Made by a program: the position numbers and the translations under genes. Positions 1 to 64,000 of a stretch of 64,000 nt of DNA are shown here, piece by piece (the first letter of the stretch is position 1; the number at the start of each line of letters is the position of its first letter). The notes under the pieces are model-generated. The model saw nothing but the letters and a program-made list of their open reading frames with translations, did no database searches and was not told the DNA's origin. This stretch comes from Cellulosimicrobium cellulans (GTDB lineage: Bacteria; Actinomycetota; Actinomycetes; Actinomycetales; Cellulomonadaceae): contig NZ_JAMXST010000005.1 of NCBI RefSeq assembly GCF_024124905.1, positions 310,001 through 374,000 of the forward strand, written 5' to 3'.

Positions 1-270
1 ACCCGGCCCTTCGAGGCGCCAGCGGATGACGCGTGGGTCGAGCACGTTCCACTCCTCGATGCCGAGGACGACGAGCCCGACGCGACGCTTCGACCGCACC
101 AGGCCGAGCCCTTCGAGGAGCCGCATGACCTCGCGCGCGACGGTGCGCGAGACGCCGAACTCGGACCCGATCGACTCGAGCGTGAGCGGCGAGCCGGCGG
201 GGACGTCGCCGCTGGTGATACGGCGTCCGAGGGCGTCGAGCACGGTGGTGTGCAGGACCGTCGTCGCCAT
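1..270 (-). CDS. GntR/FadR-family transcriptional regulator, partial (C-terminus beyond window)
   Basis: The N-terminal 90 codons of a minus-strand gene are visible, starting at ATG 270. They form a GntR-type winged helix: the stretch SEFGVSRTVAREVMRLLEGL is the recognition helix-turn-helix region, followed by the wing. The ligand-binding domain (probably FCD) lies off the window. The gene is divergent from the gluconokinase-permease pair, the standard arrangement for a gluconate-responsive repressor, so it probably represses gntK-gntP and itself and is released by gluconate or phosphogluconate. The family call comes from the sequence; the effector is inferred from the neighbours. Confidence 0.85.
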   Translation of the reverse strand, partial: MATTVLHTTVLDALGRRITSGDVPAGSPLTLESIGSEFGVSRTVAREVMRLLEGLGLVRSKRRVGLVVLGIEEWNVLDPRVIRWRLEGPG

Positions 271-292
271 GGTCAGCAGCCTACTGGCGCCC

Positions 293-330
293 ATTGGTGA
301 TATCAATCACTTGCCAAAGGTGCTACCAAT
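293..330. promoter_or_regulatory. Probable GntR operator between the regulator and gntK
   Basis: GTGAT (297-301) and ATCAC (306-310) form a perfect inverted repeat with a 4-base spacer and a TGATATCA core. A wider pair, ATTGGT (293-298) and ACCAAT (325-330), encloses it. FadR/GntR-type proteins typically bind TnGTnnnACnA-like palindromes, and TTGGTGATATCAA resembles one. It lies just upstream of the regulator start and about 110 bases before gntK, so it could control both directions. Binding is inferred. Confidence 0.5.
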
Positions 331-436
331 GCCGCACAGTGGTCGGCAGTGGGGACCACGACGGTCGCCACCCGGGACGGGACCGCGCCGCGAGACGCAC
401 CCGCACCGGACGCCCGCCCGACACGGAAGTCGACAC

Positions 437-1051
437 ATGGACACGGACGTCAGCACCACGGTCCAGGCCGAGAGCGCCGCACCCGACCACGCACCCCAGC
501 ACCTCGTCGTCATGGGGGTCGCAGGCTCGGGCAAGACGACGGTCGCGACGCTGCTCGCGCAGCGCCTCGGGACCGAGTACGCCGAGGCCGACCGGTTCCA
601 CCCGCAGGCCAACATCGAGAAGATGAGCGCGGGCACCCCGCTCACCGACGAGGACCGCTGGCCGTGGCTCGAGGCGATCCGCGACTGGCTGAGCGCCGAG
701 GCGGACGCCGGACGCTCCGGCGTCGTGACCTGCTCCGCGCTCAAGCGCTCCTACCGCGACCTGCTGCGCACCGCGCGCGGCCGCGTCTGCTTCGTCCACC
801 TCGACGGCAGCCCCGAGCTCCTCGCCGAGCGCATGGAGCACCGCAGCGGCCACTTCATGCCCACGTCGCTCCTGCCCTCCCAGCTCGCCACGCTCGAGCC
901 CCTGGGCGACGACGAGCCCGGCTTCACGGTCGACGTCACCCGCACGCCCGAGGAGATCGCCGACCTCGTGCTCGACCGGCGGGCCGACTGCGGGCGGACC
1001 GACCCCAGCACCTCGACCGGGACCTCGGCCGGGACGGAGGCGCAGCGATGA
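437..1051 (+). CDS. gntK: Gluconokinase
   Basis: A 204-residue cytosolic kinase that phosphorylates gluconate to 6-phosphogluconate, feeding the pentose phosphate or Entner-Doudoroff route. The P-loop GVAGSGKT is at residues 27-34. It is followed by the family-typical stretches ADRFHPQANIEKM, GTPLTDEDRWPWL and SALKRSYRDLLR, then HFMPTSLLPSQLATLE. The start at ATG 437 leaves a short unconserved leader before the P-loop; no strong Shine-Dalgarno is seen. The stop overlaps the permease start (ATGA), so the two are translationally coupled. Control by the divergent GntR protein is likely. Family and reaction are well supported. Confidence 0.95.
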   Translation: MDTDVSTTVQAESAAPDHAPQHLVVMGVAGSGKTTVATLLAQRLGTEYAEADRFHPQANIEKMSAGTPLTDEDRWPWLEAIRDWLSAEADAGRSGVVTCSALKRSYRDLLRTARGRVCFVHLDGSPELLAERMEHRSGHFMPTSLLPSQLATLEPLGDDEPGFTVDVTRTPEEIADLVLDRRADCGRTDPSTSTGTSAGTEAQR

Positions 1052-2478
1052 TCGGCACGCTCACGCAGCACCTCACGACGCTCGCTCCGTCCGCCGCCGC
1101 GGCCGTCGCGCGCGCCGCGGAGGACGCCCCCGTGACCGACGCAGGGACGGCCCAGCTCGTCCTCGCCGCCGTCGTCGGCATCGCGACGATCGTCGTCCTC
1201 ATCGTGTGGCTCAAGCTGCACCCGTTCCTCGCGCTGATGATCGGCTCGGCCGTGCTCGCCGTCGTGGCCGGCATCGACTTCGTCGACGCGTTCACCAGCT
1301 TCTCCGCGGGGCTCGGCTCGACCGTCGCCGGGGTCGGCGTCCTCATCGCGCTCGGCGCGATCATCGGCAAGCTGCTCATCGACTCCGGGGGCGCCGACCA
1401 GATCGTCGACACGATCCTCGGCAGGACGACGCCGCAGCGCCTGCCGTGGGCCATGGCGCTCATCGCGTTCGTCATCGGGATCCCGCTGTTCTTCGAGGTG
1501 GGCGTCGTCCTCCTCGTGCCCGTGGTCATGCTCGTGGCCAAGCGCGTCCGCACCAACCCGATCCTCGTCGGGATCCCCGCGCTCGCGGGCCTGTCCGCGC
1601 TGCACGGTCTGGTCCCGCCGCATCCGGGGCCGCTGCTCGCCATCGACGCGCTCGGCGCCGACCTCGGCCTGACGCTCGGCCTCGGCCTGCTCGTCGCGAT
1701 CCCCACCGTGGTCGTGTCCGGCCCGCTGCTCGCCAAGCCCCTCGCGCGCTGGGTGCCGCTCCCGCCGCCCACGTCCGTGCTCGGCGTCTCCGAGCGCGAC
1801 GAGGACGCACCGCGCCCGAGCTTCGCGGTCTCCGTCGGCGTCGTCCTGCTGCCCGTGATCCTCATGCTCGCCCGCACCCTCGTCGAGGTCAGCGGGTCCA
1901 TCGACACCGGCTGGGGCCGCGTCTTCGAGTTCATCGGCACCCCGCTCGTCGCGCTGCTCATCACCGCGCTCACCTCGCTCGTCGTGCTGGGCTCCGCGCT
2001 CGGCCGCACGCGCGACCAGGTGAGCAAGCTCGTCGACTCGTCGTTCGCGCCGATCGCGGGCATCCTCCTCATCGTCGGCGCCGGCGGCGGCTTCAAGCAG
2101 ACGCTCGTCGACTCGGGCGTGGGCGACGTCGTCGCGAAGGGCATCTCGGACGCGAACATCACGCCGCTGCTCGCGGGCTGGCTCGTCGCCGTCCTCATCC
2201 GCGTCGCCACCGGCTCCGCGACCGTCGCGACCATCACCGCCGCGGGCATCATGGCCCCGATCGCCGCGACCCTGCCGCCCACGCACGCCGCGCTGCTCGT
2301 GCTCTCGATCGGCGCGGGGTCGGTGTTCCTGTCGCACGTCAACGACGCCGGGTTCTGGCTCGTCAAGGAGTACTTCGGCATGACCGTCGGGCAGACGTTC
2401 AAGACGTGGTCGCTCATGGAGTGCGTCCTGTCCGTCGTCGCGCTCCTCGTGGTCCTCCTCCTGGGCCTCGTCGTCTAG
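1048..2478 (+). CDS. gntP: GntP-family gluconate:H+ symporter
   Basis: A 476-residue integral membrane protein with about 12-14 hydrophobic segments. It carries typical GntP/GntT features: an early LKLHPFLALMIGS segment, GIPLFFEVGVVLLVP, LHGLVPPHPGPL, and ATGSATVATITAAGI near the end. It imports gluconate with protons for the coupled kinase. The start ATG 1048 overlaps the gntK stop by 4 bases. About 45 residues precede the first conserved membrane segment, so a later start (GTG near 1132) is possible. The gene ends just before a strong terminator hairpin. The substrate is inferred from family and operon. Confidence 0.93.
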   Translation: MIGTLTQHLTTLAPSAAAAVARAAEDAPVTDAGTAQLVLAAVVGIATIVVLIVWLKLHPFLALMIGSAVLAVVAGIDFVDAFTSFSAGLGSTVAGVGVLIALGAIIGKLLIDSGGADQIVDTILGRTTPQRLPWAMALIAFVIGIPLFFEVGVVLLVPVVMLVAKRVRTNPILVGIPALAGLSALHGLVPPHPGPLLAIDALGADLGLTLGLGLLVAIPTVVVSGPLLAKPLARWVPLPPPTSVLGVSERDEDAPRPSFAVSVGVVLLPVILMLARTLVEVSGSIDTGWGRVFEFIGTPLVALLITALTSLVVLGSALGRTRDQVSKLVDSSFAPIAGILLIVGAGGGFKQTLVDSGVGDVVAKGISDANITPLLAGWLVAVLIRVATGSATVATITAAGIMAPIAATLPPTHAALLVLSIGAGSVFLSHVNDAGFWLVKEYFGMTVGQTFKTWSLMECVLSVVALLVVLLLGLVV

Positions 2479-2488
2479 CGGAACGGGC

Positions 2489-2520
2489 GGGCGGCGCCGC
2501 GCGTGCGCGCGGCGCCGCCC
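2489..2520 (+). terminator. Terminator of the gntK-gntP operon
   Basis: A perfect 14-bp stem, GGGCGGCGCCGCGC (2489-2502) with its complement (2507-2520) and a GTGC loop, lies 10 bases after the gntP stop. There is no U-tract, as is usual in high-GC actinobacteria. Confidence 0.75.
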
Positions 2521-2574
2521 CGGCACGGTCACGCCGGGTGCTCCCTGGCCAGGTCCGGCGCGACCGCGCCGCGA

Positions 2575-2605
2575 GGACCGCCCGGGCGCACGGCCCGGGC
2601 GGTCC
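2575..2605 (-). terminator. Terminator of the chaplin-like surface protein gene
   Basis: A perfect 13-bp stem, GGACCGCCCGGGC (2575-2587) with its complement at 2593-2605 and a 5-base loop, lies 14 bases past the minus-strand stop at 2620. Together with the hairpin at 2489-2520 it separates two convergent genes. Confidence 0.7.
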
Positions 2606-2619
2606 CGTCTCTGCGGGCG

Positions 2620-4131
2620 TCAGCCCCGGTCGGTGAAGACCGGTGCGTAGGCGTCCCGGTCCGCGAGCCAGGACTTCCGACGGAAGCGCTGGAGCGACAG
2701 GCCGAGCAGCGTGAGCAGACCGGCCATCACGAGCAGCCCCAGGTCACCCCCCGCGCCCGTCGTCGCCAGGGCCGTCGGGCCCGACGCCGCGACGGCCGTC
2801 CCGCCCGCCGTCGTCGCCGTGACGCCGGCGCCGGCGCCGATCGGGTGGAGCACCCGGACGACCGTGCCGTCCGTGCCACCCGTCGACCCCGGGTCGGTGG
2901 GGTCCGTCGGGTCGGTCGGGTCGGTCGGGTCGGTCGGGTCGGTCGGGTCCGTCGGGTCGGTCGGGTCCGTCGGGTCCGTGGGATCCGTCGGGTCCGTCGG
3001 CACGACGGCGGCGGTCGGGCACGCCGCCGAGGCGTCACCCAGCAGGCCGACGCCCACGCCGCAGACGGTCACGGGGACCGTCACCGGCAGGTCGACGTCG
3101 AGGTCGGGCAGCGCCCCGAGGACGCCGTCCTCCCCGAGCAGACCCCCGTCGAGGAGCCCGTCGCCCAGCAGGCCGTCGTCACCGAGCACCCCGTCGAGCA
3201 GCCCGTCGCCCGAGGCGCCGCCGAGCAGGTCGTCCACCAGACCGTCCTCGCCGAGCACCCCGTCGAGCAGCCCGTCGCCCCCACCGAGCACGTCGTCGCC
3301 CAGGAGCCCGTCGCCGAGCAGGTCGTCCACCAGACCGCCGTCACCCAGGACGCCGTCGAGGAGGCCCGTGCCGTCGGCGTCGCCGGATCCGGTCCCGTCA
3401 CCGGGGACCTCTCCCGCCGCGCCACCGCCGACCGTCGCGTCGCCGCCGACGCCGACCGCGACACCGGACACGTCCACCGGCACCGTCACGGGCACGTCGA
3501 CGTCGACGCCGGAGCCGGACCCCGCCGTGCCGTCGTCCGCGCCGTCAGCCGGAGCAGCCGGAGCCGCCGGAGCCGGCGTGACGGTCGCGTCACCCAGGAT
3601 GCCCACCGCGACGCCGGACACGTCCACGGGGACGGTCACGGGCACGTCGACGTCCACGTCCGTCGGTCCTGCCGGAGCTGGGGCCGGGGCCGGGGCGGGC
3701 TCGGCAGCCGCAGCCGGAGCCGGGGCCACCGCGGCGTCGCCGAGGATGCCGACGGCGACGCCCGAGACGTCCACCGGGATCGTCACGGGCACGTCGAGGT
3801 CGACGTCCGCCGGGCCCGCCGGAGCCGGCGCCGGGTCGGGCGCCGGGGCCGGAGCCGGCGCGGGCGCGGGCGCGGGCGCCGGGGTCACCGTGGCGTCCCC
3901 GAGGGCACCCACCGCGACGTCGGACACGGTGACGGGGACGTTCACGGGCACGTCCACCGACACGTCGGGAAGGGCCTCGGTCACCTGGCTCAGCGGAGCC
4001 TCGACCGACAGGTCCAGCCCGAGGTCGCCGAGGAGGTCGCCCTCGGCTGCGTGGGCCGCTCCGGCCCCGACGACCACGAGGCCGCCTGTGACGAGCGCTG
4101 TGCGCAGCGCGCGTCGAACGAAGGTGTGCAT
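2620..4131 (-). CDS. Secreted chaplin-like repeat protein with LAxTG sortase signal
   Basis: A 503-residue protein with a signal peptide (cleavage near AHA-AEG, about residue 29). Then come four degenerate repeats of the form VDVPVTVPVDVSGVAVG followed by Pro-Ala spacers, a Gly/Leu/Asp-rich tract (GLLDGVLGDDGLL-type), and a fifth repeat, PVTVPVTVCGVGVGLLGDAS, ending in a second Cys. That fifth unit closely resembles a chaplin domain (VPVTVCG...Cys pair); only it keeps the two cysteines. A (PTD)n linker, the motif LATTG, a hydrophobic segment and RFRRK form a sortase-type anchor. Long chaplins of Streptomyces carry LAxTG anchors and coat aerial surfaces. Here the role is probably a wall-anchored amphipathic or adhesive surface protein. 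The function is inferred; the architecture is visible. Confidence 0.8.
   Translation of the reverse strand: MHTFVRRALRTALVTGGLVVVGAGAAHAAEGDLLGDLGLDLSVEAPLSQVTEALPDVSVDVPVNVPVTVSDVAVGALGDATVTPAPAPAPAPAPAPAPDPAPAPAGPADVDLDVPVTIPVDVSGVAVGILGDAAVAPAPAAAAEPAPAPAPAPAGPTDVDVDVPVTVPVDVSGVAVGILGDATVTPAPAAPAAPADGADDGTAGSGSGVDVDVPVTVPVDVSGVAVGVGGDATVGGGAAGEVPGDGTGSGDADGTGLLDGVLGDGGLVDDLLGDGLLGDDVLGGGDGLLDGVLGEDGLVDDLLGGASGDGLLDGVLGDDGLLGDGLLDGGLLGEDGVLGALPDLDVDLPVTVPVTVCGVGVGLLGDASAACPTAAVVPTDPTDPTDPTDPTDPTDPTDPTDPTDPTDPTDPTDPGSTGGTDGTVVRVLHPIGAGAGVTATTAGGTAVAASGPTALATTGAGGDLGLLVMAGLLTLLGLSLQRFRRKSWLADRDAYAPVFTDRG
2891..2999. repeat. 9-bp tandem repeat encoding a Pro-Thr-Asp linker
   Basis: About twelve units of GGGTCGGTC/GGGTCCGTC encode a (PTD)n spacer on the minus strand, between the chaplin-like region and the LATTG anchor. 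Such linkers usually span the cell wall. Copy number is likely to vary between strains by slippage (inference). Confidence 0.85.
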
Positions 4132-4217
4132 GATCGTTCTCTCTCCTGCTCAGAAGTGGCTGGCGCACGACGGCGCCGGGTCGCGTCTGCCGCGCTCGGG
4201 GCGCGACGCGAGCCACG

Positions 4218-5357
4218 TCAGGCAGGAGAGACGGGGACCTCGAAGAACGTCGAGGGGTGGTTCGACCGCGCGTCGTCGACGACGGCGGTCCAGGACGAGA
4301 GCACGGGGGCGTCGGCACCGTGGCCGAGGGCGGCGAGGTCGCCGCCGGACCCGGCGCGCTGGGAGCTGCCGGACGGCGCGGGTGTCGTACCGAGCCCGCC
4401 GTCCGACGGTGCGCCACCCAGGGGTGTCGCACCGCCTGCGGGCACGGCGGTGCCGGGCGGAGCGTCGAGCGGGGCGAGGAGACCCCCGCCGCGTGCGCCC
4501 GCGGGCGGGGTGCCGAGCGCCGTCGGGCCCGCCCGGTCCGCACCGGGAGGAGGCACGGGCGGCAGCTCGCCGCCCGACGGCAGCGGCACGGTGGGCGCGG
4601 TGGGCTCGGCCACGGTCGTGCCGGCGCCGGGCCCCGCCGGGCCGACCGGGCCCGGAGCCTCCGGACCGGGAGCGGGCGCCTCGGGGAGCACGGGTGCGAG
4701 CGGGTCGAGCGGGGTGAACGGCCCCGTCACCGGGCCGAGGACCGGGTCGGTCACGGGCGCCAGCGCGTCGAGCACCGGGGTCAGCGCGTCGAGGACGGGC
4801 GTCACCGGGTCGAGCGCGGGCGACACCGCCCCGAGGACGGGGTTCACCACGGGGGCGACCGCCTCGACGACGGGCGTCGCGGCCGGCACGACCGCGTCGA
4901 GGACCGGCGTGGTCACGGGAGCGACGACGTCGGTCACGGGCTGCACGACGGGCGCCACGGGCGCGACGACCTGCTCGACCACGGGAGCGGCCGGCGCGAC
5001 GACCTGGTCGACCACCGGCGCGACGGGCCGCACGGCCTCCTCGACCACGGGTGCCGCCGGGGTCACGACCTTCTCGACGACCGGGGCGACCGGCTGGACG
5101 ACGGGGGCGACGACGTCGCGCACGACGGGCTGGACGACGTCCTGCACGACCGGGTCGACGACGCTCTGGACCGTCGAGGTGACGGGCGACAGGACCTTGC
5201 CGAGGCCGAGCGGGTCGTCCGCAGCGGACGCGCCGCCCGCGGTCGCGACGGCGAACGCGAGGCCGGCACCGAGACCACCTCCGGCCACGAGCGCGCGCAC
5301 GAGCCAGCGGCGGGCGGCTGGTGCGCGCCTGCCCTGCGCGTCGTGCGTCGCGTCCAT
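4218..5357 (-). CDS. Secreted PV-rich repeat protein, function unknown
   Basis: 379 residues. A long basic n-region and hydrophobic core (LVRALVAGGGLGAGLAFAV) precede a cleavage-like GGASA-ADD near residue 45, so export is likely. Residues about 55-215 are built of short hydrophobic repeats such as VVEKVVTPAAPVVEEAVRP, with a period of about 11 residues and regularly spaced PVV/PVL. A Pro/Gly/Ala-rich tail follows, ending FFEVPVSPA. No catalytic motif, cysteine or anchor is seen. It follows the same strand as the chaplin-like gene with about 86 bases between. A surface or matrix role is only a guess. I do not recognise the family. Confidence 0.75.
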   Translation of the reverse strand: MDATHDAQGRRAPAARRWLVRALVAGGGLGAGLAFAVATAGGASAADDPLGLGKVLSPVTSTVQSVVDPVVQDVVQPVVRDVVAPVVQPVAPVVEKVVTPAAPVVEEAVRPVAPVVDQVVAPAAPVVEQVVAPVAPVVQPVTDVVAPVTTPVLDAVVPAATPVVEAVAPVVNPVLGAVSPALDPVTPVLDALTPVLDALAPVTDPVLGPVTGPFTPLDPLAPVLPEAPAPGPEAPGPVGPAGPGAGTTVAEPTAPTVPLPSGGELPPVPPPGADRAGPTALGTPPAGARGGGLLAPLDAPPGTAVPAGGATPLGGAPSDGGLGTTPAPSGSSQRAGSGGDLAALGHGADAPVLSSWTAVVDDARSNHPSTFFEVPVSPA

Positions 5358-5462
5358 CGTGCGCCCCGTAGGTCGTCGGTGCGGCGAAGAGGCGGGCCGG
5401 CAGGCCCGTCCGGGGTCACGGTAGGCATGCGCCGGTGACGCTCACCACCGGAGCGTCCGATT

Positions 5463-6617
5463 TCACCCGACGGTCGCCCCGAACACCAGCCCGAGCAGGT
5501 AGGTCGCCGCCGCGGCACCGAAGCCGATGCCGATCTGCCGCAGCGCCCGCGTGAGCGGCGAGGTCCCCGAGAGCAGGCCGACCGTCGCGCCGGTCGCCAG
5601 GAGCGCGACCCCCACGAGGAGCGCCGCCACGCCGACCGCGACGAACCCGGTCAGGCCGAAGAGGTAGGGCAGCACCGGGATGAGCGCGCCCGACGCGAAG
5701 AACAGGAACGACGACACCGCCGCCCCCATCGCCGTGCCGTGCGTCTCGTGCTCGTCCGCGCTGGGCGGCGGGGCGATCACCGTCTGCTGCGTGTACGTCG
5801 CGAGCACGTCGGCGGCGTGGTCCTCGGCCTCGGCGGGCGCCATGCCCCGCGCGCGGTAGACGAGCGCGAGCTCGTTCGCGTCGACGTCGAGGTCGGGCAG
5901 TGCCGCGGACGCCTGCGGGCTCGGCGTCGAGGCGTCGAGCAGCTCGCGCTGCGACCGCACCGACACGTACTCCCCCGCGCCCATCGACAGCGCGCCCGCG
6001 AGCAGGCCCGCGAGCCCCGAGAGGAGCACCGTGCTGTTCGACGCCCCGGACGCCCCGATGCCGAGGATCAGCGCGAGGTTGGACACGAGGCCGTCGTTCG
6101 CGCCGAACACGGCGGCACGGAACGTCCCCGACATGCGGTTGCGCCCGCGCGTCGCGAGCCCGCGCACGACCTCCTCGTGGATCCGCTCGTCGGCGGCCAT
6201 CCGGGGCGTCGCGTCGGCGTCGGTCTCGTACGTCGAGCGCGCCTCGGCGCGCTGTGCGAGCGCGAGCACGAACACGCCGCCGAAGCGGCGCGCGAGCCAG
6301 CCGAGCGTCCGGGTGCGCCAGTCGCCCCGCAGGGGCTTGCCGACGTCGTCGCCGAGCAGGCCGAGCCAGTGCTGCTCGTGCCGCCCCTCCGCGTCCGCGA
6401 GCGCCAGCAGGATGTCGCGCTCCTCACCGCTGCGGCGGCTCGCGAGGTCGCGGTAGACGGCCGCCTCCGCGCGCTCGTCGGCGAGGAACCGGCGCCACCG
6501 CCGGATCTCCTGCGGCGTCGGTCGGTGCCCGACGACGGGGGCCGGGTCCCCGCCCGGCGTCACCCCGTGCGGGTCGCCGGCGGGCAGGCCGGTGTGCGGC
6601 TCAGGCGTGGAGGACAT
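5463..6617 (-). CDS. VIT1/CCC1-type transporter with N-terminal ferritin-like domain
   Basis: 384 residues. Residues about 30-165 form a rubrerythrin/ferritin-like helical domain (LADERAEAAVYRDLA, LADAEGRHEQHWLGLL, DERIHEEVVRGLA) carrying the ExxH-type iron ligands. Residues about 170-384 form the VIT-family membrane domain: FGANDGLVSNLALILGIGA, GALSMGAGEYVSVRSQRE, then three more membrane segments. The family moves Fe2+ or Mn2+ across membranes; the fused ferritin domain suggests iron detoxification. The start ATG 6617 is chosen because GGAGG lies just upstream and the residues before it are unconserved. Confidence 0.9.
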   Translation of the reverse strand: MSSTPEPHTGLPAGDPHGVTPGGDPAPVVGHRPTPQEIRRWRRFLADERAEAAVYRDLASRRSGEERDILLALADAEGRHEQHWLGLLGDDVGKPLRGDWRTRTLGWLARRFGGVFVLALAQRAEARSTYETDADATPRMAADERIHEEVVRGLATRGRNRMSGTFRAAVFGANDGLVSNLALILGIGASGASNSTVLLSGLAGLLAGALSMGAGEYVSVRSQRELLDASTPSPQASAALPDLDVDANELALVYRARGMAPAEAEDHAADVLATYTQQTVIAPPPSADEHETHGTAMGAAVSSFLFFASGALIPVLPYLFGLTGFVAVGVAALLVGVALLATGATVGLLSGTSPLTRALRQIGIGFGAAAATYLLGLVFGATVG

Positions 6618-6753
6618 GCCTCCATGATGGCGATCTTCGGCCGCGCCGTGTTGCGCGCGGCCGAACGCGGGGCCGGGGGTCCCCCCGACCGGTGTTCCGG
6701 GCGTCCCCAACCTCGGGCCCGCCCGTCGTCCGCCGTCGTGGTTGGATCGGACC

Positions 6754-7134
6754 ATGACCACTGGAGAGAACGAGCTGTCCCGCCCCGAGGTCGACGCGCC
6801 GGAGGGCCCCGCGCCCACCGAGCTCGTCGTCGAGGACATCACCGTCGGTGACGGCCCCGAGGCGACGCCGGGCGCGACCGTGAACGTGCACTACCTCGGC
6901 GTCGAGTACGAGACGGGCGAGGAGTTCGACGCCTCGTGGAACCGCGGGCAGTCGATCAACTTCCCGCTGCGCAGCCTCATCGCCGGCTGGCAGCAGGGCA
7001 TCCCCGGGATGAAGGTCGGCGGGCGGCGCAAGCTCGTCGTGCCGCCGGAGCTCGCCTACGGCCCCGCGGGCGGCGGCCACCGCCTGTCCGGCAAGACGCT
7101 GATCTTCGTCATCGACCTGCTCGGCGTGTCCTGA
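6754..7134 (+). CDS. FKBP-type peptidyl-prolyl cis-trans isomerase
   Basis: 126 residues, a single FKBP domain, cytosolic (no signal peptide). Visible hallmarks are VNVHYLGVEYETGEEFDASW, the hydrophobic-pocket segment INFPLRSLIAGWQQGIPGMK, and LVVPPELAYGPAG ending in LIFVIDLLGV. It accelerates prolyl isomerisation in protein folding. ATG 6754 is preferred over the in-frame ATG 6742; TTGGAT six bases before it could be the -10 of a leaderless transcript. The gene stands alone, divergent from the VIT gene and followed by a strong bidirectional terminator. Confidence 0.93.
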   Translation: MTTGENELSRPEVDAPEGPAPTELVVEDITVGDGPEATPGATVNVHYLGVEYETGEEFDASWNRGQSINFPLRSLIAGWQQGIPGMKVGGRRKLVVPPELAYGPAGGGHRLSGKTLIFVIDLLGVS

Positions 7135-7148
7135 CCGACCGCTGACGT

Positions 7149-7185
7149 GCAGGAGGGCCCCGGTCGTCGACCGGGGCCCTCCTGC
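7149..7185. terminator. Bidirectional terminator between FKBP and DedA genes
   Basis: A perfect 16-bp stem, GCAGGAGGGCCCCGGT (7149-7164) with its complement at 7170-7185 and a 5-base loop, sits between two convergent genes. The flanks lack clear T-tracts. Confidence 0.8.
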
Positions 7186-7222
7186 TGTCCGTCGCACCGG
7201 GCGGCGCCGTCGTGCGACGGGC

Positions 7223-7948
7223 CTACCGCGCCGGGCCAGGGCACGTGACCAGCGCGGCGTCCGTCTCCGGGGTGCCGGCACCGGGTGCCGGGCTCGGGGC
7301 GGGTCCGGCCGCCAGGTCGGTGTCCCGCTCGCGACGGGCCGCCCGGAGGCGGACCACCGTGTCGACGAGGACACCGAGGAGGATCCCGCCGACGACCCCC
7401 ACCACGACGGCGAGGAGCGGGCTGTCGCCCACCCACGCGGCGGCGAGCGTGCCGATGAGGACCGAGTAGGTGGCCCACGCGACCGACGCGACGGCGGACA
7501 GCGCCATGAAGCGCCGGCGCGAGAAGCCCACGGCACCCGCGGTCACGTTGACCGCCGTCCGCCCGACGGGCACGAACCGCGCGCCCAGGACGACGGACGC
7601 GCCGCGCCGGTCGAGGGAGCGGGTCGCCCAGGCGACGGCGCGCTGACCGCGGGAGCCGCGCAGCACCGGCAGCGCGCGCGTGCCGACCGCCCGGCCGAGC
7701 GCGTAGGCGAGCTGGTCGCCGCACCAGGCGCCGAGCGCCGCGACGAGCAGGACGAGCCCCCAGGCGACGCCCCCGCCGGACTGCGCCCCCACGGCGAGCA
7801 TGACGATCACGGTCTCGCCGGGGATCGGCGGGAAGAACCCGTCCCCCGCGGTCGTCGCGAACAGCGTCGGCAGCGCCCACACCGAGTCGACGAGCGCGAG
7901 CAGCCACGCCTCGACCTGTCCCCACAGCTCCACGACCCACGCGACCAT
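7223..7948 (-). CDS. DedA-family membrane protein
   Basis: 241 residues with about five hydrophobic segments. Family signatures are FFPPIPGETVIVMLA near residue 40, GAWCGDQLAYALGRAVG, and the Arg-containing GARFVPVGRTAVNVTAGAVG. DedA proteins are proton-driven flippases or transporters for undecaprenyl-phosphate and other lipids and affect envelope integrity. Start ATG 7948 has a GGGAC-type site upstream. The C-terminus is a short Pro/Ala-rich cytoplasmic tail. The specific lipid substrate cannot be told. Confidence 0.9.
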   Translation of the reverse strand: MVAWVVELWGQVEAWLLALVDSVWALPTLFATTAGDGFFPPIPGETVIVMLAVGAQSGGGVAWGLVLLVAALGAWCGDQLAYALGRAVGTRALPVLRGSRGQRAVAWATRSLDRRGASVVLGARFVPVGRTAVNVTAGAVGFSRRRFMALSAVASVAWATYSVLIGTLAAAWVGDSPLLAVVVGVVGGILLGVLVDTVVRLRAARRERDTDLAAGPAPSPAPGAGTPETDAALVTCPGPAR

Positions 7949-8141
7949 GCGTCCCAGCCTCGACCGCGCGACCGCCCGGCACCATGGGGTATCCCCCCGG
8001 TTCTCCCCTGAGGCGACCCCGACCGGGCGCCCGCGGACAGGTGGTCCGGCGACCCTCCGGTCCGGGGGACAATGTGGCTCGACGCATTCGCCTCCCCGCG
8101 CCGCAGCCGGCGGGCGGGGACGTCCGTGATCGAGGAGCGCT

Positions 8142-8738
8142 GTGATCACTGTCAGCACCGACGGCTCGTGCCTGAGCAACCCGGGCGGCGCCATCGGGTG
8201 GGCGTGGATCAACCACGACGGCACGTTCGACTCCGGCGGCGCCGTGAGCGGGACCAACCAGGTCGCCGAGCTGACCGCGCTGCTCCAGGCGGTCCGCGCG
8301 CACCCCGGTGCGGAGCCGCTCCTCATCGAGTCCGACTCGCAGTACGCCATCAAGTGCGCGTCCGAGTGGGTCGTCGCCTGGAAGCGCAAGGGGTGGCGCA
8401 CCGCGGGCGGCCAGCCCGTGAAGAACCTCGAGCTCGTCCAGGCGATCGACCGGGTCATCACCGAGCGCGCCGGGCCCGTCCGGTTCCGCTGGGTGCGCGG
8501 CCACGTCGGCGACCCGTTCAACGAGCGCGCCGACCAGCTCGCGGGCCTCGCCGCCCAGGACTGGGCCGCGGGCCGGGGCGACCTCGACGGCACGCTCGTC
8601 CCCGAGCTCGGCGATCCCACGCGCCCGGCCGGCCGCGCGACCGGGCCGGCGCACGCCACGGCTTCCGCCGCGCACGCCCCGGCGCCCAAGCAGCCGACGC
8701 CGGAGCCCGCGTGGGACATGGACACCCTGTTCGACTGA
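8142..8738 (+). CDS. rnhA: Ribonuclease HI
   Basis: 198 residues. The RNase H fold occupies residues 1-145 with the acidic catalytic set: Asp in STDGS, Glu in VAELTALLQA, Asp in IESDSQYAI, and Asp in NERADQLA. It hydrolyses the RNA strand of RNA-DNA hybrids (R-loops, primers). The C-terminal 50 residues are a Pro/Ala-rich low-complexity extension ending DMDTLFD, an extra compared with the usual ~150-residue enzyme; it might contact a partner. GTG 8142 is the start, with GAGGAG eight bases upstream. Confidence 0.95.
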   Translation: MITVSTDGSCLSNPGGAIGWAWINHDGTFDSGGAVSGTNQVAELTALLQAVRAHPGAEPLLIESDSQYAIKCASEWVVAWKRKGWRTAGGQPVKNLELVQAIDRVITERAGPVRFRWVRGHVGDPFNERADQLAGLAAQDWAAGRGDLDGTLVPELGDPTRPAGRATGPAHATASAAHAPAPKQPTPEPAWDMDTLFD

Positions 8739-8775
8739 CGCTCGGGGCGGGCTCGCGGTCGCGCATGATGGGTCC

Positions 8776-9243
8776 GTGACGACACGAACCCCTGCCGACC
8801 TCGTCCGTGAGTTCTTCGCCGTCGTGCGCTCGGGCGACGACCCGGCCCGCGCGGGCGAGTACTTCGCGCCCCTCGTCGCGGCGCACCAGGTGACGTCGGA
8901 GGCGCCGACGACGGTGCACCGGACTCCCGCGCAGTACGCCGAGCACGTCGAGGAGATGCGCGCCGCGTACGGGCGCTTCACCCTGACGGTCGACGAGCTC
9001 CTCGCGGACGGCGACCGCGTGTACGTCCGCTGGACCCAGCGCGGCCGCCACGTCGGCGAGGTGGACGGTCGCGCGCCGACCGGGGCGGAGGTCGTGCAGG
9101 TCGCGAGCTGCGTCTACCGTGTCGCGGACGACCGCGTGGTGGAGTACTGGATGCAGATCGACCGGGCAGGGCTCGCGGCACAGCTCGCGGCGGCGACGGA
9201 TCCTGCTGGGCCGTCGGCGGCGGGTGCGACGATGGTCCGGTGA
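8776..9243 (+). CDS. SnoaL-like / ester cyclase family protein
   Basis: 155 residues matching the NTF2/SnoaL cone fold: LVREFFAVVRSGD at the start, YFAPLVAAHQV, a YGRFTLTVDELLADGDRVYVRW core strand, and CVYRVADDRVVEYWMQID at the end. SnoaL-like proteins are often small-molecule cyclases or hydrolases; the substrate is unknown here. GTG 8776 is preceded by CATGAT with a 6-base gap and no Shine-Dalgarno, so it may be leaderless. The stop overlaps the next GTG by 4 bases, coupling it to the DNA glycosylase gene. Confidence 0.8.
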   Translation: MTTRTPADLVREFFAVVRSGDDPARAGEYFAPLVAAHQVTSEAPTTVHRTPAQYAEHVEEMRAAYGRFTLTVDELLADGDRVYVRWTQRGRHVGEVDGRAPTGAEVVQVASCVYRVADDRVVEYWMQIDRAGLAAQLAAATDPAGPSAAGATMVR

Positions 9244-10268
9244 CCGTCCTGCCGAGCCCGAACCCGCGCCCGAGCCCGGTCCCAGCGCCGGCCGAGCTCG
9301 CGGTCGGCGACGGTCCCGTCCCGGTCGTGTACGCCGTGGTCGGTGAACCGCTCGTCCGGCGCGTCCGGTCGGACCGGCCCCTGGACCTGCACCTCACGCT
9401 CGGTCGGCTCTCCCGCGGGCCGTACGACCCGACGTTCCGCCGCACGCCGTCCGGGGACGTCTGGCGCACGACGCGGATGCCCGCCGGTCCCGCGACGTGC
9501 CGCCTCGTGCAGACCGGGCCGCGCGACGTCGTCGGTCACGCCTGGGGGCCGGGCGCCCAGGAGGCGCTCGACGCCCTCCCCCACCTGCTGGGCGAGCACG
9601 ACGACGACACCGGCTTCGTCCCGCCCGCGCCCCTGCGCGACGCGCACCGCCGCGCCACCGGGCTGCGCATCCCCCGCACCGGTCGCGTGCTGGAGGCGCT
9701 CGTCCCGGCGATCCTCGAGCAGCGCGTCCAGACGGTCGCCGCGTGGCGATCGTGGGGCTGGCTCCTGCGCAAGTACGGCGAGCGAGCCCCGGGGCCCGCG
9801 GGCGACGCCGGGATGCTCGTCGTGCCCGACGCCGCCACGTGGGCTCGCGTCCCGACGTGGGACTGGCACCGGGCGAACGTCGACCCGGGCCGCGCGCGGA
9901 CCGTCGTCGCCGCCGCGGGCGTCGCCCGCCGGCTCGAGGAGTGCGGCGCGCTGCTCGACGCGCAGGGCGCCGCCGCCGCGCACGCCCGGCTCCAGGCCGT
10001 CCCGGGCGTGGGCGTCTGGACCGCGGCCGAGGTCGCGCAGCGCGCGCTCGGCGACGCCGACGCCGTGTCCGTGGGCGACTATCACCTCGCCAAGGCGGTG
10101 GGCTGGGCGCTCGTCGGCGAGCGCGTCGACGACGACCGGATGCTCGAGCTCCTCGCGCCGTACTCGCCGCACCGCTACCGCGTCGTCCGGCTCCTGGAGC
10201 TCTCGGGCAGGGCGCACGCCCCGCGGCGCGGCCCACGCCTCTCGATCCAGGACCACCGCCTGCACTGA
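9240..10268 (+). CDS. DNA-3-methyladenine glycosylase II-like protein (HhH-GPD)
   Basis: 342 residues. The C-terminal half is a helix-hairpin-helix GPD domain: LVPAILEQRVQTVAAWRSW, hairpin LQAVPGVGVWTAAEVAQRAL and the catalytic Asp in SVGDYHLAKAVGW. It would excise alkylated or damaged bases (base-excision repair). The N-terminal ~130 residues resemble the AlkA-like N-terminal domain, but this class lacks the AdaA transcription-factor part. It starts at GTG 9240 inside the upstream stop (GTGA). The terminator at 10301-10327 follows. The lesion range is unknown. Confidence 0.9.
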   Translation: MTVLPSPNPRPSPVPAPAELAVGDGPVPVVYAVVGEPLVRRVRSDRPLDLHLTLGRLSRGPYDPTFRRTPSGDVWRTTRMPAGPATCRLVQTGPRDVVGHAWGPGAQEALDALPHLLGEHDDDTGFVPPAPLRDAHRRATGLRIPRTGRVLEALVPAILEQRVQTVAAWRSWGWLLRKYGERAPGPAGDAGMLVVPDAATWARVPTWDWHRANVDPGRARTVVAAAGVARRLEECGALLDAQGAAAAHARLQAVPGVGVWTAAEVAQRALGDADAVSVGDYHLAKAVGWALVGERVDDDRMLELLAPYSPHRYRVVRLLELSGRAHAPRRGPRLSIQDHRLH

Positions 10269-10300
10269 CGGCCCGCGCACCTCGCCGGGGGCATGAAAGA

Positions 10301-10327
10301 GTCGCCGGAACCTGCCGTTCCGGCGAC
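10301..10327. terminator. Bidirectional terminator after the DNA glycosylase gene
   Basis: A perfect 11-bp stem, GTCGCCGGAAC (10301-10311) with its complement at 10317-10327, a CTGCC loop, and GAAA/TTTC flanks on both sides, lies between convergent genes. The short flanking A/T runs make it more classical than its neighbours. Confidence 0.8.
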
Positions 10328-10347
10328 CGTTTCACGCACGCACGGTG

Positions 10348-10527
10348 TTACTCGGGGAGCGCGCACACCCCGTCGACGCAGACCGCGGCGTCGTCCGCGC
10401 CGACCAGCGTGAGCGACGGCGCGGTCTCGCGGTGCGGGGCGGCCGCGTCCGCGGCGTTCACGCTCATGAGCGTGGTGCGGCGCGGGTTCGCGATGGAGTG
10501 GTAGAGGTTCGTCGTGGTGTCGGTCAT
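10348..10527 (-). CDS. Small 59-residue protein with C-terminal CxxxxC motif
   Basis: The predicted product is 59 residues starting MTDTTTNLYHSI and ending VCVDGVCALPE. The start at ATG 10527 is convincing because AGGAGG lies six bases upstream; upstream in-frame residues are unconserved. It has no signal peptide or membrane segment. The two cysteines four residues apart at the very end are its only distinctive feature. The gene follows a DsbA-family oxidoreductase gene (155 bases). A perfect 6+3+6 inverted repeat, CTCGGT-GAT-ACCGAG (10600-10614), lies in its upstream region. I do not recognise the family; a redox-active or modified peptide is conceivable but unproven. Confidence 0.65.
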   Translation of the reverse strand: MTDTTTNLYHSIANPRRTTLMSVNAADAAAPHRETAPSLTLVGADDAAVCVDGVCALPE

Positions 10528-10682
10528 CTGAGGCCTCCTCGTGGGATCACGGGCGCCGGTGCACGTGTGGAGCCGGCGTCGGTGCGGGCTGCTCCCAGTC
10601 TCGGTGATACCGAGTCGCAGGTCCACCGCACCGGGGTGTGAGATACGTCGCTCTCCGTACCTGATCTCGCAGAGCGGACAGC

Positions 10683-11381
10683 TCAGGCGGCGTCGCGCTC
10701 CGCGACGGCCTGCTGCAGCACCTGGACGAAGACCGCCGGGTCCTGGGCCCCCGAGACGCCGTACCGGCCGTCGACGACGAAGAACGGCACCCCGTTGATC
10801 CCGTAGGCGCGCGCCTGGTCGATGTCCGCCTGCACGTCGTCCGCGTAGCGGCCGTCCTCCAGAGCCGCGACGACCTCGGCGCGGTCGAGACCGACCTCCG
10901 CCGCGAGGTCCGCGAGCTCCTGGACGCGGCCCACGTGGCGGCCCTCCTCGAAGTACGCCTTGAGGAGGCGCTCCTTCATCTCGACCTGCTTGCCGTGCGC
11001 CTTCGCGTGGTGCAGCAGCTCGTGGGCGGTGAGCGTCTTGGTGTGCTGGAGCGCGTCGAAGTCGTAGGCCAGGCCCTCGGCCGCGGCGAGCTGCGTCATC
11101 TGCCCGAGCATCTGCTCGACCTGCGCGCGGGGCATGCCCTTGTGCCCCGCGAGGAAGTCCACCTCGGTGCCGTCGAAGTCGACGGGAGTGTCCGGCGCCA
11201 GCTCGAACGAGTGGTACTCGATGTCGACCTGCGGGCCGTCACCGGCCTCGGCGAGCCGGCCGAGCGCCGTCTCGAGGCGTCGCTTGCCGACGTAGCACCA
11301 GGGGCACGCGACGTCGGACCAGATGTCGATCTTCACCGTGGGGGCCGACGCGTCGGCCGCGGCGGGGCTGTTCGTGGTCAT
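10683..11381 (-). CDS. DsbA-family oxidoreductase (FrnE-like)
   Basis: 232 residues with a thioredoxin-like fold and the active-site motif CPWC in WSDVACPWCYVGKRRLE, a helical insertion (residues about 60-170), and the cis-Pro loop INGVPFFVVDGRYGVSGAQ. No signal peptide is seen, so it is cytosolic, as in FrnE/2-hydroxychromene-2-carboxylate isomerase relatives. It probably catalyses thiol-disulfide exchange or reduction linked to mycothiol or oxidative stress. Start ATG 11381; the Shine-Dalgarno is weak. It sits between a DinB-like gene and the small two-Cys peptide gene, all on the minus strand. Confidence 0.9.
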   Translation of the reverse strand: MTTNSPAAADASAPTVKIDIWSDVACPWCYVGKRRLETALGRLAEAGDGPQVDIEYHSFELAPDTPVDFDGTEVDFLAGHKGMPRAQVEQMLGQMTQLAAAEGLAYDFDALQHTKTLTAHELLHHAKAHGKQVEMKERLLKAYFEEGRHVGRVQELADLAAEVGLDRAEVVAALEDGRYADDVQADIDQARAYGINGVPFFVVDGRYGVSGAQDPAVFVQVLQQAVAERDAA

Positions 11382-11430
11382 GTGACCGTTCAACCATCTG
11401 GACGACCGCACGATTCCCTCGCGGACCTCG

Positions 11431-12057
11431 TCACGGCGTGACGTTCGCCGCACGGTAGAGGTCCTGCAGCACCATGATCTCCGCGCCGTGGTGGATCAGC
11501 TCGCGGTTCATGTGCGCGACGAGGTGGACGAACGGCGCCTGCGCGTCGATCTCCGTCGCCTGGCTCAGCCCGACCGTGAACGCCCCCTCGTCCGGCAGCG
11601 CGTCCACCCCGGCCCGCCACCGGTCCACCTCGTGCCGCAACCCCGCGACCGCCGGTCCGACCTCGCCCGAGAACGTCACGGAGTCGCGGCGGCGCTCGTG
11701 CGGCCCGAACGTCCACTCCCACCGCTCGAAGAACGCCTCAGTGAGGTGCGCGACGAGCCACGCGATCGTCCGCGGCTGCGGCGAGTCCGGCCCGTCGGGC
11801 CACTCCATCACCCAGTCGCCGACCCCGAGCGTGCGCGACGTGCGCTCCGTGCCGCGACGCACGACGCGCAGCGCGTCCGGCCCCGGCTCCCACTCGAGCT
11901 CCGCCTGCGTCAGCGTCGCGAGCCGTTCCGCGACCTCGAGCCACGAGAACCCGAGCTGGCCGCGCACGACCGCGAGCGTCGTCGGGACCGTGAGGATCGA
12001 CCAGTCGAACTCGGGGCTCCCGTACGCGATCTCCCCGTCCGCCGTCTCGTGCACCAT
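11431..12057 (-). CDS. DinB/YfiT-superfamily protein
   Basis: 208 residues with the four-helix DinB fold. Metal-ligand-type histidines are seen in IAWLVAHLTEAFFERWEW and FVHLVAHMNRELIHHGAEIM. Members include mycothiol-dependent enzymes (maleylpyruvate isomerase, bacillithiol transferase-like), so a thiol transferase role is plausible next to the DsbA gene. The start at ATG 12057 follows GGGGAGGGGAGC. There is no signal peptide. The precise reaction is unknown. Confidence 0.8.
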   Translation of the reverse strand: MVHETADGEIAYGSPEFDWSILTVPTTLAVVRGQLGFSWLEVAERLATLTQAELEWEPGPDALRVVRRGTERTSRTLGVGDWVMEWPDGPDSPQPRTIAWLVAHLTEAFFERWEWTFGPHERRRDSVTFSGEVGPAVAGLRHEVDRWRAGVDALPDEGAFTVGLSQATEIDAQAPFVHLVAHMNRELIHHGAEIMVLQDLYRAANVTP

Positions 12058-12180
12058 CTCGCTCCCCTCCCCGCGGCGCCGTCGCCGCGCGCCCGTCGGT
12101 GTCCGCTCGACGCTAGCCGGACCCACCGACGCCTGCGCGCGAGAATGGGTTCGGCCCGTCCCCCGTCCCCCGGAGTCCTC

Positions 12181-12294
12181 GTGCGCGTCCGTCCCCGTAC
12201 CGTCCTGCTCGTCGCGACCGGGATCGCCGTCGTCCTGCTCGGCGCCCTCGTCGTGTTCCTCGCGATCAACGGGGTCGACGGCGTCCCCGGCTGA
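12181..12294 (+). CDS. Possible small single-span membrane protein
   Basis: A 37-residue ORF from GTG 12181: a short basic start (MRVRPR), one hydrophobic helix (TVLLVATGIAVVLLGALVVF), then NGVDGVPG. GGAG lies seven bases before the start. It fits the 300-base gap between a divergent DinB gene and the phosphatase gene. The basic-in/neutral-out pattern supports a real tiny membrane protein, but there is no other evidence. Confidence 0.4.
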   Translation: MRVRPRTVLLVATGIAVVLLGALVVFLAINGVDGVPG

Positions 12295-12363
12295 CCGGGC
12301 CGACGCGCGCTCCGGGCGTCCCGGGGTGATGCTGCTGGAGGACACCACCAGGAAGGCCGACCC

Positions 12364-13011
12364 GTGACCACGACCGACACCACCCCCGATCCGCAGCTCG
12401 TCCTCGTGCGCCACGGGGAGACGGAGTGGAGCGCGAGCGGCCGCCACACCGGCCGGTCCGACATCCCGCTCACGGTCGCCGGCGAGCAGCAGGCCGTCGC
12501 GGCGGGCGTGTGGCTGCAGGGGTGGGCGGACCGCCGCGGGCGCCGCCCCGCCGTCGTGCGCACGAGCCCGCGCCAGCGCGCACGACGCACCGCCGACCTC
12601 GCCGGGTTCCCCGACGCGGTGACCGACGACGACCTCGCCGAGTGGGACTACGGCCCCGTCGAGGGCCGGACCGCCGTCGACGTCGGCGAACAGCTCGGCC
12701 ACGAGTGGCTGATCTTCCGCGACGGCGTCAACGTGCTCGCCGCCGCGAACGGGCACCGGGGCGAGGAGCTCTCCGCGGTGGCCGACCGGGCCGGACGCGT
12801 GCTCGGCCGCGTCGAGCCGACGCTGCAGGGCGGCGACGACGTCGTGCTGTTCGCCCACGGGCACCTGCTGCGCGTCCTCGCGACCGTGTGGCTCGGGATC
12901 GACCCGGGGCTGGGCGCGCGGTTCGAGCTCGGCACGGCCGCGATCTGCCTGCTGGGCTACGGCCACGGGCTGCGCACGGTCGAGGGCTGGAACCTCTCCG
13001 CCCAGGCCTGA
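12364..13011 (+). CDS. Histidine phosphatase family protein
   Basis: 215 residues. The catalytic RHGE motif is in LVLVRHGETEWS, the Arg pair in VRTSPRQRARRTADL, Glu in LAEWDYGPVEGR, and the second His in VLFAHGHLLRVLA. This branch-2-like phosphoglycerate-mutase fold removes phosphate from small molecules or proteins; the substrate is not evident. GTG 12364 is preceded by AGGAAGG. There is no signal peptide. A second, unrelated member of the family lies at 47037-47726. Confidence 0.9.
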   Translation: MTTTDTTPDPQLVLVRHGETEWSASGRHTGRSDIPLTVAGEQQAVAAGVWLQGWADRRGRRPAVVRTSPRQRARRTADLAGFPDAVTDDDLAEWDYGPVEGRTAVDVGEQLGHEWLIFRDGVNVLAAANGHRGEELSAVADRAGRVLGRVEPTLQGGDDVVLFAHGHLLRVLATVWLGIDPGLGARFELGTAAICLLGYGHGLRTVEGWNLSAQA

Positions 13012-13077
13012 GACCCGGCGAGCCGACCGCCGGGACGGCCCTCCCCGTGCGGACCGCGAGATGGCACGATGCTGCCC

Positions 13078-13635
13078 ATGGGTCTGAGCGAGAAGCACCT
13101 CACCGAGGGCGAGCACGTCGTCATGGAGCTCAAGGAGCACGCGAAGGCGCTGTTCTGGCCGTTCGTGCTGCTGGTCGTCCTCGTCGCGGCGGTCGTCGTG
13201 ACGGTCGTGCTCGTCCCGATCGACGTCGTCCGCTGGGTCGTCGCGGGCCTCGCCCTCGTCGCGGCGGTCGTCTGGGTGTTCGTGCCGTGGCTGCGCTGGC
13301 GGACCACGGAGTACACCGTGACGAACAAGCGCATCGCGATGCGCTCGGGCATCATCACGCGCACCGGGCGGGACATCCCCCTGTACCGCATCAACGACGT
13401 GAACTACGAGAAGGGCCCGATCGACCGGATCTTCGGCTGCGGGACGCTCGTCATCTCGGACGCGACGGACAAGCCGGGGCTGAACCTGCACGACGTGCCC
13501 GACGTCGAGAACGTGCAGGTCCGCCTGCACGACCTGCTCTTCACCGCCGACGACGGCTCCGACGACGGCGAGTGGCCGCCGAACGAGCCGCCGCGCGGCC
13601 CGCGCGCCCCTCGCATCCCGCGCGCGGAGCGCTGA
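13078..13635 (+). CDS. PH-domain (bPH2/DUF304) membrane protein
   Basis: 185 residues. Two membrane helices (about 25-75) separated by a short turn precede a bacterial PH domain: YTVTNKRIAMRSGIITRTG, PLYRINDVNYEKGPIDRI and CGTLVISDATDK. Such proteins face the cytoplasm and often act in membrane stress or protein localisation; the role is unknown. ATG 13078 is preferred over 13069; CACGAT lies seven bases before it, compatible with a leaderless start. It is followed by a 17-bp terminator. Confidence 0.85.
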   Translation: MGLSEKHLTEGEHVVMELKEHAKALFWPFVLLVVLVAAVVVTVVLVPIDVVRWVVAGLALVAAVVWVFVPWLRWRTTEYTVTNKRIAMRSGIITRTGRDIPLYRINDVNYEKGPIDRIFGCGTLVISDATDKPGLNLHDVPDVENVQVRLHDLLFTADDGSDDGEWPPNEPPRGPRAPRIPRAER

Positions 13636-13637
13636 CC

Positions 13638-13680
13638 GCACGGCCCGCCGACGCGCTGCGAGAGCGTCGGCGGGCCGTGC
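13638..13680. terminator. Bidirectional terminator between PH-domain gene and small secreted protein gene
   Basis: A perfect 17-bp stem, GCACGGCCCGCCGACGC (13638-13654) with its complement at 13664-13680 and a 9-base loop, lies between convergent genes. Confidence 0.8.
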
Positions 13681-13698
13681 GTGGCCGGTGCCGGAGGG

Positions 13699-14001
13699 TC
13701 AGCGGCTGCCGTCCGCGGAGAGCGAGACGATCGCCGAGATCGACGGGACGTACGCCGTCGAGGTGTGACCCGCCGCGACCCACGCCCCGTACGACGTGCG
13801 CACGGTGCCGTTGCTGACGTACTTGACGACCACGCGCGCGTACGTGCAGTTGATGTTCGTCACCCGCGCGGTGGTCCCGGACACGCTGGGCCCGGAGACG
13901 CTGCACCCGACGACGGCGGCGGAGGCCGCGGGGGCGGTCAGGGCGACCGCACCGGTCGCGAGGAGACCTGCCACGAGGGCGGAGCTGAGGAACTTCTTCA
14001 T
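13699..14001 (-). CDS. Small secreted protein, unknown function
   Basis: 100 residues. It has a clear signal peptide (MKKFLSSALVAGLLATGAVALT, cleavage after ASA near residue 28). The mature part has two cysteines (VVGCSV and NINCTY) that could form one disulfide, and is Ser/Thr/Val rich, suggesting a small beta domain. Start ATG 14001 has AGGGAGC upstream. It stands alone between a terminator and the MOSC gene. It is not a recognised bacteriocin type; roles as an antimicrobial, inhibitor or surface protein are possible. Confidence 0.75.
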   Translation of the reverse strand: MKKFLSSALVAGLLATGAVALTAPAASAAVVGCSVSGPSVSGTTARVTNINCTYARVVVKYVSNGTVRTSYGAWVAAGHTSTAYVPSISAIVSLSADGSR

Positions 14002-14145
14002 GTCGTGCTCCCTGCTTGATCGACATTGATACGAGTGAGCGCTCAGCAGGGAGCGTAGTGGAGCACCGCCGGTTTGTCAGCGGTCCGGATGAACTCGTCC
14101 CACCCGGCTCGCGGCCGTGTCGCCGCAGGTGGGGCGCGTGTCCGC

Positions 14146-14907
14146 TCAGTCCTCGATGCGCCGCCCGGCCGCGACCTCGGCGCGCGCCAGCATCTCGTCG
14201 GTCAGCGCGATGTCGCCCTCGAGGTGCGCGACGAGCAGGCGGCGCGCGACGTCGGCGGCACGCTCCGGGTCCGCACCGCGCGCGTTCCACGCCCCGAACC
14301 AGTCGGCGAGCGTCACGCCGTGCTCGGGCCGGTAGCAGACCGTCACCGCGTCCCCCGCCTGCAGCTCGCCGTTCCGCACGACCCGCAGGTACGCGCCGGT
14401 CCGGTTCGCGACGGTGAAGCGCTTGACCCACCTGTCCTCCCCGAGCCGCCGCGCGAACGTCGAGCACGGCGTGCGGGGCTGGGTGACCTCGAGCAGCGCC
14501 GTGCCCACGGACCAGCGCTCCCCGACGACCGCCTCGCTCACGGGGATGCCCCGCACCCGCAGGTTCTCGCCGAACAGTCCCGGCGGGACCTCGCGCCGGA
14601 GCTGCCCGACCCACCAGTCGGCGTCGTCCTGGCCGTACGCGTACACGGCCTGCTCCTCGCCCCCGTGGTTCGCGCGGTCGGCCTGGAGGTCGGCGTAGAG
14701 GCCGAGGCGTCGGACCTTCACCGGCCCGTCGACGGGCCGCTTGTCGATCGCCGTGACGCCGACGGGGCCGGCGTCCGGCAGGAGGGCGTGCACGCGGCAC
14801 ACCGCGAGGACCTCGCCGGTCGGGGCGCTGCTCGCGAGGGCGGTCACGGGCCCCGCACCGGGAGACGTGGGGTGGGCGGTCGGCGAGGCGGGCGCTGCGG
14901 GAGACAT
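14146..14907 (-). CDS. MOSC domain-containing protein (YiiM-like)
   Basis: 253 residues. The MOSC core runs from about residue 30 to 180: DGPVKVRRLGLYADLQADRA, GEEQAVYAYGQDD, FGENLRVRGI, and the conserved Cys in TQPRTPCSTFARR. A C-terminal 3-alpha segment ends in AARLLVAHLEGD-like sequence. YiiM-type proteins reduce N-hydroxylated compounds using molybdenum cofactor. The annotated start ATG 14907 has GAGGG immediately before it (unusually close); a start at GTG about 20 codons later is possible. It is divergent from the methyltransferase gene. Confidence 0.88.
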   Translation of the reverse strand: MSPAAPASPTAHPTSPGAGPVTALASSAPTGEVLAVCRVHALLPDAGPVGVTAIDKRPVDGPVKVRRLGLYADLQADRANHGGEEQAVYAYGQDDADWWVGQLRREVPPGLFGENLRVRGIPVSEAVVGERWSVGTALLEVTQPRTPCSTFARRLGEDRWVKRFTVANRTGAYLRVVRNGELQAGDAVTVCYRPEHGVTLADWFGAWNARGADPERAADVARRLLVAHLEGDIALTDEMLARAEVAAGRRIED

Positions 14908-14996
14908 CCCTCGATTCTCTCAGCGCGACGTGGCCGAGGACACCGGGGACCAAGGTCACGGGACCGGTCTCACCCCGCACGGGTAGCGTCGGCGGC

Positions 14997-15617
14997 ATGA
15001 GCGCCACCCGTCCCTCGCGCTGGGAGCAGAAGACCGCGGCCGACCCGTCCCACTCCGCCTGGTACGTCGAACGCTTCCGGGCGATGGCCGCACGCGGCGC
15101 CGACCTCGCCGGCGAGGCACGCCTGGTCGACGCCATGCTGCCCCGCGGGTCGCGCGTGCTCGACGCCGGGTGCGGGCCGGGGCGCGTGGGCGCAGAGCTG
15201 TTCGCGCGCGGCCACACGGTCGTCGGGGTCGACGTCGACCCGGTGCTGGTCGAGGCGGCGCGCGCCGACCACCCGGGGCCCGACTGGCGGGTGGGCGACC
15301 TCGCCGAGCTCGACCTGCCCGCCGAGGGCGTCACCGAGCCGTTCGACGCGATCGTGTGCGCGGGCAACGTCGTGACGTTCCTGGCGCCGGGCACCGAGGT
15401 CGAGGTCCTGCGCCGCTTCCGGGCGCACCTCGCCCCGGACGGTCGCGCCGTCGTCGGCTTCGGCACCGGGCGCGGCTACGCGCCCGAGCGGTTCCTGGCC
15501 GACGCCGCGGAGGCGGGGCTGCGCCTCGACGTCGCCCTCGCGACGTGGGACCTGCGCCCGTGGACCCCGGACGCCGACTTCCTCGTCGCCGTGCTCGCCG
15601 TCGACGCCGCGGGCTGA
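14997..15617 (+). CDS. Class I SAM-dependent methyltransferase
   Basis: 206 residues. Motif I is VLDAGCGPGRVGAELFARG, with the ribose-binding acidic residue in VVGVDVDPVLVEAA and the motif IV region FDAIVCAGNVVTFLAPG. The N-terminus SRWEQKTAADPSHSAWYVER is common in small actinobacterial methyltransferases. The substrate is unknown. TAGCGT (14984-14989) lies seven bases before ATG 14997 with no Shine-Dalgarno, so the transcript is probably leaderless. Confidence 0.88.
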   Translation: MSATRPSRWEQKTAADPSHSAWYVERFRAMAARGADLAGEARLVDAMLPRGSRVLDAGCGPGRVGAELFARGHTVVGVDVDPVLVEAARADHPGPDWRVGDLAELDLPAEGVTEPFDAIVCAGNVVTFLAPGTEVEVLRRFRAHLAPDGRAVVGFGTGRGYAPERFLADAAEAGLRLDVALATWDLRPWTPDADFLVAVLAVDAAG

Positions 15618-15639
15618 GAGCCCGGGCCGACGGCTCGCC

Positions 15640-15915
15640 TCAGGCGGGCGTGAAGGTGAACGTCACGGCCCCGCCCGAGCTCCCCGGCTCGCCCTCCACG
15701 TCGTCGACGTGGAGCATGCCCGCGCCGTGCAGGTCGATCGCGTCCCCGAGGTCGGCCCGCAGGACGTCCTCGCCGCGCGGCGAGCGGACCGCGAGCTGCG
15801 CGAGCGCGCGCCCCGCGCCGACGCCGACGCGCATCACGCCCACCCGCACGTCGGCGAACTCCGCCTGCGCTCCCTGCGGCACGCGCGCCCGGCGCACCTC
15901 GTCGTTGCCTGCCAT
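15640..15915 (-). CDS. Small protein encoded 3 bases after the WXG-calpain gene
   Basis: 91 residues, no signal peptide, no cysteine. The sequence alternates short hydrophobic strands (VRVGVMRVGVGAG, LAQLAVRSP) with turns and ends VTFTFTPA, suggesting an all-beta domain. ATG 15915 begins three bases past the stop of the calpain-like gene, so translation is coupled and the function is probably linked. It could be a chaperone or immunity partner of the protease, by analogy with toxin gene pairs, but there is no sequence proof. I do not recognise the family with confidence. Confidence 0.6.
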   Translation of the reverse strand: MAGNDEVRRARVPQGAQAEFADVRVGVMRVGVGAGRALAQLAVRSPRGEDVLRADLGDAIDLHGAGMLHVDDVEGEPGSSGGAVTFTFTPA

Positions 15916-15918
15916 GCG

Positions 15919-16980
15919 TCAGCCTCCCGAGTAGACGGAGTCGAAGTTCTCCTTGTACTCCTGCTCGGTGAGCCACAGGTCGCCGACCTTCTGCTCGCCG
16001 TCCAGGGTGCCGCCACCCGGTCCCCACGGGTTGACGACGTGGATCTTCATCTCGCCGTCGATCTCCTTGACCTCGGTGACGACGTAGGCGTGGTTGGGCA
16101 CGATCCGGCTGTCGTCGACCTCGTCCTCCCACCACCAGAACGCGTCGTCGTCCTCGGTGCCCACGGCGACGGGCCCGTCCTTCAGCCGGTCCTGGATGTC
16201 GGAGAGGCTGAGCTCGCCCGACCGCTCGGCGGGGCGGCCGGTGATCGCCTCGAACGCGTCGTCGGAGTGCCCGCCGTCGATGTCCTCGTAGTCGCCGCCG
16301 AAGTACTCGGCCGCCGCCTTCTCGTAGATCGACACCCAGTTCGGCTCGCCGTTCTGGCCGCCGACGCCGTTCTCCGGGACCGTCGCCTCCACGACGATCT
16401 CGACCGGCTCGCCGTCCTTGTACATCGTCACGGTGTACGTGCCGTCGTCGTTGAGCCGGATGTGCTCGCGCAGGAACTCCGGGTCGGTCGTCGCGACGGC
16501 GCCCAGGCCGGCGAGGAACCAGCAGTCCCCGACCTGGCCCTGGTTGATGTCGTCGAGCGAGAAGTCCTCGTTCTCGAGGTCGATCGGCGGGACGTCCTCG
16601 TAGTCGCCGAGGTCGTCGGTGAGGCCCGGGTCCCCGGGCCGGTCGCCGTCCTCGCCCGGGGTGCTGCGGTCGCCGCCGCCCCCGCCGGAGCCGCCACCGG
16701 ACCCGCCAGCGCCGTCGGTGCTCGCGCTCTCCTGCTGGTCCGCCTGGCGCACGACGGCGGTCGCCGCGTCGCCGAGGACCGCCCCGACCGCCGCGACGGC
16801 CGGGCCGTGCGACGTGGACCACTCGCCGCGCAGCGCGTCGCCGTCCGGCCCCTCCCAGGGGCTCGACGTCACCAGCGCGTCGAGCTCGCCGCGCAGCGAC
16901 GTCAACCTGTCGGCGGCCTCGGACAACCGCTGTCCGAGCTGTCGCAGCTGTGCGACGTCCGCCCCGTACATCCCGCTCAT
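15919..16980 (-). CDS. WXG100-like / calpain-type cysteine protease fusion protein
   Basis: 353 residues. Residues 1-80 form a helical hairpin with W42-E-G44, the WXG motif of ESX/type VII substrates. Residues about 84-125 are a Gly/Ser/Asp linker. Residues 130-353 are a C2 (calpain) protease core: NQGQVGDCWFLAG with catalytic Cys153, PNHAYVV with His297, and NPWG with Asn317. All three catalytic residues are present. The combination suggests a type VII-exported protease or polymorphic-toxin effector; no ESX secretion genes lie in the window. Start ATG 16980 has GGGGGAG upstream. The downstream small gene is coupled. Catalysis is supported by motifs; export and target are inferred. Confidence 0.85.
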   Translation of the reverse strand: MSGMYGADVAQLRQLGQRLSEAADRLTSLRGELDALVTSSPWEGPDGDALRGEWSTSHGPAVAAVGAVLGDAATAVVRQADQQESASTDGAGGSGGGSGGGGGDRSTPGEDGDRPGDPGLTDDLGDYEDVPPIDLENEDFSLDDINQGQVGDCWFLAGLGAVATTDPEFLREHIRLNDDGTYTVTMYKDGEPVEIVVEATVPENGVGGQNGEPNWVSIYEKAAAEYFGGDYEDIDGGHSDDAFEAITGRPAERSGELSLSDIQDRLKDGPVAVGTEDDDAFWWWEDEVDDSRIVPNHAYVVTEVKEIDGEMKIHVVNPWGPGGGTLDGEQKVGDLWLTEQEYKENFDSVYSGG

Positions 16981-17143
16981 GCTCTCCCCCTCGCCCGCAG
17001 GTCGCCGAGACGGTACCGCCGTCCGCCGACACGGGTCCATGGGGCGCGCTCCCCATCCCCGCGCGGGCCGCACCTCTGACCTCGGGTCGGTGCGCGCTGG
17101 TAGCGTCCCCCGCGGACGACGCACGCGACGACCGAGGGGGACC

Positions 17144-17692
17144 ATGACGGAGCAGGCCACGACACCGCGCCGGGGCGCGACGACGCGCACCGCCGGGGCG
17201 GTGCTCGCGCTGGGCGCCCTCGCCACGCTCGCCGCGTGCGGCGGCGACGCCGAGCCGACGGAGCCGCCGCCCGCACCGGACGCCGTCGCGGGGTACGAGG
17301 AGGCCCGGCAGGACGTCCTCGCCGCCGTCCAGGACGTCTACGGCGCGGACGGCTGGGCCGACGACGACGGGGGCGCCTCGGCGACGGCGCAGGACGACGG
17401 TCGCTGCGTCGTCTTCCTTCCCGACGCCCGGGCCACGCCGGGGGGCGCGGACGCGTACGGCCTGCTCGCGGACGTCCCCGACGCGATCGCCCCGGTGCTC
17501 GACGAGCACGGTTTCGGCGCACCCTCGGGCGTCGTCGAGGCCGAGCACGGCGGGTCCGCCTCGGTCGAGGCCGAGGACCCGGCGGGGTGGTCGGTGCGCG
17601 TCACCGCCGACGGCGACCTGGTCCGCCTCGACGTGTCCGGCCCGGTCGACCTCGACCCGTGCGACGAGGCCGGTCTCCCGGAGCTCGGCTGA
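17144..17692 (+). CDS. Lipoprotein, unknown function
   Basis: 182 residues. A signal sequence with lipobox LAAC (in ALATLAACGGDAEP) implies lipid anchoring on the outer face of the membrane. The mature part begins with a Pro-rich linker, followed by a mixed fold of about 140 residues with two further cysteines (GRCVVFLPDA and DLDPCDEAG), possibly disulfide-linked. GAGGGGG lies just before ATG 17144. It is divergent from the WXG-calpain gene and three bases upstream of the next gene. The family is not recognised. Confidence 0.8.
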   Translation: MTEQATTPRRGATTRTAGAVLALGALATLAACGGDAEPTEPPPAPDAVAGYEEARQDVLAAVQDVYGADGWADDDGGASATAQDDGRCVVFLPDARATPGGADAYGLLADVPDAIAPVLDEHGFGAPSGVVEAEHGGSASVEAEDPAGWSVRVTADGDLVRLDVSGPVDLDPCDEAGLPELG

Positions 17693-17695
17693 GCC

Positions 17696-17983
17696 GTGCC
17701 GTCGTACCGCGTGACCCTCGCCGTGGGCCTGCTGCGCCCGGGCGCCGACCCCGAGGCCGTGCTGCCCGCCGCTGCGGCCGCGGCGCGCGACCTGACGACG
17801 GTCGAGGCGTACGACGTCGGCGTCGTGCGCGGCGAGGCGCGCGTCACCGTCCGCTTCCTCGCCGACACGGACGCCGCCGCGCACACGGTCGCCGACGCGG
17901 TGGAGGCCGGCGTGCGCGCCCACGCCGCGACGTCGGGCGGTCGCCTGACCCGCCGTTGGGGAGCGCGCTGGCACCCGGCCTGA
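17696..17983 (+). CDS. Hypothetical small protein
   Basis: 95 residues from GTG 17696, three bases after the lipoprotein stop, so probably co-translated. The alternating pattern YRVTLAVGLL, helix AVLPAAAAAARDL, VEAYDVGVVRGEARVTVRFLA, helix HTVADAVEAGVRAH looks like a ferredoxin-like alpha/beta sandwich. There is no signal peptide or active-site motif. The role is unknown; it may relate to the lipoprotein. Confidence 0.65.
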   Translation: MPSYRVTLAVGLLRPGADPEAVLPAAAAAARDLTTVEAYDVGVVRGEARVTVRFLADTDAAAHTVADAVEAGVRAHAATSGGRLTRRWGARWHPA

Positions 17984-18086
17984 CCGCCGTCGGCCCGGGA
18001 CACCACGCCGGGCCGCCCGCCGCGCGACGAGGGCACGGGACCGGTTCAATGGACGGACCTGTCACCGACGCCGGGGAGGCGCACCC

Positions 18087-19583
18087 GTGGCCACGAGGAC
18101 CGGCCTGTTCCGTCGCAAGTCCGTCGAGGACTCGCTCGCGGCGATCGACGACCCGGAGCGCTCGCTCAAGCGCAGCCTGACGTCCTGGGACCTCGCGGTC
18201 CTGGGGGTCGCGGTCGCGGTCGGCGCGGGCATCTTCTCCGTCGGCGCGACGGCAGCCGCGAACTACGCCGGGCCCAGCGTCATCGTCTCGTTCGTCATCG
18301 CGTCGATCGTGTGCGCCCTGGCCGTCATGTGCTACGCCGAGTTCGCCTCCGCGATCCCCGTCGCCGGGTCGGCGTACACGTTCTCCTACGCGACCATGGG
18401 CGAGCTCGTCGCGTGGATCATCGGGTGGGACCTCATCCTGGAGATGCTGCTCGCGTCGGCGGTCATCGCGAAGTTCTGGGGCGTCTACCTCGGTGACGCG
18501 TTCGGGCTGTTCGGCATCGACCTGCCGCTGACCGTCCCGATCGGTCCGGTCGACCTCGAGTGGGGCCCGGTGTTCATCGTCGCGGTGTTCACCACGCTGC
18601 TCGCGATCGGCACCAAGCTCAGCACGCGCGTCAACAGCGTGTTCACCGTCATCAAGGTCGGCATCACGCTGTTCGTCATCGTCGTCGGGTTCTTCTTCGT
18701 CGACGCGTCGAACTACTCGCCGTTCGTGCCGCCCGCCCAGCCCGCGCCGGAGCAGACCGCGCTCGAGCAGCCGCTCGTCGGCTTCCTCACGGGGCTCGAG
18801 CCCACGACGTACGGCGTCATGGGCCTGCTCGCGGGCGCCGCGCTCGTGTTCTTCGCGTTCATCGGGTTCGACGTCGTCGCGACCACGGCCGAGGAGGCCA
18901 AGGACCCGCAGCGCACGCTCCCGCGCGGCATCCTCGGCGGCCTCGCGATCGTCACGGTCCTGTACATCCTCGTGACGCTCGTCGTGACGGGCATGGTGTC
19001 GTACACCGAGCTCGCGGAGTCCGACGCGCCGTCGCTCACGACGGCGTTCATCCTCGTGGGCGCCGACTGGGCCGGACGGGTCATCTCCGTGGGCATCCTC
19101 GTCGGCCTGACGACGGTGATCATGGTGCTGCTCCTCGGGCTCACGCGCGTCGTCTTCGCGATGAGCCGCGACGGCCTCCTCCCTCGCGGCATCTCCCGGA
19201 CCTCGCACCGGTACCACACGCCGATCCGCCTCCAGGTGGGGGTGGGGATCGTCGTCGCGCTCATCGCCGGGCTGTCCCAGGTGGAGCTGCTCGAGGAGAT
19301 GATCAACATCGGGACGCTCTCGGCGTTCGTCCTCGTGAGCTTCGGCATCCCGGTCCTGCGCCGCTCGCGGCCCGACCTGAAGCGCTCGTTCAAGGTCCCG
19401 TGGTCGCCCGTGCTGCCGATCGTGTCCGGCGTCGCGTGCCTGTGGCTCATGGCGAACCTCACGACCCTCACGTGGCTCCGGTTCCTCGGCTGGGTCGTCG
19501 TGGGCCTGGTGATCTACGCGTTCTACGGCTACCGCCACTCGGTCGCGGCCCGCGACACCCTGAAGGGTGACGTCGCCGCGTAG
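18087..19583 (+). CDS. APC-family cationic amino-acid permease
   Basis: 498 residues with 12 predicted membrane helices. It has the APC substrate-site signatures AVAVGAGIFSVGATAA in helix 1 and VFFAFIGFDVVATTAEEAKDP in helix 6, and the CAT-type N-terminus SLAAIDDPERSLKRSLTSWDL. It imports amino acids by proton symport or exchange; CAT-like members prefer cationic or branched amino acids. GTG 18087 has GGGGAGG upstream. It is monocistronic or read on into the phosphotransferase gene 27 bases later. The exact substrate is unknown. Confidence 0.92.
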   Translation: MATRTGLFRRKSVEDSLAAIDDPERSLKRSLTSWDLAVLGVAVAVGAGIFSVGATAAANYAGPSVIVSFVIASIVCALAVMCYAEFASAIPVAGSAYTFSYATMGELVAWIIGWDLILEMLLASAVIAKFWGVYLGDAFGLFGIDLPLTVPIGPVDLEWGPVFIVAVFTTLLAIGTKLSTRVNSVFTVIKVGITLFVIVVGFFFVDASNYSPFVPPAQPAPEQTALEQPLVGFLTGLEPTTYGVMGLLAGAALVFFAFIGFDVVATTAEEAKDPQRTLPRGILGGLAIVTVLYILVTLVVTGMVSYTELAESDAPSLTTAFILVGADWAGRVISVGILVGLTTVIMVLLLGLTRVVFAMSRDGLLPRGISRTSHRYHTPIRLQVGVGIVVALIAGLSQVELLEEMINIGTLSAFVLVSFGIPVLRRSRPDLKRSFKVPWSPVLPIVSGVACLWLMANLTTLTWLRFLGWVVVGLVIYAFYGYRHSVAARDTLKGDVAA

Positions 19584-19610
19584 GGTCGCCGCGTCAGTAC
19601 CGTGGGCGCG

Positions 19611-20534
19611 ATGAGCGCCACGGAGACCCCGATCACCGCCGACCTCGTCCGCGAGGCGCTCGCGGCGCAGCACCCCGACCTCGCCGCGCTGCCGCTCCGC
19701 GAGGTCGCGGGCGGCTGGGGAAACCAGATGTGGCGGCTCGGCGACGACCTGGCCGTCCGGGTGCAGCGCATGGACCCGACGCCGGAGCCCCAGCTCAAGG
19801 AACGGCGGTGGCTGCCCATGCTCGCGCCGCACCTCCCGCTCCCCGTGCCGACGCCGGTGCGGTGCGGCGAGCCGTCCGCGCGCCTCCCACGGCACTGGAC
19901 CGTGATGACCTGGGTTCCCGGCGAGCCGCTGGACCACGGCACGATCACCCGGGGCGCGCACGCCGCCGACGCGCTGGCGGGCTTCCTCCGGGCGCTGCAC
20001 GTCGCTGCGCCCGCCGACGCGCCGACGTCCACGGACCGGGGCGCCCACCCCCGCGACGCCACGGACGGCTTCGAGGGGTTCCTGCGCGCCGTCGCCCCCG
20101 ACGACGCCGCCGACGTCCGGGCGGTCTGGGCCGACGCCGTCGCGGCCACCGCGTGGGAGGGGCCGCCCGTGTGGGTGCACGGGGACCTGCACCCCGCGAA
20201 CGTCCTCGTCGCGGACGGGACGCTCGCGGGCGTCGTCGACTTCGGCGACCTGTTCGCGGGCGACCCCGCGTGGGACCTCGCCGCCGCCTGGGTGCTGCTG
20301 CCCGCGGGCACCGCCGCGCGCTTCCTCGACGCCTACGGGCGCGCCGACGACGCGACGGTCCGGCGCGCCCGCGGGCTGGCGGCGCTCAAGGCCCTCTTCC
20401 TCCTGCTCATGGGGCAGAACGGGGACCGCGGGCTGCCCGGCGGCAAGGCCCACTGGGGGCCCGCGGGCCGCGCGGCGCTCGACCGCGTCCTCGCGGGCTG
20501 GCGCTCACCGGACGGCCAGGGCCTCCGTCGGTGA
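19611..20534 (+). CDS. Aminoglycoside-phosphotransferase-fold kinase
   Basis: 307 residues. Kinase-like features: VHGDLHPANVLV (catalytic loop, HxDxxxxN) and GVVDFGDLFAGDPAWDLA (metal-binding DFG-like Asp). The N-lobe holds GGWGNQMWRLGDDLAVRVQR. The APH family phosphorylates small metabolites; it need not confer resistance. TACCGT (19598-19603) lies seven bases before ATG 19611 without a Shine-Dalgarno, so it is likely leaderless. Its 3' end overlaps by 30 bases the stop of a truncated permease gene on the other strand. Confidence 0.88.
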   Translation: MSATETPITADLVREALAAQHPDLAALPLREVAGGWGNQMWRLGDDLAVRVQRMDPTPEPQLKERRWLPMLAPHLPLPVPTPVRCGEPSARLPRHWTVMTWVPGEPLDHGTITRGAHAADALAGFLRALHVAAPADAPTSTDRGAHPRDATDGFEGFLRAVAPDDAADVRAVWADAVAATAWEGPPVWVHGDLHPANVLVADGTLAGVVDFGDLFAGDPAWDLAAAWVLLPAGTAARFLDAYGRADDATVRRARGLAALKALFLLLMGQNGDRGLPGGKAHWGPAGRAALDRVLAGWRSPDGQGLRR

Positions 20535-20706
20535 GAGCCGCGCCGCGCGCTCGGCCGGGTAGAGGCCCGCGACCACGCCGACGACGACGGTCGCGGCGAG
20601 GCCGCCGAGCGACGCCCAGGCCGGGACGTGGGTCGGCCACGCGCGCAGCGCCGCGTACGCGGTGGTCGCGACGACGCCCAGCACGACCCCCGCCGTCCGG
20701 ATCGAG
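20505..20706 (-). pseudogene. Remnant: C-terminal end of a MacB/FtsX-type ABC permease
   Basis: Reading from about 20706 down to the stop at 20505 gives TAGVVLGVVATTAYAALRAW, then a last membrane helix ending VAGLYPAERAARLSPTEALA, the characteristic end of MacB/LolE-like permeases. The rest of the gene is missing: sequence before 20706 belongs to a kinase fragment on the opposite strand. There is no plausible start. It looks like one side of a deletion or recombination scar. Confidence 0.75.
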
Positions 20707-21114
20707 GCGTCGTGCGACGAGGCTCCGACGTCCGGCGACCCGCTGCTGCTCGAGCAGCTCGTGCGCAACCTCGTCGAGAACGCCGAGCGCTACAACCTCC
20801 GCCACGACGGCTGGGTGCGGGTCGCCACGCGGTCCGACGCCGGCGGCGACGCCGTGCTCGAGGTCGTCGACCCCGGTCCGCCCGTCGCGCCCGACGACCT
20901 CCCGGGCCTGTTCGAGCCCTTCCGGCGGCTGGGCGGCGAGCGCACCGGCGACGGCACGGGGAGCGGGCTCGGGCTGTCGATCGTCCGCGCCGTGGTGGGC
21001 GCCCACGGCGGTTCCGTCACGCTCGCCGCGCGACCCGAGGACGGCCTCGTCGTGACCGTCCGGCTCCCCGGCGAGGTCTACGACGAGGTCCCGGCGTCTC
21101 CGCGTCTCGGATAA
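20704..21114 (+). pseudogene. Remnant: C-terminal ATPase part of a sensor histidine kinase
   Basis: From about 20704 the plus strand encodes DEAPTSGDPLLLEQLVRNLV with ENAERYN (N-box), VVDPGPPVAPDDLPGLFEPF (G1/F box) and GSGLGLSIVRAVVGAHGG (G2 box), ending at 21114. The sensor, HAMP and phosphoacceptor His regions are absent. The fragment abuts, head to head, the truncated permease. Expression is doubtful; GTG starts at 20662 exist but read through non-homologous sequence. Confidence 0.78.
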
Positions 21115-21185
21115 CGGACATACCCGATGAATCGTCTCACCTCGGCGCTTTACTGCGGACGACCGATCAACACTGAGGGGGATTG

Positions 21186-21482
21186 ATGCGAAAGGTCATG
21201 ACGGCGGTCATCACTGCCACGCTCGCCGCGGGTGTCGCGCTCGGAGCGGCTGGCCCCGCCAGCGCGACGATCAGCTACCCGTCCGTGGGAGGCACGTGGG
21301 ACCACGGCGCCGACGCCAAGGACGTCTGGTCGCACTACTACCACGGCAGCCGGGTCCACAAGTCCTCGACCTACGGGGAGAACGGGCTCCGCAGCTCCGG
21401 TTGGGTCTCCGCGGGGAAGTGGTCGTACCAGTGGGACGAGGTCCGTTGGTTCGGGAACAAGGCGTACTACGACGTCAAGTAG
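21186..21482 (+). CDS. Lactococcin 972-family bacteriocin precursor
   Basis: 98 residues: a Sec signal peptide of about 27 residues (VITATLAAGVALGAAGPASA) and a mature part of about 71. Family hallmarks are VGGTWDHG at the start, a central WSHYYHGSRVHKSSTY segment (Lcn972 itself has NYYHSxKxHxA), SAGKWS, and an aromatic C-terminus WFGNKAYYDVK. Lactococcin 972 is 66 residues, unmodified, and binds lipid II to block septation in related Gram-positives. The strong site GAGGGGG precedes ATG 21186. A hairpin after the stop and four coupled genes follow. Target and activity here are inferred. Confidence 0.9.
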   Translation: MRKVMTAVITATLAAGVALGAAGPASATISYPSVGGTWDHGADAKDVWSHYYHGSRVHKSSTYGENGLRSSGWVSAGKWSYQWDEVRWFGNKAYYDVK

Positions 21483-21492
21483 TTCGACTCAC

Positions 21493-21530
21493 GTGCTGCC
21501 GAGCGTCCGGACGCCGTCGCTCGGCGGCAC
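21493..21530 (+). terminator. Hairpin after the bacteriocin gene (partial terminator)
   Basis: A 13-bp stem, GTGCTGCCGAGCG (21493-21505) with CGCTCGGCGGCAC (21518-21530), contains one G-U pair and a 12-base loop. Placed 10 bases after the bacteriocin stop and before the rest of the cluster, it probably lets only part of transcription continue, giving more bacteriocin than transporter. Confidence 0.6.
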
Positions 21531-21572
21531 GCGGGCCCGCCCGTCCCCGACGACCGCAGTGATCGGAGCATC

Positions 21573-22202
21573 ATGTCTCTTCGCAGGTCGACGCGGCGAC
21601 GCGTCGCCGCGGCGGCTCTCGCCGCCCTCGTCCCGCTCCTTGCCGCGTGCGGCACCCCGGGTTCCGTCGGGTCGAGCGTCGACGACGGGACGGCCGTCGA
21701 CGTTCCCGCGTTCGACGGCCCCTACGCCGCCGAGTTCACGGCCTTCTACTCCGACGCCGGGTCCGACTTCGCTCGTCAGGCGCTCGCCGACGAGGAGATC
21801 ACGGACGCGGAGTACGCGGAGATGGAAGAGAAGTTCCGCACGTGCCTCGAGGCGGAGGGCGTGACGTTCTCCGGCTTCGAGCCCGACGGGTCGTACGAGG
21901 CCTCGCCCCTGCCGGACGGGAGCGACCCGTACGAGGTCGTGAAGGCCTGCGAGCGTGAGTCGGGCGCCGACACGGTCGGGGCGCTGCACGACATCATGGC
22001 GTCCAACCCGGACAACCTCGACGTCCCGACGATCATGGCGGAGTGCCTGGTCCGTCGCGAGGTCGTACCGGCGGGCTACGCGGCAGACGATTACCTCACC
22101 GACATGGAGGGGCGGTTCTCCGACCTCGCCGCCCTGTCGACCGAGCTCCGCGAGGCGCTGACGTCGTGCTCGAGCGACCCGCTCGGCCTGGCCGGTGAGT
22201 GA
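21573..22202 (+). CDS. Bacteriocin-cluster lipoprotein
   Basis: 209 residues with lipobox LAAC (in LVPLLAACGTPG). The mature part is acidic and helical, with repeated Asp/Glu and cysteines in EKFRTCLEAEG, VKACERES, MAECLVRRE and TSCSSDP, likely paired in disulfides. GGAG precedes ATG 21573. The 3' end overlaps the adaptor gene by 8 bases. Its constant company with the bacteriocin suggests self-protection at the cell surface or help in export. No family name is claimed. Confidence 0.75.
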   Translation: MSLRRSTRRRVAAAALAALVPLLAACGTPGSVGSSVDDGTAVDVPAFDGPYAAEFTAFYSDAGSDFARQALADEEITDAEYAEMEEKFRTCLEAEGVTFSGFEPDGSYEASPLPDGSDPYEVVKACERESGADTVGALHDIMASNPDNLDVPTIMAECLVRREVVPAGYAADDYLTDMEGRFSDLAALSTELREALTSCSSDPLGLAGE

Positions 22203-23229
22203 GGGTCGCAGCCCGGCCACGGTGGGCCTGTGGGTGCTCGGCGCAGTGACGCTCGTCGCCGTGGGGGTCGTTCTCGGTGCCGCGTGGACGTCCCCGGCCG
22301 TCCCCGCAGCCCTTCGACCTCCCGCTCCCATCACCACCTTCGAGGTCCGGTCCGCGACGTTCGACGACGTCCGCTCCGTCCGGCTCGCCGTCGCCCGTGG
22401 CGAGGAGTCGGGGCTGGCATCACCCGGTAGCGGTCTCGTCACACGCTTCGACTGCCGTCCCGGCTCGACCATCGAGTCCGGGACCGCGCCGCTCTGGCTC
22501 GACGACGCACCGGTCGTCGCGCTCGCGACGACGCTCCCGCTGTGGCGGGACCTTCCGGTCGGCACCCAGGGCAACGACGTGCGGGCGCTGCAGGAGGAGC
22601 TGACGCGTCTGGGGCACCCGGTCGAGGCCACCGGAACGCTCGGCACGAAGACCCTGCGTGCCGTCAACGCACTCTTCGACGACCTCGGCGACCCCTCCGC
22701 CCTCACCTCCGTTCCGCGATCTCGTTTCCTCTGGATCCCCGGACCCTCGGTCACCGTCGCGGAGTGCTCGGTCACGACAGGGAGCCGGCTCGAGGCCGGA
22801 GCGGAGCTCGTCGTGACGCCCGGCACGCTGGCAGGCGTCGCACTGCGCGACGGAGCGCCGTCCGACCTCGTCGCCGGGGCGCGCACGCTCCGTGTGGACG
22901 GGATCGACGTCGCGGTCGAGCCGCAGAACCCGGTCACCGACCCAGCACTGCTCGCACAGCTCGACGCTGCGCCCTCGCTCCAGCAAGCAGGCACGGGCGA
23001 CGAGGCGCCGGTCGGTCAGCTGCGGTTGGCAGAACCGGTCGACGTGTCGGTCGTCCCACCGTCCGCCGTGATCACGGCACCTGACGGGACGACCTGCGTG
23101 ACCACGGACGCCGTGCCCCACAGGCTGCGGGTCGTCGGGTCCGAGCTCGGGCAGACGTTCGTCCTGTTCGACGGCACCCCGCCGACCGCCGTCGACACGT
23201 CGCCCCGGCCGGACGCCCCGTGCGCGTGA
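22195..23229 (+). CDS. Membrane-anchored peptidoglycan-binding adaptor protein of the bacteriocin ABC system
   Basis: 344 residues. One N-terminal membrane anchor (LWVLGAVTLVAVGVVLGAAW) is followed by an extracytoplasmic region. Residues about 110-155 are a PG_binding_1-like three-helix domain: LPVGTQGNDVRALQEELTRL, then GHPVEATGTLGTKTLRAVN. The C-terminal part has beta/barrel-type strands typical of HlyD/MacA-like adaptors. In actinobacteria such proteins pair with MacB-like ABC transporters. The GTG start overlaps the lipoprotein stop by 8 bases, and its stop overlaps the ATPase start. It probably links the transporter to the wall. Confidence 0.8.
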   Translation: MSEGRSPATVGLWVLGAVTLVAVGVVLGAAWTSPAVPAALRPPAPITTFEVRSATFDDVRSVRLAVARGEESGLASPGSGLVTRFDCRPGSTIESGTAPLWLDDAPVVALATTLPLWRDLPVGTQGNDVRALQEELTRLGHPVEATGTLGTKTLRAVNALFDDLGDPSALTSVPRSRFLWIPGPSVTVAECSVTTGSRLEAGAELVVTPGTLAGVALRDGAPSDLVAGARTLRVDGIDVAVEPQNPVTDPALLAQLDAAPSLQQAGTGDEAPVGQLRLAEPVDVSVVPPSAVITAPDGTTCVTTDAVPHRLRVVGSELGQTFVLFDGTPPTAVDTSPRPDAPCA

Positions 23230-23828
23230 CGGCGACCGGCCTCGGGCACCACTTCCCCCGGCGCCCCTGGCTCTTCCGCGGGCTCGACCTCGATCTGCGG
23301 CCAGGTCGCACCTACGCGCTCACCGGTCCGTCGGGGTCGGGCAAGAGCACCCTGCTCGGCCTGCTCGCCGGGTGGGAGGAACCCCGCGAGGGCACCGTCG
23401 CGCGGGACGGCATCGAGCGGACCGGATGGGTGTTCCAGAACCCGCACGGGACGCCGCGACGCTCGGCGCTCGACCACGTCGCGCTCCCGCTGCTCGTCCG
23501 GGGGCTGCACCCCCGAGAGGCGGAGCGACGAGCCGCCGACCTCCTGAGCAGGTTCGGGCTCGACGACATCGCGCAGCAGCAGTTCCGCCGCCTCTCGGGC
23601 GGGGAGGCGCAGCGCCTGATGCTGGCACGAGCCATCGCGTCGGAACCGGGCCTCCTGCTCGTGGACGAGCCGACCGCCCAGCTCGACCTGCCGACCGCCC
23701 GCACCGTCAACGAGTCCCTCGGTGCGCTGCGCTCGCCCGGGACGATCATCGTCGTCGCGACCCACGACGCCGCGACCCGCGACTCCTGCTCGGACCACGT
23801 CGACCTGACGCTGGACCCCGCCGCATGA
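23220..23828 (+). CDS. ABC transporter ATP-binding protein (lactococcin-972 group)
   Basis: 202 residues. Walker A GPSGSGKST is at 36-44, the Q-loop at VFQNPHG, signature LSGGEAQR at 125-132, Walker B LLLVDEP at 145-151, and the H-loop in VVATHDAATRD. It belongs to the LolD/MacB-type export ATPases, which include a group specific to lactococcin-972 clusters. GTG 23220 overlaps the adaptor gene by 10 bases and its stop overlaps the permease start (ATGA). It probably powers export of, or immunity to, the bacteriocin. Confidence 0.92.
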   Translation: MRVTATGLGHHFPRRPWLFRGLDLDLRPGRTYALTGPSGSGKSTLLGLLAGWEEPREGTVARDGIERTGWVFQNPHGTPRRSALDHVALPLLVRGLHPREAERRAADLLSRFGLDDIAQQQFRRLSGGEAQRLMLARAIASEPGLLLVDEPTAQLDLPTARTVNESLGALRSPGTIIVVATHDAATRDSCSDHVDLTLDPAA

Positions 23829-24892
23829 GGCTGCGCTCGATCCTGCGCGAGGCGTGGCGCAACGCTTCCACAGGTACCGCACGCTGCGTCACGCTGGCGC
23901 TGGTGCTGATCGGCCTGGTGGTGACCGCGACGGTCGCCGAGATCTCGACCGTGGCGACGCTCGAACAGCAGGCGGCGGACTTCCGGGCGGCGGGTGGGTC
24001 GGTCCTCACGATCTCGGCGCCAGGCCGGGTCGACGGCGCGCGGTGCGAGTCGTTGCGCGATCTGCCCGGGGTGCACGCCGCGGGTGCGCTCACCGTCCGA
24101 CCGGACGAGCCCGTCGCCGCCGTCGCCCTTCCCGGTGCCCCGATGCCCGCCGCCGACGCGAGTCCAGGGTTCCCGGCCGTCGTCGGCGCCACGACCGACG
24201 GCGGGCCGGGCCTGATCCTGACTGACGACGCCGTCGCGACGCTCGGCCTCGAGCTCGGCGACCGGCTCTCCGCGACGACCGGGACGTCTCGACTCGCGGG
24301 CACCTACGCCTACCCTCGCGACGGGCGGAGGGACGGGTACGGCTATCTCGCGGTGAGCGTCACCGGGTACCGCGCACCCTTCGACGAGTGCTGGGTCGAG
24401 GCGTGGCCGATGACCACGGAGCTGAACCCCCTCCTCTTCACCGTGCTCCGGCCGGGCGGCGATGCCGACGACGTCCCCCAGGTGCAGCAGCTCAACTCCA
24501 CGCTGGGTTCCGGGCTCGATGGCGCCGGGCTGTTCCACAAGCGCGTCACCCGGTTCGGAGGGCTCCTCGTCGGGCTGATCGCTGCCGCCGTGGCCCTCGT
24601 CACCGTACGGGCTCGCCGGGTGGAGCTCGCCACGGCCCTCCACGACGGGATGCGACGGCGTGACCTGTGGACGATCGTGTCGCTGGAGTCGGTGCTGTGG
24701 ACCGCTCCGGCGGTAGCTGTCGGGATGTCGCTCTCCCTCGCCTGGTTCGGCCGGGACGGCGACCTGCTGGTCGGCGCGATCCTCGGTGCGCGCGTGACCC
24801 TGTCCGTGCTGGCGGGTGCCGTGGCAGGCGTCGCCGTCGCCCTGTCCACGACGCGCGAGAAGGACCTGTTCGCCTACGCGAAGGACCGATGA
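23825..24892 (+). CDS. FtsX-like ABC transporter permease of the bacteriocin cluster
   Basis: 355 residues. One N-terminal helix (VTLALVLIGLVVTATVAEI) is followed by an extracytoplasmic domain of about 200 residues and three C-terminal helices, the MacB/FtsX layout. The external domain carries a Cys pair (ARCESLRDL and DECWVEAW). It starts at ATG 23825 inside the ATPase stop. It forms the membrane half of the transporter with the preceding ATPase and adaptor. Unlike the classical lactococcin-972 seven-helix partner, it is a four-helix MacB-like permease. Confidence 0.85.
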   Translation: MRLRSILREAWRNASTGTARCVTLALVLIGLVVTATVAEISTVATLEQQAADFRAAGGSVLTISAPGRVDGARCESLRDLPGVHAAGALTVRPDEPVAAVALPGAPMPAADASPGFPAVVGATTDGGPGLILTDDAVATLGLELGDRLSATTGTSRLAGTYAYPRDGRRDGYGYLAVSVTGYRAPFDECWVEAWPMTTELNPLLFTVLRPGGDADDVPQVQQLNSTLGSGLDGAGLFHKRVTRFGGLLVGLIAAAVALVTVRARRVELATALHDGMRRRDLWTIVSLESVLWTAPAVAVGMSLSLAWFGRDGDLLVGAILGARVTLSVLAGAVAGVAVALSTTREKDLFAYAKDR

Positions 24893-24911
24893 CCACACCG
24901 ACGCCGCACAC

Positions 24912-24936
24912 AACCTACGCAACCGTAGGTTACGGT
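24912..24936 (+). promoter_or_regulatory. Palindromic operator overlapping the -10 of the acyl-CoA ligase gene
   Basis: AACCTACG (24912-24919) and CGTAGGTT (24924-24931) form a perfect 8+4+8 palindrome. The hexamer TACGGT (24931-24936) begins at its last base and lies six bases before GTG 24943, i.e. a leaderless -10. A bound repressor would block RNA polymerase. The shape fits TetR-family regulators of fatty-acid genes; no such regulator lies next to it. Confidence 0.65.
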
Positions 24937-24942
24937 GGCGTA

Positions 24943-26739
24943 GTGAACACTCTGGCGACGAGGCCGTGGACCGCCCGCTACGCTCCCGGCGTCCCGACGG
25001 ACGTCGCGGTGCCCGACGAGCCGGTTACGGCCGCCCTCTACCGCGCGGCCGAGCGCTGGCCGGACCGCGTCGCGGTCGACTTCTTCGGCGCGACCACGAC
25101 CTACGCCCGGCTCGTCGCGCAGGTCGAGCGCGCCGCGAGCGCCCTGCACGACCTCGGCGTGCGCCACGGCGACCGCGTCGCGCTCGTGCTGCCCAACGGG
25201 ACGTCGCACGTCGTCGCGTTCTACGCCGTCCAGCGCCTCGGCGCCGTCGTGGTCGAGCACAACCCCACCTACACCGCCGACGAGCTCGCCCACCAGTTCG
25301 CCGACTCCGGCGCGAGCGTCGCCGTCGTGTGGACCAAGACCGTCCCCGCCGTGCTCGAGGCCCGCGCGTACGCGCCCGGGCTGCGCACCGTCGTCGGGCT
25401 CGACATCGCGCGCGACCTCCCGCGCGGCAGCCGCATCGCGCTGCGCCTGCCCGTCGCGCGGGCGCGCGCCCAGCGCGACGCGCTGCGCGGCCCCGTCCCC
25501 GCGGGCGTCCCCGACTGGCACGACCTCGTCCGCCGTGCGCGGGCGCTCCCCCCGGCGCTCCCCCACCCGGGCGCCGACGACGTCGCGCTCCTCCAGTACA
25601 CGGGCGGCACCACGGGCACGCCCAAGGGCGCGGTGCTCACGCACCGCAACCTCGTCGCCAACGTCGTGCAGGGCCAGGCGTGGGCCACGTTCGAGGAAGG
25701 TGCCGAGACCGTCTACGGCGTGCTGCCCTTCTTCCACGCGTTCGGGCTGACGTTCTGCCTCACCCTGCCTGCGCGCATCGGCGCGACGCTCGTCGCGTTC
25801 CCGAAGTTCGACCCGCAGGCGTTCGTCGCCGCGCAGGCGCGCCGCCCCGCGACGTTCCTGCCCGGCGTCGCGCCCATGTTCGACCGCATCGTCGCCGCCG
25901 CCGCGGACGCGCCCGGGCCGGGCTCCGACCTCACCTCGATCCGCCTCGCGTTCGCGGGCGCGATGCCCATCACGGCGGAGACCGCACGGCGCTGGGAGGA
26001 CGCGACGGGCGGCCTGCTCATCGAGGGCTACGGCATGACCGAGACGTCCCCGATCTCGCTCGGCAACCCCTGCTCCGACGACCGCCGCCCCGGGACCCTC
26101 GGCCTGCCCTTCCCCAGCACGGAGATCCGGGTCGTCGACGCCGACGCGCTCGACGCGGGCGTCCTGCGCGACGCCGACCCCGAGCCCACCGACGACCCCG
26201 CCGCACCGCGCACCGTGCGCGGCGAGCTGCTCGTGCGCGGCCCGCAGGTGTTCCGCGGCTACTGGAACCGCCCCGAGGAGACCGCGCACCAGCTCCTCGA
26301 CGACGGCTGGCTGCGCACGGGCGACGTCGTCCGCGTCGCGCTCGACGGCCCCGACGCCGGGCTCGTCACGCTCGTCGACCGCATCAAGGAGATGATCGTC
26401 ACCGGCGGGTTCAAGGTGTACCCCTCCCAGGTCGAGGACCACCTGCGCGGGATGCCGGGCGTCCGGGACGTCGCCGTCGTGGGCGTCCCCGGCAGCGGCT
26501 CGGACGAGCACGTCGCGGCCGTCGTCGTGCTCGACGACGCCGACGACGCCGGCTCGCCCCCGCGCGTCGACCTCGCCGCCGTGCGCGAGTGGGGCGAGAA
26601 GCGCCTGGCCCGCTACGCCCTTCCCCGCACGCTCGCCGTCGTGCCGGAGCTCCCACGCTCCCAGATCGGCAAGGTCCTGCGCCGCGTCGTCCGCGAGGAC
26701 CTCCTGCACCGCGACGACGTCGAGCACCACCGCGCCTGA
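24943..26739 (+). CDS. Long-chain fatty-acid--CoA ligase (AMP-forming)
   Basis: 598 residues, a complete adenylate-forming enzyme: LLQYTGGTTGTPKGAVLTHR (P-loop, A3), LPFFHAFGLTF (A4), GYGMTETSP (A5), GDVVRV (A7), DRIKEMIVTGGFKVYPSQVE (A8) and the catalytic Lys in RSQIGKVLRR (A10). It activates fatty acids to acyl-CoA for beta-oxidation or lipid synthesis. GTG 24943 is chosen because a palindromic operator and a -10 hexamer end six bases upstream, which rules out the earlier in-frame ATG at 24889. A separate transcription unit from the bacteriocin cluster is likely. Confidence 0.92.
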   Translation: MNTLATRPWTARYAPGVPTDVAVPDEPVTAALYRAAERWPDRVAVDFFGATTTYARLVAQVERAASALHDLGVRHGDRVALVLPNGTSHVVAFYAVQRLGAVVVEHNPTYTADELAHQFADSGASVAVVWTKTVPAVLEARAYAPGLRTVVGLDIARDLPRGSRIALRLPVARARAQRDALRGPVPAGVPDWHDLVRRARALPPALPHPGADDVALLQYTGGTTGTPKGAVLTHRNLVANVVQGQAWATFEEGAETVYGVLPFFHAFGLTFCLTLPARIGATLVAFPKFDPQAFVAAQARRPATFLPGVAPMFDRIVAAAADAPGPGSDLTSIRLAFAGAMPITAETARRWEDATGGLLIEGYGMTETSPISLGNPCSDDRRPGTLGLPFPSTEIRVVDADALDAGVLRDADPEPTDDPAAPRTVRGELLVRGPQVFRGYWNRPEETAHQLLDDGWLRTGDVVRVALDGPDAGLVTLVDRIKEMIVTGGFKVYPSQVEDHLRGMPGVRDVAVVGVPGSGSDEHVAAVVVLDDADDAGSPPRVDLAAVREWGEKRLARYALPRTLAVVPELPRSQIGKVLRRVVREDLLHRDDVEHHRA

Positions 26740-26759
26740 CAGCCCGCGCCGACCCGCCG

Positions 26760-26926
26760 ACCGCCGAGGCAGACCCCCGGCCCGCCGAGGCAGACCCCCG
26801 GCCCGCCCAAGTAGACCCCTGGTCACGCGAGGTAGAGCCCTGGCCCGCCGAGGTAGAGCATGGTTGCCCGAGGTAGAGCCCTGGTCCCCCGAAGCAGAGC
26901 CGTGGTCCGCTGAAGTAGAGCCCAGG
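26760..26926. repeat. Eight imperfect 21-bp tandem repeats in non-coding DNA
   Basis: Eight units (seven of 21 bp and one of 20) follow the consensus CCCGCCGAGGTAGAGCCCTG+G, starting 21 bases after the acyl-CoA ligase stop. Units 1-2 read GAGGCAGACC and later ones GAGGTAGAGC. No convincing ORF uses them. With 26927-27323 they fill a 580-base gap; the rest of that gap holds the inverted repeat at 27054-27147 and the ndh promoter area. Confidence 0.8.
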
Positions 26927-27053
26927 TCGTCCTCGACGCAGCCGGTCGCCCGCTGCAGTCGGATCGCCCGTCGGCGTAGTCCCTGATGTCCGACGGCGGG
27001 CCGCACGGGCGTGTCACCCGGGCGAGCGAGGACCAGGGCGAGACGACGTCGGG

Positions 27054-27147
27054 CGGGGTGGGTGGTGGTGCCGCGTCGTGGTCGGGCCTGGCGGGAGCCG
27101 CGAGGAACGAGCGGCGGATGGTAGACGCGGCACCACCACCCACCCCG
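27054..27147. repeat. 24-bp perfect inverted repeat with 46-base spacer, non-coding
   Basis: Arm 27054-27077 is exactly complementary to arm 27124-27147. Further matches nest outside it: CCGACGGCGG (26990-26999) with CCGCCGTCGG (27167-27176), and GTCACC (27013-27018) with GGTGAC (27157-27162). Transcribed, this would make a large stem-loop upstream of the NADH dehydrogenase gene. It might be a mobile-element relic or a structured RNA; no ORF is evident in the loop. Confidence 0.75.
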
Positions 27148-27323
27148 ACCACCCAAGGTGACCAGACCGCCGTCGGGCAGGACCACGGCTCTATCGCGCG
27201 TCGCGGCGCCTGTTCGGCGCGGGGGCGGGGTTCGCCGTAACCTGGCAGACGTCGTCGGCGACGTCCGCGACGCAGGCGGGCGGGCACCGGCGCTCTCCCA
27301 CCCCGTCGCCCCGAGGAGGCCCC

Positions 27324-28643
27324 GTGCCCGAGCCCGTCACCGCTGCGCCTGGTGCGGCAGCAGCCCCCGACTCCCTGCCGCACGTCGTGGTGGTCGGTGC
27401 GGGGTTCGCCGGCCTCGCCGTCGTCAAGGGGCTCGCGAAGGCCCCCGTGCGCGTGACGCTCGTGGACCGCCGCGTCTACAACACGTTCCAGCCGTTGCTC
27501 TACCAGGTCGCGACCGGCGGCCTGAACCCGGGTGACGTCACGTACTTCCTGCGCGGGCTGCGGCTCAAGCAGAAGAACGTGCGGGTCGTGCACGAGCACC
27601 TCGTCGGGATCGACCACGAGGCGCGCCGCATCCGGCTCCTCAACGACGAGTGGGTCGACTACGACTTCCTCGTCGTCGCGAACGGCGTCACGGCGAACTT
27701 CTTCGGCACCCCGGGCGCCAAGGAGAACTCGTTCCCCATGTACTCGCGGTCGCAGGCGATGAAGATCCGCGACACGCTCTTCATCCGGCTCGAGAAGGCG
27801 GCGGCGAACCCCGGGACGGACGAGGGTCTGCGCGTCGTGGTCGTGGGTGGCGGCGCGACGGGCGTCGAGGTCGCGGGCGCGCTCGCCGAGCTGCGAACCG
27901 CCGGGCTGCGCCCGGCGTACCCCGAGATCCACGGCGACGCGTTCGAGGTGAAGATCGTCCAGCGCGGCGGCGAGGTGCTCAAGTCGTTCCACCCGAGGCT
28001 GCGCCGGTACGCCGCCGAGGAGCTGCGACGTCGCGGCGTCGGCCTGCACCTGGGGGCCGGGGTCGCCGAGGTGCTGCCGGACGCCGTCGTGCTCACGGAC
28101 GGCACGCGCATCCGGTCCGACCTCACGGTCTGGTCGGCGGGCGTCCACCCGCACGAGGAGGTCGACGACTGGGGTCTGCCGCGCGGCGAGGGCGGGCGCG
28201 TCGTCGTCGGGGACGACCTGCAGGTGGAGGGTCTGCCCGGGGTCTTCGCGGCCGGCGACATCGCGATCTCCCCGGCGGGGCTGCCGCAGCTCGCGCAGCC
28301 GGCGATCCAGTCGGGCGCTCAGGTCGCGCGCAACATCGAGGCGCTGCTCGCGGGGCGCCCGACGACGTCCCTGCGCTACTTCGACAAGGGCACCATGGCG
28401 GTCATCGGGCGACGCGCGGCGATCGCGGAGGTCGTCGGGCGGCTGCGGCTCACGCGAGGCGTGGCGTGGCTCGCGTGGTTGTTCGTCCACATCATGGGGC
28501 TCATCGGGCCCCGCAACCGGCTGACGACGCTCGCCGGCCTGGTCACGCGCTACGGCTTCCCGTTCCACCGGCGGCCGATCCCCATCGTCGGCGACGTCCC
28601 GACCGTGCGGCCGCCCAGGCGCACGGCCCCGCGCCGCGGCTGA
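27324..28643 (+). CDS. ndh: Type II NADH dehydrogenase (NDH-2)
   Basis: 439 residues. FAD-binding VVVVGAGFAGLAVVKGL lies near residue 20 and the NAD(P)H-binding motif VVVVGGGATGVEVAGALAEL near 172. The quinone-enzyme signatures FQPLLYQVATGGLNPGDV and QPAIQSGAQVARNIEALL are present, as are a late FAD contact VFAAGDIA and a C-terminal amphipathic membrane-binding region (AWLAWLFVHIMGLIG). It oxidises NADH and reduces menaquinone without pumping protons. GTG 27324 has GAGGAGG upstream. Confidence 0.93.
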   Translation: MPEPVTAAPGAAAAPDSLPHVVVVGAGFAGLAVVKGLAKAPVRVTLVDRRVYNTFQPLLYQVATGGLNPGDVTYFLRGLRLKQKNVRVVHEHLVGIDHEARRIRLLNDEWVDYDFLVVANGVTANFFGTPGAKENSFPMYSRSQAMKIRDTLFIRLEKAAANPGTDEGLRVVVVGGGATGVEVAGALAELRTAGLRPAYPEIHGDAFEVKIVQRGGEVLKSFHPRLRRYAAEELRRRGVGLHLGAGVAEVLPDAVVLTDGTRIRSDLTVWSAGVHPHEEVDDWGLPRGEGGRVVVGDDLQVEGLPGVFAAGDIAISPAGLPQLAQPAIQSGAQVARNIEALLAGRPTTSLRYFDKGTMAVIGRRAAIAEVVGRLRLTRGVAWLAWLFVHIMGLIGPRNRLTTLAGLVTRYGFPFHRRPIPIVGDVPTVRPPRRTAPRRG

Positions 28644-28753
28644 CCCGCGCTCGAGGATCACCCGGCCCTGCCCCCCTCCCCCGGCCGCACGCGCGGCGAC
28701 CGTCACGTACCCTCGAAGACGCAGGGAAGTTCGCAGGGGCAACGGGGGCACGT

Positions 28754-29350
28754 GTGGTGGCAGGACGAACGACGGCACCGTCGACGACGACGGGCCGGCA
28801 GAAGGACATCTCCCAGGAGCACGGGGCGCACCGCGTCGGGCGTGCGCGCACGACGGCGGTACCGCGACGGACGCGCGTCGTCGTGCTCGCGGCCGTGGCG
28901 GTGGCGGCGCTGGCGGGCTGCCGCGTCGAGGGGGTGCCGGGCGGTCCCGGGACCCCGACGCCGTCGCCCACCGTAGAGCCGACCACGGTGCCGACCGGGG
29001 AGCCGACCGGCGACCCGACGACCGGCCCCACCGACGGCCCGACGACCGGGCCGGGCAGCCCGGTCCCGCCGGGCGGGTCCGACGGCATCGAGCTCTCGGT
29101 CGAGATCGAGCCCGCGTTCCCGATGCCGAACCTCGTCGAGACGAGGCTCAAGCAGGCGCGCGCCGACCTGGAGCAGCGGGGCGCGGTGACGGTGGTGGTC
29201 GTCGACGCACGCGACCCCCAGGCGGGCGCTCTGCCGGGCGCGTCGAACGGCTGGACGGTCTGCGTGCAGGACCCGACGGGCGGCGACCTCGTCCGGGCGT
29301 CGGAGACGGTCGTCCTCGGCGCCGCCCCGAACGCCCGCCAGTGCCCCTGA
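28754..29350 (+). CDS. Lipoprotein with PT-rich linker and PASTA-like C-terminal region
   Basis: 198 residues from GTG 28754. The start is uncertain: a 45-residue charged n-region precedes the hydrophobic stretch and lipobox LAGC (VAVAALAGCRVEG). A Pro/Thr/Gly linker (TPSPTVEPTTVPTGEP) follows. The C-terminal ~75 residues (PNLVETRLKQARADLEQRG, then VVVVDARD and CVQDPTGGD) have the beginning-helix-strand pattern of PASTA domains, which bind peptidoglycan. A GGGGG stretch lies just upstream. A wall-sensing role is a guess. Confidence 0.65.
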   Translation: MVAGRTTAPSTTTGRQKDISQEHGAHRVGRARTTAVPRRTRVVVLAAVAVAALAGCRVEGVPGGPGTPTPSPTVEPTTVPTGEPTGDPTTGPTDGPTTGPGSPVPPGGSDGIELSVEIEPAFPMPNLVETRLKQARADLEQRGAVTVVVVDARDPQAGALPGASNGWTVCVQDPTGGDLVRASETVVLGAAPNARQCP

Positions 29351-29402
29351 CCAGTCCCTCGGGTGGCGGCGCGGCCGGTGCGGGAGCACCGTGGGACCAG
29401 AC

Positions 29403-29475
29403 CGCGAGATCGGCCTGACGGTCTCGAGATCGGCCCTCCGGGGGTCGATCTCGGCCACTCGGGTCGATCTCGACG
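29403..29475. repeat. 73-bp structured intergenic repeat, copy A
   Basis: This copy contains CGAGATCGGCC twice, then GGTCGATCTCG twice, so the inner and outer pairs can form a nested hairpin with a 7-base loop. It matches the reverse complement of 55740-55812 at 63 of 73 positions without gaps. It lies between a lipoprotein gene and an SDR gene, ending 22 bases before the SDR start. Confidence 0.9.
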
Positions 29476-29497
29476 CCCGCAGACAGGAGCACGCCGC

Positions 29498-30181
29498 ATG
29501 AAGATCGCCCTCGTCGGTGCCCACGGCAAGGTGGGCCGGCTGCTCGTCCCGATCCTCGTCGACCACGGCGCCGCCGTGACGGGGATCGTGCGCGCCGAGG
29601 AGCAGCTCCCGCTCGTCCGGCGCCTGGGCGGCGACCCGCTCCTGCTCGACGTCGAGAGCGCGTCCGTCGACGAGCTCGCCGCCGCGCTCGGCGGGTTCGA
29701 CGCCGTCGTGTGGTCCGCGGGGGCGGGCGGCGGGAACCGGGAGCGCACCTACGCCGTCGACCGCGACGCCGCGAGCCGTTCGATGGACGCCGCCTCCGCC
29801 GCCGGCGTGAGCCGGTACCTCATGGTGTCGTGGATCGGGTCCGTGCCCGACCACGGCGTCGACCCCGACTCGAGCTTCTTCGCCTACGCGGACGCCAAGC
29901 TCGCCGCCGACGACCACCTGCGCGGCACCGACCTCGACTGGACGATCCTCGGGCCCGGCACGCTGACCGACGACGGCCCGACCGGCGCGATCCGCGTCGT
30001 CGGTGACGGCCCCGACGGGCTCGACGGCGCCGACGACGTCCCGAGCGGCGCCGCGTCACGGGTGTCGCGCGCAGACGTCGCGATGGTCGTCGCGCAGGCC
30101 GTGCGCACCCCGGCGACCGTCGGGCGCTTCGTGCGGTTCACCGCGGGCGGCACGCCGATCCTCGAGGCGCTCGACAGGTAG
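29498..30181 (+). CDS. NAD(P)-binding SDR-family protein (atypical, NmrA-like)
   Basis: 227 residues. The Rossmann start MKIALVGAHGKVGRLLVPIL has the GxxGxxG motif, followed by VESASVDELAAALGGFDAVVW. The YxxxK motif is replaced by FAYADAKLAADDHLRGTDLDW, i.e. Y-x3-K is retained as YADAK. Related proteins are NAD(P)H-binding epimerase-like sensors or reductases; the substrate is unknown. AGGAG lies nine bases before ATG 29498. Confidence 0.85.
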   Translation: MKIALVGAHGKVGRLLVPILVDHGAAVTGIVRAEEQLPLVRRLGGDPLLLDVESASVDELAAALGGFDAVVWSAGAGGGNRERTYAVDRDAASRSMDAASAAGVSRYLMVSWIGSVPDHGVDPDSSFFAYADAKLAADDHLRGTDLDWTILGPGTLTDDGPTGAIRVVGDGPDGLDGADDVPSGAASRVSRADVAMVVAQAVRTPATVGRFVRFTAGGTPILEALDR

Positions 30182-30184
30182 CCG

Positions 30185-31444
30185 TCAGCGCCCGAGTCGG
30201 CGGCCCACCCGCTCGCGCAGGTCGAGCGCCGTGCGGCGCCACGTCGCCGCGCGCGCCACGACCGACCCGACGCTCGTGTCCTCGGCGCGCACGTGCACGA
30301 CCTCGACGCCGCGCTCGGCGGCCGTGCGGACGATCGTGTCCGTGGCGCCGCGCAGCGCGAGCTGCAGCAGGACGCTCGTCGTGCTCGCCTGCGCCTCGCC
30401 CGTCCCGAACCGCCGCCGGTAGACCACCTGCGTCACCACCCGGTCGAACATCGGGTCCGACGGCGCGTCCGCGACCGTGTCGGCGACGTCCGCGCCCGGG
30501 GCCTCCGCATCGTCGTCGGGCAGGTCCGGGACGCTTCCCTCGACGCCGGCCGTCCCGAGGAGGGCCTGGGCGTCGGCGACGGCGTCGTCGCCGTCCGCTT
30601 CCGGCGGGAGCACGGCGAGGTAGAGCGAGAGCAGGAGCTCGCTGATCTTCCGCAGGACCCACGCTCGGCCGGGCAGCGGGGGCAGCGCCACGACGTACTG
30701 CGCGAGGTTCACCTCCAGCGCCTCGGCCGACAGGCACGTCCACGCGGGCGCCGTGCGCACCTCGACCACGCGCTCCCAGTCCACGTCCTTGCCGTCGAGG
30801 CCCACCCGCCGGGGGCCGATCGTCACCGCGCCGAACCGGTCGAGCAGCGCGAGCGGCGCCGTCGCGAACCGCGGCACGTAGGGGACGAGCCGCACGACCC
30901 CTTGGACCGACACGTCCCACTCGCGGTCGAGCGGGTACGACGGCCGCGGGTACGCGGCGATCGCGCGCCGCACCCACTCCGCGACGACCTCGTCGAACGC
31001 ACCGTCGTCGGCGGGACCGGCGCCCGTCCCGCCGTCGGCCTCCGCACCGTCGGCCGCGAGCGCCTCGACGAGCGCGTCCTCCAGCGCGGCGTCGAGGTCC
31101 GGTCCGGCGCCATGGTCGGCCCCCGGGTCGACGGCGCCGCGCACGGCCGCCTGTCCGCCCTCGAGCAGGTCGACCGGGTGCTCGCCGGGCCGGGTGCCGG
31201 GCTGCTCGGCCGGCTGCCCGGCCGGCTGCCCGACGTCGCCCCGAGCGCGCCGGCCGAGCGGGCCGGGCAGCGAGAACGAGGGGCGCGGGAGCGTGGGGCG
31301 CGGCACCGCCGGGACGCGCAGGAGGCGCTTCTCGCCGAGCAGCCGTGCGAGGGTGCTGCGCCCGTCGCCCGATGTCGTGCCGGGCAGGTCGGGGCCCTCG
31401 CCCGGCTCGTCGTCCGTCGTCGTGAGGAACGGTTCCTTCGCCAC
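30185..31444 (-). CDS. Hypothetical protein, large, acidic central region
   Basis: 419 residues from GTG 31444, preceded by AGGGGGTC. Residues 1-150 are low-complexity (Pro/Gly/Gln then Asp/Glu-rich) and probably disordered. Residues about 150-400 look globular: EWVRRAIAAYPRPSYPLDRE, VRLVPYVPRFATAPLALLDR, VDWERVVEVRTAPAW, WVLRKISELLLSLYLAVLPP. The end is basic (RTALDLRERVGRRLGR). No membrane segment, signal or catalytic motif is recognised. It ends three bases from the convergent SDR gene. The family is unknown to me. Confidence 0.75.
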   Translation of the reverse strand: MAKEPFLTTTDDEPGEGPDLPGTTSGDGRSTLARLLGEKRLLRVPAVPRPTLPRPSFSLPGPLGRRARGDVGQPAGQPAEQPGTRPGEHPVDLLEGGQAAVRGAVDPGADHGAGPDLDAALEDALVEALAADGAEADGGTGAGPADDGAFDEVVAEWVRRAIAAYPRPSYPLDREWDVSVQGVVRLVPYVPRFATAPLALLDRFGAVTIGPRRVGLDGKDVDWERVVEVRTAPAWTCLSAEALEVNLAQYVVALPPLPGRAWVLRKISELLLSLYLAVLPPEADGDDAVADAQALLGTAGVEGSVPDLPDDDAEAPGADVADTVADAPSDPMFDRVVTQVVYRRRFGTGEAQASTTSVLLQLALRGATDTIVRTAAERGVEVVHVRAEDTSVGSVVARAATWRRTALDLRERVGRRLGR

Positions 31445-31511
31445 GTGACCCCCTGTCCGTCGCGCCTCCCGACGGCGCACCGCGGGCCAGCGTAGACCTG
31501 GTGGGGGCGCA

Positions 31512-31546
31512 GGCGGGGCCGCCCTCCCGTGGAGGACGGCCCCGCC
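31512..31546 (-). terminator. Terminator of the M28 peptidase gene
   Basis: GGCGGGGCCG-CCCTCC pairs with GGAGGA-CGGCCCCGCC with one mismatch and a 3-base loop, 20 bases past the minus-strand stop at 31567. Confidence 0.65.
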
Positions 31547-31566
31547 GTCGTGCGACCCGCGCGGCG

Positions 31567-33333
31567 TCAGCCGCAGGCGATCGCGTCGTACGCGACGTCG
31601 TACGTCTGCGCGTGGTTCTCCCCGCCGCCCGCGAGGCGCGCGACGACGCTCACGGTGCCCGCGTCGACCGAGGCCGACCGGGTGGAGAACGACTGGTACG
31701 CGTTCGCGTCCGGAGCGACCTGGCCGAACGCCCGCTGGCCGAACGGCGTCACGAGGCGCAGCGACACGGGCTGGTCCTCGCCGTTGGTCGCGCGGACGGC
31801 GACGTACGCGGTGCCGTTCAGGCACCGCGCCTCCGCCTCGATCGCGTCGACGCGGGGGTTGCCGACGCCGTTGATCGCGAACGTGTCCTCGGACAGCGAG
31901 GCGACCGCGTGCCCGATCGCGCGGGACATGATGTCGAGCGCGGTCGCGTCGACGTTGTCGATCGTGTCCGCGGGCGAGTGGTAGTTCGGGTCGTAGAAGA
32001 TGCCCTCGGTGCCGCCGAACAGCGCGACCTCCTCGGCTGTCTTCGAGCCGTCCGCGCCGGTGAACAGGCCGGACGCCGGGATCCCGTTCTCGATGAACGC
32101 CTGGTAGTCGGAGCGGCCCGAGAACTCGGTGTCGACCCACGCCTGGTCGATGCCGTCGAAGTAGTCGGTGAACACCGCCTCGGTCTCGGCCGAGCCCGGC
32201 GGCACCTCGACGGGCGCGGGGTACGTCGACTCGTTCGCGTCGTACACGCCGATGATGTAGTTCGGCGAGCCGACCATGTCGAAGTTGAGATAGGTCGCGA
32301 TGTCGTCGAGCGCCGCGGGGTCGTTCTCGACGAGGTCGCTCACGTAGTGCGTCGAGCCGCGCAGCCCGACCTCCTCCGCGCCCCACCACGCGAACCGGAC
32401 CGCGTTCTCGACGTCCTGGCCGCCGTCGGTCGCGGCGGCGAGCTGGACCGCGACCTCCAGGATCGCGGCCGACCCAGAGCCGTTGTCGTTGATGCCCGGG
32501 CCGTCCTCGACGCCGTCGAGGTGCGCGCCGACCATGACGACGTTGTGGTCGCGACCGCCCGGCGTCTGGGCGAGCACGTTGAACGTCTCGAACTCCTCGA
32601 CGTGCGTCTGCAGGTCGTAGGTCGCGACCGCCTCGGCACCGCCCGCGATCGCCGCGAGGATCGCCTGGCCGTCGGCCTGCGTGATGCCGACGGTCGGGAC
32701 CCAGACGTCGCTGGCCTCGCCGAGGGTCGGGTTGAGCGCGCCGTCGGTGTTGTTGTAGAGGATCACGGCGGCGGCGCCGGCCTCCGCGGCGAACCGTGCC
32801 TTGTCCGCGAACGGGCACGACCCGCGGCTGACCAGCGCGACGGCGCCGTCGACCGCGACCCCGTCCCAGGTGTCGGCGGTGCAGCCCTGGACCAGCGCGT
32901 CGGCGGGCTGGACGATCGGGCCCGTGACGCCGTCGTCCGGGGTGTCGGGGGCGAACTCGGCGGGGTACACGTCCGACGTCACCTCGACGCCGGCCGCGGT
33001 GAGGGACAGGTCGTCGGTGACCAGGTCCTCGAACGTGAAGTACTGGCGCTCGGGCTCGTAGCCCGCGGCCCGCAGGGCGTCCTCGACGTAGACGGCGCTC
33101 GCCTCGTAGCCGGGCGTCTCCATCGCGCGGTTGCCGCCGTTGGCGTCCGCGATGTCCTGGAAGTCCTGGAGCCGCTGCATGACCGCGTCGCCGGTGACGA
33201 GGTCCTCGAGCGGGGGAGGCCCGTCGGCGGCGCGGAGGCCGCCCCCGGGGGCAGCGCCGACGGGCGCTGCGGTCAGAGCCGCGAGCACGAGGCTCGCGGC
33301 GGCGGCAGACGGGACGATCGTTCGTGGTCTCAC
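31567..33333 (-). CDS. Secreted M28-family aminopeptidase with PA domain and shared C-terminal domain
   Basis: 588 residues. Signal peptide (VLAALTAAPVGAA) 1-28. A PA domain (about 130-270: GPIVQPADALVQGCTADTW, LVSRGSCPFADKARFA) is inserted before the zinc peptidase core: GAHLDGVEDGPGINDNGSGS (His and bridging Asp), WWGAEEVGLRGS (catalytic Glu), NFDMVGSPN (Asp) and YHSPADT (His). It removes N-terminal residues from peptides outside the cell, like the S. griseus aminopeptidase. Residues about 498-588 are an extra domain starting ARCLNGTAYVAVRATN, also found in the enzymes at 40149 and 58505. GTG 33333 has AGGAGG upstream. Confidence 0.93.
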   Translation of the reverse strand: MRPRTIVPSAAAASLVLAALTAAPVGAAPGGGLRAADGPPPLEDLVTGDAVMQRLQDFQDIADANGGNRAMETPGYEASAVYVEDALRAAGYEPERQYFTFEDLVTDDLSLTAAGVEVTSDVYPAEFAPDTPDDGVTGPIVQPADALVQGCTADTWDGVAVDGAVALVSRGSCPFADKARFAAEAGAAAVILYNNTDGALNPTLGEASDVWVPTVGITQADGQAILAAIAGGAEAVATYDLQTHVEEFETFNVLAQTPGGRDHNVVMVGAHLDGVEDGPGINDNGSGSAAILEVAVQLAAATDGGQDVENAVRFAWWGAEEVGLRGSTHYVSDLVENDPAALDDIATYLNFDMVGSPNYIIGVYDANESTYPAPVEVPPGSAETEAVFTDYFDGIDQAWVDTEFSGRSDYQAFIENGIPASGLFTGADGSKTAEEVALFGGTEGIFYDPNYHSPADTIDNVDATALDIMSRAIGHAVASLSEDTFAINGVGNPRVDAIEAEARCLNGTAYVAVRATNGEDQPVSLRLVTPFGQRAFGQVAPDANAYQSFSTRSASVDAGTVSVVARLAGGGENHAQTYDVAYDAIACG

Positions 33334-33541
33334 GCATCCTCCTCGACAGTGGCCCCCGCCGACCGACCCCGGTCGTGTCGGGGTCCGGCCGAGTCGCACA
33401 CGAGACGCGACGCTGCGAGGGCTCGTGTGCTCGCGAGCGTAGGCCCACGCGGCCACGCGCGAAACCCCTGGGCGCGCACGGGTCGGCTGTGGTCGGCCCG
33501 GGTGGCGACCAGGCGTGGGCGGCGTCGGGCAGACTGTGCCC

Positions 33542-34879
33542 GTGCCCGGATTCGCCGTCGTCGACCTCGAGACCACGGGGTTCTCCCCGCGTCTCGGCGA
33601 CCGGGTCGCCGAGGTCGCGGTGGTGCTGGTCGACGCCGCGGGCCGGGTCGAGGACGAGTGGTCCACCCTGGTCAACCCCGAGCGCGACCTGGGGCCCCAG
33701 CACGTGCACGGCATCGCGGCGGCCGACGTCGCCCTCGCCCCGACGTTCGACCGCGTGGCCCCCGCGCTCCTGCGCCTGCTCGCCGGGCGCGTCCTCGTGG
33801 CCCACAACGCGGCGTTCGACACACGGTTCCTGCGCGCGGAGATCGGGCGCGCGGGCATCGCGGCCGCGATCGACCCCGTCGCGTGCCTGTGCACGCAGCA
33901 GCTCGCGGGCCGGTACCTCACGGGCTCGCGCGCGCTCGCCGCGTGCTGCGCGGCCGTGGGCGTCGTGCACGACGGCGTCCACTCGGCCCTGGGCGACGCG
34001 CGCGCCACCGCGGGGCTGCTCGGGTACTACCTCGACGTCGCGGCCGACGACGAGTGCTGGGACGTGGCACGCGCCGCGGCCGACGGGGTGCGGTGGTCGC
34101 TGCCCGCCTCGCTCCCCGGCGTGGAGCCGGTCCTGCGCGGCGCGAGCCGCGCCCGCGGGCACTGGCTCGCCGGGCTCGACGAGGCACCGAGCACCCGCGC
34201 GGGCGACGCGCGCGCCCAGGCCGAGCGCCCGGACGTCGACACCGAGACCTACCTGCGTCTTCTCGACGCCGCGCTCCTCGACCGCTACGTCTCGCACTCG
34301 GAGCGTGCGGCGCTCCTCGCCGAGGCGCGGCGGGCCGGGCTGGACCGGGCCGCGGTCGAGGGCCTGCACCGCGACTACCTGACCGCCCTCGCCCGGGCGG
34401 AGCTCGACGCCCTCGACGGCGCGACCGCCACGGGCGATCGCGACGACGGCGGCTCCGTCCGCGACGACCCCGCGCTGCACGAGGTCGCCGGCCAGCTCGG
34501 CCTCGACGCCGACGACGTCGCGGGAGCCGTCGAGGCGGCGCTCGGGGCGCGCCTCGCGGCCGAGCTCGCCGTCGCGCCACGCCCGGCGTTCGTGCTCGCC
34601 GACGGCGACGAGGTCGTGCTCACCGGGTCGATGTCGCGCACGCGCGAGGCCTGGGAGCGCGACGTGCGGGCCGCCGGCCTCTCGCCCTGGCCCTACGTGA
34701 CGCGCCGGAGCCGGCTCGTCGTCGCCGCCGATCCGGACTCGCTCTCGACGAAGGCCCGCACGGCCCGGCGGTACGGCATCCCCGTCGTCACCGAGGCAGC
34801 CCTCGTGGCACTGCTCGCCGCCCGGGGAGGGCCGAGCGGACGCACGTCGGGCGCCGGGGTGCGACGCTGGGCGTCATGA
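33542..34879 (+). CDS. DnaQ-family 3'-5' exonuclease with C-terminal BRCT domain
   Basis: 445 residues. The exonuclease domain (1-165) has ExoI FAVVDLETTGFSP, ExoII VLVAHNAAFDTRFL and ExoIII HSALGDARATAGLL (DEDDh type). The middle (170-345) is helical and variable. Residues about 360-425 form a BRCT domain (EVVLTGSMSRTREAWERDV with LVVAADPDSLSTKARTARRY). Such proteins act in DNA repair or replication processing and resemble actinobacterial UvrC-/epsilon-like exonucleases. GTG 33542 is chosen: CAGACT lies six bases upstream (leaderless); GTG 33536 is an alternative. The stop overlaps the next start (ATGA). Confidence 0.9.
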   Translation: MPGFAVVDLETTGFSPRLGDRVAEVAVVLVDAAGRVEDEWSTLVNPERDLGPQHVHGIAAADVALAPTFDRVAPALLRLLAGRVLVAHNAAFDTRFLRAEIGRAGIAAAIDPVACLCTQQLAGRYLTGSRALAACCAAVGVVHDGVHSALGDARATAGLLGYYLDVAADDECWDVARAAADGVRWSLPASLPGVEPVLRGASRARGHWLAGLDEAPSTRAGDARAQAERPDVDTETYLRLLDAALLDRYVSHSERAALLAEARRAGLDRAAVEGLHRDYLTALARAELDALDGATATGDRDDGGSVRDDPALHEVAGQLGLDADDVAGAVEAALGARLAAELAVAPRPAFVLADGDEVVLTGSMSRTREAWERDVRAAGLSPWPYVTRRSRLVVAADPDSLSTKARTARRYGIPVVTEAALVALLAARGGPSGRTSGAGVRRWAS

Positions 34880-35895
34880 GCCCGCACGCCTCGCCCGGCA
34901 CCGGCACCCCGGCGGACGCCGGTACCGACGCCGACGCGCTCGTCGACGGGCTCTTCGCGCTGCCGCTCGAGCAGTTCGTCGTCGCCCGCACCGCGGCGGC
35001 GAAGGAGATCAAGGCGTCGGGGGACGCCGTCGGGGCGGAGCGCGTGGCGCGGCTCGCGAAGCCGACCGTGGCGGCGTGGGTCGTCAACCAGGTCGCGCGC
35101 GAGCGACCCGACGACGTCGCCGCCCTCGTCAGCCTCGGGGACGAGCTCCGCGACGCGACGGCCGACCGCGACCGCACACGCATCCGCACGCTCGACCGGC
35201 TGCGGCGCGAGCGCGTGGAGCGCGTCGTGGGCGAGCTGCGCGACGCGGGCGAGGTCGCCGGCCGGGCGGTCTCCGCGACGGCGCTCGACCGGCTCGCGGA
35301 GACGCTCACCGCCGCCGTCATGGACCCGGACGCGGGCGCGCTCGTGCGCGCGGGGCGGCTCTCGCAGGCGCTGCAGCACGTCGGGTTCGGGATCGTCGAC
35401 GAGGGCGGCGAGCCCGCCGACGTCGTCGAGCTGCGGGCGCGGACCGGCGGCACCGCGGGGCCGGGCGGGCCTGGGACCGCGGACCCGGGGACGAGCACGA
35501 CGCGCGGCGGGCGCGGAGCCCGGTCCGCGCGGGCCGACGCCGGCTCGGCCGACGGGGAGAGCCCCGCGGAGGACGCCGTGGCGGCCGCGGAACGGGAGGT
35601 CGAGGAGACGGCCGCCGAGGTCGACCGCATCGAGGCCGAGCGCGACGAGGCGGGCACGCGCGTGCGCGCGGCGAGCGACGCCGTCGGGCAGGTCGAGGAC
35701 GAGCTCGGGCGCGTCGAAGACGAGCTGGCCCGGCTCGCCGACGAGCGCGAGGACCTGCGCGCGCGGCTCGCCGAGGCGCGCGACGCCGTCGCAGCGGCCC
35801 AGGAGTCGCTCGACGACGCCGACGCGCGGCTCGACGCCGCCGAGGAGCGCGCCGCGGCCGCCCGCAAGGCCCGGCGCACCGCGCGCCGCGGCTGA
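34876..35895 (+). CDS. Coiled-coil protein of unknown function
   Basis: 339 residues, coupled by ATGA to the exonuclease gene. The N-terminal 190 residues are a conserved-looking helical domain (VDGLFALPLEQFVVARTAAA, KPTVAAWVVNQVARERPDDV, LRRERVERVVGEL). A Gly/Thr/Ala linker (about 190-230) follows. The last 110 residues are an Ala/Glu/Arg coiled coil (AEREVEETAAEVDRIEAERD onward) ending RKARRTARRG. There are no membrane or enzyme motifs. Coupling suggests a partner in DNA metabolism, for example a scaffold; this is inference. Confidence 0.75.
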   Translation: MSPHASPGTGTPADAGTDADALVDGLFALPLEQFVVARTAAAKEIKASGDAVGAERVARLAKPTVAAWVVNQVARERPDDVAALVSLGDELRDATADRDRTRIRTLDRLRRERVERVVGELRDAGEVAGRAVSATALDRLAETLTAAVMDPDAGALVRAGRLSQALQHVGFGIVDEGGEPADVVELRARTGGTAGPGGPGTADPGTSTTRGGRGARSARADAGSADGESPAEDAVAAAEREVEETAAEVDRIEAERDEAGTRVRAASDAVGQVEDELGRVEDELARLADEREDLRARLAEARDAVAAAQESLDDADARLDAAEERAAAARKARRTARRG

Positions 35896-36048
35896 GCGGA
35901 CCCACCGGGTCCCGGCGTCGGACGCGTGCGTGCCGCGCCGACCGACGCGCTACGGAGCGGTAGGGATTCCCCGTACGCCGGTGCGGGAGAACCACACGAT
36001 CGGCCACCGACCGTTGACCTACAGCGGGTGCGGCGGCACCGTCGGCCC

Positions 36049-37395
36049 ATGCCCCGCACCGCACGCGGCGACGCCGCCGCCGCTCACTCGCTCCCGGCCC
36101 TGCACCCGGCCTCGACCTCGGCTCCGACCCGGCCTGGTCGCGGCCTCACGGCGCTCGTCGGGCTGGTCGTCGGAGCCTGCGCCGTGCTCGCCGGGGCGCC
36201 TGCCGGCGCGACGAGCGCGGTGGCGAGCGACGCCGTCGTGCACGTCGCCACCGCGAACGAGCTGCGCGCTGCGCTCGGCGCCGCTGTGCCGGGCCAGACG
36301 ATCGAGCTGGCGGACGGGACGTACGTCGGCAACTTCAAGGTCACGGGCCGGGCGGGGACGGCGAGCGACCCCGTCGTGCTGCGCGGGAGCGCCGCGGCCG
36401 TGCTGCGCACGTCGAGCGGGGGCGGCAACGTCCTGCACCTCACCGACGCCGACCACTGGACGGTGCAGGGCATCACCGTCCAGCACGCGCAGAAGGGCAT
36501 CATGGTCGACTCGTCCGACCACGTGACGATCGACGCCGTCACGGTGCACGACCTCGACATGGAGGGCATCCACTTCCGGTCGTCGAGCTCGTACGGGATC
36601 GTGCGCGGGTCGACCATCCACGACACCGGCCAGAACCTGCGCGGCATGGGCGAGGGGGTCTACGTCGGCTCGGCGAACGACTACTCCGACCGGTCGGACC
36701 ACGTGCAGATCGTCGACAACACCATCGGCCCGCTCGTGCGCGGGGAGAACGTCGACGTCAAGGAGGGGACGACGGGCGGCCGGATCGCGGGCAACACGTT
36801 CGTCGGCGACGGGCTCACGGGGGCGAACTACGACGACTCGTGGGTCGACGTGAAGGGCAACGACTACGTCGTCGAGGACAACGTCGGGACGGTCACGACG
36901 AAGTCCGGGTTCCAGACGCACCAGCAGTCCCCGGGGTGGGGCTGCGGCACCGTGTTCCGCGGCAACCACGCCGACCTCACGGGCGCGACGGGCAGCGGCC
37001 GGTACGCGATCGAGGTGACGGTGCACGACCCCGTGACCTGCCCGGTCACGGTGACGGACGACAACACGGTCGTCGGCGGGGACGGGCTCGTGAACCCCGG
37101 CGTTCCCGTGACGGGCACGGGCGGCGGCACCCCGACGCCCGACCCGACGGAGCAGCCCACGCCCGACCCGACCGACGAGCCGGACCCCGACCCGACGGAC
37201 ACCCCGACGCCGGAGCCCGAGCACCCCGCGGAGTGCGACGACCCGTCGCTCGCCGGATGGTCCGCGACGACGGTCTACGTCGGCGGCGACCGGGTGCTGC
37301 ACGGCGGGAGCCTGTGGCAGGCGCGGTGGTGGACGCAGGGCGAGACGCCGTCGTCCGCGGCGTGGGGGCCGTGGCAGCACGTCGCGCTCTGCTGA
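36049..37395 (+). CDS. Secreted right-handed beta-helix protein with chitin-binding type CBM5/12
   Basis: 448 residues. A long signal peptide (GLTALVGLVVGACAVLAGAP) is cleaved near residue 45-55. Residues about 65-345 are a parallel beta-helix of the pectate-lyase/chondroitinase-B style: GQTIELADGTYVGNFKVTGR, VQGITVQHAQKGIMVDSS, MEGIHFRSSSSYGIVRGSTI. A Pro/Thr/Asp linker leads to a CBM5/12 module (LAGWSATTVYVGGDRVLHGG, WQARWWTQGETPS). It may cleave an acidic polysaccharide while bound to chitin or a similar glycan. The start ATG 36049 has no clear Shine-Dalgarno. The substrate is unknown. Confidence 0.85.
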   Translation: MPRTARGDAAAAHSLPALHPASTSAPTRPGRGLTALVGLVVGACAVLAGAPAGATSAVASDAVVHVATANELRAALGAAVPGQTIELADGTYVGNFKVTGRAGTASDPVVLRGSAAAVLRTSSGGGNVLHLTDADHWTVQGITVQHAQKGIMVDSSDHVTIDAVTVHDLDMEGIHFRSSSSYGIVRGSTIHDTGQNLRGMGEGVYVGSANDYSDRSDHVQIVDNTIGPLVRGENVDVKEGTTGGRIAGNTFVGDGLTGANYDDSWVDVKGNDYVVEDNVGTVTTKSGFQTHQQSPGWGCGTVFRGNHADLTGATGSGRYAIEVTVHDPVTCPVTVTDDNTVVGGDGLVNPGVPVTGTGGGTPTPDPTEQPTPDPTDEPDPDPTDTPTPEPEHPAECDDPSLAGWSATTVYVGGDRVLHGGSLWQARWWTQGETPSSAAWGPWQHVALC

Positions 37396-37455
37396 CGCCC
37401 GCGGGTCGGGCGGAACGGGTCGGGCGCGGCGTCGTTCGTCGTCCGCGAACGCGGG

Positions 37456-37476
37456 ACTGAGCCGGGCACGCTCAAG
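37456..37476 (+). promoter_or_regulatory. HAIR-like (HspR) operator upstream of Hsp20
   Basis: TGAGC (37458-37462) and GCTCA (37470-37474) form an inverted repeat with exactly 7 bases between. The right half GCTCAAG matches the HspR/HAIR half-site ACTCAAG except its first base; the left half matches its complement at 5 of 7 positions. HAIR boxes (CTTGAGT-N7-ACTCAAG) control dnaK, clpB and Hsp20 genes in actinobacteria. It ends 58 bases before the start codon. Confidence 0.6.
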
Positions 37477-37534
37477 GTTGGACAGGTCAGGACGCCACGG
37501 GCCGACCGTGGCACGACAGACCTGGAGGACCACC

Positions 37535-38068
37535 ATGATCAGCACCTACACCGTGGCGCCGTTCCGCCCGCTGCCCACCGAGCGCGTCGTGCGCCAGCTC
37601 TGGGCGCGGCCCGCGGGTGCGCCCGTCGCGCGGACGGGCTACGCGCCCGCCGCAGACGTCTACCGCGAGGGCGACGACCTCGTCGCCCGCTTCGACCTGC
37701 CGGGCGTCGACCCGGAGCGGGACGTGACCGTCGAGCTCGAGGGTCGTCGCCTCGTCGTCCGCGGCGAGCGTCGCGACCAGCGCGTCGTCGAGGCCCCCGC
37801 GGCGGAGACGACCGAGGCGGCCGACGGGGAGCAGCCCGAGTCGGGCACGGACGAGACCGGCGCCGACGAGGCGGCCGAGGTCGCCCCGGCCGGGCGCCGC
37901 GTCCGCGAGGTGCGGTTCGGCGCGTTCCGCCGCACCGTCACCCTGCCGAAGACCGCGGAGGCCGACGCCGTCCGCGCGTCCTACGACGCGGGCGTGCTCA
38001 CCGTGACGGTCGCCGGCGTGTTCGCCGGCCGCGCTCCCCAGCGCATCGAGGTCACGCGCGCGGCCTGA
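37535..38068 (+). CDS. Hsp20/alpha-crystallin small heat-shock protein
   Basis: 177 residues. The crystallin domain runs from residue 38 (YAPAADVYREGDDLVARFDL) to about 165, with PGVDPERDVTVELEGRRLVV, FGAFRRTVTLP and YDAGVLTVTV. An acidic insertion of about 40 residues (EAPAAETTEAADGEQPESG onward) splits the domain after GERRDQ; it is longer than the usual loop. It is an ATP-independent holdase for unfolding proteins in the cytosol. GGAGGACC lies just before ATG 37535 and a HAIR-like operator lies upstream, so heat-inducible HspR control is likely. Confidence 0.93.
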   Translation: MISTYTVAPFRPLPTERVVRQLWARPAGAPVARTGYAPAADVYREGDDLVARFDLPGVDPERDVTVELEGRRLVVRGERRDQRVVEAPAAETTEAADGEQPESGTDETGADEAAEVAPAGRRVREVRFGAFRRTVTLPKTAEADAVRASYDAGVLTVTVAGVFAGRAPQRIEVTRAA

Positions 38069-38146
38069 CGCCGCACCGCCGGCGCGGCGGACGACGTCGC
38101 GCCGGCGCTCCGACCCCGGTCGCGCCCGCCCCTGCGCGCCCGGACC

Positions 38147-38186
38147 ACGGACGGGGCCGGCACCTTCGGGTGCCGGCCCCGTCCGT
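38147..38186. terminator. Bidirectional terminator with UUCG tetraloop
   Basis: A perfect 18-bp stem, ACGGACGGGGCCGGCACC (38147-38164) with its complement at 38169-38186, is capped by TTCG, an exceptionally stable tetraloop. It lies between convergent Hsp20 and haem-degrading-domain genes. Confidence 0.85.
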
Positions 38187-38195
38187 CTGCCCGGC

Positions 38196-38684
38196 TCAGC
38201 CGAGGAACGACCGCAGGGCCTCGGTGACCAGCGCGTGGTCGTCGCCCTGGGCGAGCCCGGACACGGTCACGACCCCGACGATCCCGACGCCCTCGACACG
38301 CACCGGGAACGCTCCGCCGTGGGCGGCGTACTCCTGCAGCGGGAGCTGGTGCTGGTCGGCGAACGTCGTCCCCTTCGCGCGGGCGCGCAGGCCCACGAGG
38401 TACGACGACGCCCCGAACCGCTCGACGACCCGCACCTTGCGCTCGACCCAGGAGTCGTTGTCCGGGGTCGTGCCCTCGCGCGCCGCGTGGAACACCTGCT
38501 GCGGTCCCTTGCGGACGTCGATCGTCACGGGCAGGTCGCGCTCGTCGGCGAGCTCGACGAGCAGGCAGCCGAGACGCCAGGCGTCGTCGTGCGTGAAGGT
38601 GCGGAGCACGAGGTCGCGCTCGTCCGCCTCGACGGAGGCGATCAGGGCGGCGAGGTCGTCGGGCGTCGTCGTCATGCCGCTCAT
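38196..38684 (-). CDS. UPF0303-type haem-degrading-domain protein (GlcG/HbpS-like fold)
   Basis: 162 residues. The stretches DLPVTIDVRKGPQQVFHAAR, GTTPDNDSWVERKVRVVERF and LPLQEYAAHGGAFPVRVEG are typical of the UPF0303 branch of the PF03928 fold. Members bind haem, cobalamin or assist protein targeting (yeast YBR137W); the function here is unknown. ATG 38684 is 17 bases from the divergent start at 38702; ATG 38675 is an alternative. There is no signal peptide. Confidence 0.85.
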   Translation of the reverse strand: MSGMTTTPDDLAALIASVEADERDLVLRTFTHDDAWRLGCLLVELADERDLPVTIDVRKGPQQVFHAAREGTTPDNDSWVERKVRVVERFGASSYLVGLRARAKGTTFADQHQLPLQEYAAHGGAFPVRVEGVGIVGVVTVSGLAQGDDHALVTEALRSFLG

Positions 38685-38701
38685 CGTGGCACGATCACGC
38701 C
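38685..38701. promoter_or_regulatory. Overlapping divergent leaderless promoter region
   Basis: Only 17 bases separate two divergent start codons. CACGAT lies six bases before GTG 38702, and on the other strand GATCGT lies six bases before ATG 38684; the two hexamers overlap. No Shine-Dalgarno is present for either. Each -35 region must lie inside the opposite coding sequence. Assignment rests on spacing only. Confidence 0.4.
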
Positions 38702-40078
38702 GTGACGACGACGCCGCCCCCGCCCGCCCGCGAACCCCTCGACCCGCTCGGCTTCTCCCTCCTCGACCGCGCGTCGGGCGTGCTGCTCGCCCAGGCGGCG
38801 GGCGACGTGCTCGGGGTCCCGTACGAGTTCGCGCAGCCGCCCGGCCCGGGCCAGCCAGAGTCGGTCGCGGTCATGCGCGGCGGCGGTCTCGGCCCGTACG
38901 CGCCGGGCGAGTGGAGCGACGACACGCAGATGTCGGTGTGCGTCGCGCGGGTCACGGCCGCCCGCGACGTGCTCTCCCCCGTCCCGGACGCGTTCGGCGC
39001 GACGCCGCTCGACGAGGTCGCCGCCGCGTTCGAGGCGTGGCGGACCGGGGGCGCGACCGACGTCGGGACGCAGACCGCCGCCGTGCTGCACGACGCCGCC
39101 GCCCGCCGGGGACCCGCCGCGACGCGCCTGCGCGAGGCGTCGGCCGCGCTGCACGCGGCGACCGGACGCACGGCCGGGAACGGCGCGCTCATGCGCACGG
39201 GCGTCGTCGGGCTGGTGGCCCTGGACGACCGGGACGCGACCGCCCGCGCGGCGCGGGCCGTCGCGGAGATCACGCACACGGACCCGCTCGCTGCCGAGTC
39301 GTGCGTGCTCTGGTCGGAGGCGGTGCGGGTCGCGGTGACCGAGCAGCGGCTGGACGTGCGCGCGGGGCTGGACCTCCTCGACCCGGACGCCGGGGCGCGC
39401 TGGTCGGCGTGGATCGCGGACGCCGAGCTCGCGCGACCCACGGCCGACCTGCGGCAGAACGGCTTCACCGTCACCGCGCTCCAGGCGGCGTGGCACGCCA
39501 TCGCGACGACCTCCGCGCCGCAGGGCTCGACGTTCGCCCACCGCGACCACCTCGTGGCCGCGCTCCAGGCCGCCGTCTCGATCGGCGGCGACACGGACAC
39601 GGTCGCGGCCATCGCCGGCGCCCTGCTCGGTGCGTGCTACGGAGCCCGGGCCGTGCCGTACGAGTGGGCGACCGCCGTCCACGGCTGGCCCGGGATCGCC
39701 GGGCGCCAGCTCACCGCGCTCGCTCGGCACACCGCGCAGGCCGGCCTCGTCCGTACGGGCGCGCTCGAGCCGACCGGCGCCGAGCCGGTGCGCACGCAGT
39801 TCTGCCCGCTGTGCGGGACGCTCGTCCGCTGGAACCCCCGCTACCCGCGGCACGTGTGCACGTGGTGCGAGCGTGACGTCACCGACGAGGCCGGGCGCGC
39901 GGTCTCGCTGTCCAACGTGGACTTCGGCGGCGGCTACCAGGCGCACTACCTCGACCGCTCCCCCGCCTCCGACGCGGTCCGGGACGGCCGCGTCTGGATC
40001 GGCGGCGTCGAGCACCGGGCACGCGAAGCCCGCTTCGGCGGCATCGTCGTCGAGCCGCTCGACGAGCCGTCGACCTGA
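38702..40078 (+). CDS. ADP-ribosylglycohydrolase (DraG-like) with C-terminal zinc-ribbon domain
   Basis: 458 residues. Residues 15-345 are an ADP-ribosyl hydrolase: SGVLLAQAAGDVLGVPYEF, metal ligands in GEWSDDTQMS and the C-terminal GGDTDTVAAIAGALLGACYG. This class uses two Mg2+/Mn2+ to remove ADP-ribose from proteins, nucleic acids or small molecules. Residues about 365-458 are an added domain with CPLCG and CTWCE pairs (a zinc ribbon) and a beta-rich tail GGYQAHYLDRSPASDAV. The fusion is not part of the usual enzyme. The target is unknown. Confidence 0.88.
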   Translation: MTTTPPPPAREPLDPLGFSLLDRASGVLLAQAAGDVLGVPYEFAQPPGPGQPESVAVMRGGGLGPYAPGEWSDDTQMSVCVARVTAARDVLSPVPDAFGATPLDEVAAAFEAWRTGGATDVGTQTAAVLHDAAARRGPAATRLREASAALHAATGRTAGNGALMRTGVVGLVALDDRDATARAARAVAEITHTDPLAAESCVLWSEAVRVAVTEQRLDVRAGLDLLDPDAGARWSAWIADAELARPTADLRQNGFTVTALQAAWHAIATTSAPQGSTFAHRDHLVAALQAAVSIGGDTDTVAAIAGALLGACYGARAVPYEWATAVHGWPGIAGRQLTALARHTAQAGLVRTGALEPTGAEPVRTQFCPLCGTLVRWNPRYPRHVCTWCERDVTDEAGRAVSLSNVDFGGGYQAHYLDRSPASDAVRDGRVWIGGVEHRAREARFGGIVVEPLDEPST

Positions 40079-40080
40079 CA

Positions 40081-40142
40081 CGCCGAACCCGGGGTCGCTC
40101 CCCAGCGCGAGCGTGCGCTGGGGAACGACCCCGGGTTCGGCG
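40081..40142. terminator. Long bidirectional terminator hairpin
   Basis: The outer stem CGCCGAACCCGGGGTCG (40081-40097) pairs perfectly with 40126-40142. An inner stem CCCCAGCGC pairs with GCGCTGGGG around a GAGCGT loop. It lies between the convergent glycohydrolase and phosphatase genes. Confidence 0.85.
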
Positions 40143-40148
40143 GCGGGC

Positions 40149-42299
40149 TCAGCCGCAGGCGACCGCCGGGTAGGCGGCGTCCTGGACCGTGGGGGCAGCG
40201 TCGTCGGGTCGAGTGCCCGTCACCGTGACGGAGCCCGCGTCGGCCGCGACCGACCGCGTCGAGAACGACTGGTACGCGGCCTTGCCGGGCGCGACCGCCG
40301 CGAACGTGCGCGTGCCGAACGGCGTCGTGAGCGTGACGTCGGCGGGCACGTCGCCGGTGTTCGTCGCGCGGACCGCGACGTACGCCGTGCCGGCGAGGCA
40401 GCGCGCGCTGGTCTCGACGTCGAGGGCGGGGCCCGCCGCGTCCTCGCGCTGGAGCGTCACCCGGTCCACGACGCGCTGCGACCCGGTCGCGTAGGTGGTG
40501 ACGGTCAGCGACGTGGGCGTGACGTCGAGGTCGGAGTAGCTGGCCTCGCGCGACTGCTCCCAGCGCGCCGTCCACGGCTTGGCGCCGTCGAAGTCGTAGA
40601 ACTTGGAGCCCGACGACGAGTTGCCCGTGAGGTAGAGGACCTGGTCCTCGTCCGGGGTGAGCACGTCACCCTCGGCCGGCGCCTCGGCCGGGACGACGGG
40701 CGTCGCGCCCTCCATGAGGTACGAGCGCGTGTAGATGTGGTCGTGGCCCGCGAGGACGAGGTCGACGCCCAGGTCGCTGAAGACGGGCGACAGCGCCTCG
40801 CGCATGCGGACCACGTCCGTGTCGCGCGAGTGGAACGCCTGGCTGTACAGCGAGTGGTGGAACGTCACGACGACCCAGTCGTACGCGTCGCCGTGCGTGC
40901 CGATCACGTCGCGCAGGAACGCCTCGTGGCCGGCGATCTCGGCCGGGTCGGAGTCGTTCGAGTCGATCGCCACGACGAGCACGTTGTTGTACGCGTACCA
41001 GTAGTCCCGGCGCTGCTCGGTCGACAGGTTCGGCATCGCGTAGTGCTGGTCGTAGAGCGCGGACGCGGTGTCGTGGTTGCCGTCCTGGACGGCGAAGCGC
41101 AGCTCGCGCATCTGGCGCGGCGCGAGGAACCCGGCGTACTGCGCGGTGCTCCCCGCGTTCTCCACCTGGTCGCCCGCGGAGATGAGGAACGCGGTGTCCG
41201 GGTGGCGCGCGGTCATCGTGTCGAGGTTGGCGGCCCACCGCGTGGCGTCGTTCGTCGCGTTGCCGCTCGCGCCGATCTGCGCGTCGCCGATGAACAGCGC
41301 GCTGAACTCGTCGCCGAACGTGCCCGTGGTGAACGTCGTCGGCGTGGACCAGCCGGTGCTCGCGCTGCCGACGCGGTACGCGTAGGCCGAGTCCTCCTCG
41401 AGCCCGGTGATCGTCGCGTGGTGGTACGTCGCGCCGTCCGCGGCCGTGCCGTCCCGGGACGACGACGTCGCGGCCGCCTGCCAGTCGACCTCGCCGCCCG
41501 CCTCGTCGGCACGGGTCCACTGCACCTCGCCCGCGCCGGGCAGGGTCGAGAACCACGCGACGTTGGCCTGCGTCTCGTCCGCGCCGACGTTGAGCGCGAC
41601 GTCGCGCACCTCGCCGTGCGTCGGGACGAGCGAGCGGACGTCGAGGTAGATGTCCGAGCTGGTCGGCGCGTCCTGGTAGAGCGCGACGGAGATCGTGTTC
41701 TCGCCGGGCTCGAACGCGTCGGCCGGCACGACGAACGTTCCCGTCACCGGGTCCGTGCGCCCGTTGCCGTGGTACTGCAGGTTCTCCGTGATCTCGCGGC
41801 CGTCGTCGCCCAGGCGCACGACCTCCTCGCCGTTCACGTAGACGATCACCGCGTCGTCGTAGACGATCTCGCCCTCGAACGCCGGGACGCCGTCGAGGTC
41901 CTCCGCGGTGAGCTCCACGTCGGTGCGGAAGAAGAACGTGGGCACGTCCGTCGTCGTGCCCTCGATGTACTGGGTGAGGAGCGTCGTGATCGGGAACGCG
42001 TCCCCGATGCCCGTCGCGGCGCCGCGCTTGGCGCCGAACGCGCCGGTCGCGGACTTCCACGCGGAGTCGTCGAACGCGGTGGTCGTCCACACGCGCTGGT
42101 CCGCGGCGGTGCCGGCTGGGTTCGTGTTGTCGTCGAGGTAGCGCCAGGTCGTGCCGGACGTCGAGAGCAGGGACTCGTCGGCGGCGGCCGTCGAGGTCGC
42201 GGTCGCGGCGACGAGCACCGTCCCCACCAGGGAGACGGCGAGCGCCGACGCCGCCGCGCGCGTCAGCGCGCCGGGCAGCCGGGAGGCGTGCGGGTTCAT
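40149..42299 (-). CDS. Secreted purple-acid-phosphatase-like metallophosphoesterase with shared C-terminal domain
   Basis: 716 residues. Signal peptide 1-40 (SALAVSLVGTVLVAATATST). Residues about 45-230 are a beta-sandwich module (DDSAWKSATGAFGAKRG, VNGEEVVRLGDDG) like those of alpha-mannosidase/sialidase-type binding domains. An Fn3-like purple-acid-phosphatase N domain follows (ALNVGADETQANVAWFSTLP). The catalytic core has GDAQIG, GDQVENAG, GNHD, HHSLY and GHDHIYTRS (binuclear metal site). Residues about 628-716, starting ARCLAGTAYVAVRATN, repeat in the proteins at 31567 and 58505. It hydrolyses phosphate esters outside the cell. ATG 42299 has GAAGGA upstream. Confidence 0.92.
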   Translation of the reverse strand: MNPHASRLPGALTRAAASALAVSLVGTVLVAATATSTAAADESLLSTSGTTWRYLDDNTNPAGTAADQRVWTTTAFDDSAWKSATGAFGAKRGAATGIGDAFPITTLLTQYIEGTTTDVPTFFFRTDVELTAEDLDGVPAFEGEIVYDDAVIVYVNGEEVVRLGDDGREITENLQYHGNGRTDPVTGTFVVPADAFEPGENTISVALYQDAPTSSDIYLDVRSLVPTHGEVRDVALNVGADETQANVAWFSTLPGAGEVQWTRADEAGGEVDWQAAATSSSRDGTAADGATYHHATITGLEEDSAYAYRVGSASTGWSTPTTFTTGTFGDEFSALFIGDAQIGASGNATNDATRWAANLDTMTARHPDTAFLISAGDQVENAGSTAQYAGFLAPRQMRELRFAVQDGNHDTASALYDQHYAMPNLSTEQRRDYWYAYNNVLVVAIDSNDSDPAEIAGHEAFLRDVIGTHGDAYDWVVVTFHHSLYSQAFHSRDTDVVRMREALSPVFSDLGVDLVLAGHDHIYTRSYLMEGATPVVPAEAPAEGDVLTPDEDQVLYLTGNSSSGSKFYDFDGAKPWTARWEQSREASYSDLDVTPTSLTVTTYATGSQRVVDRVTLQREDAAGPALDVETSARCLAGTAYVAVRATNTGDVPADVTLTTPFGTRTFAAVAPGKAAYQSFSTRSVAADAGSVTVTGTRPDDAAPTVQDAAYPAVACG

Positions 42300-42471
42300 G
42301 GGTTCCTTCGCAGGTCAGGGGTCCGCGCGGCGACGACCGTCGGACCACCGTGGCGGCGCCGGACCCGTGGTGGGAAGCGCTGTCACGCTAGAGGCCCGGG
42401 ATGGCGGGCACCCGTCGCCCCGGTGAACGCACGAGGACCGACCGGCGAACACGGCGCGCGCGGTCGACCCG

Positions 42472-42807
42472 TCAGGAGATGACGAGGCTCGCGATCAGGC
42501 CCTCGCGCAGGAGGATCGTGAACGTCGCGGGCCCGTTGTACCCGTCGCCGGAGACCGTGAGGTCCAGCAGCACCTCGTCGGGCGTGGCACCGTCGCGCAG
42601 CCCGGTCACGTCGAAGCGCGACCTCTTGCCGATGTTGTCCGTGCGGTCCCAGCTCGCGAGCTCGTCGTGCCCGCGGAACTGGCGTCCCCAGTCGTCGAGG
42701 AAGCCGTCGTCCGTGAACGCCGTGAGGAACCGGGCGGCGTCGCCCGCGTTCGTCGCGTCCACGAGCGTGCGCAGGGCGGGCGGGAGGTCGGGCGTCGTGT
42801 CGCTCAT
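42472..42807 (-). CDS. NTF2-like / SnoaL-domain protein
   Basis: 111 residues. Typical cone-fold pattern: LRTLVDATNAGDAARFLTAF, DDGFLDDWGRQFRGHDELAS, ending in antiparallel strands (EVLLDLTVSGDGYNGPATFT). These proteins are often small-molecule isomerases or have unknown roles. ATG 42807 has a weak GGGTGG upstream. It follows the PaaX-type regulator gene with 19 bases between and could be the last gene of the kynurenine operon; a link is unproven. Confidence 0.78.
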   Translation of the reverse strand: MSDTTPDLPPALRTLVDATNAGDAARFLTAFTDDGFLDDWGRQFRGHDELASWDRTDNIGKRSRFDVTGLRDGATPDEVLLDLTVSGDGYNGPATFTILLREGLIASLVIS

Positions 42808-42826
42808 GCCACCCACTGTGCCCCGA

Positions 42827-43714
42827 TCATCTCCCGACGACGACCCGGACGTGGTACGCCGCGGCCGCGGCGAGGTCCGCGCGGAGCCCGTCGAACAGCG
42901 CGACGCTCGCCGCGCCGGGCCAGTCCGCGGGCAGCGCCGAGAGCGGCAGGCCCGGGTCGGCGTACGGGACGGGTCGCCAGTCGTCGACCGCGCGCACCCA
43001 CCGGGCGAACGCCGCGCGGGGCGAGGCGTCCCCACCGTGCGGCCGGACGCCGTCGGGCCGGACGCCGTCGGGCCGGACGCCGTCGGGCCGGGCGGCCCCG
43101 GGCCGCGAGCCGCCGTGCCGGGCGAGGAAGTCGCGGTGCAGCGCGGCGACCCGGTCGAGGTCCCACCACCGCGCGGCGGCGTCGGCGAACGACCCGGCGA
43201 CGCGCGGCGGCCCGGCCACGAACACCGTCGCGGCCTCGCGCACGCCCAGCCCGACGAGGATCTCCTCGACCTCGTCCACGAGGTGCCCCGGCGCGATCCA
43301 CAGGCCGTCCGCGACGGTGCCGGCACCGATCCACGCGAGGTGCCGCCGGAGCTGGTGCCGCACGGCACGCCGCTCCTCCGGGAGCGAGAACGACACGAGG
43401 CACCACGGGTCGTCGTCGCCCTGCTGCCGGTAGGCGAAGATCCGCCGGTCGCCCCGCGCCAGCATCCGCGCGGCGTCGGGCGCGAGCGAGTAGCCGGCCC
43501 GGCCGCCGACGGTCTCCGGGACGAGCAGCCCCTTCGCCTTCGCCCGCGAGACCGCGCCGCGTGCGCCGACGGGCGGGACGTCGAGCGCCCCCAACAGCTC
43601 GACCAGGTCGGCGACGGCGACCGCCCCGCCGAGGTCGCGCAGGTACAGCCCGACGACGGTGCGCAGCAGCGACGTCGTGCTCCCCGGGCGGGAGTCGAGG
43701 TCGTCGAGGATCAC
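42827..43714 (-). CDS. PaaX-family transcriptional regulator in the kynurenine operon
   Basis: 295 residues. The N-terminal winged helix (TTSLLRTVVGLYLRDLGG, VPPVGARGAVSRAKAKGLLV) is followed by the PaaX central domain (WCLVSFSLPEERRAVRHQLR, HLAWIGAGTVADGLWIAPGH) and C-terminal domain (WWDLDRVAALHRDFLA). PaaX represses phenylacetate genes and is released by an aryl-CoA; this homologue, coupled by GTGA to kynureninase, probably senses an intermediate of tryptophan breakdown. Three 15-bp repeats encode (VRPDG)n near residue 215, a hydrophilic insertion. GTG 43714 is the start. Confidence 0.85.
   Translation of the reverse strand: MILDDLDSRPGSTTSLLRTVVGLYLRDLGGAVAVADLVELLGALDVPPVGARGAVSRAKAKGLLVPETVGGRAGYSLAPDAARMLARGDRRIFAYRQQGDDDPWCLVSFSLPEERRAVRHQLRRHLAWIGAGTVADGLWIAPGHLVDEVEEILVGLGVREAATVFVAGPPRVAGSFADAAARWWDLDRVAALHRDFLARHGGSRPGAARPDGVRPDGVRPDGVRPHGGDASPRAAFARWVRAVDDWRPVPYADPGLPLSALPADWPGAASVALFDGLRADLAAAAAYHVRVVVGR
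43041..43085. repeat. Three perfect 15-bp tandem repeats inside the PaaX-like gene
   Basis: GGCCGGACGCCGTCG repeats three times without change, followed by a degenerate fourth unit. On the minus strand it encodes a repeated VRPDG pentapeptide in the loop before the C-terminal domain. Whole-codon length keeps the frame, so copy-number change would alter only loop length. Confidence 0.9.
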
Positions 43715-44955
43715 GCGGCCCCGTCCGCGAGGACCTCCACCAGGGCGTCCCGCACCGCCTCGACGCCGACGCGCACCTCGTCGAAGCTCGTGGAGAGCGG
43801 GGACAGGCCGAGGCGCAGGCCGTCCGGACGACGGAAGTCGGGGATGACGCCGCGCTCCCACAGCAGCGGGAGCGTCGCCTCGAACGCGTCGTGGTCGACG
43901 GTGACGTGGCTCCCCCGGCGCTCGGGGTCGCGCGGCGACGCGTACCGGGCACCGAGCGGGAGCAGCAGGTCGTCCACGAGGGCCGTCGCGTGCGCGGTGA
44001 GCGCGACCGACTTCGCGCGCACCGCCGCGATCCCCGCCGCGTCCACCAGGTCCAGCATGTCCTGCATCGCGAGCATCCCGACGATCGCGGGCGTCCCCGA
44101 GAGGAAGCGCCGGACGCCGTCGTGCGGGGCGTACGCCGGGCCCATCTCGAACGGCGCGGCGCTGCCCATCCACCCCTGGATCGGCTGGGTCAGGGCGCCC
44201 TGGAGGTCGGCGCGGACGTAGCCGAACGCGGGCGCACCGGGCCCGCCGTTGAGGTACTTGTACGTGCAGCCGGCCGCGAGGTCGACGCCCCACGCGTCGA
44301 GCTCGACCGGCAGCGCGCCGACCGAGTGGCACAGGTCCCACAGCACGAGCGCGCCGGCGTCGTGCGCGAGCGCGGTGATCGCCGCCGCGTCGCTCACGTA
44401 CCCCGACCGGTACGCCACGTGGCTGAGCAGCACGAGCGCGGTGCGGTCGGAGAGGGCCCCCGCGACCTGCTCCGGGGTCACGCCGGCGTCGTGGTCGGGC
44501 GCGATCCACCGCAGCGTCGCGCCGTGCTCGCGCGCGACGCCCTCCAGCACGTAGCGGTCGGTCGGGAAGTTCCCGGCGTCGAGCACGATCTCGTCGCGGC
44601 CCGCGACCTGCGGCGCCGAGAGCGCGGCGCGGACGAGCTTGTAGAGGATCACCGTCGTCGAGTCGCCGACGAACGTCTGGCCCGGCACCGCGCCGAGCGC
44701 GACCGCGCCGATCCGGTCGCCGACCGTGAGCGGGAGGTCGTACCACTCCTCGTCCCAGCCGCGGATGAGCCGCGAGCCCCAGCGCTCGGTCGCGAAGCGG
44801 GCCAGCCGCTCGGCGGACGCGCGCGTCGGCCGTCCGAGCGAGTTCCCGTCGAGGTAGGCCGTCACCTCGTCGGAGCCGACGAACGCGTCGCGGAACCGCG
44901 CGAGCGGGTCGGCGGCGTCGAGCGCGGCGGAGCGCGCGGCGTGGTCCTCGGTCAT
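43711..44955 (-). CDS. kynU: Kynureninase
   Basis: 414 residues, the usual length. It is a PLP enzyme converting kynurenine to anthranilate and alanine. Signatures are LDGNSLGRPTRASAERLARF, FVGDSTTVILYKL, HVAYRSGYVSD, WDLCHSVGALPVELDAWGVD and the PLP-lysine Lys233 in CTYKYLNGGPG, then IQGWMGSAAPFEMGP. It starts inside the amidohydrolase stop (ATGA) and ends overlapping the PaaX-like start (GTGA). With tryptophan dioxygenase upstream it forms a tryptophan-to-anthranilate pathway; the formamidase step is the open question. Confidence 0.95.
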   Translation of the reverse strand: MTEDHAARSAALDAADPLARFRDAFVGSDEVTAYLDGNSLGRPTRASAERLARFATERWGSRLIRGWDEEWYDLPLTVGDRIGAVALGAVPGQTFVGDSTTVILYKLVRAALSAPQVAGRDEIVLDAGNFPTDRYVLEGVAREHGATLRWIAPDHDAGVTPEQVAGALSDRTALVLLSHVAYRSGYVSDAAAITALAHDAGALVLWDLCHSVGALPVELDAWGVDLAAGCTYKYLNGGPGAPAFGYVRADLQGALTQPIQGWMGSAAPFEMGPAYAPHDGVRRFLSGTPAIVGMLAMQDMLDLVDAAGIAAVRAKSVALTAHATALVDDLLLPLGARYASPRDPERRGSHVTVDHDAFEATLPLLWERGVIPDFRRPDGLRLGLSPLSTSFDEVRVGVEAVRDALVEVLADGAA

Positions 44956-46109
44956 GGTCGTCCTTCCGACGGGGCGGGGTCGGCGGGGTCGCTCGCGGTG
45001 TCGCGGGCGAGGTCAGGGGTGGGGTCGCGCTCGACGACGACGGCGCGCGCGAGCCACGCGGCGACGGCGTCCGCGTCGTCGGTGTCGGGCGGGTCGCCGG
45101 GGACCCAGGTCGCGAACGATGCGTCCGCGCTCGAGTGCTGCGACCCGGGACGCAGCGCTCGGCCGGGAACGCCACGCCGGGCGGTGGCGTCGCGCGTGAG
45201 GGCCGCGACCAGCGCGTGCGCGTCGAGACCCGCCGCCGCGAGCGCCCGCAGCTCGCGCGCGTCGACGCCGGTCGGCAGCGGCCCGTTGCCGAGGTCGGTG
45301 CCGTAGACGACCGTCCCGCCGAGCGCGACGAAGCGCCGCACGTTGTCGATCGCGACGTCCTGCTCCGCCGTCGGACTCCCCCAGCCATGAATGTCGAGGG
45401 TGCTCACCCAGCTCACAAGACTCCCCACACCTCCGCCGAACACGACATGAGGGTCGTTATCCGGGCTATTCCGACCTTCAGGTCGTGTTCGGCCGCGGGC
45501 AGGGTCGTGCTCGGCGGCCGGGCGTGAGCGAGACCGCGTCTGGGAGCGAGCGCGCGGGCGGGCCATCGCGCGCAGCAGGTCGTCGGGCAGGCGCTCGCTG
45601 AACGGGGCGTGCGCGAGCCTGTCCACCCCCGCCTCGAACGCGCGGGCCGCCATGCCGCGCCCCTCCACGTGCGCGACGACGTCCCGGCCCCGCGCGTGGG
45701 CGTGCCCGACGAGCGCGGCGAGGGTGGCGTCGTCGGGCACCGGACCGGCGTCGGAGTGCAGGGCGACCTTGACGAACGACGCGCCCGCGGCGACCTGGCG
45801 GTCGACGGCGGCGACGGCCGCCTCGGGCGATCCGACCTCCTCGACCGACCCGGCGGGCGCCCACGACCGGTCCGACGGGTAGCCGCCGGGGGCGGTGAGG
45901 AACGCGCCCGCGAACACGACCTCCGGGAAGCCGGGCCGCCCGAGCCACGTGCGCGCGACGTCGGGCACCCACCCGAGGTCGTGCACGACGGCGATCCCGC
46001 CGCGCCGCACGGCGACGGGGTCGACGAGGCCGAGGTGCACGTGCGCGTCGACGAGCGGCGGGAGCCAGGTGCCGCCGTCGCCGGGCCGGCCGAGGTGCCT
46101 CCCGTTCAC
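44952..46109 (-). CDS. Metal-dependent amidohydrolase with in-frame palindromic insertion; candidate N-formylkynurenine hydrolase
   Basis: 385 residues. Amidohydrolase metal motifs are present: DAHVHLG (HxH) near residue 22, [10 protein letters not shown] (Lys), VVAHVEG and LAHAPFSE (His), and [10 protein letters not shown] (Asp). GTG 46109 overlaps the dioxygenase stop and the gene end overlaps kynU. It occupies the position where an arylformamidase is expected, and none is present, so it may hydrolyse N-formylkynurenine; this is inference. About 48 residues between LLRAMAR and [11 protein letters not shown] are foreign to the fold, Arg/Pro-rich, and encoded by a palindromic lower-GC element. 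The enzyme may still fold, since all ligands flank it. Confidence 0.8.
45435..45493. repeat. Palindromic element inserted in frame within the amidohydrolase gene
   Basis: GCCGAACACGAC (45435-45446) pairs perfectly with GTCGTGTTCGGC (45482-45493). The next ten bases on each side pair at 8 of 10 positions, leaving a 15-base loop (TTATCCGGGCTATTC). The loop and flank are clearly poorer in G+C than the gene. The wider insertion, roughly 45410-45555, keeps the reading frame. Confidence 0.8.
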
Positions 46110-46975
46110 GACCGCCCGATCTCCGTGCGCACCGCGAACAGCTCGGGGAAGAACGTGAGGTCGAGCGCCTTCTGCAGGAACCCGACGCCGCTCGACCCGC
46201 CCGTGCCGCGCTTGGTGCCGATGATGCGCAGCACCGTCCTCATGTGCCGGAACCGCCAGAGCTGGAAGTTGTCCTCGAGGTCGACGAGCTCCTCGCACGT
46301 CTCGTACGCGGACCAGTGCGCCTCCGGGTCGTCGTAGATGCGGCGGAAGACCTCGACGAGGTCGTCGTCGAGGGTGTGCGCGACGGTGACGTCGCGGTCC
46401 AGGACGCGCTGCGGGACGTCGTGGCCGTGGCGCGCGAGGTGGCGCAGGAACTCGTCGTAGACGCTCGGCTCGGCGAGCAGGCGGGCGAGCTCGGCGCGCG
46501 CGTCGGGCTCGGCGTCGAACACGTCAAGCATGCGCGCGTTCTTGTTGCCGAGCAGGAACTCGACGGCGCGGTACTGCCACGACTGGAAGCCCGACGCGTG
46601 GCCGAGGAACCCGCGGAACTGCGCGTACTCGCTCGGGGTGAGCGTCGCGAGCACGGACCACTGCTCGGTGAGCGTGCGCTGCACGTGCTTGACGCGTGCG
46701 ATGCGCTTGAGCGCGGCGCCCAGCTCGTCGGCGGCGAGCAGGTCGCGCGCGGAGAGCAGCTCGTGCAGCACCAGCTTGAGCCAGAGCTCCGTCGTCTGGT
46801 GCTGGACGATGAACAGCATCTCGTCGTGGTGCTCCGGGTCGCTCACCGGCGCCTGGGCCGCGAGCAGCGTGTCGAGGTGCAGGTACGACCCGTAGGTCAT
46901 CTGCTCGCGCAGGTCCGTGACGATGTCGGGCTCGAGCGCGCGCTCGTTCGGTGCGGGCAGCGGTGCGTAGGCCAT
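46106..46975 (-). CDS. kynA: Tryptophan 2,3-dioxygenase
   Basis: 289 residues, haem enzyme opening the indole ring of tryptophan to N-formylkynurenine. Hallmarks are [36 protein letters not shown] (active-site His), [20 protein letters not shown] and [20 protein letters not shown] (haem-ligand His and the GTGG substrate loop). ATG 46975 is chosen because TACGCT lies six bases upstream (leaderless); GTG 46993 is an in-frame alternative. First gene of a four-gene unit with 4-base overlaps. It is probably controlled by the PaaX-like protein through the inverted repeat at 46980-47029. Confidence 0.95.
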
Positions 46976-46979
46976 CCGC

Positions 46980-47029
46980 CGAGCGTATGTCACTCCCGTG
47001 ACGCGCGCCAGGTTCTCGCCATACGCTCG
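46980..47029 (-). promoter_or_regulatory. Widely spaced inverted repeat over the kynurenine operon promoter
   Basis: CGAGCGTATG (46980-46989) and CATACGCTCG (47020-47029) are perfect 10-bp complements separated by 30 bases. The near arm contains the putative leaderless -10 hexamer TACGCT (46987-46982, minus strand). E. coli PaaX binds half-sites separated by about 27-28 bases, so this is a plausible site for the operon's own PaaX-like regulator. Confidence 0.55.
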
Positions 47030-47036
47030 CGAACCG

Positions 47037-47726
47037 TCAGTCGTCGGTCGCCGCGCGACGCTCCTCCTCGGCGACGGACTCGCCCGTCGGGTCCTCGGCC
47101 GCGAGGTCGTCCAGCGCCGCGCCGCCCAGCGGGCCGTCGCTCAGGCCCGCGAGCCGCCAGCCCGACGACGGGTCGCCCTCGACCTCGACCAGCCCGGTGT
47201 TGGCGAGCGGGGTCCGGGCGAGCAGGTCGAGGTCGACCCCCGCGACGCGCGCGCACGCCCACGCGCGGATCGCCGCGCCGTGCGAGACGACGACGGCGGT
47301 GCGCCACCCCGTGCGCGCGACGCTCGCGACGGCGTCGTCGTAGCGGGCGAGGAACTCGGCACCGTCAGGCCCGCCGGGCATGCGACGGCCGGGCTCGCCG
47401 CGGCCCCATGCGAACACGGTCTCGAGGTAGGTCGCGTGGTCGTCGTGCGCGGCCGACATCTCCAGGTCGCCCGCGTCCACCTCGCGGAACCCGTCGAGCT
47501 CCAGCAGGTCGAACCGGTGCCGCTCGGCCAGCGGTGCGGCGGTCAGGTGCGTGCGCACGAGGGTCGAGACCGCGACGCCGTCGACGACGCGGTCCGCGAG
47601 CGCCTCCGGGATCGCGGCTGCCTGGCGCGTGCCGAGCGCGGTGAGACCGGGGCCGGGCAGCGCGGTGTCGAGGAGGCCGGCGACGTTGGACGGGGTCTGT
47701 CCGTGACGGACGAGGAGCAGGCGCAT
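47037..47726 (-). CDS. Histidine phosphatase family protein
   Basis: 229 residues. It begins directly with the catalytic motif [20 protein letters not shown]; the second Arg is in [13 protein letters not shown], Glu in [13 protein letters not shown], and second His in [13 protein letters not shown]. It is a phosphoglycerate-mutase-type phosphatase with unknown substrate and a short acidic C-terminal tail. ATG 47726 is preceded by four tandem GGAGAACC units, each a potential ribosome-binding site. It is transcribed towards the dioxygenase promoter region. Confidence 0.88.
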
Positions 47727-47760
47727 GGTTCTCCAGGTTCTCCGGGTTCTCCGGTTCTCG
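47727..47760 (-). repeat. Four tandem GGAGAACC units upstream of the phosphatase start
   Basis: On the minus strand, GGAGAACC occurs four times with 8-9-base period directly before ATG 47726; only the copy nearest the start has normal Shine-Dalgarno spacing. The units probably arose by slippage and could hold ribosomes or change initiation strength if the copy number varies. Confidence 0.75.
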
Positions 47761-47823
47761 GCAGGGCCTCCTGCCACCCTACGAGCCGCGCCACGACCCG
47801 CCGCGTCGTGGCACGCTGGGGCC

Positions 47824-48765
47824 ATGTCCCGCCGCGAGCTCGTCGTCCTCGGGACCGCCAGCATGGTCCCGACCCGCACGCGCAACCACAACGGCTACGT
47901 GCTGTTCTGGGACGACGAGGCGATCCTCTTCGACCCGGGCGAGGGCACGCAGCGGCAGATGTCGTTCGCGGGCGTGTCCGCGACCGACCTCACGCGCATC
48001 GCGATCACGCACCTGCACGGCGACCACTCCCTCGGGCTCGCGGGCGTCTCCCAGCGCATCAGCGGCGACGGCGTGCGGCACACGATCGGGGTGACCTATC
48101 CGGCGTCGGGCCAGCGGTGGGTGGACCACCTGCTCGACGCGAGCGCCCACTTCCGCCGCGGCCACCTGGAGCTGCAGCCGCTGACGACGGACGGCGTCGT
48201 CCCACCCGTGACCGGCCGCCCCGAGCCGGGGTTCACGCTGCGCGCGGAACGCCTCGACCACACCCTGGAGGCGATGGGCTACCGCCTCGACGAGCCCGAC
48301 GGCCGGTCGCTCGACCCCGCGCTCCTCGTGGACCGCGGCCTGGCGGGCCCGGTGGTGGGCGAGCTGCGCCGGACCGGGGCGGTCGTCGCGCCCGACGGGC
48401 GGACCGTCACCCTCGACGAGGTGAGCGCCCCGCGTCCGGGGCAGTCGTTCGCGTTCGTCATGGACACGCGTCTGTGCGACGCCGTGCACCGCCTCGCGGA
48501 CGGCGTCGACCTGCTCGTCATCGAGTCGACGTTCCTCGACCGCGACCGCGACCAGGCCGAGCGGTGGGGCCACCTCACCGCGCGGCAGGCGGCGACCGTC
48601 GCGGCCGAGGCGGGCGTGCGCTCGCTCGTGCTCACGCACTTCTCGCAGCGCTACCCCGACCCGACGGAGTTCTGGCGCGAGGCGCGCGAGGTGTTCGACG
48701 GCGAGCTCACGGTCGCGCAGGACCTCGACCGCGTGCGGGTCCCCCACCGCAGCCGACCCGGCTGA
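47824..48765 (+). CDS. rnz: Ribonuclease Z (MBL fold)
   Basis: 313 residues. The metallo-beta-lactamase core has the zinc motif [11 protein letters not shown], the early [20 protein letters not shown], a flexible-arm region around residues 140-180, and the later ligands [20 protein letters not shown] and VLTHFSQRY. It cleaves tRNA precursors after the discriminator base to mature the 3' end. ATG 47824 lacks a Shine-Dalgarno; CACGCT lies six bases upstream, consistent with leaderless translation. Confidence 0.9.
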
Positions 48766-48873
48766 CGGTCGTCGACGCCGCCGGTCGCCGATGAGAAACG
48801 GTGCGGGCGGCCGTCTCACCACGGACGGGTGAACACGGGGGCGCCTCGCTGCGCGCCACGGGAGAGGACCGAG

Positions 48874-49443
48874 ATGAGACCGCTGCGCTACTCGATCAAC
48901 GTCACGCTCGACGGCTGCTGCCACCACGAGGCGGGCCTGCCGCCGGACGAGGAGTCGATGCGCCACTGGACCGCCGAGATGGAGCGCGCCGACGCCCTCC
49001 TGTTCGGCCGGGTGACCTACCAGATGATGGAGTCGGCCTGGCGGCGCCCGGCCACGGGCACGTGGCCCGACTGGATGGACGAGTGGGAGGTCCCGTTCGC
49101 CGAGGCGATCGACGGGGCGCGCAAGCACGTCGTGTCGAGCACGCTGAGCGCGCCCGACTGGAACGCCGAGCTGCTGCGGGGCGAGCTGGGGCCCGCGGTC
49201 GAGCGGCTCAAGCAGGAGCCGGGCGAGGGCCTGTGGGTGGGAGGCGTGACGCTCCCCCTCGCGCTGGCCGACCTGGGGCTGATCGACGAGTACGAGTTCG
49301 TCGTGCAGCCGGTCCTCGCCGGCCACGGGCCGACGCTGCTCGCCGGTCTCCGTGAGCGCATCCGGCTCGAGCTCGTGGACCGCCGCGAGTTCCGCTCGGG
49401 TGCGGTGGCGTTGCGCTACCGGCCCGCGACCCCGGGGCGGTGA
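48874..49443 (+). CDS. Dihydrofolate-reductase-family protein (RibD C-terminal-like)
   Basis: 189 residues. Family pattern: LRYSINVTLDGCCHHEAGLP, a mid-region LLFGRVTYQMMESAWRRPA and late LWVGGVTLPLALADLGLIDE. These stand-alone RibD-C proteins bind NADPH; some reduce folate or flavin precursors, but most are uncharacterised. The sequence after SINVTLDG differs from true DHFR. GGAGAGGACC precedes ATG 48874. A terminator hairpin overlaps the stop codon. Confidence 0.87.
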   Translation: MRPLRYSINVTLDGCCHHEAGLPPDEESMRHWTAEMERADALLFGRVTYQMMESAWRRPATGTWPDWMDEWEVPFAEAIDGARKHVVSSTLSAPDWNAELLRGELGPAVERLKQEPGEGLWVGGVTLPLALADLGLIDEYEFVVQPVLAGHGPTLLAGLRERIRLELVDRREFRSGAVALRYRPATPGR

Positions 49444-49469
49444 GCCGGAGCCGTCCGGCTCCGCCTCAC
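49440..49469. terminator. Terminator overlapping the stop of the DHFR-like gene
   Basis: GTGAGCCGGAGCCG (49440-49453) pairs with CGGCTCCGCCTCAC (49456-49469) with one mismatch; the true loop is slightly larger than the two central bases. It lies between convergent genes. Confidence 0.65.
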
Positions 49470-49497
49470 CCGCACCCGGGGTCCGTCCTCGGGCTTC

Positions 49498-50283
49498 CTA
49501 GACGACGCGCGCCGAGAGCCAGCCCGCGAGGCGGTCGGGACGGTCGGTGATGATCGCGTCCACGCCGAGCTCGACCGCGGCGGCCCAGTGCTCCGGCTCG
49601 TTGAGCGTCCAGACCGCGACGTCGAGACCGGCGTCGTGCAGGCGCTGCACGAGCCCCGGGTCTTCCAGGACGAGCAGCCCCAGGGGGTTGCACGCCACGA
49701 CGTCGAGCTCGGCGCACCGCGCGAGCACGTCGTCGTCGAGCGACGCGACGAGCAGCCCGCGGCGCAGGCCGGGGTCGGCCTCGCGCAGCGCCGCGACCGT
49801 CTCGGGCCAGAAGCTCTGCGCCACGACCCGGTCGGCGATGCCCGCGAAGCGGATCGGCCCCGTGACGCGCCGCACCTGCTCGGGGGTCCACGACCCCTTG
49901 AGCTCGAGCAGCAGGTCGGTGCCCGGCCGCCGCACGAGGAGGTCGACGACCTCGGCGAACGTCGGCACGCGCTGGCCGCCGAACGCCGGGGAGAACCACG
50001 ACCCGGCGTCGAGCGCCCGGATCGCCGCACGGTCGAGCCGCGCGACCGTGCCGCTGCCGGACGTCGTCGCGTCCACGGTGTCGTCGTGGATGACGACGGG
50101 CTCGCCGTCGGCCGTGAGCTGCACGTCGATCTCGATGCTGTGCGCGCCCGCCCGCCACGCCGCCTCGAACGCGGCGAGCGTGTTCTGCGGCGCGACGGAG
50201 CTGTTGCCGCGGTGCGCGATGACGCGCGGGCGCGCGGTCCGTTCCGGCACCGCGCCCGTGGGCGCGAGGGCGGTCGCCGTCAC
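49498..50283 (-). CDS. Glycerophosphodiester phosphodiesterase
   Basis: 261 residues. GDPD signatures are VIAHRGNSSVAPQNTLAAFE (catalytic His/Arg), IEIDVQLTADGEPVVIHDDT (metal Glu/Asp and the second His), LLLELKGSW (Glu/Lys) and VAVWTLNEPEHWAAAVELGV, ending IITDRPDRLAGW. It hydrolyses glycerophosphodiesters to glycerol-3-phosphate and an alcohol; with no signal peptide it acts in the cytosol, like UgpQ. GTG 50283 overlaps the stop of the binding-protein gene (GTGA), indicating that the importer carries glycerophosphodiesters or glycerol-3-phosphate. Confidence 0.92.
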   Translation of the reverse strand: MTATALAPTGAVPERTARPRVIAHRGNSSVAPQNTLAAFEAAWRAGAHSIEIDVQLTADGEPVVIHDDTVDATTSGSGTVARLDRAAIRALDAGSWFSPAFGGQRVPTFAEVVDLLVRRPGTDLLLELKGSWTPEQVRRVTGPIRFAGIADRVVAQSFWPETVAALREADPGLRRGLLVASLDDDVLARCAELDVVACNPLGLLVLEDPGLVQRLHDAGLDVAVWTLNEPEHWAAAVELGVDAIITDRPDRLAGWLSARVV

Positions 50284-51668
50284 AGGTACGGCTCCACGTT
50301 CTCGGAGTACGCCGTCTCGATGCGCGGGGCGACCGACTCGAACGCGGCCGCCGGGTCGGCACCCTCGATGACGATCTGCTCGATCGCCTCGTTGAGGAGC
50401 GCGTCGGCGCCCGGGATGAAGACGCGCGCGTCGTCCTGCGGGCGCGCCTTGTCGGCGAGCTGGTCGACGGCGGTGCGGAACTGCGGCGTCGCCTCGTAGA
50501 CGGCCTTCATCGCGTCGGACTCGACGGCCGACGTGCGCACCGGCATGTACCCCGTGTTCTGCGAGAAGTACGCCGTGTTCTCGGTGTTCGTGAGGAACGC
50601 GAGGAACATCGCCGCGGCGAGCTGCTGCTCGGGCGACCGCGACGACGGGATCGCGAGGCCGGTGCCGCCCGTCGGGGTGCCGCCGCCGTCGGGGCCGTCG
50701 GGCAGGTACGCCGTGCCGACCTCGAACGACGCCGCGTCGAGCGCGCCCTTGAGCGAACCCGTCGAGCCGATGGTCGAGGCGATGAGGCCCGACGAGAAGT
50801 CGACCATCGCGTCGTCCGCGGAGAGCGTCGCGACCCCCTTCTCGTGGAAGAGGTCGTGCAGGAACTGGCCGCCCGCGATCGACTCCTCCGAGTCGAGCGT
50901 GAGGTCGAACCCGTCGGAGTACGCGCCGCCCTGGCCCCAGATCATGTTCTCGAACCACCACGCGCCCCACGACGGCCCGGTGGACAGGCCGAACGTCGAG
51001 CCGCCGGCCGGGACGAGCGGCTTGAGCGACGCGTCCCACTCCTCCAGCTCGGCCCACGTCTCGGGGCCGCGGTCGGGCAGGCCGGCCGCCGTCCACAGGT
51101 CCTTGTTGTAGTAGAAGAGCGGCGTCGAGCGCGCGTACGGGACGGCCCAGTGCTGGTCGTCGTACGCGTAGTCCGCGTAGAGCGCGGGCTGGAAGTCGTC
51201 CGCGTCGGCCTCGACGAACTCGAGCACGTCGTCGAGCGGCATGATCTGGTCGTTGAGGTGGTACCGGAACCACCAGACGTCGGACGCGATGACGAGGTCG
51301 GGGAGCTCGTCGGTCTGCGACGCGGCCTGGAAGCGCTGGGCCACCTCGTCGTAGTTGGCGCCGGCCGTGACGAGGTTGACCGTGATGCCGGACTCCTCCT
51401 CGAACCGGTCGATGAGCTCCTGCTCGATCTCCTGCGACGTGCCGGGGTGGTTGCTCCACCAGGTGATCTCGGACGCCGGCTCGACGGCGGACCAGTCGAC
51501 GGCCTCGGCCGTCGCCTCGTCGCCCGCGGTGCCGGCGCCGTCGGCCCCGGCCACGCTCGGGCCGGCGCACGCGGTGAGCGCGAGGGCGGTGACCGCCGTG
51601 AGGGCGGTGGCGGCGGCGCGGGCCCGACGGCGGCGCGCGGGCCGGCCGGGTGCGGTGCGGTGGGACAC
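50280..51668 (-). CDS. ABC importer substrate-binding lipoprotein (UgpB-like)
   Basis: 462 residues. Lipobox LTAC in TALALTACAGPS. The mature protein is a family-1 solute-binding protein: ITWWSNHPGTSQEIEQELID, VPYARSTPLFYYNKDLWTAA and TGGTGLAIPSSRSPEQQLAA (typical of sugar and glycerol-3-phosphate binders). It captures substrate outside the membrane for the two permeases encoded upstream. AAGGAG precedes GTG 51668. The glycerophosphodiester assignment comes from coupling with the phosphodiesterase gene. Confidence 0.88.
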   Translation of the reverse strand: MSHRTAPGRPARRRRARAAATALTAVTALALTACAGPSVAGADGAGTAGDEATAEAVDWSAVEPASEITWWSNHPGTSQEIEQELIDRFEEESGITVNLVTAGANYDEVAQRFQAASQTDELPDLVIASDVWWFRYHLNDQIMPLDDVLEFVEADADDFQPALYADYAYDDQHWAVPYARSTPLFYYNKDLWTAAGLPDRGPETWAELEEWDASLKPLVPAGGSTFGLSTGPSWGAWWFENMIWGQGGAYSDGFDLTLDSEESIAGGQFLHDLFHEKGVATLSADDAMVDFSSGLIASTIGSTGSLKGALDAASFEVGTAYLPDGPDGGGTPTGGTGLAIPSSRSPEQQLAAAMFLAFLTNTENTAYFSQNTGYMPVRTSAVESDAMKAVYEATPQFRTAVDQLADKARPQDDARVFIPGADALLNEAIEQIVIEGADPAAAFESVAPRIETAYSENVEPYL

Positions 51669-51790
51669 AGGTGCTCCTTCAGGTCGTGCACCGGGTCTCG
51701 GTGCGCTTCGGGGAACCCGGACCGCTGCGGGCGGACCGGGGAGCTCGGTGGTGGTGGGCGGGCGCGCGGGTGCGCGGCCCGCCGGCTGGG

Positions 51791-51813
51791 CGCCGTCGTC
51801 GGGCACGACGGCG
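51791..51813 (-). terminator. Hairpin between the permease genes and the binding-protein gene
   Basis: CGCCGTCGT (51791-51799) pairs perfectly with 51805-51813 around a 5-base loop, eight bases past the permease stop. The 152-base gap (51669-51820) also contains a GC-rich imperfect stem. It may be an mRNA processing or partial termination point that lets binding protein and permease levels differ. Confidence 0.5.
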
Positions 51814-51820
51814 GGGCGGG

Positions 51821-52729
51821 TCAGCCAGTGACGGCGCCGGCCGTGAGGCCCGCGACGAGGCGGCGCTGGAGGACGAGGAAGACGACGAGGATGGGCAGCG
51901 TCACGACGACCGTCGCGGCGAGCAGCACGCCCCAGTTCGTCATGCCGTCGGTGTTCTGCAGCAGCGTCAGGCCGACGGGGAGGGTCATCTTGTCGGGGCG
52001 GTCGATGACGAGGAACGGCCACAGGTAGTCGTTCCACTCCGTCACGACGGACACGAGCGCGACCGCCGCGAGCGTCGGCGTGCTCATCGGCACGACGAAC
52101 CGCCAGAGCTTGCGCCAGTGCCCCGCGCCGTCGAGCTCGGCTGCCTCGAGGATCGAGCGCGGCAGCGTGAGGAAGTGCTGCCGGAACAGGAACGTCCCGA
52201 ACGCGCTCGCCAGGCCCGGCACGAGGATGCCCTGGTAGGTGTTGAGCCACCCGAGGCTCGCGACCAACGTGTAGTTGGGGATGATCGTGATCTGCGGCGG
52301 GATCATGAGCGTCGCGATGACGAGCCCGAACACGACCTTCTTGAACGGGAAGTCGAGGAACACGAGCGCGTACGCGCACGTGAGGCCCAGCGCGACCTTG
52401 AGCCCCGCGCCCACGACCGTGATCCCGACGCTGTTGGCGAGCAGCCGTCCGAGCGGGATCGAGTCCGCGGCCTGCGCGTAGTTGTCGAGGTTCACGCTGC
52501 CCGGGAGCCACTGCAGCGGGACGGTGTACAGCTCGGCGGGCGTCTTCATGCTCGCGAGCACCATCCACACCAGGGGCGCGCCGAGCACGACCGTCGCGAG
52601 GACCAGGGCGAGGTACCCGCCGGGCTGGAGGCCCCGGCGTCGGGCCCGGGGGGTGCGAGGAGCACGCGGCGCGAGCGCGGCCGGCGTGGCGGGCGCCGTC
52701 TCGGGACGGGCGGGCGCGACGGCGCTCAT
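51821..52729 (-). CDS. ABC importer permease (MalG/UgpE-like)
   Basis: 302 residues. Six membrane helices after a Pro/Ala/Arg-rich N-terminus of about 35 residues. The conserved EAA loop reads ILEAAELDGAGHWRKLWRFV, with helix VLATVVLGAPLVWMVLASMK first. It is the second permease of the importer, overlapping the first by ATGA. No ATPase gene lies in the operon, so a shared MsmK/UgpC-like ATPase encoded elsewhere must energise it (established for this family in actinobacteria). Confidence 0.92.
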   Translation of the reverse strand: MSAVAPARPETAPATPAALAPRAPRTPRARRRGLQPGGYLALVLATVVLGAPLVWMVLASMKTPAELYTVPLQWLPGSVNLDNYAQAADSIPLGRLLANSVGITVVGAGLKVALGLTCAYALVFLDFPFKKVVFGLVIATLMIPPQITIIPNYTLVASLGWLNTYQGILVPGLASAFGTFLFRQHFLTLPRSILEAAELDGAGHWRKLWRFVVPMSTPTLAAVALVSVVTEWNDYLWPFLVIDRPDKMTLPVGLTLLQNTDGMTNWGVLLAATVVVTLPILVVFLVLQRRLVAGLTAGAVTG

Positions 52730-53859
52730 GCGTAGTGGACCTTCCGCTGGACGAACCGCATCTGCACCGCGGTCACCGCGAGCAGCACGAGGAACAGGAC
52801 CGTGGCGACCGCCGACGCGTACCCGGCCCGGCCGTTGACGAAGCTCTCCTCGTAGATCGAGTACATGAGCGTCGTCGTCGAGCCGAGCGGGCCGCCCTGC
52901 GTCATCGCCTTGATGATGTCGAAGGACTGGAGCGACGCGAGCAGCATCGTCACGACGAGGAAGAACGTCGTCGGGGTGAGCAGCGGCAGGACGATCGAGC
53001 GCAGCGTCCGCGCCGACGACGCGCCGTCGAGCGCGGCCGCGTCCTTCAGGTCCTGCGGCACCGACTGGAGGCCCGCCAGGTAGATGAGCGCGACGTACCC
53101 GAGGTTCTTCCACAGGTACACCACGACGATCATCACGAGCGGCCACGGGCGCTGCGTGTACCACTGGGGCGACGCGACGCCGACCCAGCCGAGCAGCTCC
53201 TGGACCAACCCGTAGCGCGGGTCGAACATGAACAGCCACAGGATCCCGACCGCGAAGCCCGACAGCACGTACGGCGCGAACGCGACCGTCCGGGCGACCC
53301 CCCGGCCTCGGAGGCGGCGGTTCAGCAGCAGCGCCAGGCCCAGGCCGAGGACCATCGCCCCGCCGACCGTGGCGAGGGTGAAGACGAGCGTCGTCGTGAC
53401 GATGCGGCCCGTCGTCGGGGCGGAGAACCACTCGACGTAGTTGCCCAGCCCGACCGGCCGCGCGACCGGCGACCCGAGGTTCCACTGCAGCGTCGAGAGG
53501 TAGAAGCTCTGCAGCAGCGGCCGGTAGACGAACACCAGCAGCAGCACGAGGTTCGGGCCCGCGAGCAGCAGCGCCCACAGCAGGTTCCGCCGACGGCGGC
53601 GCGCGCCCAGGCGGCTGCGGTGCAGCGCCTGCGCCTCGCGATCGGCGGGGTCGGACGGCGTGCGTCCGGCGGAGTCGGACGGCATGCGTCCGGCGGGGTC
53701 GGACGGCGTGCGGCCGGCGGGCGCGCCGGTGCCGGTCGGCCGGGTGGCGGGGTCGCCGGGCGTGATGGCGCCCGTGGTGGTGTCTGCCGCTGGGGCCGAC
53801 GACGAGGCGCGGGGCGTGCCGGAGGAACCCGGGGAGTCCGGGGTGAGGACGGTGGTCAC
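52726..53859 (-). CDS. ABC importer permease (MalF/UgpA-like) with repetitive N-terminal extension
   Basis: 377 residues. The first ~80 residues are hydrophilic, with three copies of an AGRTPSDP-like octapeptide; then six membrane helices starting RRNLLWALLLAGPNLVLLLV, and the EAA loop LKDAAALDGASSARTLRSIV. It pairs with the next permease. The start GTG 53859 has a weak site; later starts exist, so the extension might be shorter. First gene of the importer-phosphodiesterase unit. Confidence 0.88.
   Translation of the reverse strand: MTTVLTPDSPGSSGTPRASSSAPAADTTTGAITPGDPATRPTGTGAPAGRTPSDPAGRMPSDSAGRTPSDPADREAQALHRSRLGARRRRRNLLWALLLAGPNLVLLLVFVYRPLLQSFYLSTLQWNLGSPVARPVGLGNYVEWFSAPTTGRIVTTTLVFTLATVGGAMVLGLGLALLLNRRLRGRGVARTVAFAPYVLSGFAVGILWLFMFDPRYGLVQELLGWVGVASPQWYTQRPWPLVMIVVVYLWKNLGYVALIYLAGLQSVPQDLKDAAALDGASSARTLRSIVLPLLTPTTFFLVVTMLLASLQSFDIIKAMTQGGPLGSTTTLMYSIYEESFVNGRAGYASAVATVLFLVLLAVTAVQMRFVQRKVHYA
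53643..53714. repeat. Three 24-bp tandem repeats in the permease N-terminal extension
   Basis: Three 24-bp units at 53643-53666, 53667-53690 and 53691-53714, differing at a few positions, encode an eight-residue repeat (AGRTPSDP type) on the minus strand. Codon-multiple length keeps the frame. Confidence 0.85.
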
Positions 53860-54193
53860 AGCAAGGATCCGCTCAGACGAGGGACGTGGTCGCGGCCGGC
53901 GTAGCACCCGTCCCGCGGGTGGGCGGCCACGGCGAGCATAGGAAGCGGCCGCGCCGGTTTGGTCCCGAAATGTCCGGTGACGGAACGAGGCTTCGGCCAA
54001 CGTTCACCGCCTCGTGCCCGGGGTGCCACCTGCACCTGTGGAGCCGCAACGTCGTGGACACCTGCCGGGCCGTCGTCCACAGGGCGGGACGCGCGGTTCC
54101 GTCGGCGGTGCGGTTTCGCTAGGTTGCTGGGCAGTCCGCGCGCCCCGTCGGTGTGGCGTGCGGGGTGGTTCGCATCGATCTGCAGGGGGTCTC
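53860..54193. other. Divergent intergenic region between importer operon and lipoprotein gene
   Basis: 334 bases without a gene. On the minus strand TATGCT (near 53940) could be the importer -10. On the plus strand TAGGTT (54120-54125) is a plausible -10 for the lipoprotein gene, about 70 bases before its start. A single GTTCACC at 54002 recalls a PHO-box half but lacks the tandem partner. Nothing else is evident. Confidence 0.4.
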
Positions 54194-54817
54194 GTGCGTC
54201 GTTCTCGTGTGCTGTCCCGTGCCCGACGGCGGTCGCTCGTCGTGGGCGTCGTCGTCGCGGTGGGGTGCGTGGTCGCCGGGTGCACCGGTGGTGGCGGCCC
54301 TGGTCCGTCACCGTCCGTCGACGAGCCGGTCGTGCCGTCGCCGTCGGAGTCGGAGTCGCCCGCGCCGTCACCGACTGAGACCGGACCGGTGAAGCCGGAA
54401 CGTCCCGCGGCGATGGACCGCGACGACGCCGAGGGTGCCGCCGCAGCGGCGGAGTACTTCCTGTCGTTGTACGGGTACGTCCTCGCGACGGGCGACACCG
54501 CCGAGTGGGACGCGATGACGTGGGCTGAGACGTGCGAGTTCTGCACCAACGTACGAGCGGACGCTGAAGCGATCGCCAACGCAGGTGATACGTATGAGGG
54601 GGCCGAGATCACGGTCTCGGCTGTCACGCCGGGTGAGCTGGATACGTTCGTTGGCGCTTATCCGGTTGTTGCCAACTTTCAGCAAGCCGCGCTGGTGCGC
54701 ACGAGCAGGGCCGGCGAAGTGCTGGAAGAGCAAGCTGCGAGTAGCGGCCGTCTTCAGATCGACCTGTTGCACGACGGTTCGAGTTGGCGCGTTCTCTCGC
54801 TCACGGTCGGTGAGTAA
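54194..54817 (+). CDS. DUF6318-like lipoprotein
   Basis: 207 residues. GTG 54194 has AGGGGGT upstream. Lipobox VAGC in VVAVGCVVAGCTGG, then a Ser/Pro/Glu linker (PSPSESESPAPSPTETG). The domain PAAMDRDDAEGAAAAAEYFL, LYGYVLATGDTAEWDAMTW, CEFCTNV has the pattern I associate with DUF6318. Two cysteines three apart (CEFC) probably form a disulfide. The second half is unusually A+T-rich for this genome. Unknown function; paired with the next gene, four bases away. Confidence 0.75.
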   Translation: MRRSRVLSRARRRSLVVGVVVAVGCVVAGCTGGGGPGPSPSVDEPVVPSPSESESPAPSPTETGPVKPERPAAMDRDDAEGAAAAAEYFLSLYGYVLATGDTAEWDAMTWAETCEFCTNVRADAEAIANAGDTYEGAEITVSAVTPGELDTFVGAYPVVANFQQAALVRTSRAGEVLEEQAASSGRLQIDLLHDGSSWRVLSLTVGE

Positions 54818-54820
54818 ACC

Positions 54821-55723
54821 ATGCGTCGAGTTGCTCTCGTCAGTTTGGTCGTTGTATTCCTCGGAATTCTCTCGGCTTATTCCGCACAGGCCAATCCGAC
54901 CGATACGACGACTCTTCAAGGAAATGCACAAGGGGAGAACGTCACTCTCAACGGCGCGACTTCCGGTCAACACGGTCCAAGCGCCGACGGTGCGTCCGAT
55001 TCGGGTGGTGGTCCGGCGTCGGAGGCGTACCGGCGCGGGCCGGCGTACCGGTGCTACGACGGTGACCATGCCACGACGCTGCCCGGGCTGGTCCCGGTGT
55101 GCCCGGACGGGCAGAACGCGGCGGGGTTCGACCCCGGGTGCACCCCGGACGAGGTCGCGTTGGAGCCGTTGTTCCGCCAGACCTGGACCAACACCCCGGA
55201 CGGCACCCGGACCGCGGTCTCGGGCTGGGAGCTCGTCGCCGACGCGTCCTGCCTCGGCGCCGTCGACCTGGCCGGCGAGGCCGAGGCGGCGTTCCGCACC
55301 CTGACCATCGCGCCGTCGCCGATCGTGGTCCAGCCCCCGGACGGGTGGACCCTGGTCAACGTCCCCACCATCACCTACACCCAGCCCGGCGAGCAGACCC
55401 TGGACACGACCCTGCTCGGCATCCCCGTGCAGATCCGCGCCACCCCACGCTCGTACGCGTGGGACTACGGCGACGGCACGCCCCCGGTCTCCACGACCGA
55501 CCCCGGTGCGGCCTACCCCCACCACACGGTCGCGCACACCTACGACCAACCCGCCGAGCAGGTCCAGATCAAGCTCACCACGACCTGGTCCGGACAGTTC
55601 CGCATCACCGGCACCACCACCTGGACCGACGTCACCGGCACCGCGACCACCACCAGCACCGCCGACCCGCTACGCGTCTACGAGGCCCGCTCCCGCCTCG
55701 TCACCGACGACCTGTCCGGCTGA
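54821..55723 (+). CDS. Secreted PKD-domain protein
   Basis: 300 residues. Signal peptide VALVSLVVVFLGILSAYSAQ (cleavage near residue 24). The first ~60 mature residues are Gly/Ser/Thr-rich and A+T-rich in codon use; then a Cys-containing segment (AYRCYDGDH, VPVCPDGQN, DPGCTPDE) and a PKD-like beta domain: RSYAWDYGDGTPPVSTTDPG, YPHHTVAHTYDQPAEQ. PKD domains usually mediate surface interactions. It follows the lipoprotein gene by three bases, so the two likely work together at the envelope. The convergent 73-bp repeat follows its stop. Confidence 0.78.
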   Translation: MRRVALVSLVVVFLGILSAYSAQANPTDTTTLQGNAQGENVTLNGATSGQHGPSADGASDSGGGPASEAYRRGPAYRCYDGDHATTLPGLVPVCPDGQNAAGFDPGCTPDEVALEPLFRQTWTNTPDGTRTAVSGWELVADASCLGAVDLAGEAEAAFRTLTIAPSPIVVQPPDGWTLVNVPTITYTQPGEQTLDTTLLGIPVQIRATPRSYAWDYGDGTPPVSTTDPGAAYPHHTVAHTYDQPAEQVQIKLTTTWSGQFRITGTTTWTDVTGTATTTSTADPLRVYEARSRLVTDDLSG

Positions 55724-55739
55724 CACCCGCATCGAACCA

Positions 55740-55812
55740 CCGCGAGATCGACCCGAGCGGCCGAGATCGACCCTCAGAAGGCCGATCTCGCGACGCACAG
55801 GCCGATCTCGCG
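55740..55812. repeat. 73-bp structured intergenic repeat, copy B
   Basis: The reverse complement matches 29403-29475 at 63 of 73 bases with no gaps; differences cluster in the spacers between the four 11-bp motifs, which are conserved. It fills the space between two convergent genes (stops at 55723 and 55823), so it may also act as their bidirectional terminator. Confidence 0.9.
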
Positions 55813-55822
55813 TGGTGGTTGC

Positions 55823-56686
55823 TCAGGCGAGCGACACCTCGACGCCTCCGGAGAGGAACGAGTCGTGGAGCGTGATCGTCGCCGGGACGGCGTCGGCGGG
55901 GACGTCGAACACGACGGTGCCCTCGACGCTGTTGCCCGGGTTGATGTCGGTGAGGAACGAGTTCGCGTCGCCGAGGTAGATCGCGGCGCTCGAGTCCGCG
56001 GAGTGCTCGCGCCCGGCGGTGTCGACGAGCTTCTGGCTGCTGCCGTCGAACATCTGCGCCCGGTCGCCGATGTTCGTCACCGTCATGTGCACGAGCACGA
56101 ACTGTCCCTGCGCCTGCGCGTTGAGGTACTCGTCGCCGACCGTCGCGACGCCCGTCTCCACGGACGTCACGGTGAACTCGAACTTGCCGTCGCGCACGGC
56201 CGTCCCGACGCCCGGCGCCGCGGGCGCCGGCTCCTCCGCGGCGGGCTCCTCCGGGATGGACTCGGCCTCGGGCGCCTCGTCCGCCGTCTCGGGCTGGACC
56301 GCGCCGTCCGCGCCGTCCGTTCCGGCGACGGCGGCGGGCGTGGACGGCTCGTCGCCTCCCCCGCCGCCGAGGCTCGCACCGACGACGGCGAGCAGCACGA
56401 CGACGCCCACCCCCGTGAGGACTTTGTGCCGCGCGAACCAGTTCTTGCGCGGCGGCGTCGGCCCGACGGGCGGCTGCGCACCGAGGTGCGGCTGCCCGGG
56501 CTGTCCCGGGTACGGCGGCTGGCCGGGGTACCCGGCCTGGCCCGGGTACGGGGTCGCGGACGCGTGTCCGGACACCGCCCCCTGCAGGGGTGAGCTGGAG
56601 GGCTGGCCTGCGGGCGCCGTCGGGCCCTGCTGGGCCGGGTGCTGCGCGGGCTGCTGGGGGAACGTGCCCCCGTTGGGTGCGGACAT
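55823..56686 (-). CDS. Membrane-anchored DUF4352-like protein
   Basis: 287 residues. The N-terminal ~80 residues are Pro/Gln/Gly-rich (GYPGQPPYPGQPGQP) and cytoplasmic. One membrane helix (LTGVGVVVLLAVVGASLG) and an acidic Pro/Glu linker follow. The extracellular beta-sandwich starts at about residue 160: RDGKFEFTVTSVETGVATVG, GQFVLVHMTVTNIGDRAQMF, SVEGTVVFDVPADAVPATIT, the DUF4352 immunoglobulin-like pattern. The function is unknown. GAGGAGATC precedes ATG 56686. It is divergent from the histidine kinase gene, which has a similar Pro-rich N-terminus. Confidence 0.83.
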   Translation of the reverse strand: MSAPNGGTFPQQPAQHPAQQGPTAPAGQPSSSPLQGAVSGHASATPYPGQAGYPGQPPYPGQPGQPHLGAQPPVGPTPPRKNWFARHKVLTGVGVVVLLAVVGASLGGGGGDEPSTPAAVAGTDGADGAVQPETADEAPEAESIPEEPAAEEPAPAAPGVGTAVRDGKFEFTVTSVETGVATVGDEYLNAQAQGQFVLVHMTVTNIGDRAQMFDGSSQKLVDTAGREHSADSSAAIYLGDANSFLTDINPGNSVEGTVVFDVPADAVPATITLHDSFLSGGVEVSLA

Positions 56687-56891
56687 CCTGATCTCCTCGT
56701 CTCGGCCGCACCGTGGTCGTGCGGCAGGTGCGGTGGTCGTCGCTGCGTTCGAGGACGATCGTGTCTGCGAGGGGGCGGTCGGCGGATCGGCCGAGCGGGT
56801 CGTCCCCGCGAGCCGGTCGGGGGACCCCGAGCGTCGTCCCCGAGCCGATCGGGGGACGTCCGACGTCGGCGCCCGTGCGTATGCTCGCCGC

Positions 56892-58337
56892 ATGTACCCC
56901 CCTCCGCAGCAGCCTGGTGGCCCCGCGGTGCCGCCCGGCGCCGCGGGGCCACCGCCGTACCCGGGCCGGCCGGCGCCCGGCCCGCCTGTCCCCCCGCCCG
57001 GCCCGGTCTCCTACGGCGTGCCGTACGGCCCGGCGCAGCCCGTCCCGTACGACGCCGGGTGGCGCCCGACGCCGGCCCCTCGCCCCGGAGGGGCGCGCCG
57101 GTTCTGGTCCGCGGCCGGGACCGCCGTCGCCGTGGCGGCGACGTTCTTCGTGGGCGTGCTGGGCATGTCCTTCGACGCCACACGCCACGGCCCCCAGATC
57201 AGCGGCGGCCAGCTCGGGCTCGCGATCCTGTGGATCGTCCTGGCGGCGTGCGTGTCGGCCGCGGTGGTCTGGCGCATCCGCTCTCCGCTCGCCGTCTGCC
57301 TCGGCACCGCGGCAGCAGGGATCCTCACGCCCGTCGGCGCGCTCGCGCCGCTGCTCGCGCTGCCGTTCGTCCTCGCGCGCGAGCAGCGCCGTCCGGTGCT
57401 CGCCGGCGCCGTCGCGGCGACCGCCGCCGCCGTGGGCGCCTCGTTCTGGCGGGACGCGGCGCGCGGCGGCGACGCCGTGATCTTCTCCTTCAGGCCGACG
57501 GACGGCGGAGAGACGTCCTACCTGGCGCCCGCCGGCTACATCGTCATCGGCGCGCTGCTCGTCGCGGTGTCCGTCGGGGCGGGGCTGGTGCGTCGCTATG
57601 CGGGGCGTGCGCACGTCGCGCAGCAGACCGCCGCCGTCGAGACGCGCCGCGCGGAGACGCTGCGCACCCATGCCGAGGACCTGCGCTCCCAGACCGACCA
57701 GCTCCGCACCGAGATCTCCCGCCAGGACGAGCGCGAGCTCATCGCGCGCGAGATGCACGACACCGTCGCCCACAACCTGTCGGTCATGTCGCTGCAGGCC
57801 TCGGCGCTCGAGGTGACGACCGACGACCCCGAGGTCGTCGACGCCGCCCGGACCATGCGCTCGTCCGCCCACCGCGCGCTCGAGGAGATGCGCGCGCTCA
57901 TCACGTCGCTGCGCGACGGCGCCGAGCAGTACACCGGCTCTGCGCCGGCGCTCGGCGACCTGGCGACGCTCCTCGACGACGCCCGCTCGTCCGGCGTCGA
58001 CCTCGCCGCGACCGTGTTCGTCACGGACGCCGACTCGGCACCACCCGCGCTCACGCGCGCGGTGTACCGGGTGGTGCAGGAGGCGCTGACGAACGTGATG
58101 AAGCACGCGCCGGGTGCGCGTGCGGACGTCGACGTGCGCGCGCGTCCCGGGGACGGCGTGGACCTCGCCGTGCGCAACGCCCTGACGGCGGACGCGTCCG
58201 GCGTCCCGGGCAGCGGCAACGGGATCGTCGGGATGCGCGAGCGCTGCGAGGCGCTCGACGGGACGTTCTCCGCGGGCGTCGAGGACGGACGGTTCGTCGT
58301 CCGCGCCCACCTCCCGTGGGAGCGGCCCGCGCCATAG
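56892..58337 (+). CDS. Sensor histidine kinase (HisKA_3, NarL-partner type)
   Basis: 481 residues. A Pro/Gly/Tyr-rich N-terminus (1-68), then about five membrane helices (70-235), a coiled linker, and a dimerisation box IAREMHDTVAHNLSVMSLQA with phosphoacceptor His289, ending in a HATPase_c domain (VVQEALTNVMKHAPGA, GNGIVGMRERCEALDG). HisKA_3 kinases phosphorylate NarL/LuxR-type regulators; no regulator gene is adjacent, but one lies at 62770. TATGCT (56880-56885) is six bases before ATG 56892, so it is leaderless. The signal is probably envelope-derived. Confidence 0.9.
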   Translation: MYPPPQQPGGPAVPPGAAGPPPYPGRPAPGPPVPPPGPVSYGVPYGPAQPVPYDAGWRPTPAPRPGGARRFWSAAGTAVAVAATFFVGVLGMSFDATRHGPQISGGQLGLAILWIVLAACVSAAVVWRIRSPLAVCLGTAAAGILTPVGALAPLLALPFVLAREQRRPVLAGAVAATAAAVGASFWRDAARGGDAVIFSFRPTDGGETSYLAPAGYIVIGALLVAVSVGAGLVRRYAGRAHVAQQTAAVETRRAETLRTHAEDLRSQTDQLRTEISRQDERELIAREMHDTVAHNLSVMSLQASALEVTTDDPEVVDAARTMRSSAHRALEEMRALITSLRDGAEQYTGSAPALGDLATLLDDARSSGVDLAATVFVTDADSAPPALTRAVYRVVQEALTNVMKHAPGARADVDVRARPGDGVDLAVRNALTADASGVPGSGNGIVGMRERCEALDGTFSAGVEDGRFVVRAHLPWERPAP

Positions 58338-58446
58338 CTGTCACGCACCCCGCAGGACGAGGTCGGCACCGGCGGCGACGAGCATGCTCCGGACCGTACG
58401 GGCCGCGGGCTGCCTCCCGCGGTCCGCGGGCGCGGTCACGGAACAG

Positions 58447-58487
58447 CACCCGCGGTGCCGCTCATCGGCCGAGCGGCACCGCGGGTG
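58447..58487. terminator. Bidirectional terminator between histidine kinase and GH43 genes
   Basis: A perfect 17-bp stem, CACCCGCGGTGCCGCTC (58447-58463) with its complement at 58471-58487 and a 7-base loop, lies 18 bases past the GH43 stop. Confidence 0.8.
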
Positions 58488-58504
58488 GTCCTCCCAGGAT
58501 GCGC

Positions 58505-60685
58505 CTACGCGCAGGTGAGCGCGTCGTACGCGGCCGTCACCTCCGTCGTCGCGCCCGTGACGTCGGTGACGACGACTAGCGCCTCGCCGGCGTCGAGCGC
58601 ACCGCGGGCCTTGAACGACTGGTAGGCGTTCTTGCCCGGGTCGACCTGGGCGAAGGACCGCTCGCCGTGGTCCGTCCGCAGGGCGATCGCGACGGTCTCG
58701 TCGCCGTCGTTGGTCGCGCGGACGGCGAGGTACGGGGTCCCGGCGAGGCAGCGGGGCTGCGCGGTGACGGTGACCTGCGGGTCGACGGGCGGGGCCTCGG
58801 CCGGGAAGACGTCGAGCGCGTCGAGCTCGGTGTACCAGGTGAGCTTGGTCAAGGCGACGGTGTTCCACCCCTGCTGCAGCTCGACCTCGTGCGTCACGGA
58901 CTGCCAGTTGCCCCACGTGGTGTGCGGGAACGTGACGACGCCGGCGTCCGCGCCGTTCACCGTGACGGTGCTCGACGAGGCGAGCGTGTAGCCGCCCCGC
59001 TCGGAGCCGTTCGCGTACCGGACGCCGAGCGTGTACGCCCCGGCCTCGTCGGCGTGGACCTGGAGGGCGACGGAGCTGTCGAGGAAGTCGAGGCCGCCGA
59101 CCTTCTGCCCGCCCGAGGCGCCCGCGGCGCTCCCGACCGAGCCGCGCGTGATGACGCCGTCCTCGAACTCGTACCGCGTCGCGTCGGACGGGATGACGGG
59201 CGGGGCGGACGGGCGCGGGTCGCGCGTCGCCGGGTAGACGTCGAACGCGTCGAGCTCGGTGTAGAACGTCGCGCGGGTCAGGGTGATCGTGTTGGTGCCC
59301 GCGACGAGGTCCACGAGGTGCTCGGACGTCTGCCAGTTGCCCCACGCGGTGTGCGGGAAGACGACGGTCTCCGCGACCGCGCCGTTGACCGCGAGCGTGC
59401 TCGTGGACGGCACGCGCGTCGAGCCGTCGAAGGAGCCGTTCGCGAACCGGATGCCCAGGAGCGCCGGCCCGGCCGCGTCGGCGTGCACCTCGACCGTCAC
59501 GGACGAGTCCGCGAAGTCCAGGCCGCCGACCTTCGCCCCGCCCGACGCCCCACCGTCGGCCACGACGCGCGCGTTCGTGACGACGCCGTCCTCCGCCTGG
59601 TACCGGTCGGACGCCTGCGGGACGAACGGGACGCCGTCGGCCGTCCACTCGAGGTCCGCGACGTACATCGCGCGGTACGTGAACGCCGCGTTCCAGCCGT
59701 GGAAGACGAGAGCGTCCGAGCCGTCCGGCGCTGTGACGACGTCCTGCCCGCCCGGGCCGCGCACGTCGCCCTGGAACCGGTCGCTCGTGAGGAGCTCGGT
59801 CGTCGCCTTGGTCCACGGGCCCGCGAGGCTCGACGCCGTCGCGTACGACGTGCGGTACGCCCCGCCGTAGAAGTCGTTCGCGGAGTAGAAGAGGTAGTAG
59901 GTGCCGTCGCGCTCCAGGAGCGTCGGGCCCTCGACGACGCGGCCCTCGTAGGGCGTGTCCACACGGATGAGCTCGACGGGCGGACCCGTCAGCGTCGCGC
60001 CGTCGGCCGAGAGCGGCTGGGCGAAGATGATCGCCGTCTTGCCCGTGCAGCAGTTCCCGTCGGCCTTCCACAGCAGGTAGAGCTGGTCGCCGTCGACGAA
60101 CGTCGCGGCGTCGATCGCGCCGCCGAGGTCCTCCGTGCCGGCCTCGCCGTTGGGGCAGACGATCGGGTCGTCGCCGACGGGCTCGAACGGACCCTCGGGG
60201 GTGTCGGACAGCGAGAGCCCGATGCACTGGCGCGGGCTCGTCGCGTCGCGCGCCGTGTAGTAGAGCGCGTAGCCGCCCTCGACCGCGGACACCTCCGGGG
60301 CCCAGACGCAGCGGTCGGTCGCACCGCCCGGCGAGAAGGTGCAGGACTCGCTGACCCAGGCGCCGAGGTCGGGCGCCGCGTCGGTCGGGGCGCTCCAGGT
60401 GACCAGGTCCGTCGACGTGCGGTGCTGCACGTTCTGGCCCTGGTCGTTGGTCGCATAGGCGTGGTAGACGCCGTCGACGAGCAGGATGTCGGGGTCGGGG
60501 AAGTTGGCGTCGACGACCGGGGAGATCGTCGGCTCCGCGGCGGCCGCCGGTGCCACGGTGGACGCGGTCGGCAGGGTCGGCGCCGCTGCGGCGGCGGCCG
60601 CGCCCGAGACCGCCAGCCCGAGCGCGACCAGCGCACTCGTGACAGCGGTAGCACGCGAGCGCGCGCGGGACAGGGAGAGCTTCAT
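58505..60685 (-). CDS. Secreted GH43-family glycoside hydrolase with two CBM-like modules and shared C-terminal domain
   Basis: 726 residues. Signal peptide (SALVALGLAVSGAAAAAAA) 1-36. The GH43 five-blade propeller (52-385) has the catalytic base Asp64 in ANFPDPDILL, CVWAPEV, the modulating Asp in DAATFVDGDQ and the acid Glu in RVVEGPTLLE. Two beta-sandwich modules follow (YQAEDGVVTNARVVADGG and YEFEDGVITRGSV; CBM35/CBM6 pattern), sharing AWGNWQT/TWGNWQS. Residues about 640-726 (PRCLAGTPYLAVRATN) match the ends of the proteins at 31567 and 40149. It probably removes arabinose or xylose from plant glycans. GAGAGGAC precedes ATG 60685. Confidence 0.92.
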   Translation of the reverse strand: MKLSLSRARSRATAVTSALVALGLAVSGAAAAAAAPTLPTASTVAPAAAAEPTISPVVDANFPDPDILLVDGVYHAYATNDQGQNVQHRTSTDLVTWSAPTDAAPDLGAWVSESCTFSPGGATDRCVWAPEVSAVEGGYALYYTARDATSPRQCIGLSLSDTPEGPFEPVGDDPIVCPNGEAGTEDLGGAIDAATFVDGDQLYLLWKADGNCCTGKTAIIFAQPLSADGATLTGPPVELIRVDTPYEGRVVEGPTLLERDGTYYLFYSANDFYGGAYRTSYATASSLAGPWTKATTELLTSDRFQGDVRGPGGQDVVTAPDGSDALVFHGWNAAFTYRAMYVADLEWTADGVPFVPQASDRYQAEDGVVTNARVVADGGASGGAKVGGLDFADSSVTVEVHADAAGPALLGIRFANGSFDGSTRVPSTSTLAVNGAVAETVVFPHTAWGNWQTSEHLVDLVAGTNTITLTRATFYTELDAFDVYPATRDPRPSAPPVIPSDATRYEFEDGVITRGSVGSAAGASGGQKVGGLDFLDSSVALQVHADEAGAYTLGVRYANGSERGGYTLASSSTVTVNGADAGVVTFPHTTWGNWQSVTHEVELQQGWNTVALTKLTWYTELDALDVFPAEAPPVDPQVTVTAQPRCLAGTPYLAVRATNDGDETVAIALRTDHGERSFAQVDPGKNAYQSFKARGALDAGEALVVVTDVTGATTEVTAAYDALTCA

Positions 60686-60746
60686 CGGGTGTCCTCTCGA
60701 CGATGAGGGGGCAAGATCCCGGGACGGCGTCGACCTCGGGGATTCG

Positions 60747-60775
60747 AGTGTCCCGGGCCAGCCCACACAAGTCAA
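60747..60775 (-). promoter_or_regulatory. Probable promoter of the GH43 gene
   Basis: On the minus strand TTGACT (60775-60770) is separated by exactly 17 bases from GACACT (60752-60747), a good sigma-70-type pair, giving a leader of about 55 bases before ATG 60685. Confidence 0.6.
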
Positions 60776-60814
60776 CAACTTCTCGCAAGAATCAACATTC
60801 GCTCCGGTGCGCGA

Positions 60815-60869
60815 GTGCGACGTGGTGCGAGTTCGTGCGACACGTGGCGACATGGTGCGACACGTGGCG
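60815..60869. repeat. Helically phased GTGCGA repeats between the GH43 and monooxygenase genes
   Basis: GTGCGA occurs at 60815, 60825, 60835 and 60855, all in 10-base register, with the variant TGGCGA at 60845. A 15-bp unit, GTGCGACACGTGGCG, is perfectly repeated at 60835 and 60855. One helical turn per unit places all copies on the same DNA face, as in cooperative operator arrays. It is upstream of both divergent genes. Confidence 0.7.
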
Positions 60870-60951
60870 GCGTCGGTGGAGAACGGTCGGCGAGCCGGTT
60901 CCCCCGCGCGGGAGGCGCGGAGCCCGCTCCGCCGCCGGTAGCGTCGCGGTC

Positions 60952-60981
60952 GTGAGCTTCTGCAGCAGGGACTCCTGGTGA
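60952..60981 (+). CDS. Nine-codon leader ORF upstream of the FAD monooxygenase
   Basis: GTG 60952 opens the peptide MSFCSRDSW and stops at 60981, overlapping the monooxygenase GTG by 4 bases (GTGA). TAGCGT (60939-60944) ends seven bases before it, so the leader ORF would be leaderless, while the Shine-Dalgarno of the main gene (AGGGA near 60967) lies inside it. It could couple or gate translation of the main gene. It is too short to prove by sequence. Confidence 0.35.
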   Translation: MSFCSRDSW

Positions 60982-62288
60982 GCGCGCGGGCCGTCGTCGT
61001 GGGCGGCGGGATCGGAGGGCTCGCGTCCGGCGTGGCGCTCGCGCGCGCCGGATGGGACGTCACGGTGCTGGAGCGCGCGCCGTCGCTCGAACCGGTCGGG
61101 GCGGGGATCGCCGTCGCACCCAACGCCGTGCGGGCGCTCGCGGCGCTCGGGCTCGGCGACCGGCTGCGCGACCTTGCCGCCCTCCAGGGCGAGGTCGGGC
61201 TGCGCCGACCCGACGGGCGCTGGCTCGTCCGCGCGAACGCCTCCGCCGCGAGCGCCCGGTTCGGCGACCAGACGCTCGTGCTCCACCGCGCCCAGCTCGT
61301 CGGGCTGCTCGCCGACGCCCTGCCCGACGGCGCGCTGCGGCTCGGCGTCGACGCCGCCGTCGTGGACCCGGGCGACGCGGGACGGCCCGCGCGAGTGCGG
61401 GTGCGCGACGCCGTCGGGCGGGAGGGCGACGGACCACGACAGGGTGACGCGCCCGCGGACGAGGAACGGTCGTCGGACCGGTCGAGCGTCGACGGCGGGT
61501 CGCCCGGCAGCACCGAGGAGATCGAGGCTGCGCTCGTCGTCGCGGCGGACGGCATCGACTCGCCGACCCGGCGCCGGTGGTGGCCGGAAGCGCCCGGGCC
61601 GGTCCCGGGCGGGTCGACGGCGTGGCGGCTGGTCGCGGACGCGCCGCCGACCGAGCCGGGTGGCGAGGTCGGGAGCGAGACGTGGGGTCGCGGGATCGTC
61701 GTGGGAGTCGTGCCGCTCGCCGACGGACGCGTGTACGCCTACGTGTCCGTCGCGGACGCGGCCGGAGTGCCCGCCTCGTTCGCCGAGCTGCGCGAACGGC
61801 TCGCCGACTGGCACGCGCCCATCCCAGGACTGCTCGCCGCGGTGGATCCGGGCCAGGTGCTGTGCCACGAGCTGCGGCAGCTCCCCGCTCCCCCGGCCTC
61901 CCTGGTCACCGGCCGTGTCGCGCTCGTCGGGGACGCGGCGCACGCCATGCTGCCGAACGTCGGGCAGGGCGGGTGCCAGGCGCTCGAGGACGCGGTGGTG
62001 CTGGGCGTACGGGCGGGCGGCCTCGCGGGGACGAGCCCCGACCGTGGAGGCGGTGGCCGCGCGGACCTCGCGGCGGTGCCGGAGGCGCTGCGGCGGTGGT
62101 CCGACGAGCGGCGGCCCCGCGTCCTGAAGGTCATGAGGATGTCGGCGCAGATGGCCGGGATGTCGCGCACCGTCTCGCCCGTCGCGACGGCCGTGCGCGA
62201 CCTCGGCGCGCGCCTCGCCGGGCCGTGGAGCGCAACGCTCGGCGCGTGGGCGCTGCGCGGCGTGCTCGGCTGGCGCCCACCGGGCTGA
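60978..62288 (+). CDS. FAD-dependent monooxygenase (PHBH/UbiH family)
   Basis: 436 residues. FAD motif VVVGGGIGGLASGVALARAG at the start, the DG motif VVAADGIDSPTRR near residue 195, and the second FAD motif VALVGDAAHAMLPNVGQGGC near residue 312. It hydroxylates an aromatic or polyketide-like substrate with NAD(P)H and O2. An acidic Gly/Ser insertion (REGDGPRQGDAPADEERSSD) of about 35 residues precedes the DG motif and looks disordered. The start GTG 60978 overlaps a nine-codon ORF. The substrate is unknown; kynurenine-type or salicylate-type activity cannot be told from sequence. Confidence 0.9.
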   Translation: MSARAVVVGGGIGGLASGVALARAGWDVTVLERAPSLEPVGAGIAVAPNAVRALAALGLGDRLRDLAALQGEVGLRRPDGRWLVRANASAASARFGDQTLVLHRAQLVGLLADALPDGALRLGVDAAVVDPGDAGRPARVRVRDAVGREGDGPRQGDAPADEERSSDRSSVDGGSPGSTEEIEAALVVAADGIDSPTRRRWWPEAPGPVPGGSTAWRLVADAPPTEPGGEVGSETWGRGIVVGVVPLADGRVYAYVSVADAAGVPASFAELRERLADWHAPIPGLLAAVDPGQVLCHELRQLPAPPASLVTGRVALVGDAAHAMLPNVGQGGCQALEDAVVLGVRAGGLAGTSPDRGGGGRADLAAVPEALRRWSDERRPRVLKVMRMSAQMAGMSRTVSPVATAVRDLGARLAGPWSATLGAWALRGVLGWRPPG

Positions 62289-62321
62289 GCAGACGAGCTC
62301 CGCGACGTCGGGACGAGTTCC

Positions 62322-62627
62322 CTACCGGCTCGACCAGTACTCGAAGCAGCGCTGCGCCTCGGTGAACCACGCGTCCTTGCCCGCCGTGAACCCACGCCCC
62401 GGTTCCCCGCCGGACTTTCCCACGACCAGGACGGCGAGCGACGGTTCACCGGCGTCGATGCACACGGTCGACACCTTGTCGAGGATCCGCGAGACGTGGC
62501 CCGGCAGCGGGATCTTCCGGTCGATCCCCACGGCACGGCCCAGCTCGCCGTACGTCAAGAGCGAGCGGCGCATCGCCGCGACGATCAGCGACGCGCGCGC
62601 CTGCGAAGCCATGAGCTCGTAGTCCAC
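62322..62627 (-). CDS. Small protein with YGELG..PGHVSRIL-type domain, unknown function
   Basis: 101 residues from GTG 62627, preceded by GGAGGAG. The segment LTYGELGRAVGIDRKIPLPG, then HVSRILDKVSTVCIDAGEPS and LAVLVVGKSGGEPGRGF, recalls the small winged-helix-like fold of alkyltransferase-like and restriction-associated proteins, but it has no PCHR active site. The C-terminus is aromatic (FEYWSSR). It is convergent with the monooxygenase gene and divergent from the response regulator. I do not know the function. Confidence 0.7.
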   Translation of the reverse strand: MDYELMASQARASLIVAAMRRSLLTYGELGRAVGIDRKIPLPGHVSRILDKVSTVCIDAGEPSLAVLVVGKSGGEPGRGFTAGKDAWFTEAQRCFEYWSSR

Positions 62628-62769
62628 CGTTCTCCTCCGTCGCAACCCGTGGACCGCCGTACGCGGCCCGTGGCGGCACCCAGCATGAGGGACACGAGGT
62701 GAACTGTCAGCCACCGGCGCGACACTTCACCCGCAGCACGCCGTGGGCGACCGTCGATAGGGTCGCCTC

Positions 62770-63423
62770 GTGATCAGGGTGCTGGTCGTCGACGACGACC
62801 CGATGGTGCGACGGCTGCTCCGGACGATCCTGCGACCGGACGACATCGAGGTCGTCGCCGAGGCTGCGGACGGCGACGAGGTGGTGACCGCCGTGCAGGC
62901 CCACCACCCCGACGTCGTGCTCATGGACCTGCGGATGCCGCGGGTCGACGGCGTGGCCGCCACGCGTTCCGTGCGGGGGCTCCCGGACCCGCCCGGGGTC
63001 ATCGCCATGACGTCGTTCGACACCGAGGCCGTCATCCTCGGCGCCGTGCACGCCGGCGCGTCGGGCTTCCTCGCCAAGGACGCCTCCCCGGAGGAGATCG
63101 TGGCCGCCGTGCGGGCCGTCGCTGCCGGCGACGGCGCGCTCTCGCCGCGCGCCGCACGGACCGTGATGGCTCAGGTCAGCGCCGCGTCGGGTGCAGCCGG
63201 GCGCCGCGAAGCGTCGGAGAAGCTCGCCACGCTGACCGAGCGCGAGCTCGACGTCGCGCGGCTCGTCTCAGAAGGCCTCTCCAACGCCCAGATCGCGCAG
63301 CGGCTGTTCCTCGGCGAGGCGACCGTCAAGACCCACCTCGCCGCCGCGTCGGCCAAGCTCGGCGTCACCAACCGCGTGCAGCTCGCGGTGATCGTGACGC
63401 AGTCCGACACCGGCCCCGCGTAG
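62770..63423 (+). CDS. NarL/FixJ-family response regulator
   Basis: 217 residues. The receiver domain (1-120) has the acidic pair in VLVVDDDPMVRR, phosphoacceptor Asp53 in VVLMDLRMP and Lys in GFLAKDASPEE. The LuxR-type HTH (about 150-212) reads LTERELDVARLVSEGLSNAQ and RLFLGEATVKTHLAAASAKL. TAGGGT (62758-62763) lies six bases before GTG 62770, so it is leaderless. No kinase gene adjoins it; the orphan HisKA_3 kinase at 56892 is a candidate partner. Decayed sequence follows. Confidence 0.92.
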   Translation: MIRVLVVDDDPMVRRLLRTILRPDDIEVVAEAADGDEVVTAVQAHHPDVVLMDLRMPRVDGVAATRSVRGLPDPPGVIAMTSFDTEAVILGAVHAGASGFLAKDASPEEIVAAVRAVAAGDGALSPRAARTVMAQVSAASGAAGRREASEKLATLTERELDVARLVSEGLSNAQIAQRLFLGEATVKTHLAAASAKLGVTNRVQLAVIVTQSDTGPA

Positions 63424-63424
63424 C

Positions 63425-63513
63425 GATCAGCTCCCGCACGGTCCACGGGTCGTCGACGTCCGCGACCGCGGTCCCGAGCGGCGGGCGGGCGGGGAGCCCG
63501 ACGTCGGGCGGCC
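63425..63513 (-). pseudogene. Possible remnant of a nucleotidyltransferase C-terminus
   Basis: Reading on the minus strand gives PDVGLPARPPLGTAVADVDD followed by PWTVRELI, which recalls the end of MobA-like molybdenum-cofactor nucleotidyltransferases (GTxVxDVDxPxDLxxL). There is no start and only about 30 codons. The assignment is weak; the piece directly abuts the next remnant. Confidence 0.3.
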
Positions 63514-63749
63514 GGCATCGTCCTCGCGGTCGCCCGCGACGCGTCCGGGGACGTCCTGCGCCGCGTCCGGCTCGACGGACCCGACGCCGACGACCTCACC
63601 GCACACTTCCTCGCGGGGGGGGCGCCGCCCGTGCCGCCGCAGGAGAGGCCCAGGCGACGGGAGCGCTCGGCCCGGTGCAGGCGTTCGGCCTCCACGCGCT
63701 GCTCGCGGCGGCTCGCGAGGCGGGCATCACCGTGACGACCGGTCGCTGA
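63508..63749 (+). pseudogene. Frameshifted remnant of a saccharopine-dehydrogenase-like protein
   Basis: Frame one reads IVLAVARDASGDVLRRVRLD and GPDADDLTAHFLAGGA up to a run of eight G (63615-63622). Removing one G joins it to AARAAAGEAQATGALGPVQA and FGLHALLAAAREAGITVTTG, ending at TGA 63747-63749. GALGPVxAFGLDAL is a saccharopine-dehydrogenase-family C-terminal signature. The N-terminal Rossmann part is missing, so this is a truncated and frameshifted gene end. Confidence 0.65.
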
Positions 63750-63805
63750 CGCCCGCGCTCCCCACCGCCGGGCGACGCGCGAGTCCTCGGGGACACCGCG
63801 GTCGG

Positions 63806-64000
63806 TCAGCGGGCCGCGAGCGCCGCGCGCAGGATCCGCACGGCCCGGGGACCGACCCCGTGCAGGGCGAGCAGCTCCCGATCACTGAGCCGCGCGACGT
63901 CGGACAGCGTGACGATGCCCGCGCCCGCGAGCGCGCGCGTCGCGGGGCGGCCGATGGCGACCGGGAGGTCGCCGACCGACCCGGGCTCCGCGGCGTCCGC
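63806..64000 (-). CDS. Helix-hairpin-helix DNA-binding protein, partial (N-terminus beyond window)
   Basis: The last 64 codons of a minus-strand gene: LPVAIGRPATRALAGAGIVT, LSDVARLSDRELLALHGVGP, RAVRILRAALAAR, a helix-hairpin-helix (HhH) domain with the hairpin HGVGP. Such short actinobacterial proteins bind DNA non-specifically; the function is unknown. The start is outside the window. Confidence 0.8.
   Translation of the reverse strand, partial: ADAAEPGSVGDLPVAIGRPATRALAGAGIVTLSDVARLSDRELLALHGVGPRAVRILRAALAAR

Follow-up and report, generated by a model that had tools for sequence, protein, structure and literature searches.

Several described systems place a module on exported bacterial proteins. 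Carbohydrate-binding modules (CBMs) occupy N-terminal, internal or C-terminal places and are often repeated, the substrates of sortases, exosortases and rhombosortases carry a membrane helix at their C-terminal end, and the type IX secretion C-terminal domains of Bacteroidota are beta domains, similar in size to the domain described here, that occur on many different exported enzymes. SLH and CWB2 modules attach different exported proteins non-covalently to wall polymers; they usually come in triplets, and conserved surface arginines may contact the wall polymer (PMC5817068).

The stretch of DNA that we analysed (the window, 64,000 nucleotides), from a close relative of Cellulosimicrobium, encodes three exported enzymes that share a C-terminal domain, hereafter the tail, which is a new domain family of known kind, about 90 residues long. 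Like CBM5/12 and other CBMs it is a small terminal module of exported enzymes, although it has no Pfam CBM match and is both single and terminal in 48 of the 49 proteins that carry it in this genome. The tail shares a C-terminal place and independence of the cargo with LPxTG-type sortase anchors, but it lacks the LPxTG motif, the membrane helix and the basic end, while it differs from SLH and CWB2 modules in being single and without a Pfam match. In contrast to the type IX secretion domains, the tail matches no NCBIfam model and its host is, by kinship, a Gram-positive actinobacterium. The rhythm of its motifs resembles, in our impression, DUF11/CARDB-type and other bacterial Ig-like domains, and its profile weakly matches designed Ig proteins, whereas the conserved cysteine pair, the terminal place and the lack of a Pfam match set it apart from them. 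The three enzymes and their tails are as follows.

31567..33333, minus strand: PA/M28 metallopeptidase, exported and tailed (588 aa; PF04389 E 5.6e-43, PF02225 E 1.8e-22)
31570..31851, minus strand: tail domain of the M28 peptidase (94 aa, abuts the stop codon)
40149..42299, minus strand: purple-acid-phosphatase-type metallophosphatase, exported and tailed (716 aa; PF16656, PF00149)
40152..40427, minus strand: tail domain of the metallophosphatase (92 aa, abuts the stop codon)
58505..60685, minus strand: GH43 enzyme with CBM35/CBM6-like modules, exported and tailed (726 aa; PF04616 E 2.1e-47, PF16990 E 4e-13)
58508..58777, minus strand: tail domain of the GH43 enzyme (90 aa, abuts the stop codon)

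The first-pass annotation had read these genes as three unrelated enzymes with a common C-terminal domain, and we confirmed this at the coordinates above, with all three genes on the minus strand and the motifs that it had listed (RCL-G-xYxAVRATN, AYQSF and a terminal Cys-Gly/Ala) present in the tails. The tails measure 90–94 residues, 34 of their 96 alignment columns are invariant, and the M28 tail is 54% identical to that of the metallophosphatase and 46% identical to that of the GH43 enzyme. The profile search that the annotation had proposed found homologues well beyond these three: a search of the genome with a profile of the three tails gave 50 matching stretches, 46 with E < 1e-20, a likeness far beyond chance, and 49 proteins were found to bear the domain, only three having been noted before because the size of the window limited the view. 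The tail forms the extreme C-terminus of 48 of the 49, in one copy each and 0–6 residues before the stop, and among the fetched relatives 146 of 147 tail stretches, again single, end 0–6 residues short of the stop codon.

At least 25 catalytic Pfam families precede the tail. Many carriers are glycan-active (GH43, GH92, GH127, GH97, GH10 and others), their glycan substrates are diverse and several already possess CBMs; asparaginase, SurE, 5'-nucleotidase and phosphatases have no common polysaccharide substrate, and a PAP2 protein is also among the carriers. The breadth of this cargo and the 48 C-terminal placements support the earlier suggestion of a role common to exported proteins. In a 464 kb sample (the window plus 400 kb) a crude gene finder called 286 genes and 19 putative exported proteins, two of them tailed; the finder missed the M28 peptidase of the window as exported, so the share of exported proteins with a tail cannot be read from these counts. 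Two sortase-family genes and at least one substrate of sortase type are encoded in the genome, which thus does not lack other means of anchoring. A membrane-tethered sigma factor encoded in the same genome contains degenerate tail-like repeats.

The view that the tail is unassigned to a described family and unlike a common CBM held up in searches of Pfam, NCBIfam and PHROGs, none of which gave a match above threshold. With E values up to 1 allowed, the three tails of the window gave one match in Pfam (DUF4232, E 0.05) and one in NCBIfam (ArfA/OmpATb, E 0.038, not a sorting domain), each below its cut-off; no CBM, SLH, CWB2, LysM, Ig, DUF11 or CARDB model of Pfam and no sorting-domain model of NCBIfam was matched. 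In agreement with the first-pass annotation, the tail is not an LPxTG anchor, since a reading of the 48 C-terminal tails of this genome showed the three-part signal in none. The tail profile matched designed Ig-like proteins weakly (whole-sequence E 6e-4, 8e-4 and 0.93, with no single stretch passing) and no natural PDB chain significantly. Since no natural chain was matched and the PDB chains of CcMan5, which match a tailed GH92 enzyme of the genome, have 774–790 residues, it is probable that the tail has not been examined in any structure solved so far. The open-access literature, to which the search was mostly confined, yielded no description of the domain.

Across 139 tails in the alignment (one row corrected by eye) the two end cysteines are either both kept or both lost, and the disulfide proposed in the first-pass annotation is therefore likely. 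Ten tails are cysteine-free and retain the other motifs; seven of these fall in one clade (support 100/98, in a tree that included the cysteine columns), so that ten independent losses were rejected in favour of at least one and perhaps four. The fold is probably a small, Ig-like beta-sandwich in which the disulfide, between Cys10 and Cys93, would join the first strand to the last residues. Positions 16, 18, 20 and 22 alternate with the mostly hydrophobic 17, 19 and 21, a pattern consistent with residues on the outward side of a strand, and most tails of this genome have an aromatic residue at the positions of Tyr16 and Tyr52.

All 16 genomes of the own genus carry the tail, as do 26 of 103 other relatives, some with just one to four copies; in a survey of the phylum it was found in six of 396 genomes, each from the same order. 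One orthologue (L157) has a tail-like domain joined to a following CBM5/12. When 14 orthologous enzymes were compared with those of a sister genus (g23), parallel differences appeared at six tail columns; at column 52, Tyr was found in 14/14 tails of our genome vs 0/14 of g23, and over all tails compared in 47/48 vs 0/25, where 22 of the 25 g23 tails come from a single genome. No column passed the same test between our genome and g11, and g24 is mixed at column 52 (Tyr in 5 of 15). A tree test of the parallel differences had two well-supported independent pairs only and was underpowered, and the g23 differences may have arisen by replacement of whole tails. Orthologous tails of our genome and g11 are 59.5% alike, vs 48.2% for unrelated tails within a genome, a matter of plain vertical descent. 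The longest DNA shared by tails of unrelated enzymes averaged 16.1 nt vs 14.5–14.6 nt in three codon shuffles, and among 350 sampled pairs it reached 30 nt once vs one to three times in the shuffles; recent gene conversion among the tails of this genome thus left no clear sign, the average lying slightly above the shuffled control.

In relatives, orthologues that lack the tail most often end in Ig-like repeats or in no module at all; sortase anchors, SLH repeats and chitin-binding modules make up other ends. Among 29 readable nuclease/5'-nucleotidase orthologues from genomes without a tail match, in which the replacement lies at or near the same junction (10 ends checked with Pfam, the others classed by eye), five had an LPxTG-type anchor, one (L246) three SLH repeats detected by Pfam, six tandem CBM5/12 (three of them Pfam-checked), three one CBM5-like end, 12 Ig-like repeats and two another end. 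Three of the five LPxTG-type ends were scanned with Pfam, giving one match above the cut-off, one below and one end unmatched. An LPxTG-type anchor was also found in 1 of 22 subtilase and 1 of 3 GH127 orthologues, and none in nine GH92, five M28 and six ThuA orthologues, the last having another module instead. With so few anchors outside the nuclease/5'-nucleotidase group the slot is not generally an anchor slot, and replacement by sortase anchors as a general rule was weakened (5/29 in that group vs 0/20 for GH92, M28 and ThuA together). The module at the ThuA orthologue ends, tail B, occurs in 14 of 119 genomes, in few copies each and in none of the own genus, and is unrelated to the shared tail (hhalign probability 0.4%); given this rarity and lack of kinship, we dropped the idea that each genus has its own house tail. 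Among attachment, stability and a sorting machine, the options named at the outset, the comparison of orthologous sequences leans towards attachment because some relatives put LPxTG-type, SLH or CBM5/12 modules in the slot, although Ig-like repeats or nothing fill it in more of them.

We tentatively propose, at somewhat less than an even chance, that the tail is a non-covalent surface or glycan retention module shared by many exported enzymes. In its favour we count the placement, the diversity of cargo, the substitutions in the slot, the g23 differences, the strand alternation, the sigma-factor repeats and L157. Against it count the scarcity of anchors among orthologues of the other tailed enzymes, the sortases of the genome, the origin of most g23 tails in a single genome together with the g11 and g24 results and the few supported pairs in the tree, and the vertical descent seen with g11. 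The enzyme would be exported by an ordinary signal peptide and then fold, with formation of the disulfide; a putatively exposed patch, made up of tail positions 16, 18, 20 and 22 on one strand, with 50, 52, 53 and perhaps Arg58, would bind without a covalent bond to an envelope or matrix polymer of the same cell, and many different enzymes would thereby be held at or near the cell. The binding partner may vary between lineages, and a partner that does so would, we propose, bring about lineage-wide residue changes in the patch.

If the tail were instead a ligand-free, Ig-like end piece, closed by the disulfide, that shields large exported enzymes from proteases and carboxypeptidases, its strict C-terminal placement, with the last residues fastened by a probable disulfide, would fit well, as would its weak profile likeness to designed Ig proteins and the Ig-like repeats or bare ends of most tail-less orthologues. 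This explanation, which is also consistent with the reported harm to a GH92 enzyme of another group on removal of C-terminal domains (PMC10167667), appears rather unlikely to us: it gives no reason to expect lineage-wide changes at a few columns on different enzymes, the 10 cysteine-free tails retain their other motifs, and the genome has exported proteins without a tail, as judged with the crude gene finder. We consider it improbable that the tail binds a foreign glycan (fungal mannan, plant arabinan or chitin) and steers enzymes to food, since it is also found on asparaginase, SurE, PAP2, 5'-nucleotidase and phosphatases, the glycans of the carriers differ, several carriers have CBMs already and the tail has no Pfam CBM match; on the other side stand the many glycan-active carriers, the CBM5/12 adjoining the tail-like domain of L157, and the mostly aromatic positions of Tyr16 and Tyr52, aromatic residues often being those that bind sugars.

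A large genome-wide set of single-copy C-terminal domains with diverse cargo and a lineage-specific consensus would also suit a signal read by a machine dedicated to sorting or processing, like the type IX secretion domains, in which case the tail may be cut or replaced. We give this slightly less credence again, as the tail end has no membrane helix, no NCBIfam sorting domain is matched, and relatives with one to four copies would hardly justify a dedicated machine. Returning to retention, the tail could, although we hold this to be unlikely, be the address label of an unrecognised actinobacterial surface-retention system with one lineage-specific receptor, label and receptor coevolving so that the labels of a genome would change together at the contact patch; the sigma factor with tail-like repeats might then be a sensor for that ligand too and link enzyme expression to it. 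In this scheme a protein, or a polymer of the wall or capsule, would be the receptor.

Since neither Pfam nor NCBIfam has a model that matches the three tails, the annotation of dozens of proteins in each genome probably omits the feature that they most commonly share. Cellulosimicrobium GH92 mannosidases are used in glycoengineering. If retention is true, one domain would account for some fifty enzymes kept near a polymer-degrading actinobacterium without sortase anchors, the tail would be of use as a portable surface-display tag, and it may reveal an unrecognised mode of holding proteins at the bacterial surface.

The first-pass annotation had proposed that three exported enzymes of the window end in a common C-terminal domain, here called the tail. 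Their positions proved correct, and all three genes lie on the minus strand:

31567-33333, minus strand, M28 peptidase (Pfam: PA and M28)
40149-42299, minus strand, metallophosphatase (Pfam: Pur_ac_phosph_N and Metallophos)
58505-60685, minus strand, GH43 enzyme (Pfam: GH43 and CBM35/CBM6-like modules)

The last 90-94 residues of the three proteins align, with 34 of 96 columns invariant, which confirms the common domain. Searched alone at E ≤ 1, the three tails gave no above-threshold match, the single sub-threshold matches being DUF4232 in Pfam (E 0.05) and ArfA in NCBIfam (E 0.038). PHROGs held no match for them, and in the PDB the tail profiles matched designed proteins only, besides a chance-level match to a chain of the S-layer protein Sap (E 0.99). 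A Cellulosimicrobium genome paper (PMC8325422) contains, by word search, no mention of C-terminal, anchor, cell surface, sortase or unknown.

The domain extends well beyond these enzymes, as a profile built from the three window tails found 50 stretches in the same genome (4.67 Mb, 10 contigs), or 49 proteins after frame reading. In 48 of the 49 there is one copy, which ends 0 to 6 residues short of the stop codon. Genes and signal peptides were called with crude scripts. The export scan, biased because it takes whichever start best suits a signal peptide, gave plausible signals for 47 of these 48 proteins; the 48th gene is incomplete in the stretch read. Pfam scans, as we read them, placed a recognised catalytic family ahead of the tail in 42 of the 48 and none in the other six. 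The families number 28; several occur together in a single protein, and there may be distant relatives among them. They are GH2, GH10, GH13, GH30, GH43, GH51-type, GH92, GH97, GH127, PL8, glucoamylase-type, MGH1-type and sialidase-type enzymes, polysaccharide deacetylase, M28, S8, metallophosphatase, 5'-nucleotidase, Exo_endo_phos, PAP2, SurE, asparaginase, esterase, GDSL lipase, ThuA, GSDH, 3-keto-disaccharide hydrolase and a xylose-isomerase-like TIM barrel. On contig C7, nine tail ends fall inside 48 kb (about 97-145 kb), on GH43, GH127, GH51-type and other genes, perhaps an arabinan/xylan-type cluster.

One protein of the genome, encoded on contig C6, is an exception to C-terminal placement:

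C6:201615-205754 (fetched locus L047:1560-5696), minus strand, ECF sigma factor fusion, an open frame with internal degenerate tail copies

Two tail-like copies were found in it at E 3e-8 and 5e-4 and a third at E 1. Pfam recognises Sigma70_r2, Sigma70_r4_2 and zf-HC2 in the protein, and DUF11 below threshold. By eye it also has hydrophobic stretches and a CBM5/12-like end, for which Pfam gave no CBM match at E ≤ 0.001. The zinc finger, hydrophobic stretches and CBM5/12-like end resemble the layout of ECF52 sigma factors, described in PMC5826349 as having a zinc finger, a membrane part, a proline-rich extension and a carbohydrate-binding domain. As a conjecture, this sigma factor may sense what the tails bind.

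The tail also occurs in other genomes. One degenerate pattern run against GTDB species genomes returned 392 stretches encoding a relative, and the best 80 of these represent 79 loci, 74 titled Cellulosimicrobium and five Sphaerisporangium cinnabarinum ATCC 31213, placing the own genome in or next to Cellulosimicrobium. The tails of these five (L070, L089, L096, L115 and L138) are Cellulosimicrobium-like, and the record is possibly misnamed. At E ≤ 1e-5, the tail was matched in 42 of 119 relatives' genomes (own included): in all 16 of the genus, with from 26 to at least 43 matches each, in 20 more of the family and in 6 of other families of the same order. Match counts in the 26 genomes outside the genus are 1 to 7 for 20 of them and 9, 12, 19, 30, 30 and 36 for the other six. 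A phylum-wide draw, in which 13 candidates per genome were scored, found it in 6 of 396 genomes (own included), all of one order. In a non-random sample of best matches, the tail was flush with the C-terminus in 117/117 stretches on named contigs and in 29/30 from other genera, the exception being L157, a nuclease/5'-nucleotidase orthologue with a tail-like domain followed by CBM5/12.

Orthologues in relatives carry other modules, or nothing, in the place of the tail. The nuclease/5'-nucleotidase was matched at E ≤ 1e-100 in 49 of 77 genomes that gave no tail match, in some across one half of the protein, and 30 loci were fetched, of which L261 was left out as open to the stretch border. The 29 readable ends comprised five LPxTG-type anchors (L262, L266, L268, L269, L270), three SLH repeats in one protein (L246), tandem CBM5/12 in six (L241, L248-L251, L267), one CBM5-like end in three (L242-L244), Ig-like repeats, some followed by a Lys/Pro-rich end, in 12, and other ends in two. 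Most start from a common junction. The protein of L267 is shorter and stops behind the nuclease half, and the match in L268 and L269 breaks off some tens of residues earlier. Pfam scans of ten ends gave CBM5/12 in three, SLH in one and Big_3_5 in two; the anchor model scored above its cut-off for L270 and below the cut-off for L262, and L243 and L266 had no match. The remaining ends were classed by eye. Among 23 subtilase loci, the 22 readable ends were Ig-like in 18 (by eye), an LSQTG anchor in one, short and Lys/His-rich in two and absent in one. The two short ends (L365, L366) replace any domain, and other relatives have basic ends on Ig repeats, so that electrostatic wall binding is possible. 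The GH127 orthologues had an anchor, an Ig-like end and nothing, one each. For GH92 and M28, the search covered 47 genomes of the family that have between 0 and 7 tails. Nine GH92 loci ended in nothing (3) or Ig-like modules (6), and five M28 loci in short His/Lys/Gly-rich ends (3), nothing (1) or another end (1). For ThuA, six of 21 matches were full-length orthologues, each with two or three copies of a second unassigned C-terminal module:

Tail B: L176-L181, last 200-330 residues of ThuA-GSDH orthologues, about 90 residues, 2-3 tandem copies

Copies of tail B end at or next to a cysteine and occur in 14 of 119 genomes, few in each; eight members gave no Pfam match beyond one at chance level in one of them. 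Taken together, this comparison of orthologue ends indicates that the tail is an add-on which orthologous enzymes may lack, and that known surface-attachment modules occupy its slot in some relatives.

The cysteine pair of the tail is retained or lost jointly. After excluding tails with more than 8 residues behind the domain, 139 distinct tails of seven groups had both cysteines in 128 cases and neither in 10; in the remaining one, the second stands alone in the alignment through a slip, both being present by eye. The tails fetched from relatives' genomes were 22 of 36 in G025, 22 of 30 in G037, 3 of 12 in G071, 16 of 19 in G057 and 0 of 30 in G056. Since a single clade (support 100/98) holds seven of the ten cysteine-free tails, the pair was lost between one and about four times rather than ten.

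To compare rates, 16 orthologous tailed pairs were aligned between the own genome and each of two other genera, g11 and g23. Bodies were 78% identical and tails 59.5% for g11, and 75% and 50.8% for g23, showing that tails diverge faster than their enzymes. Tails of unrelated enzymes were 48.2% (own/g11) and 48.8% (own/g23) identical within one genome, and 47.2% and 42.7% across the two genera. An orthologous g11 tail is thus clearly closer than unrelated tails, while a g23 tail is about equally like the tail of its orthologue and unrelated tails of the g23 genome that it comes from. In 14 non-redundant own-g23 pairs, parallel differences occurred at six columns (11, 16, 18, 22, 50 and 52, M28-tail numbering), with Tyr52 in 14/14 own and 0/14 g23 tails. 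By the same test, own and g11 differ at no column and g11 and g23 at four, of which 18 and 52 also belong to the own-g23 set. Across all compared tails, with 22 of the 25 from g23 belonging to a single genome, own and g23 had Tyr52 in 47/48 and 0/25, Tyr16 in 39/48 and 0/25, and Ala18 in 46/48 and 4/25, and agreed at Gln53 and Arg58 (47/48 and 25/25 each). A third group, g24, was mixed (Tyr16 in 12/15, Tyr52 in 5/15). Residues 17, 19 and 21 are mostly hydrophobic and lie between positions 16, 18, 20 and 22, suggesting that these four face outwards on one strand.

Some tails of the g23 lineage may also have been replaced. Recent conversion among tails left no clear sign at the DNA level; a tree built without the six differing columns had two well-supported independent pairs only, and g23 tails partly cluster (11 label changes, 23.1 in shuffles), g11 tails being unclustered (21 and 21.5). 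With so few supported pairs and some g23 tails clustered, partial replacement is a possible explanation.

When enzymes that have no substrate in common end in one C-terminal domain, what they share is likely to be a place or a need. That the tail serves stability is a live alternative, in agreement with the frequency of Ig-like repeats in its slot. A tailed GH92 body of the genome matches CcMan5 chains (774-790 residues), and accessory ends of GH92 enzymes can serve binding or structure: in PMC10167667, removing the four-helix end of NnGH92 from Neobacillus novalis left about 80% activity and halved yeast-wall binding, while removing the C-terminal CBM32 inactivated the enzyme. In CWB2 and SLH, conserved surface arginines may contact a wall polymer (PMC5817068), a parallel to binding by the tail and no proof of it. 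Retention, that is, non-covalent holding of the tailed enzymes at or near the cell, is a tentative reading to which we give slightly less than an even chance. Two observations favour a tail that would bind a lineage-specific polymer of the envelope or matrix: the modules that fill the slot in orthologues of one enzyme, and a putative exposed patch that differs throughout a lineage.
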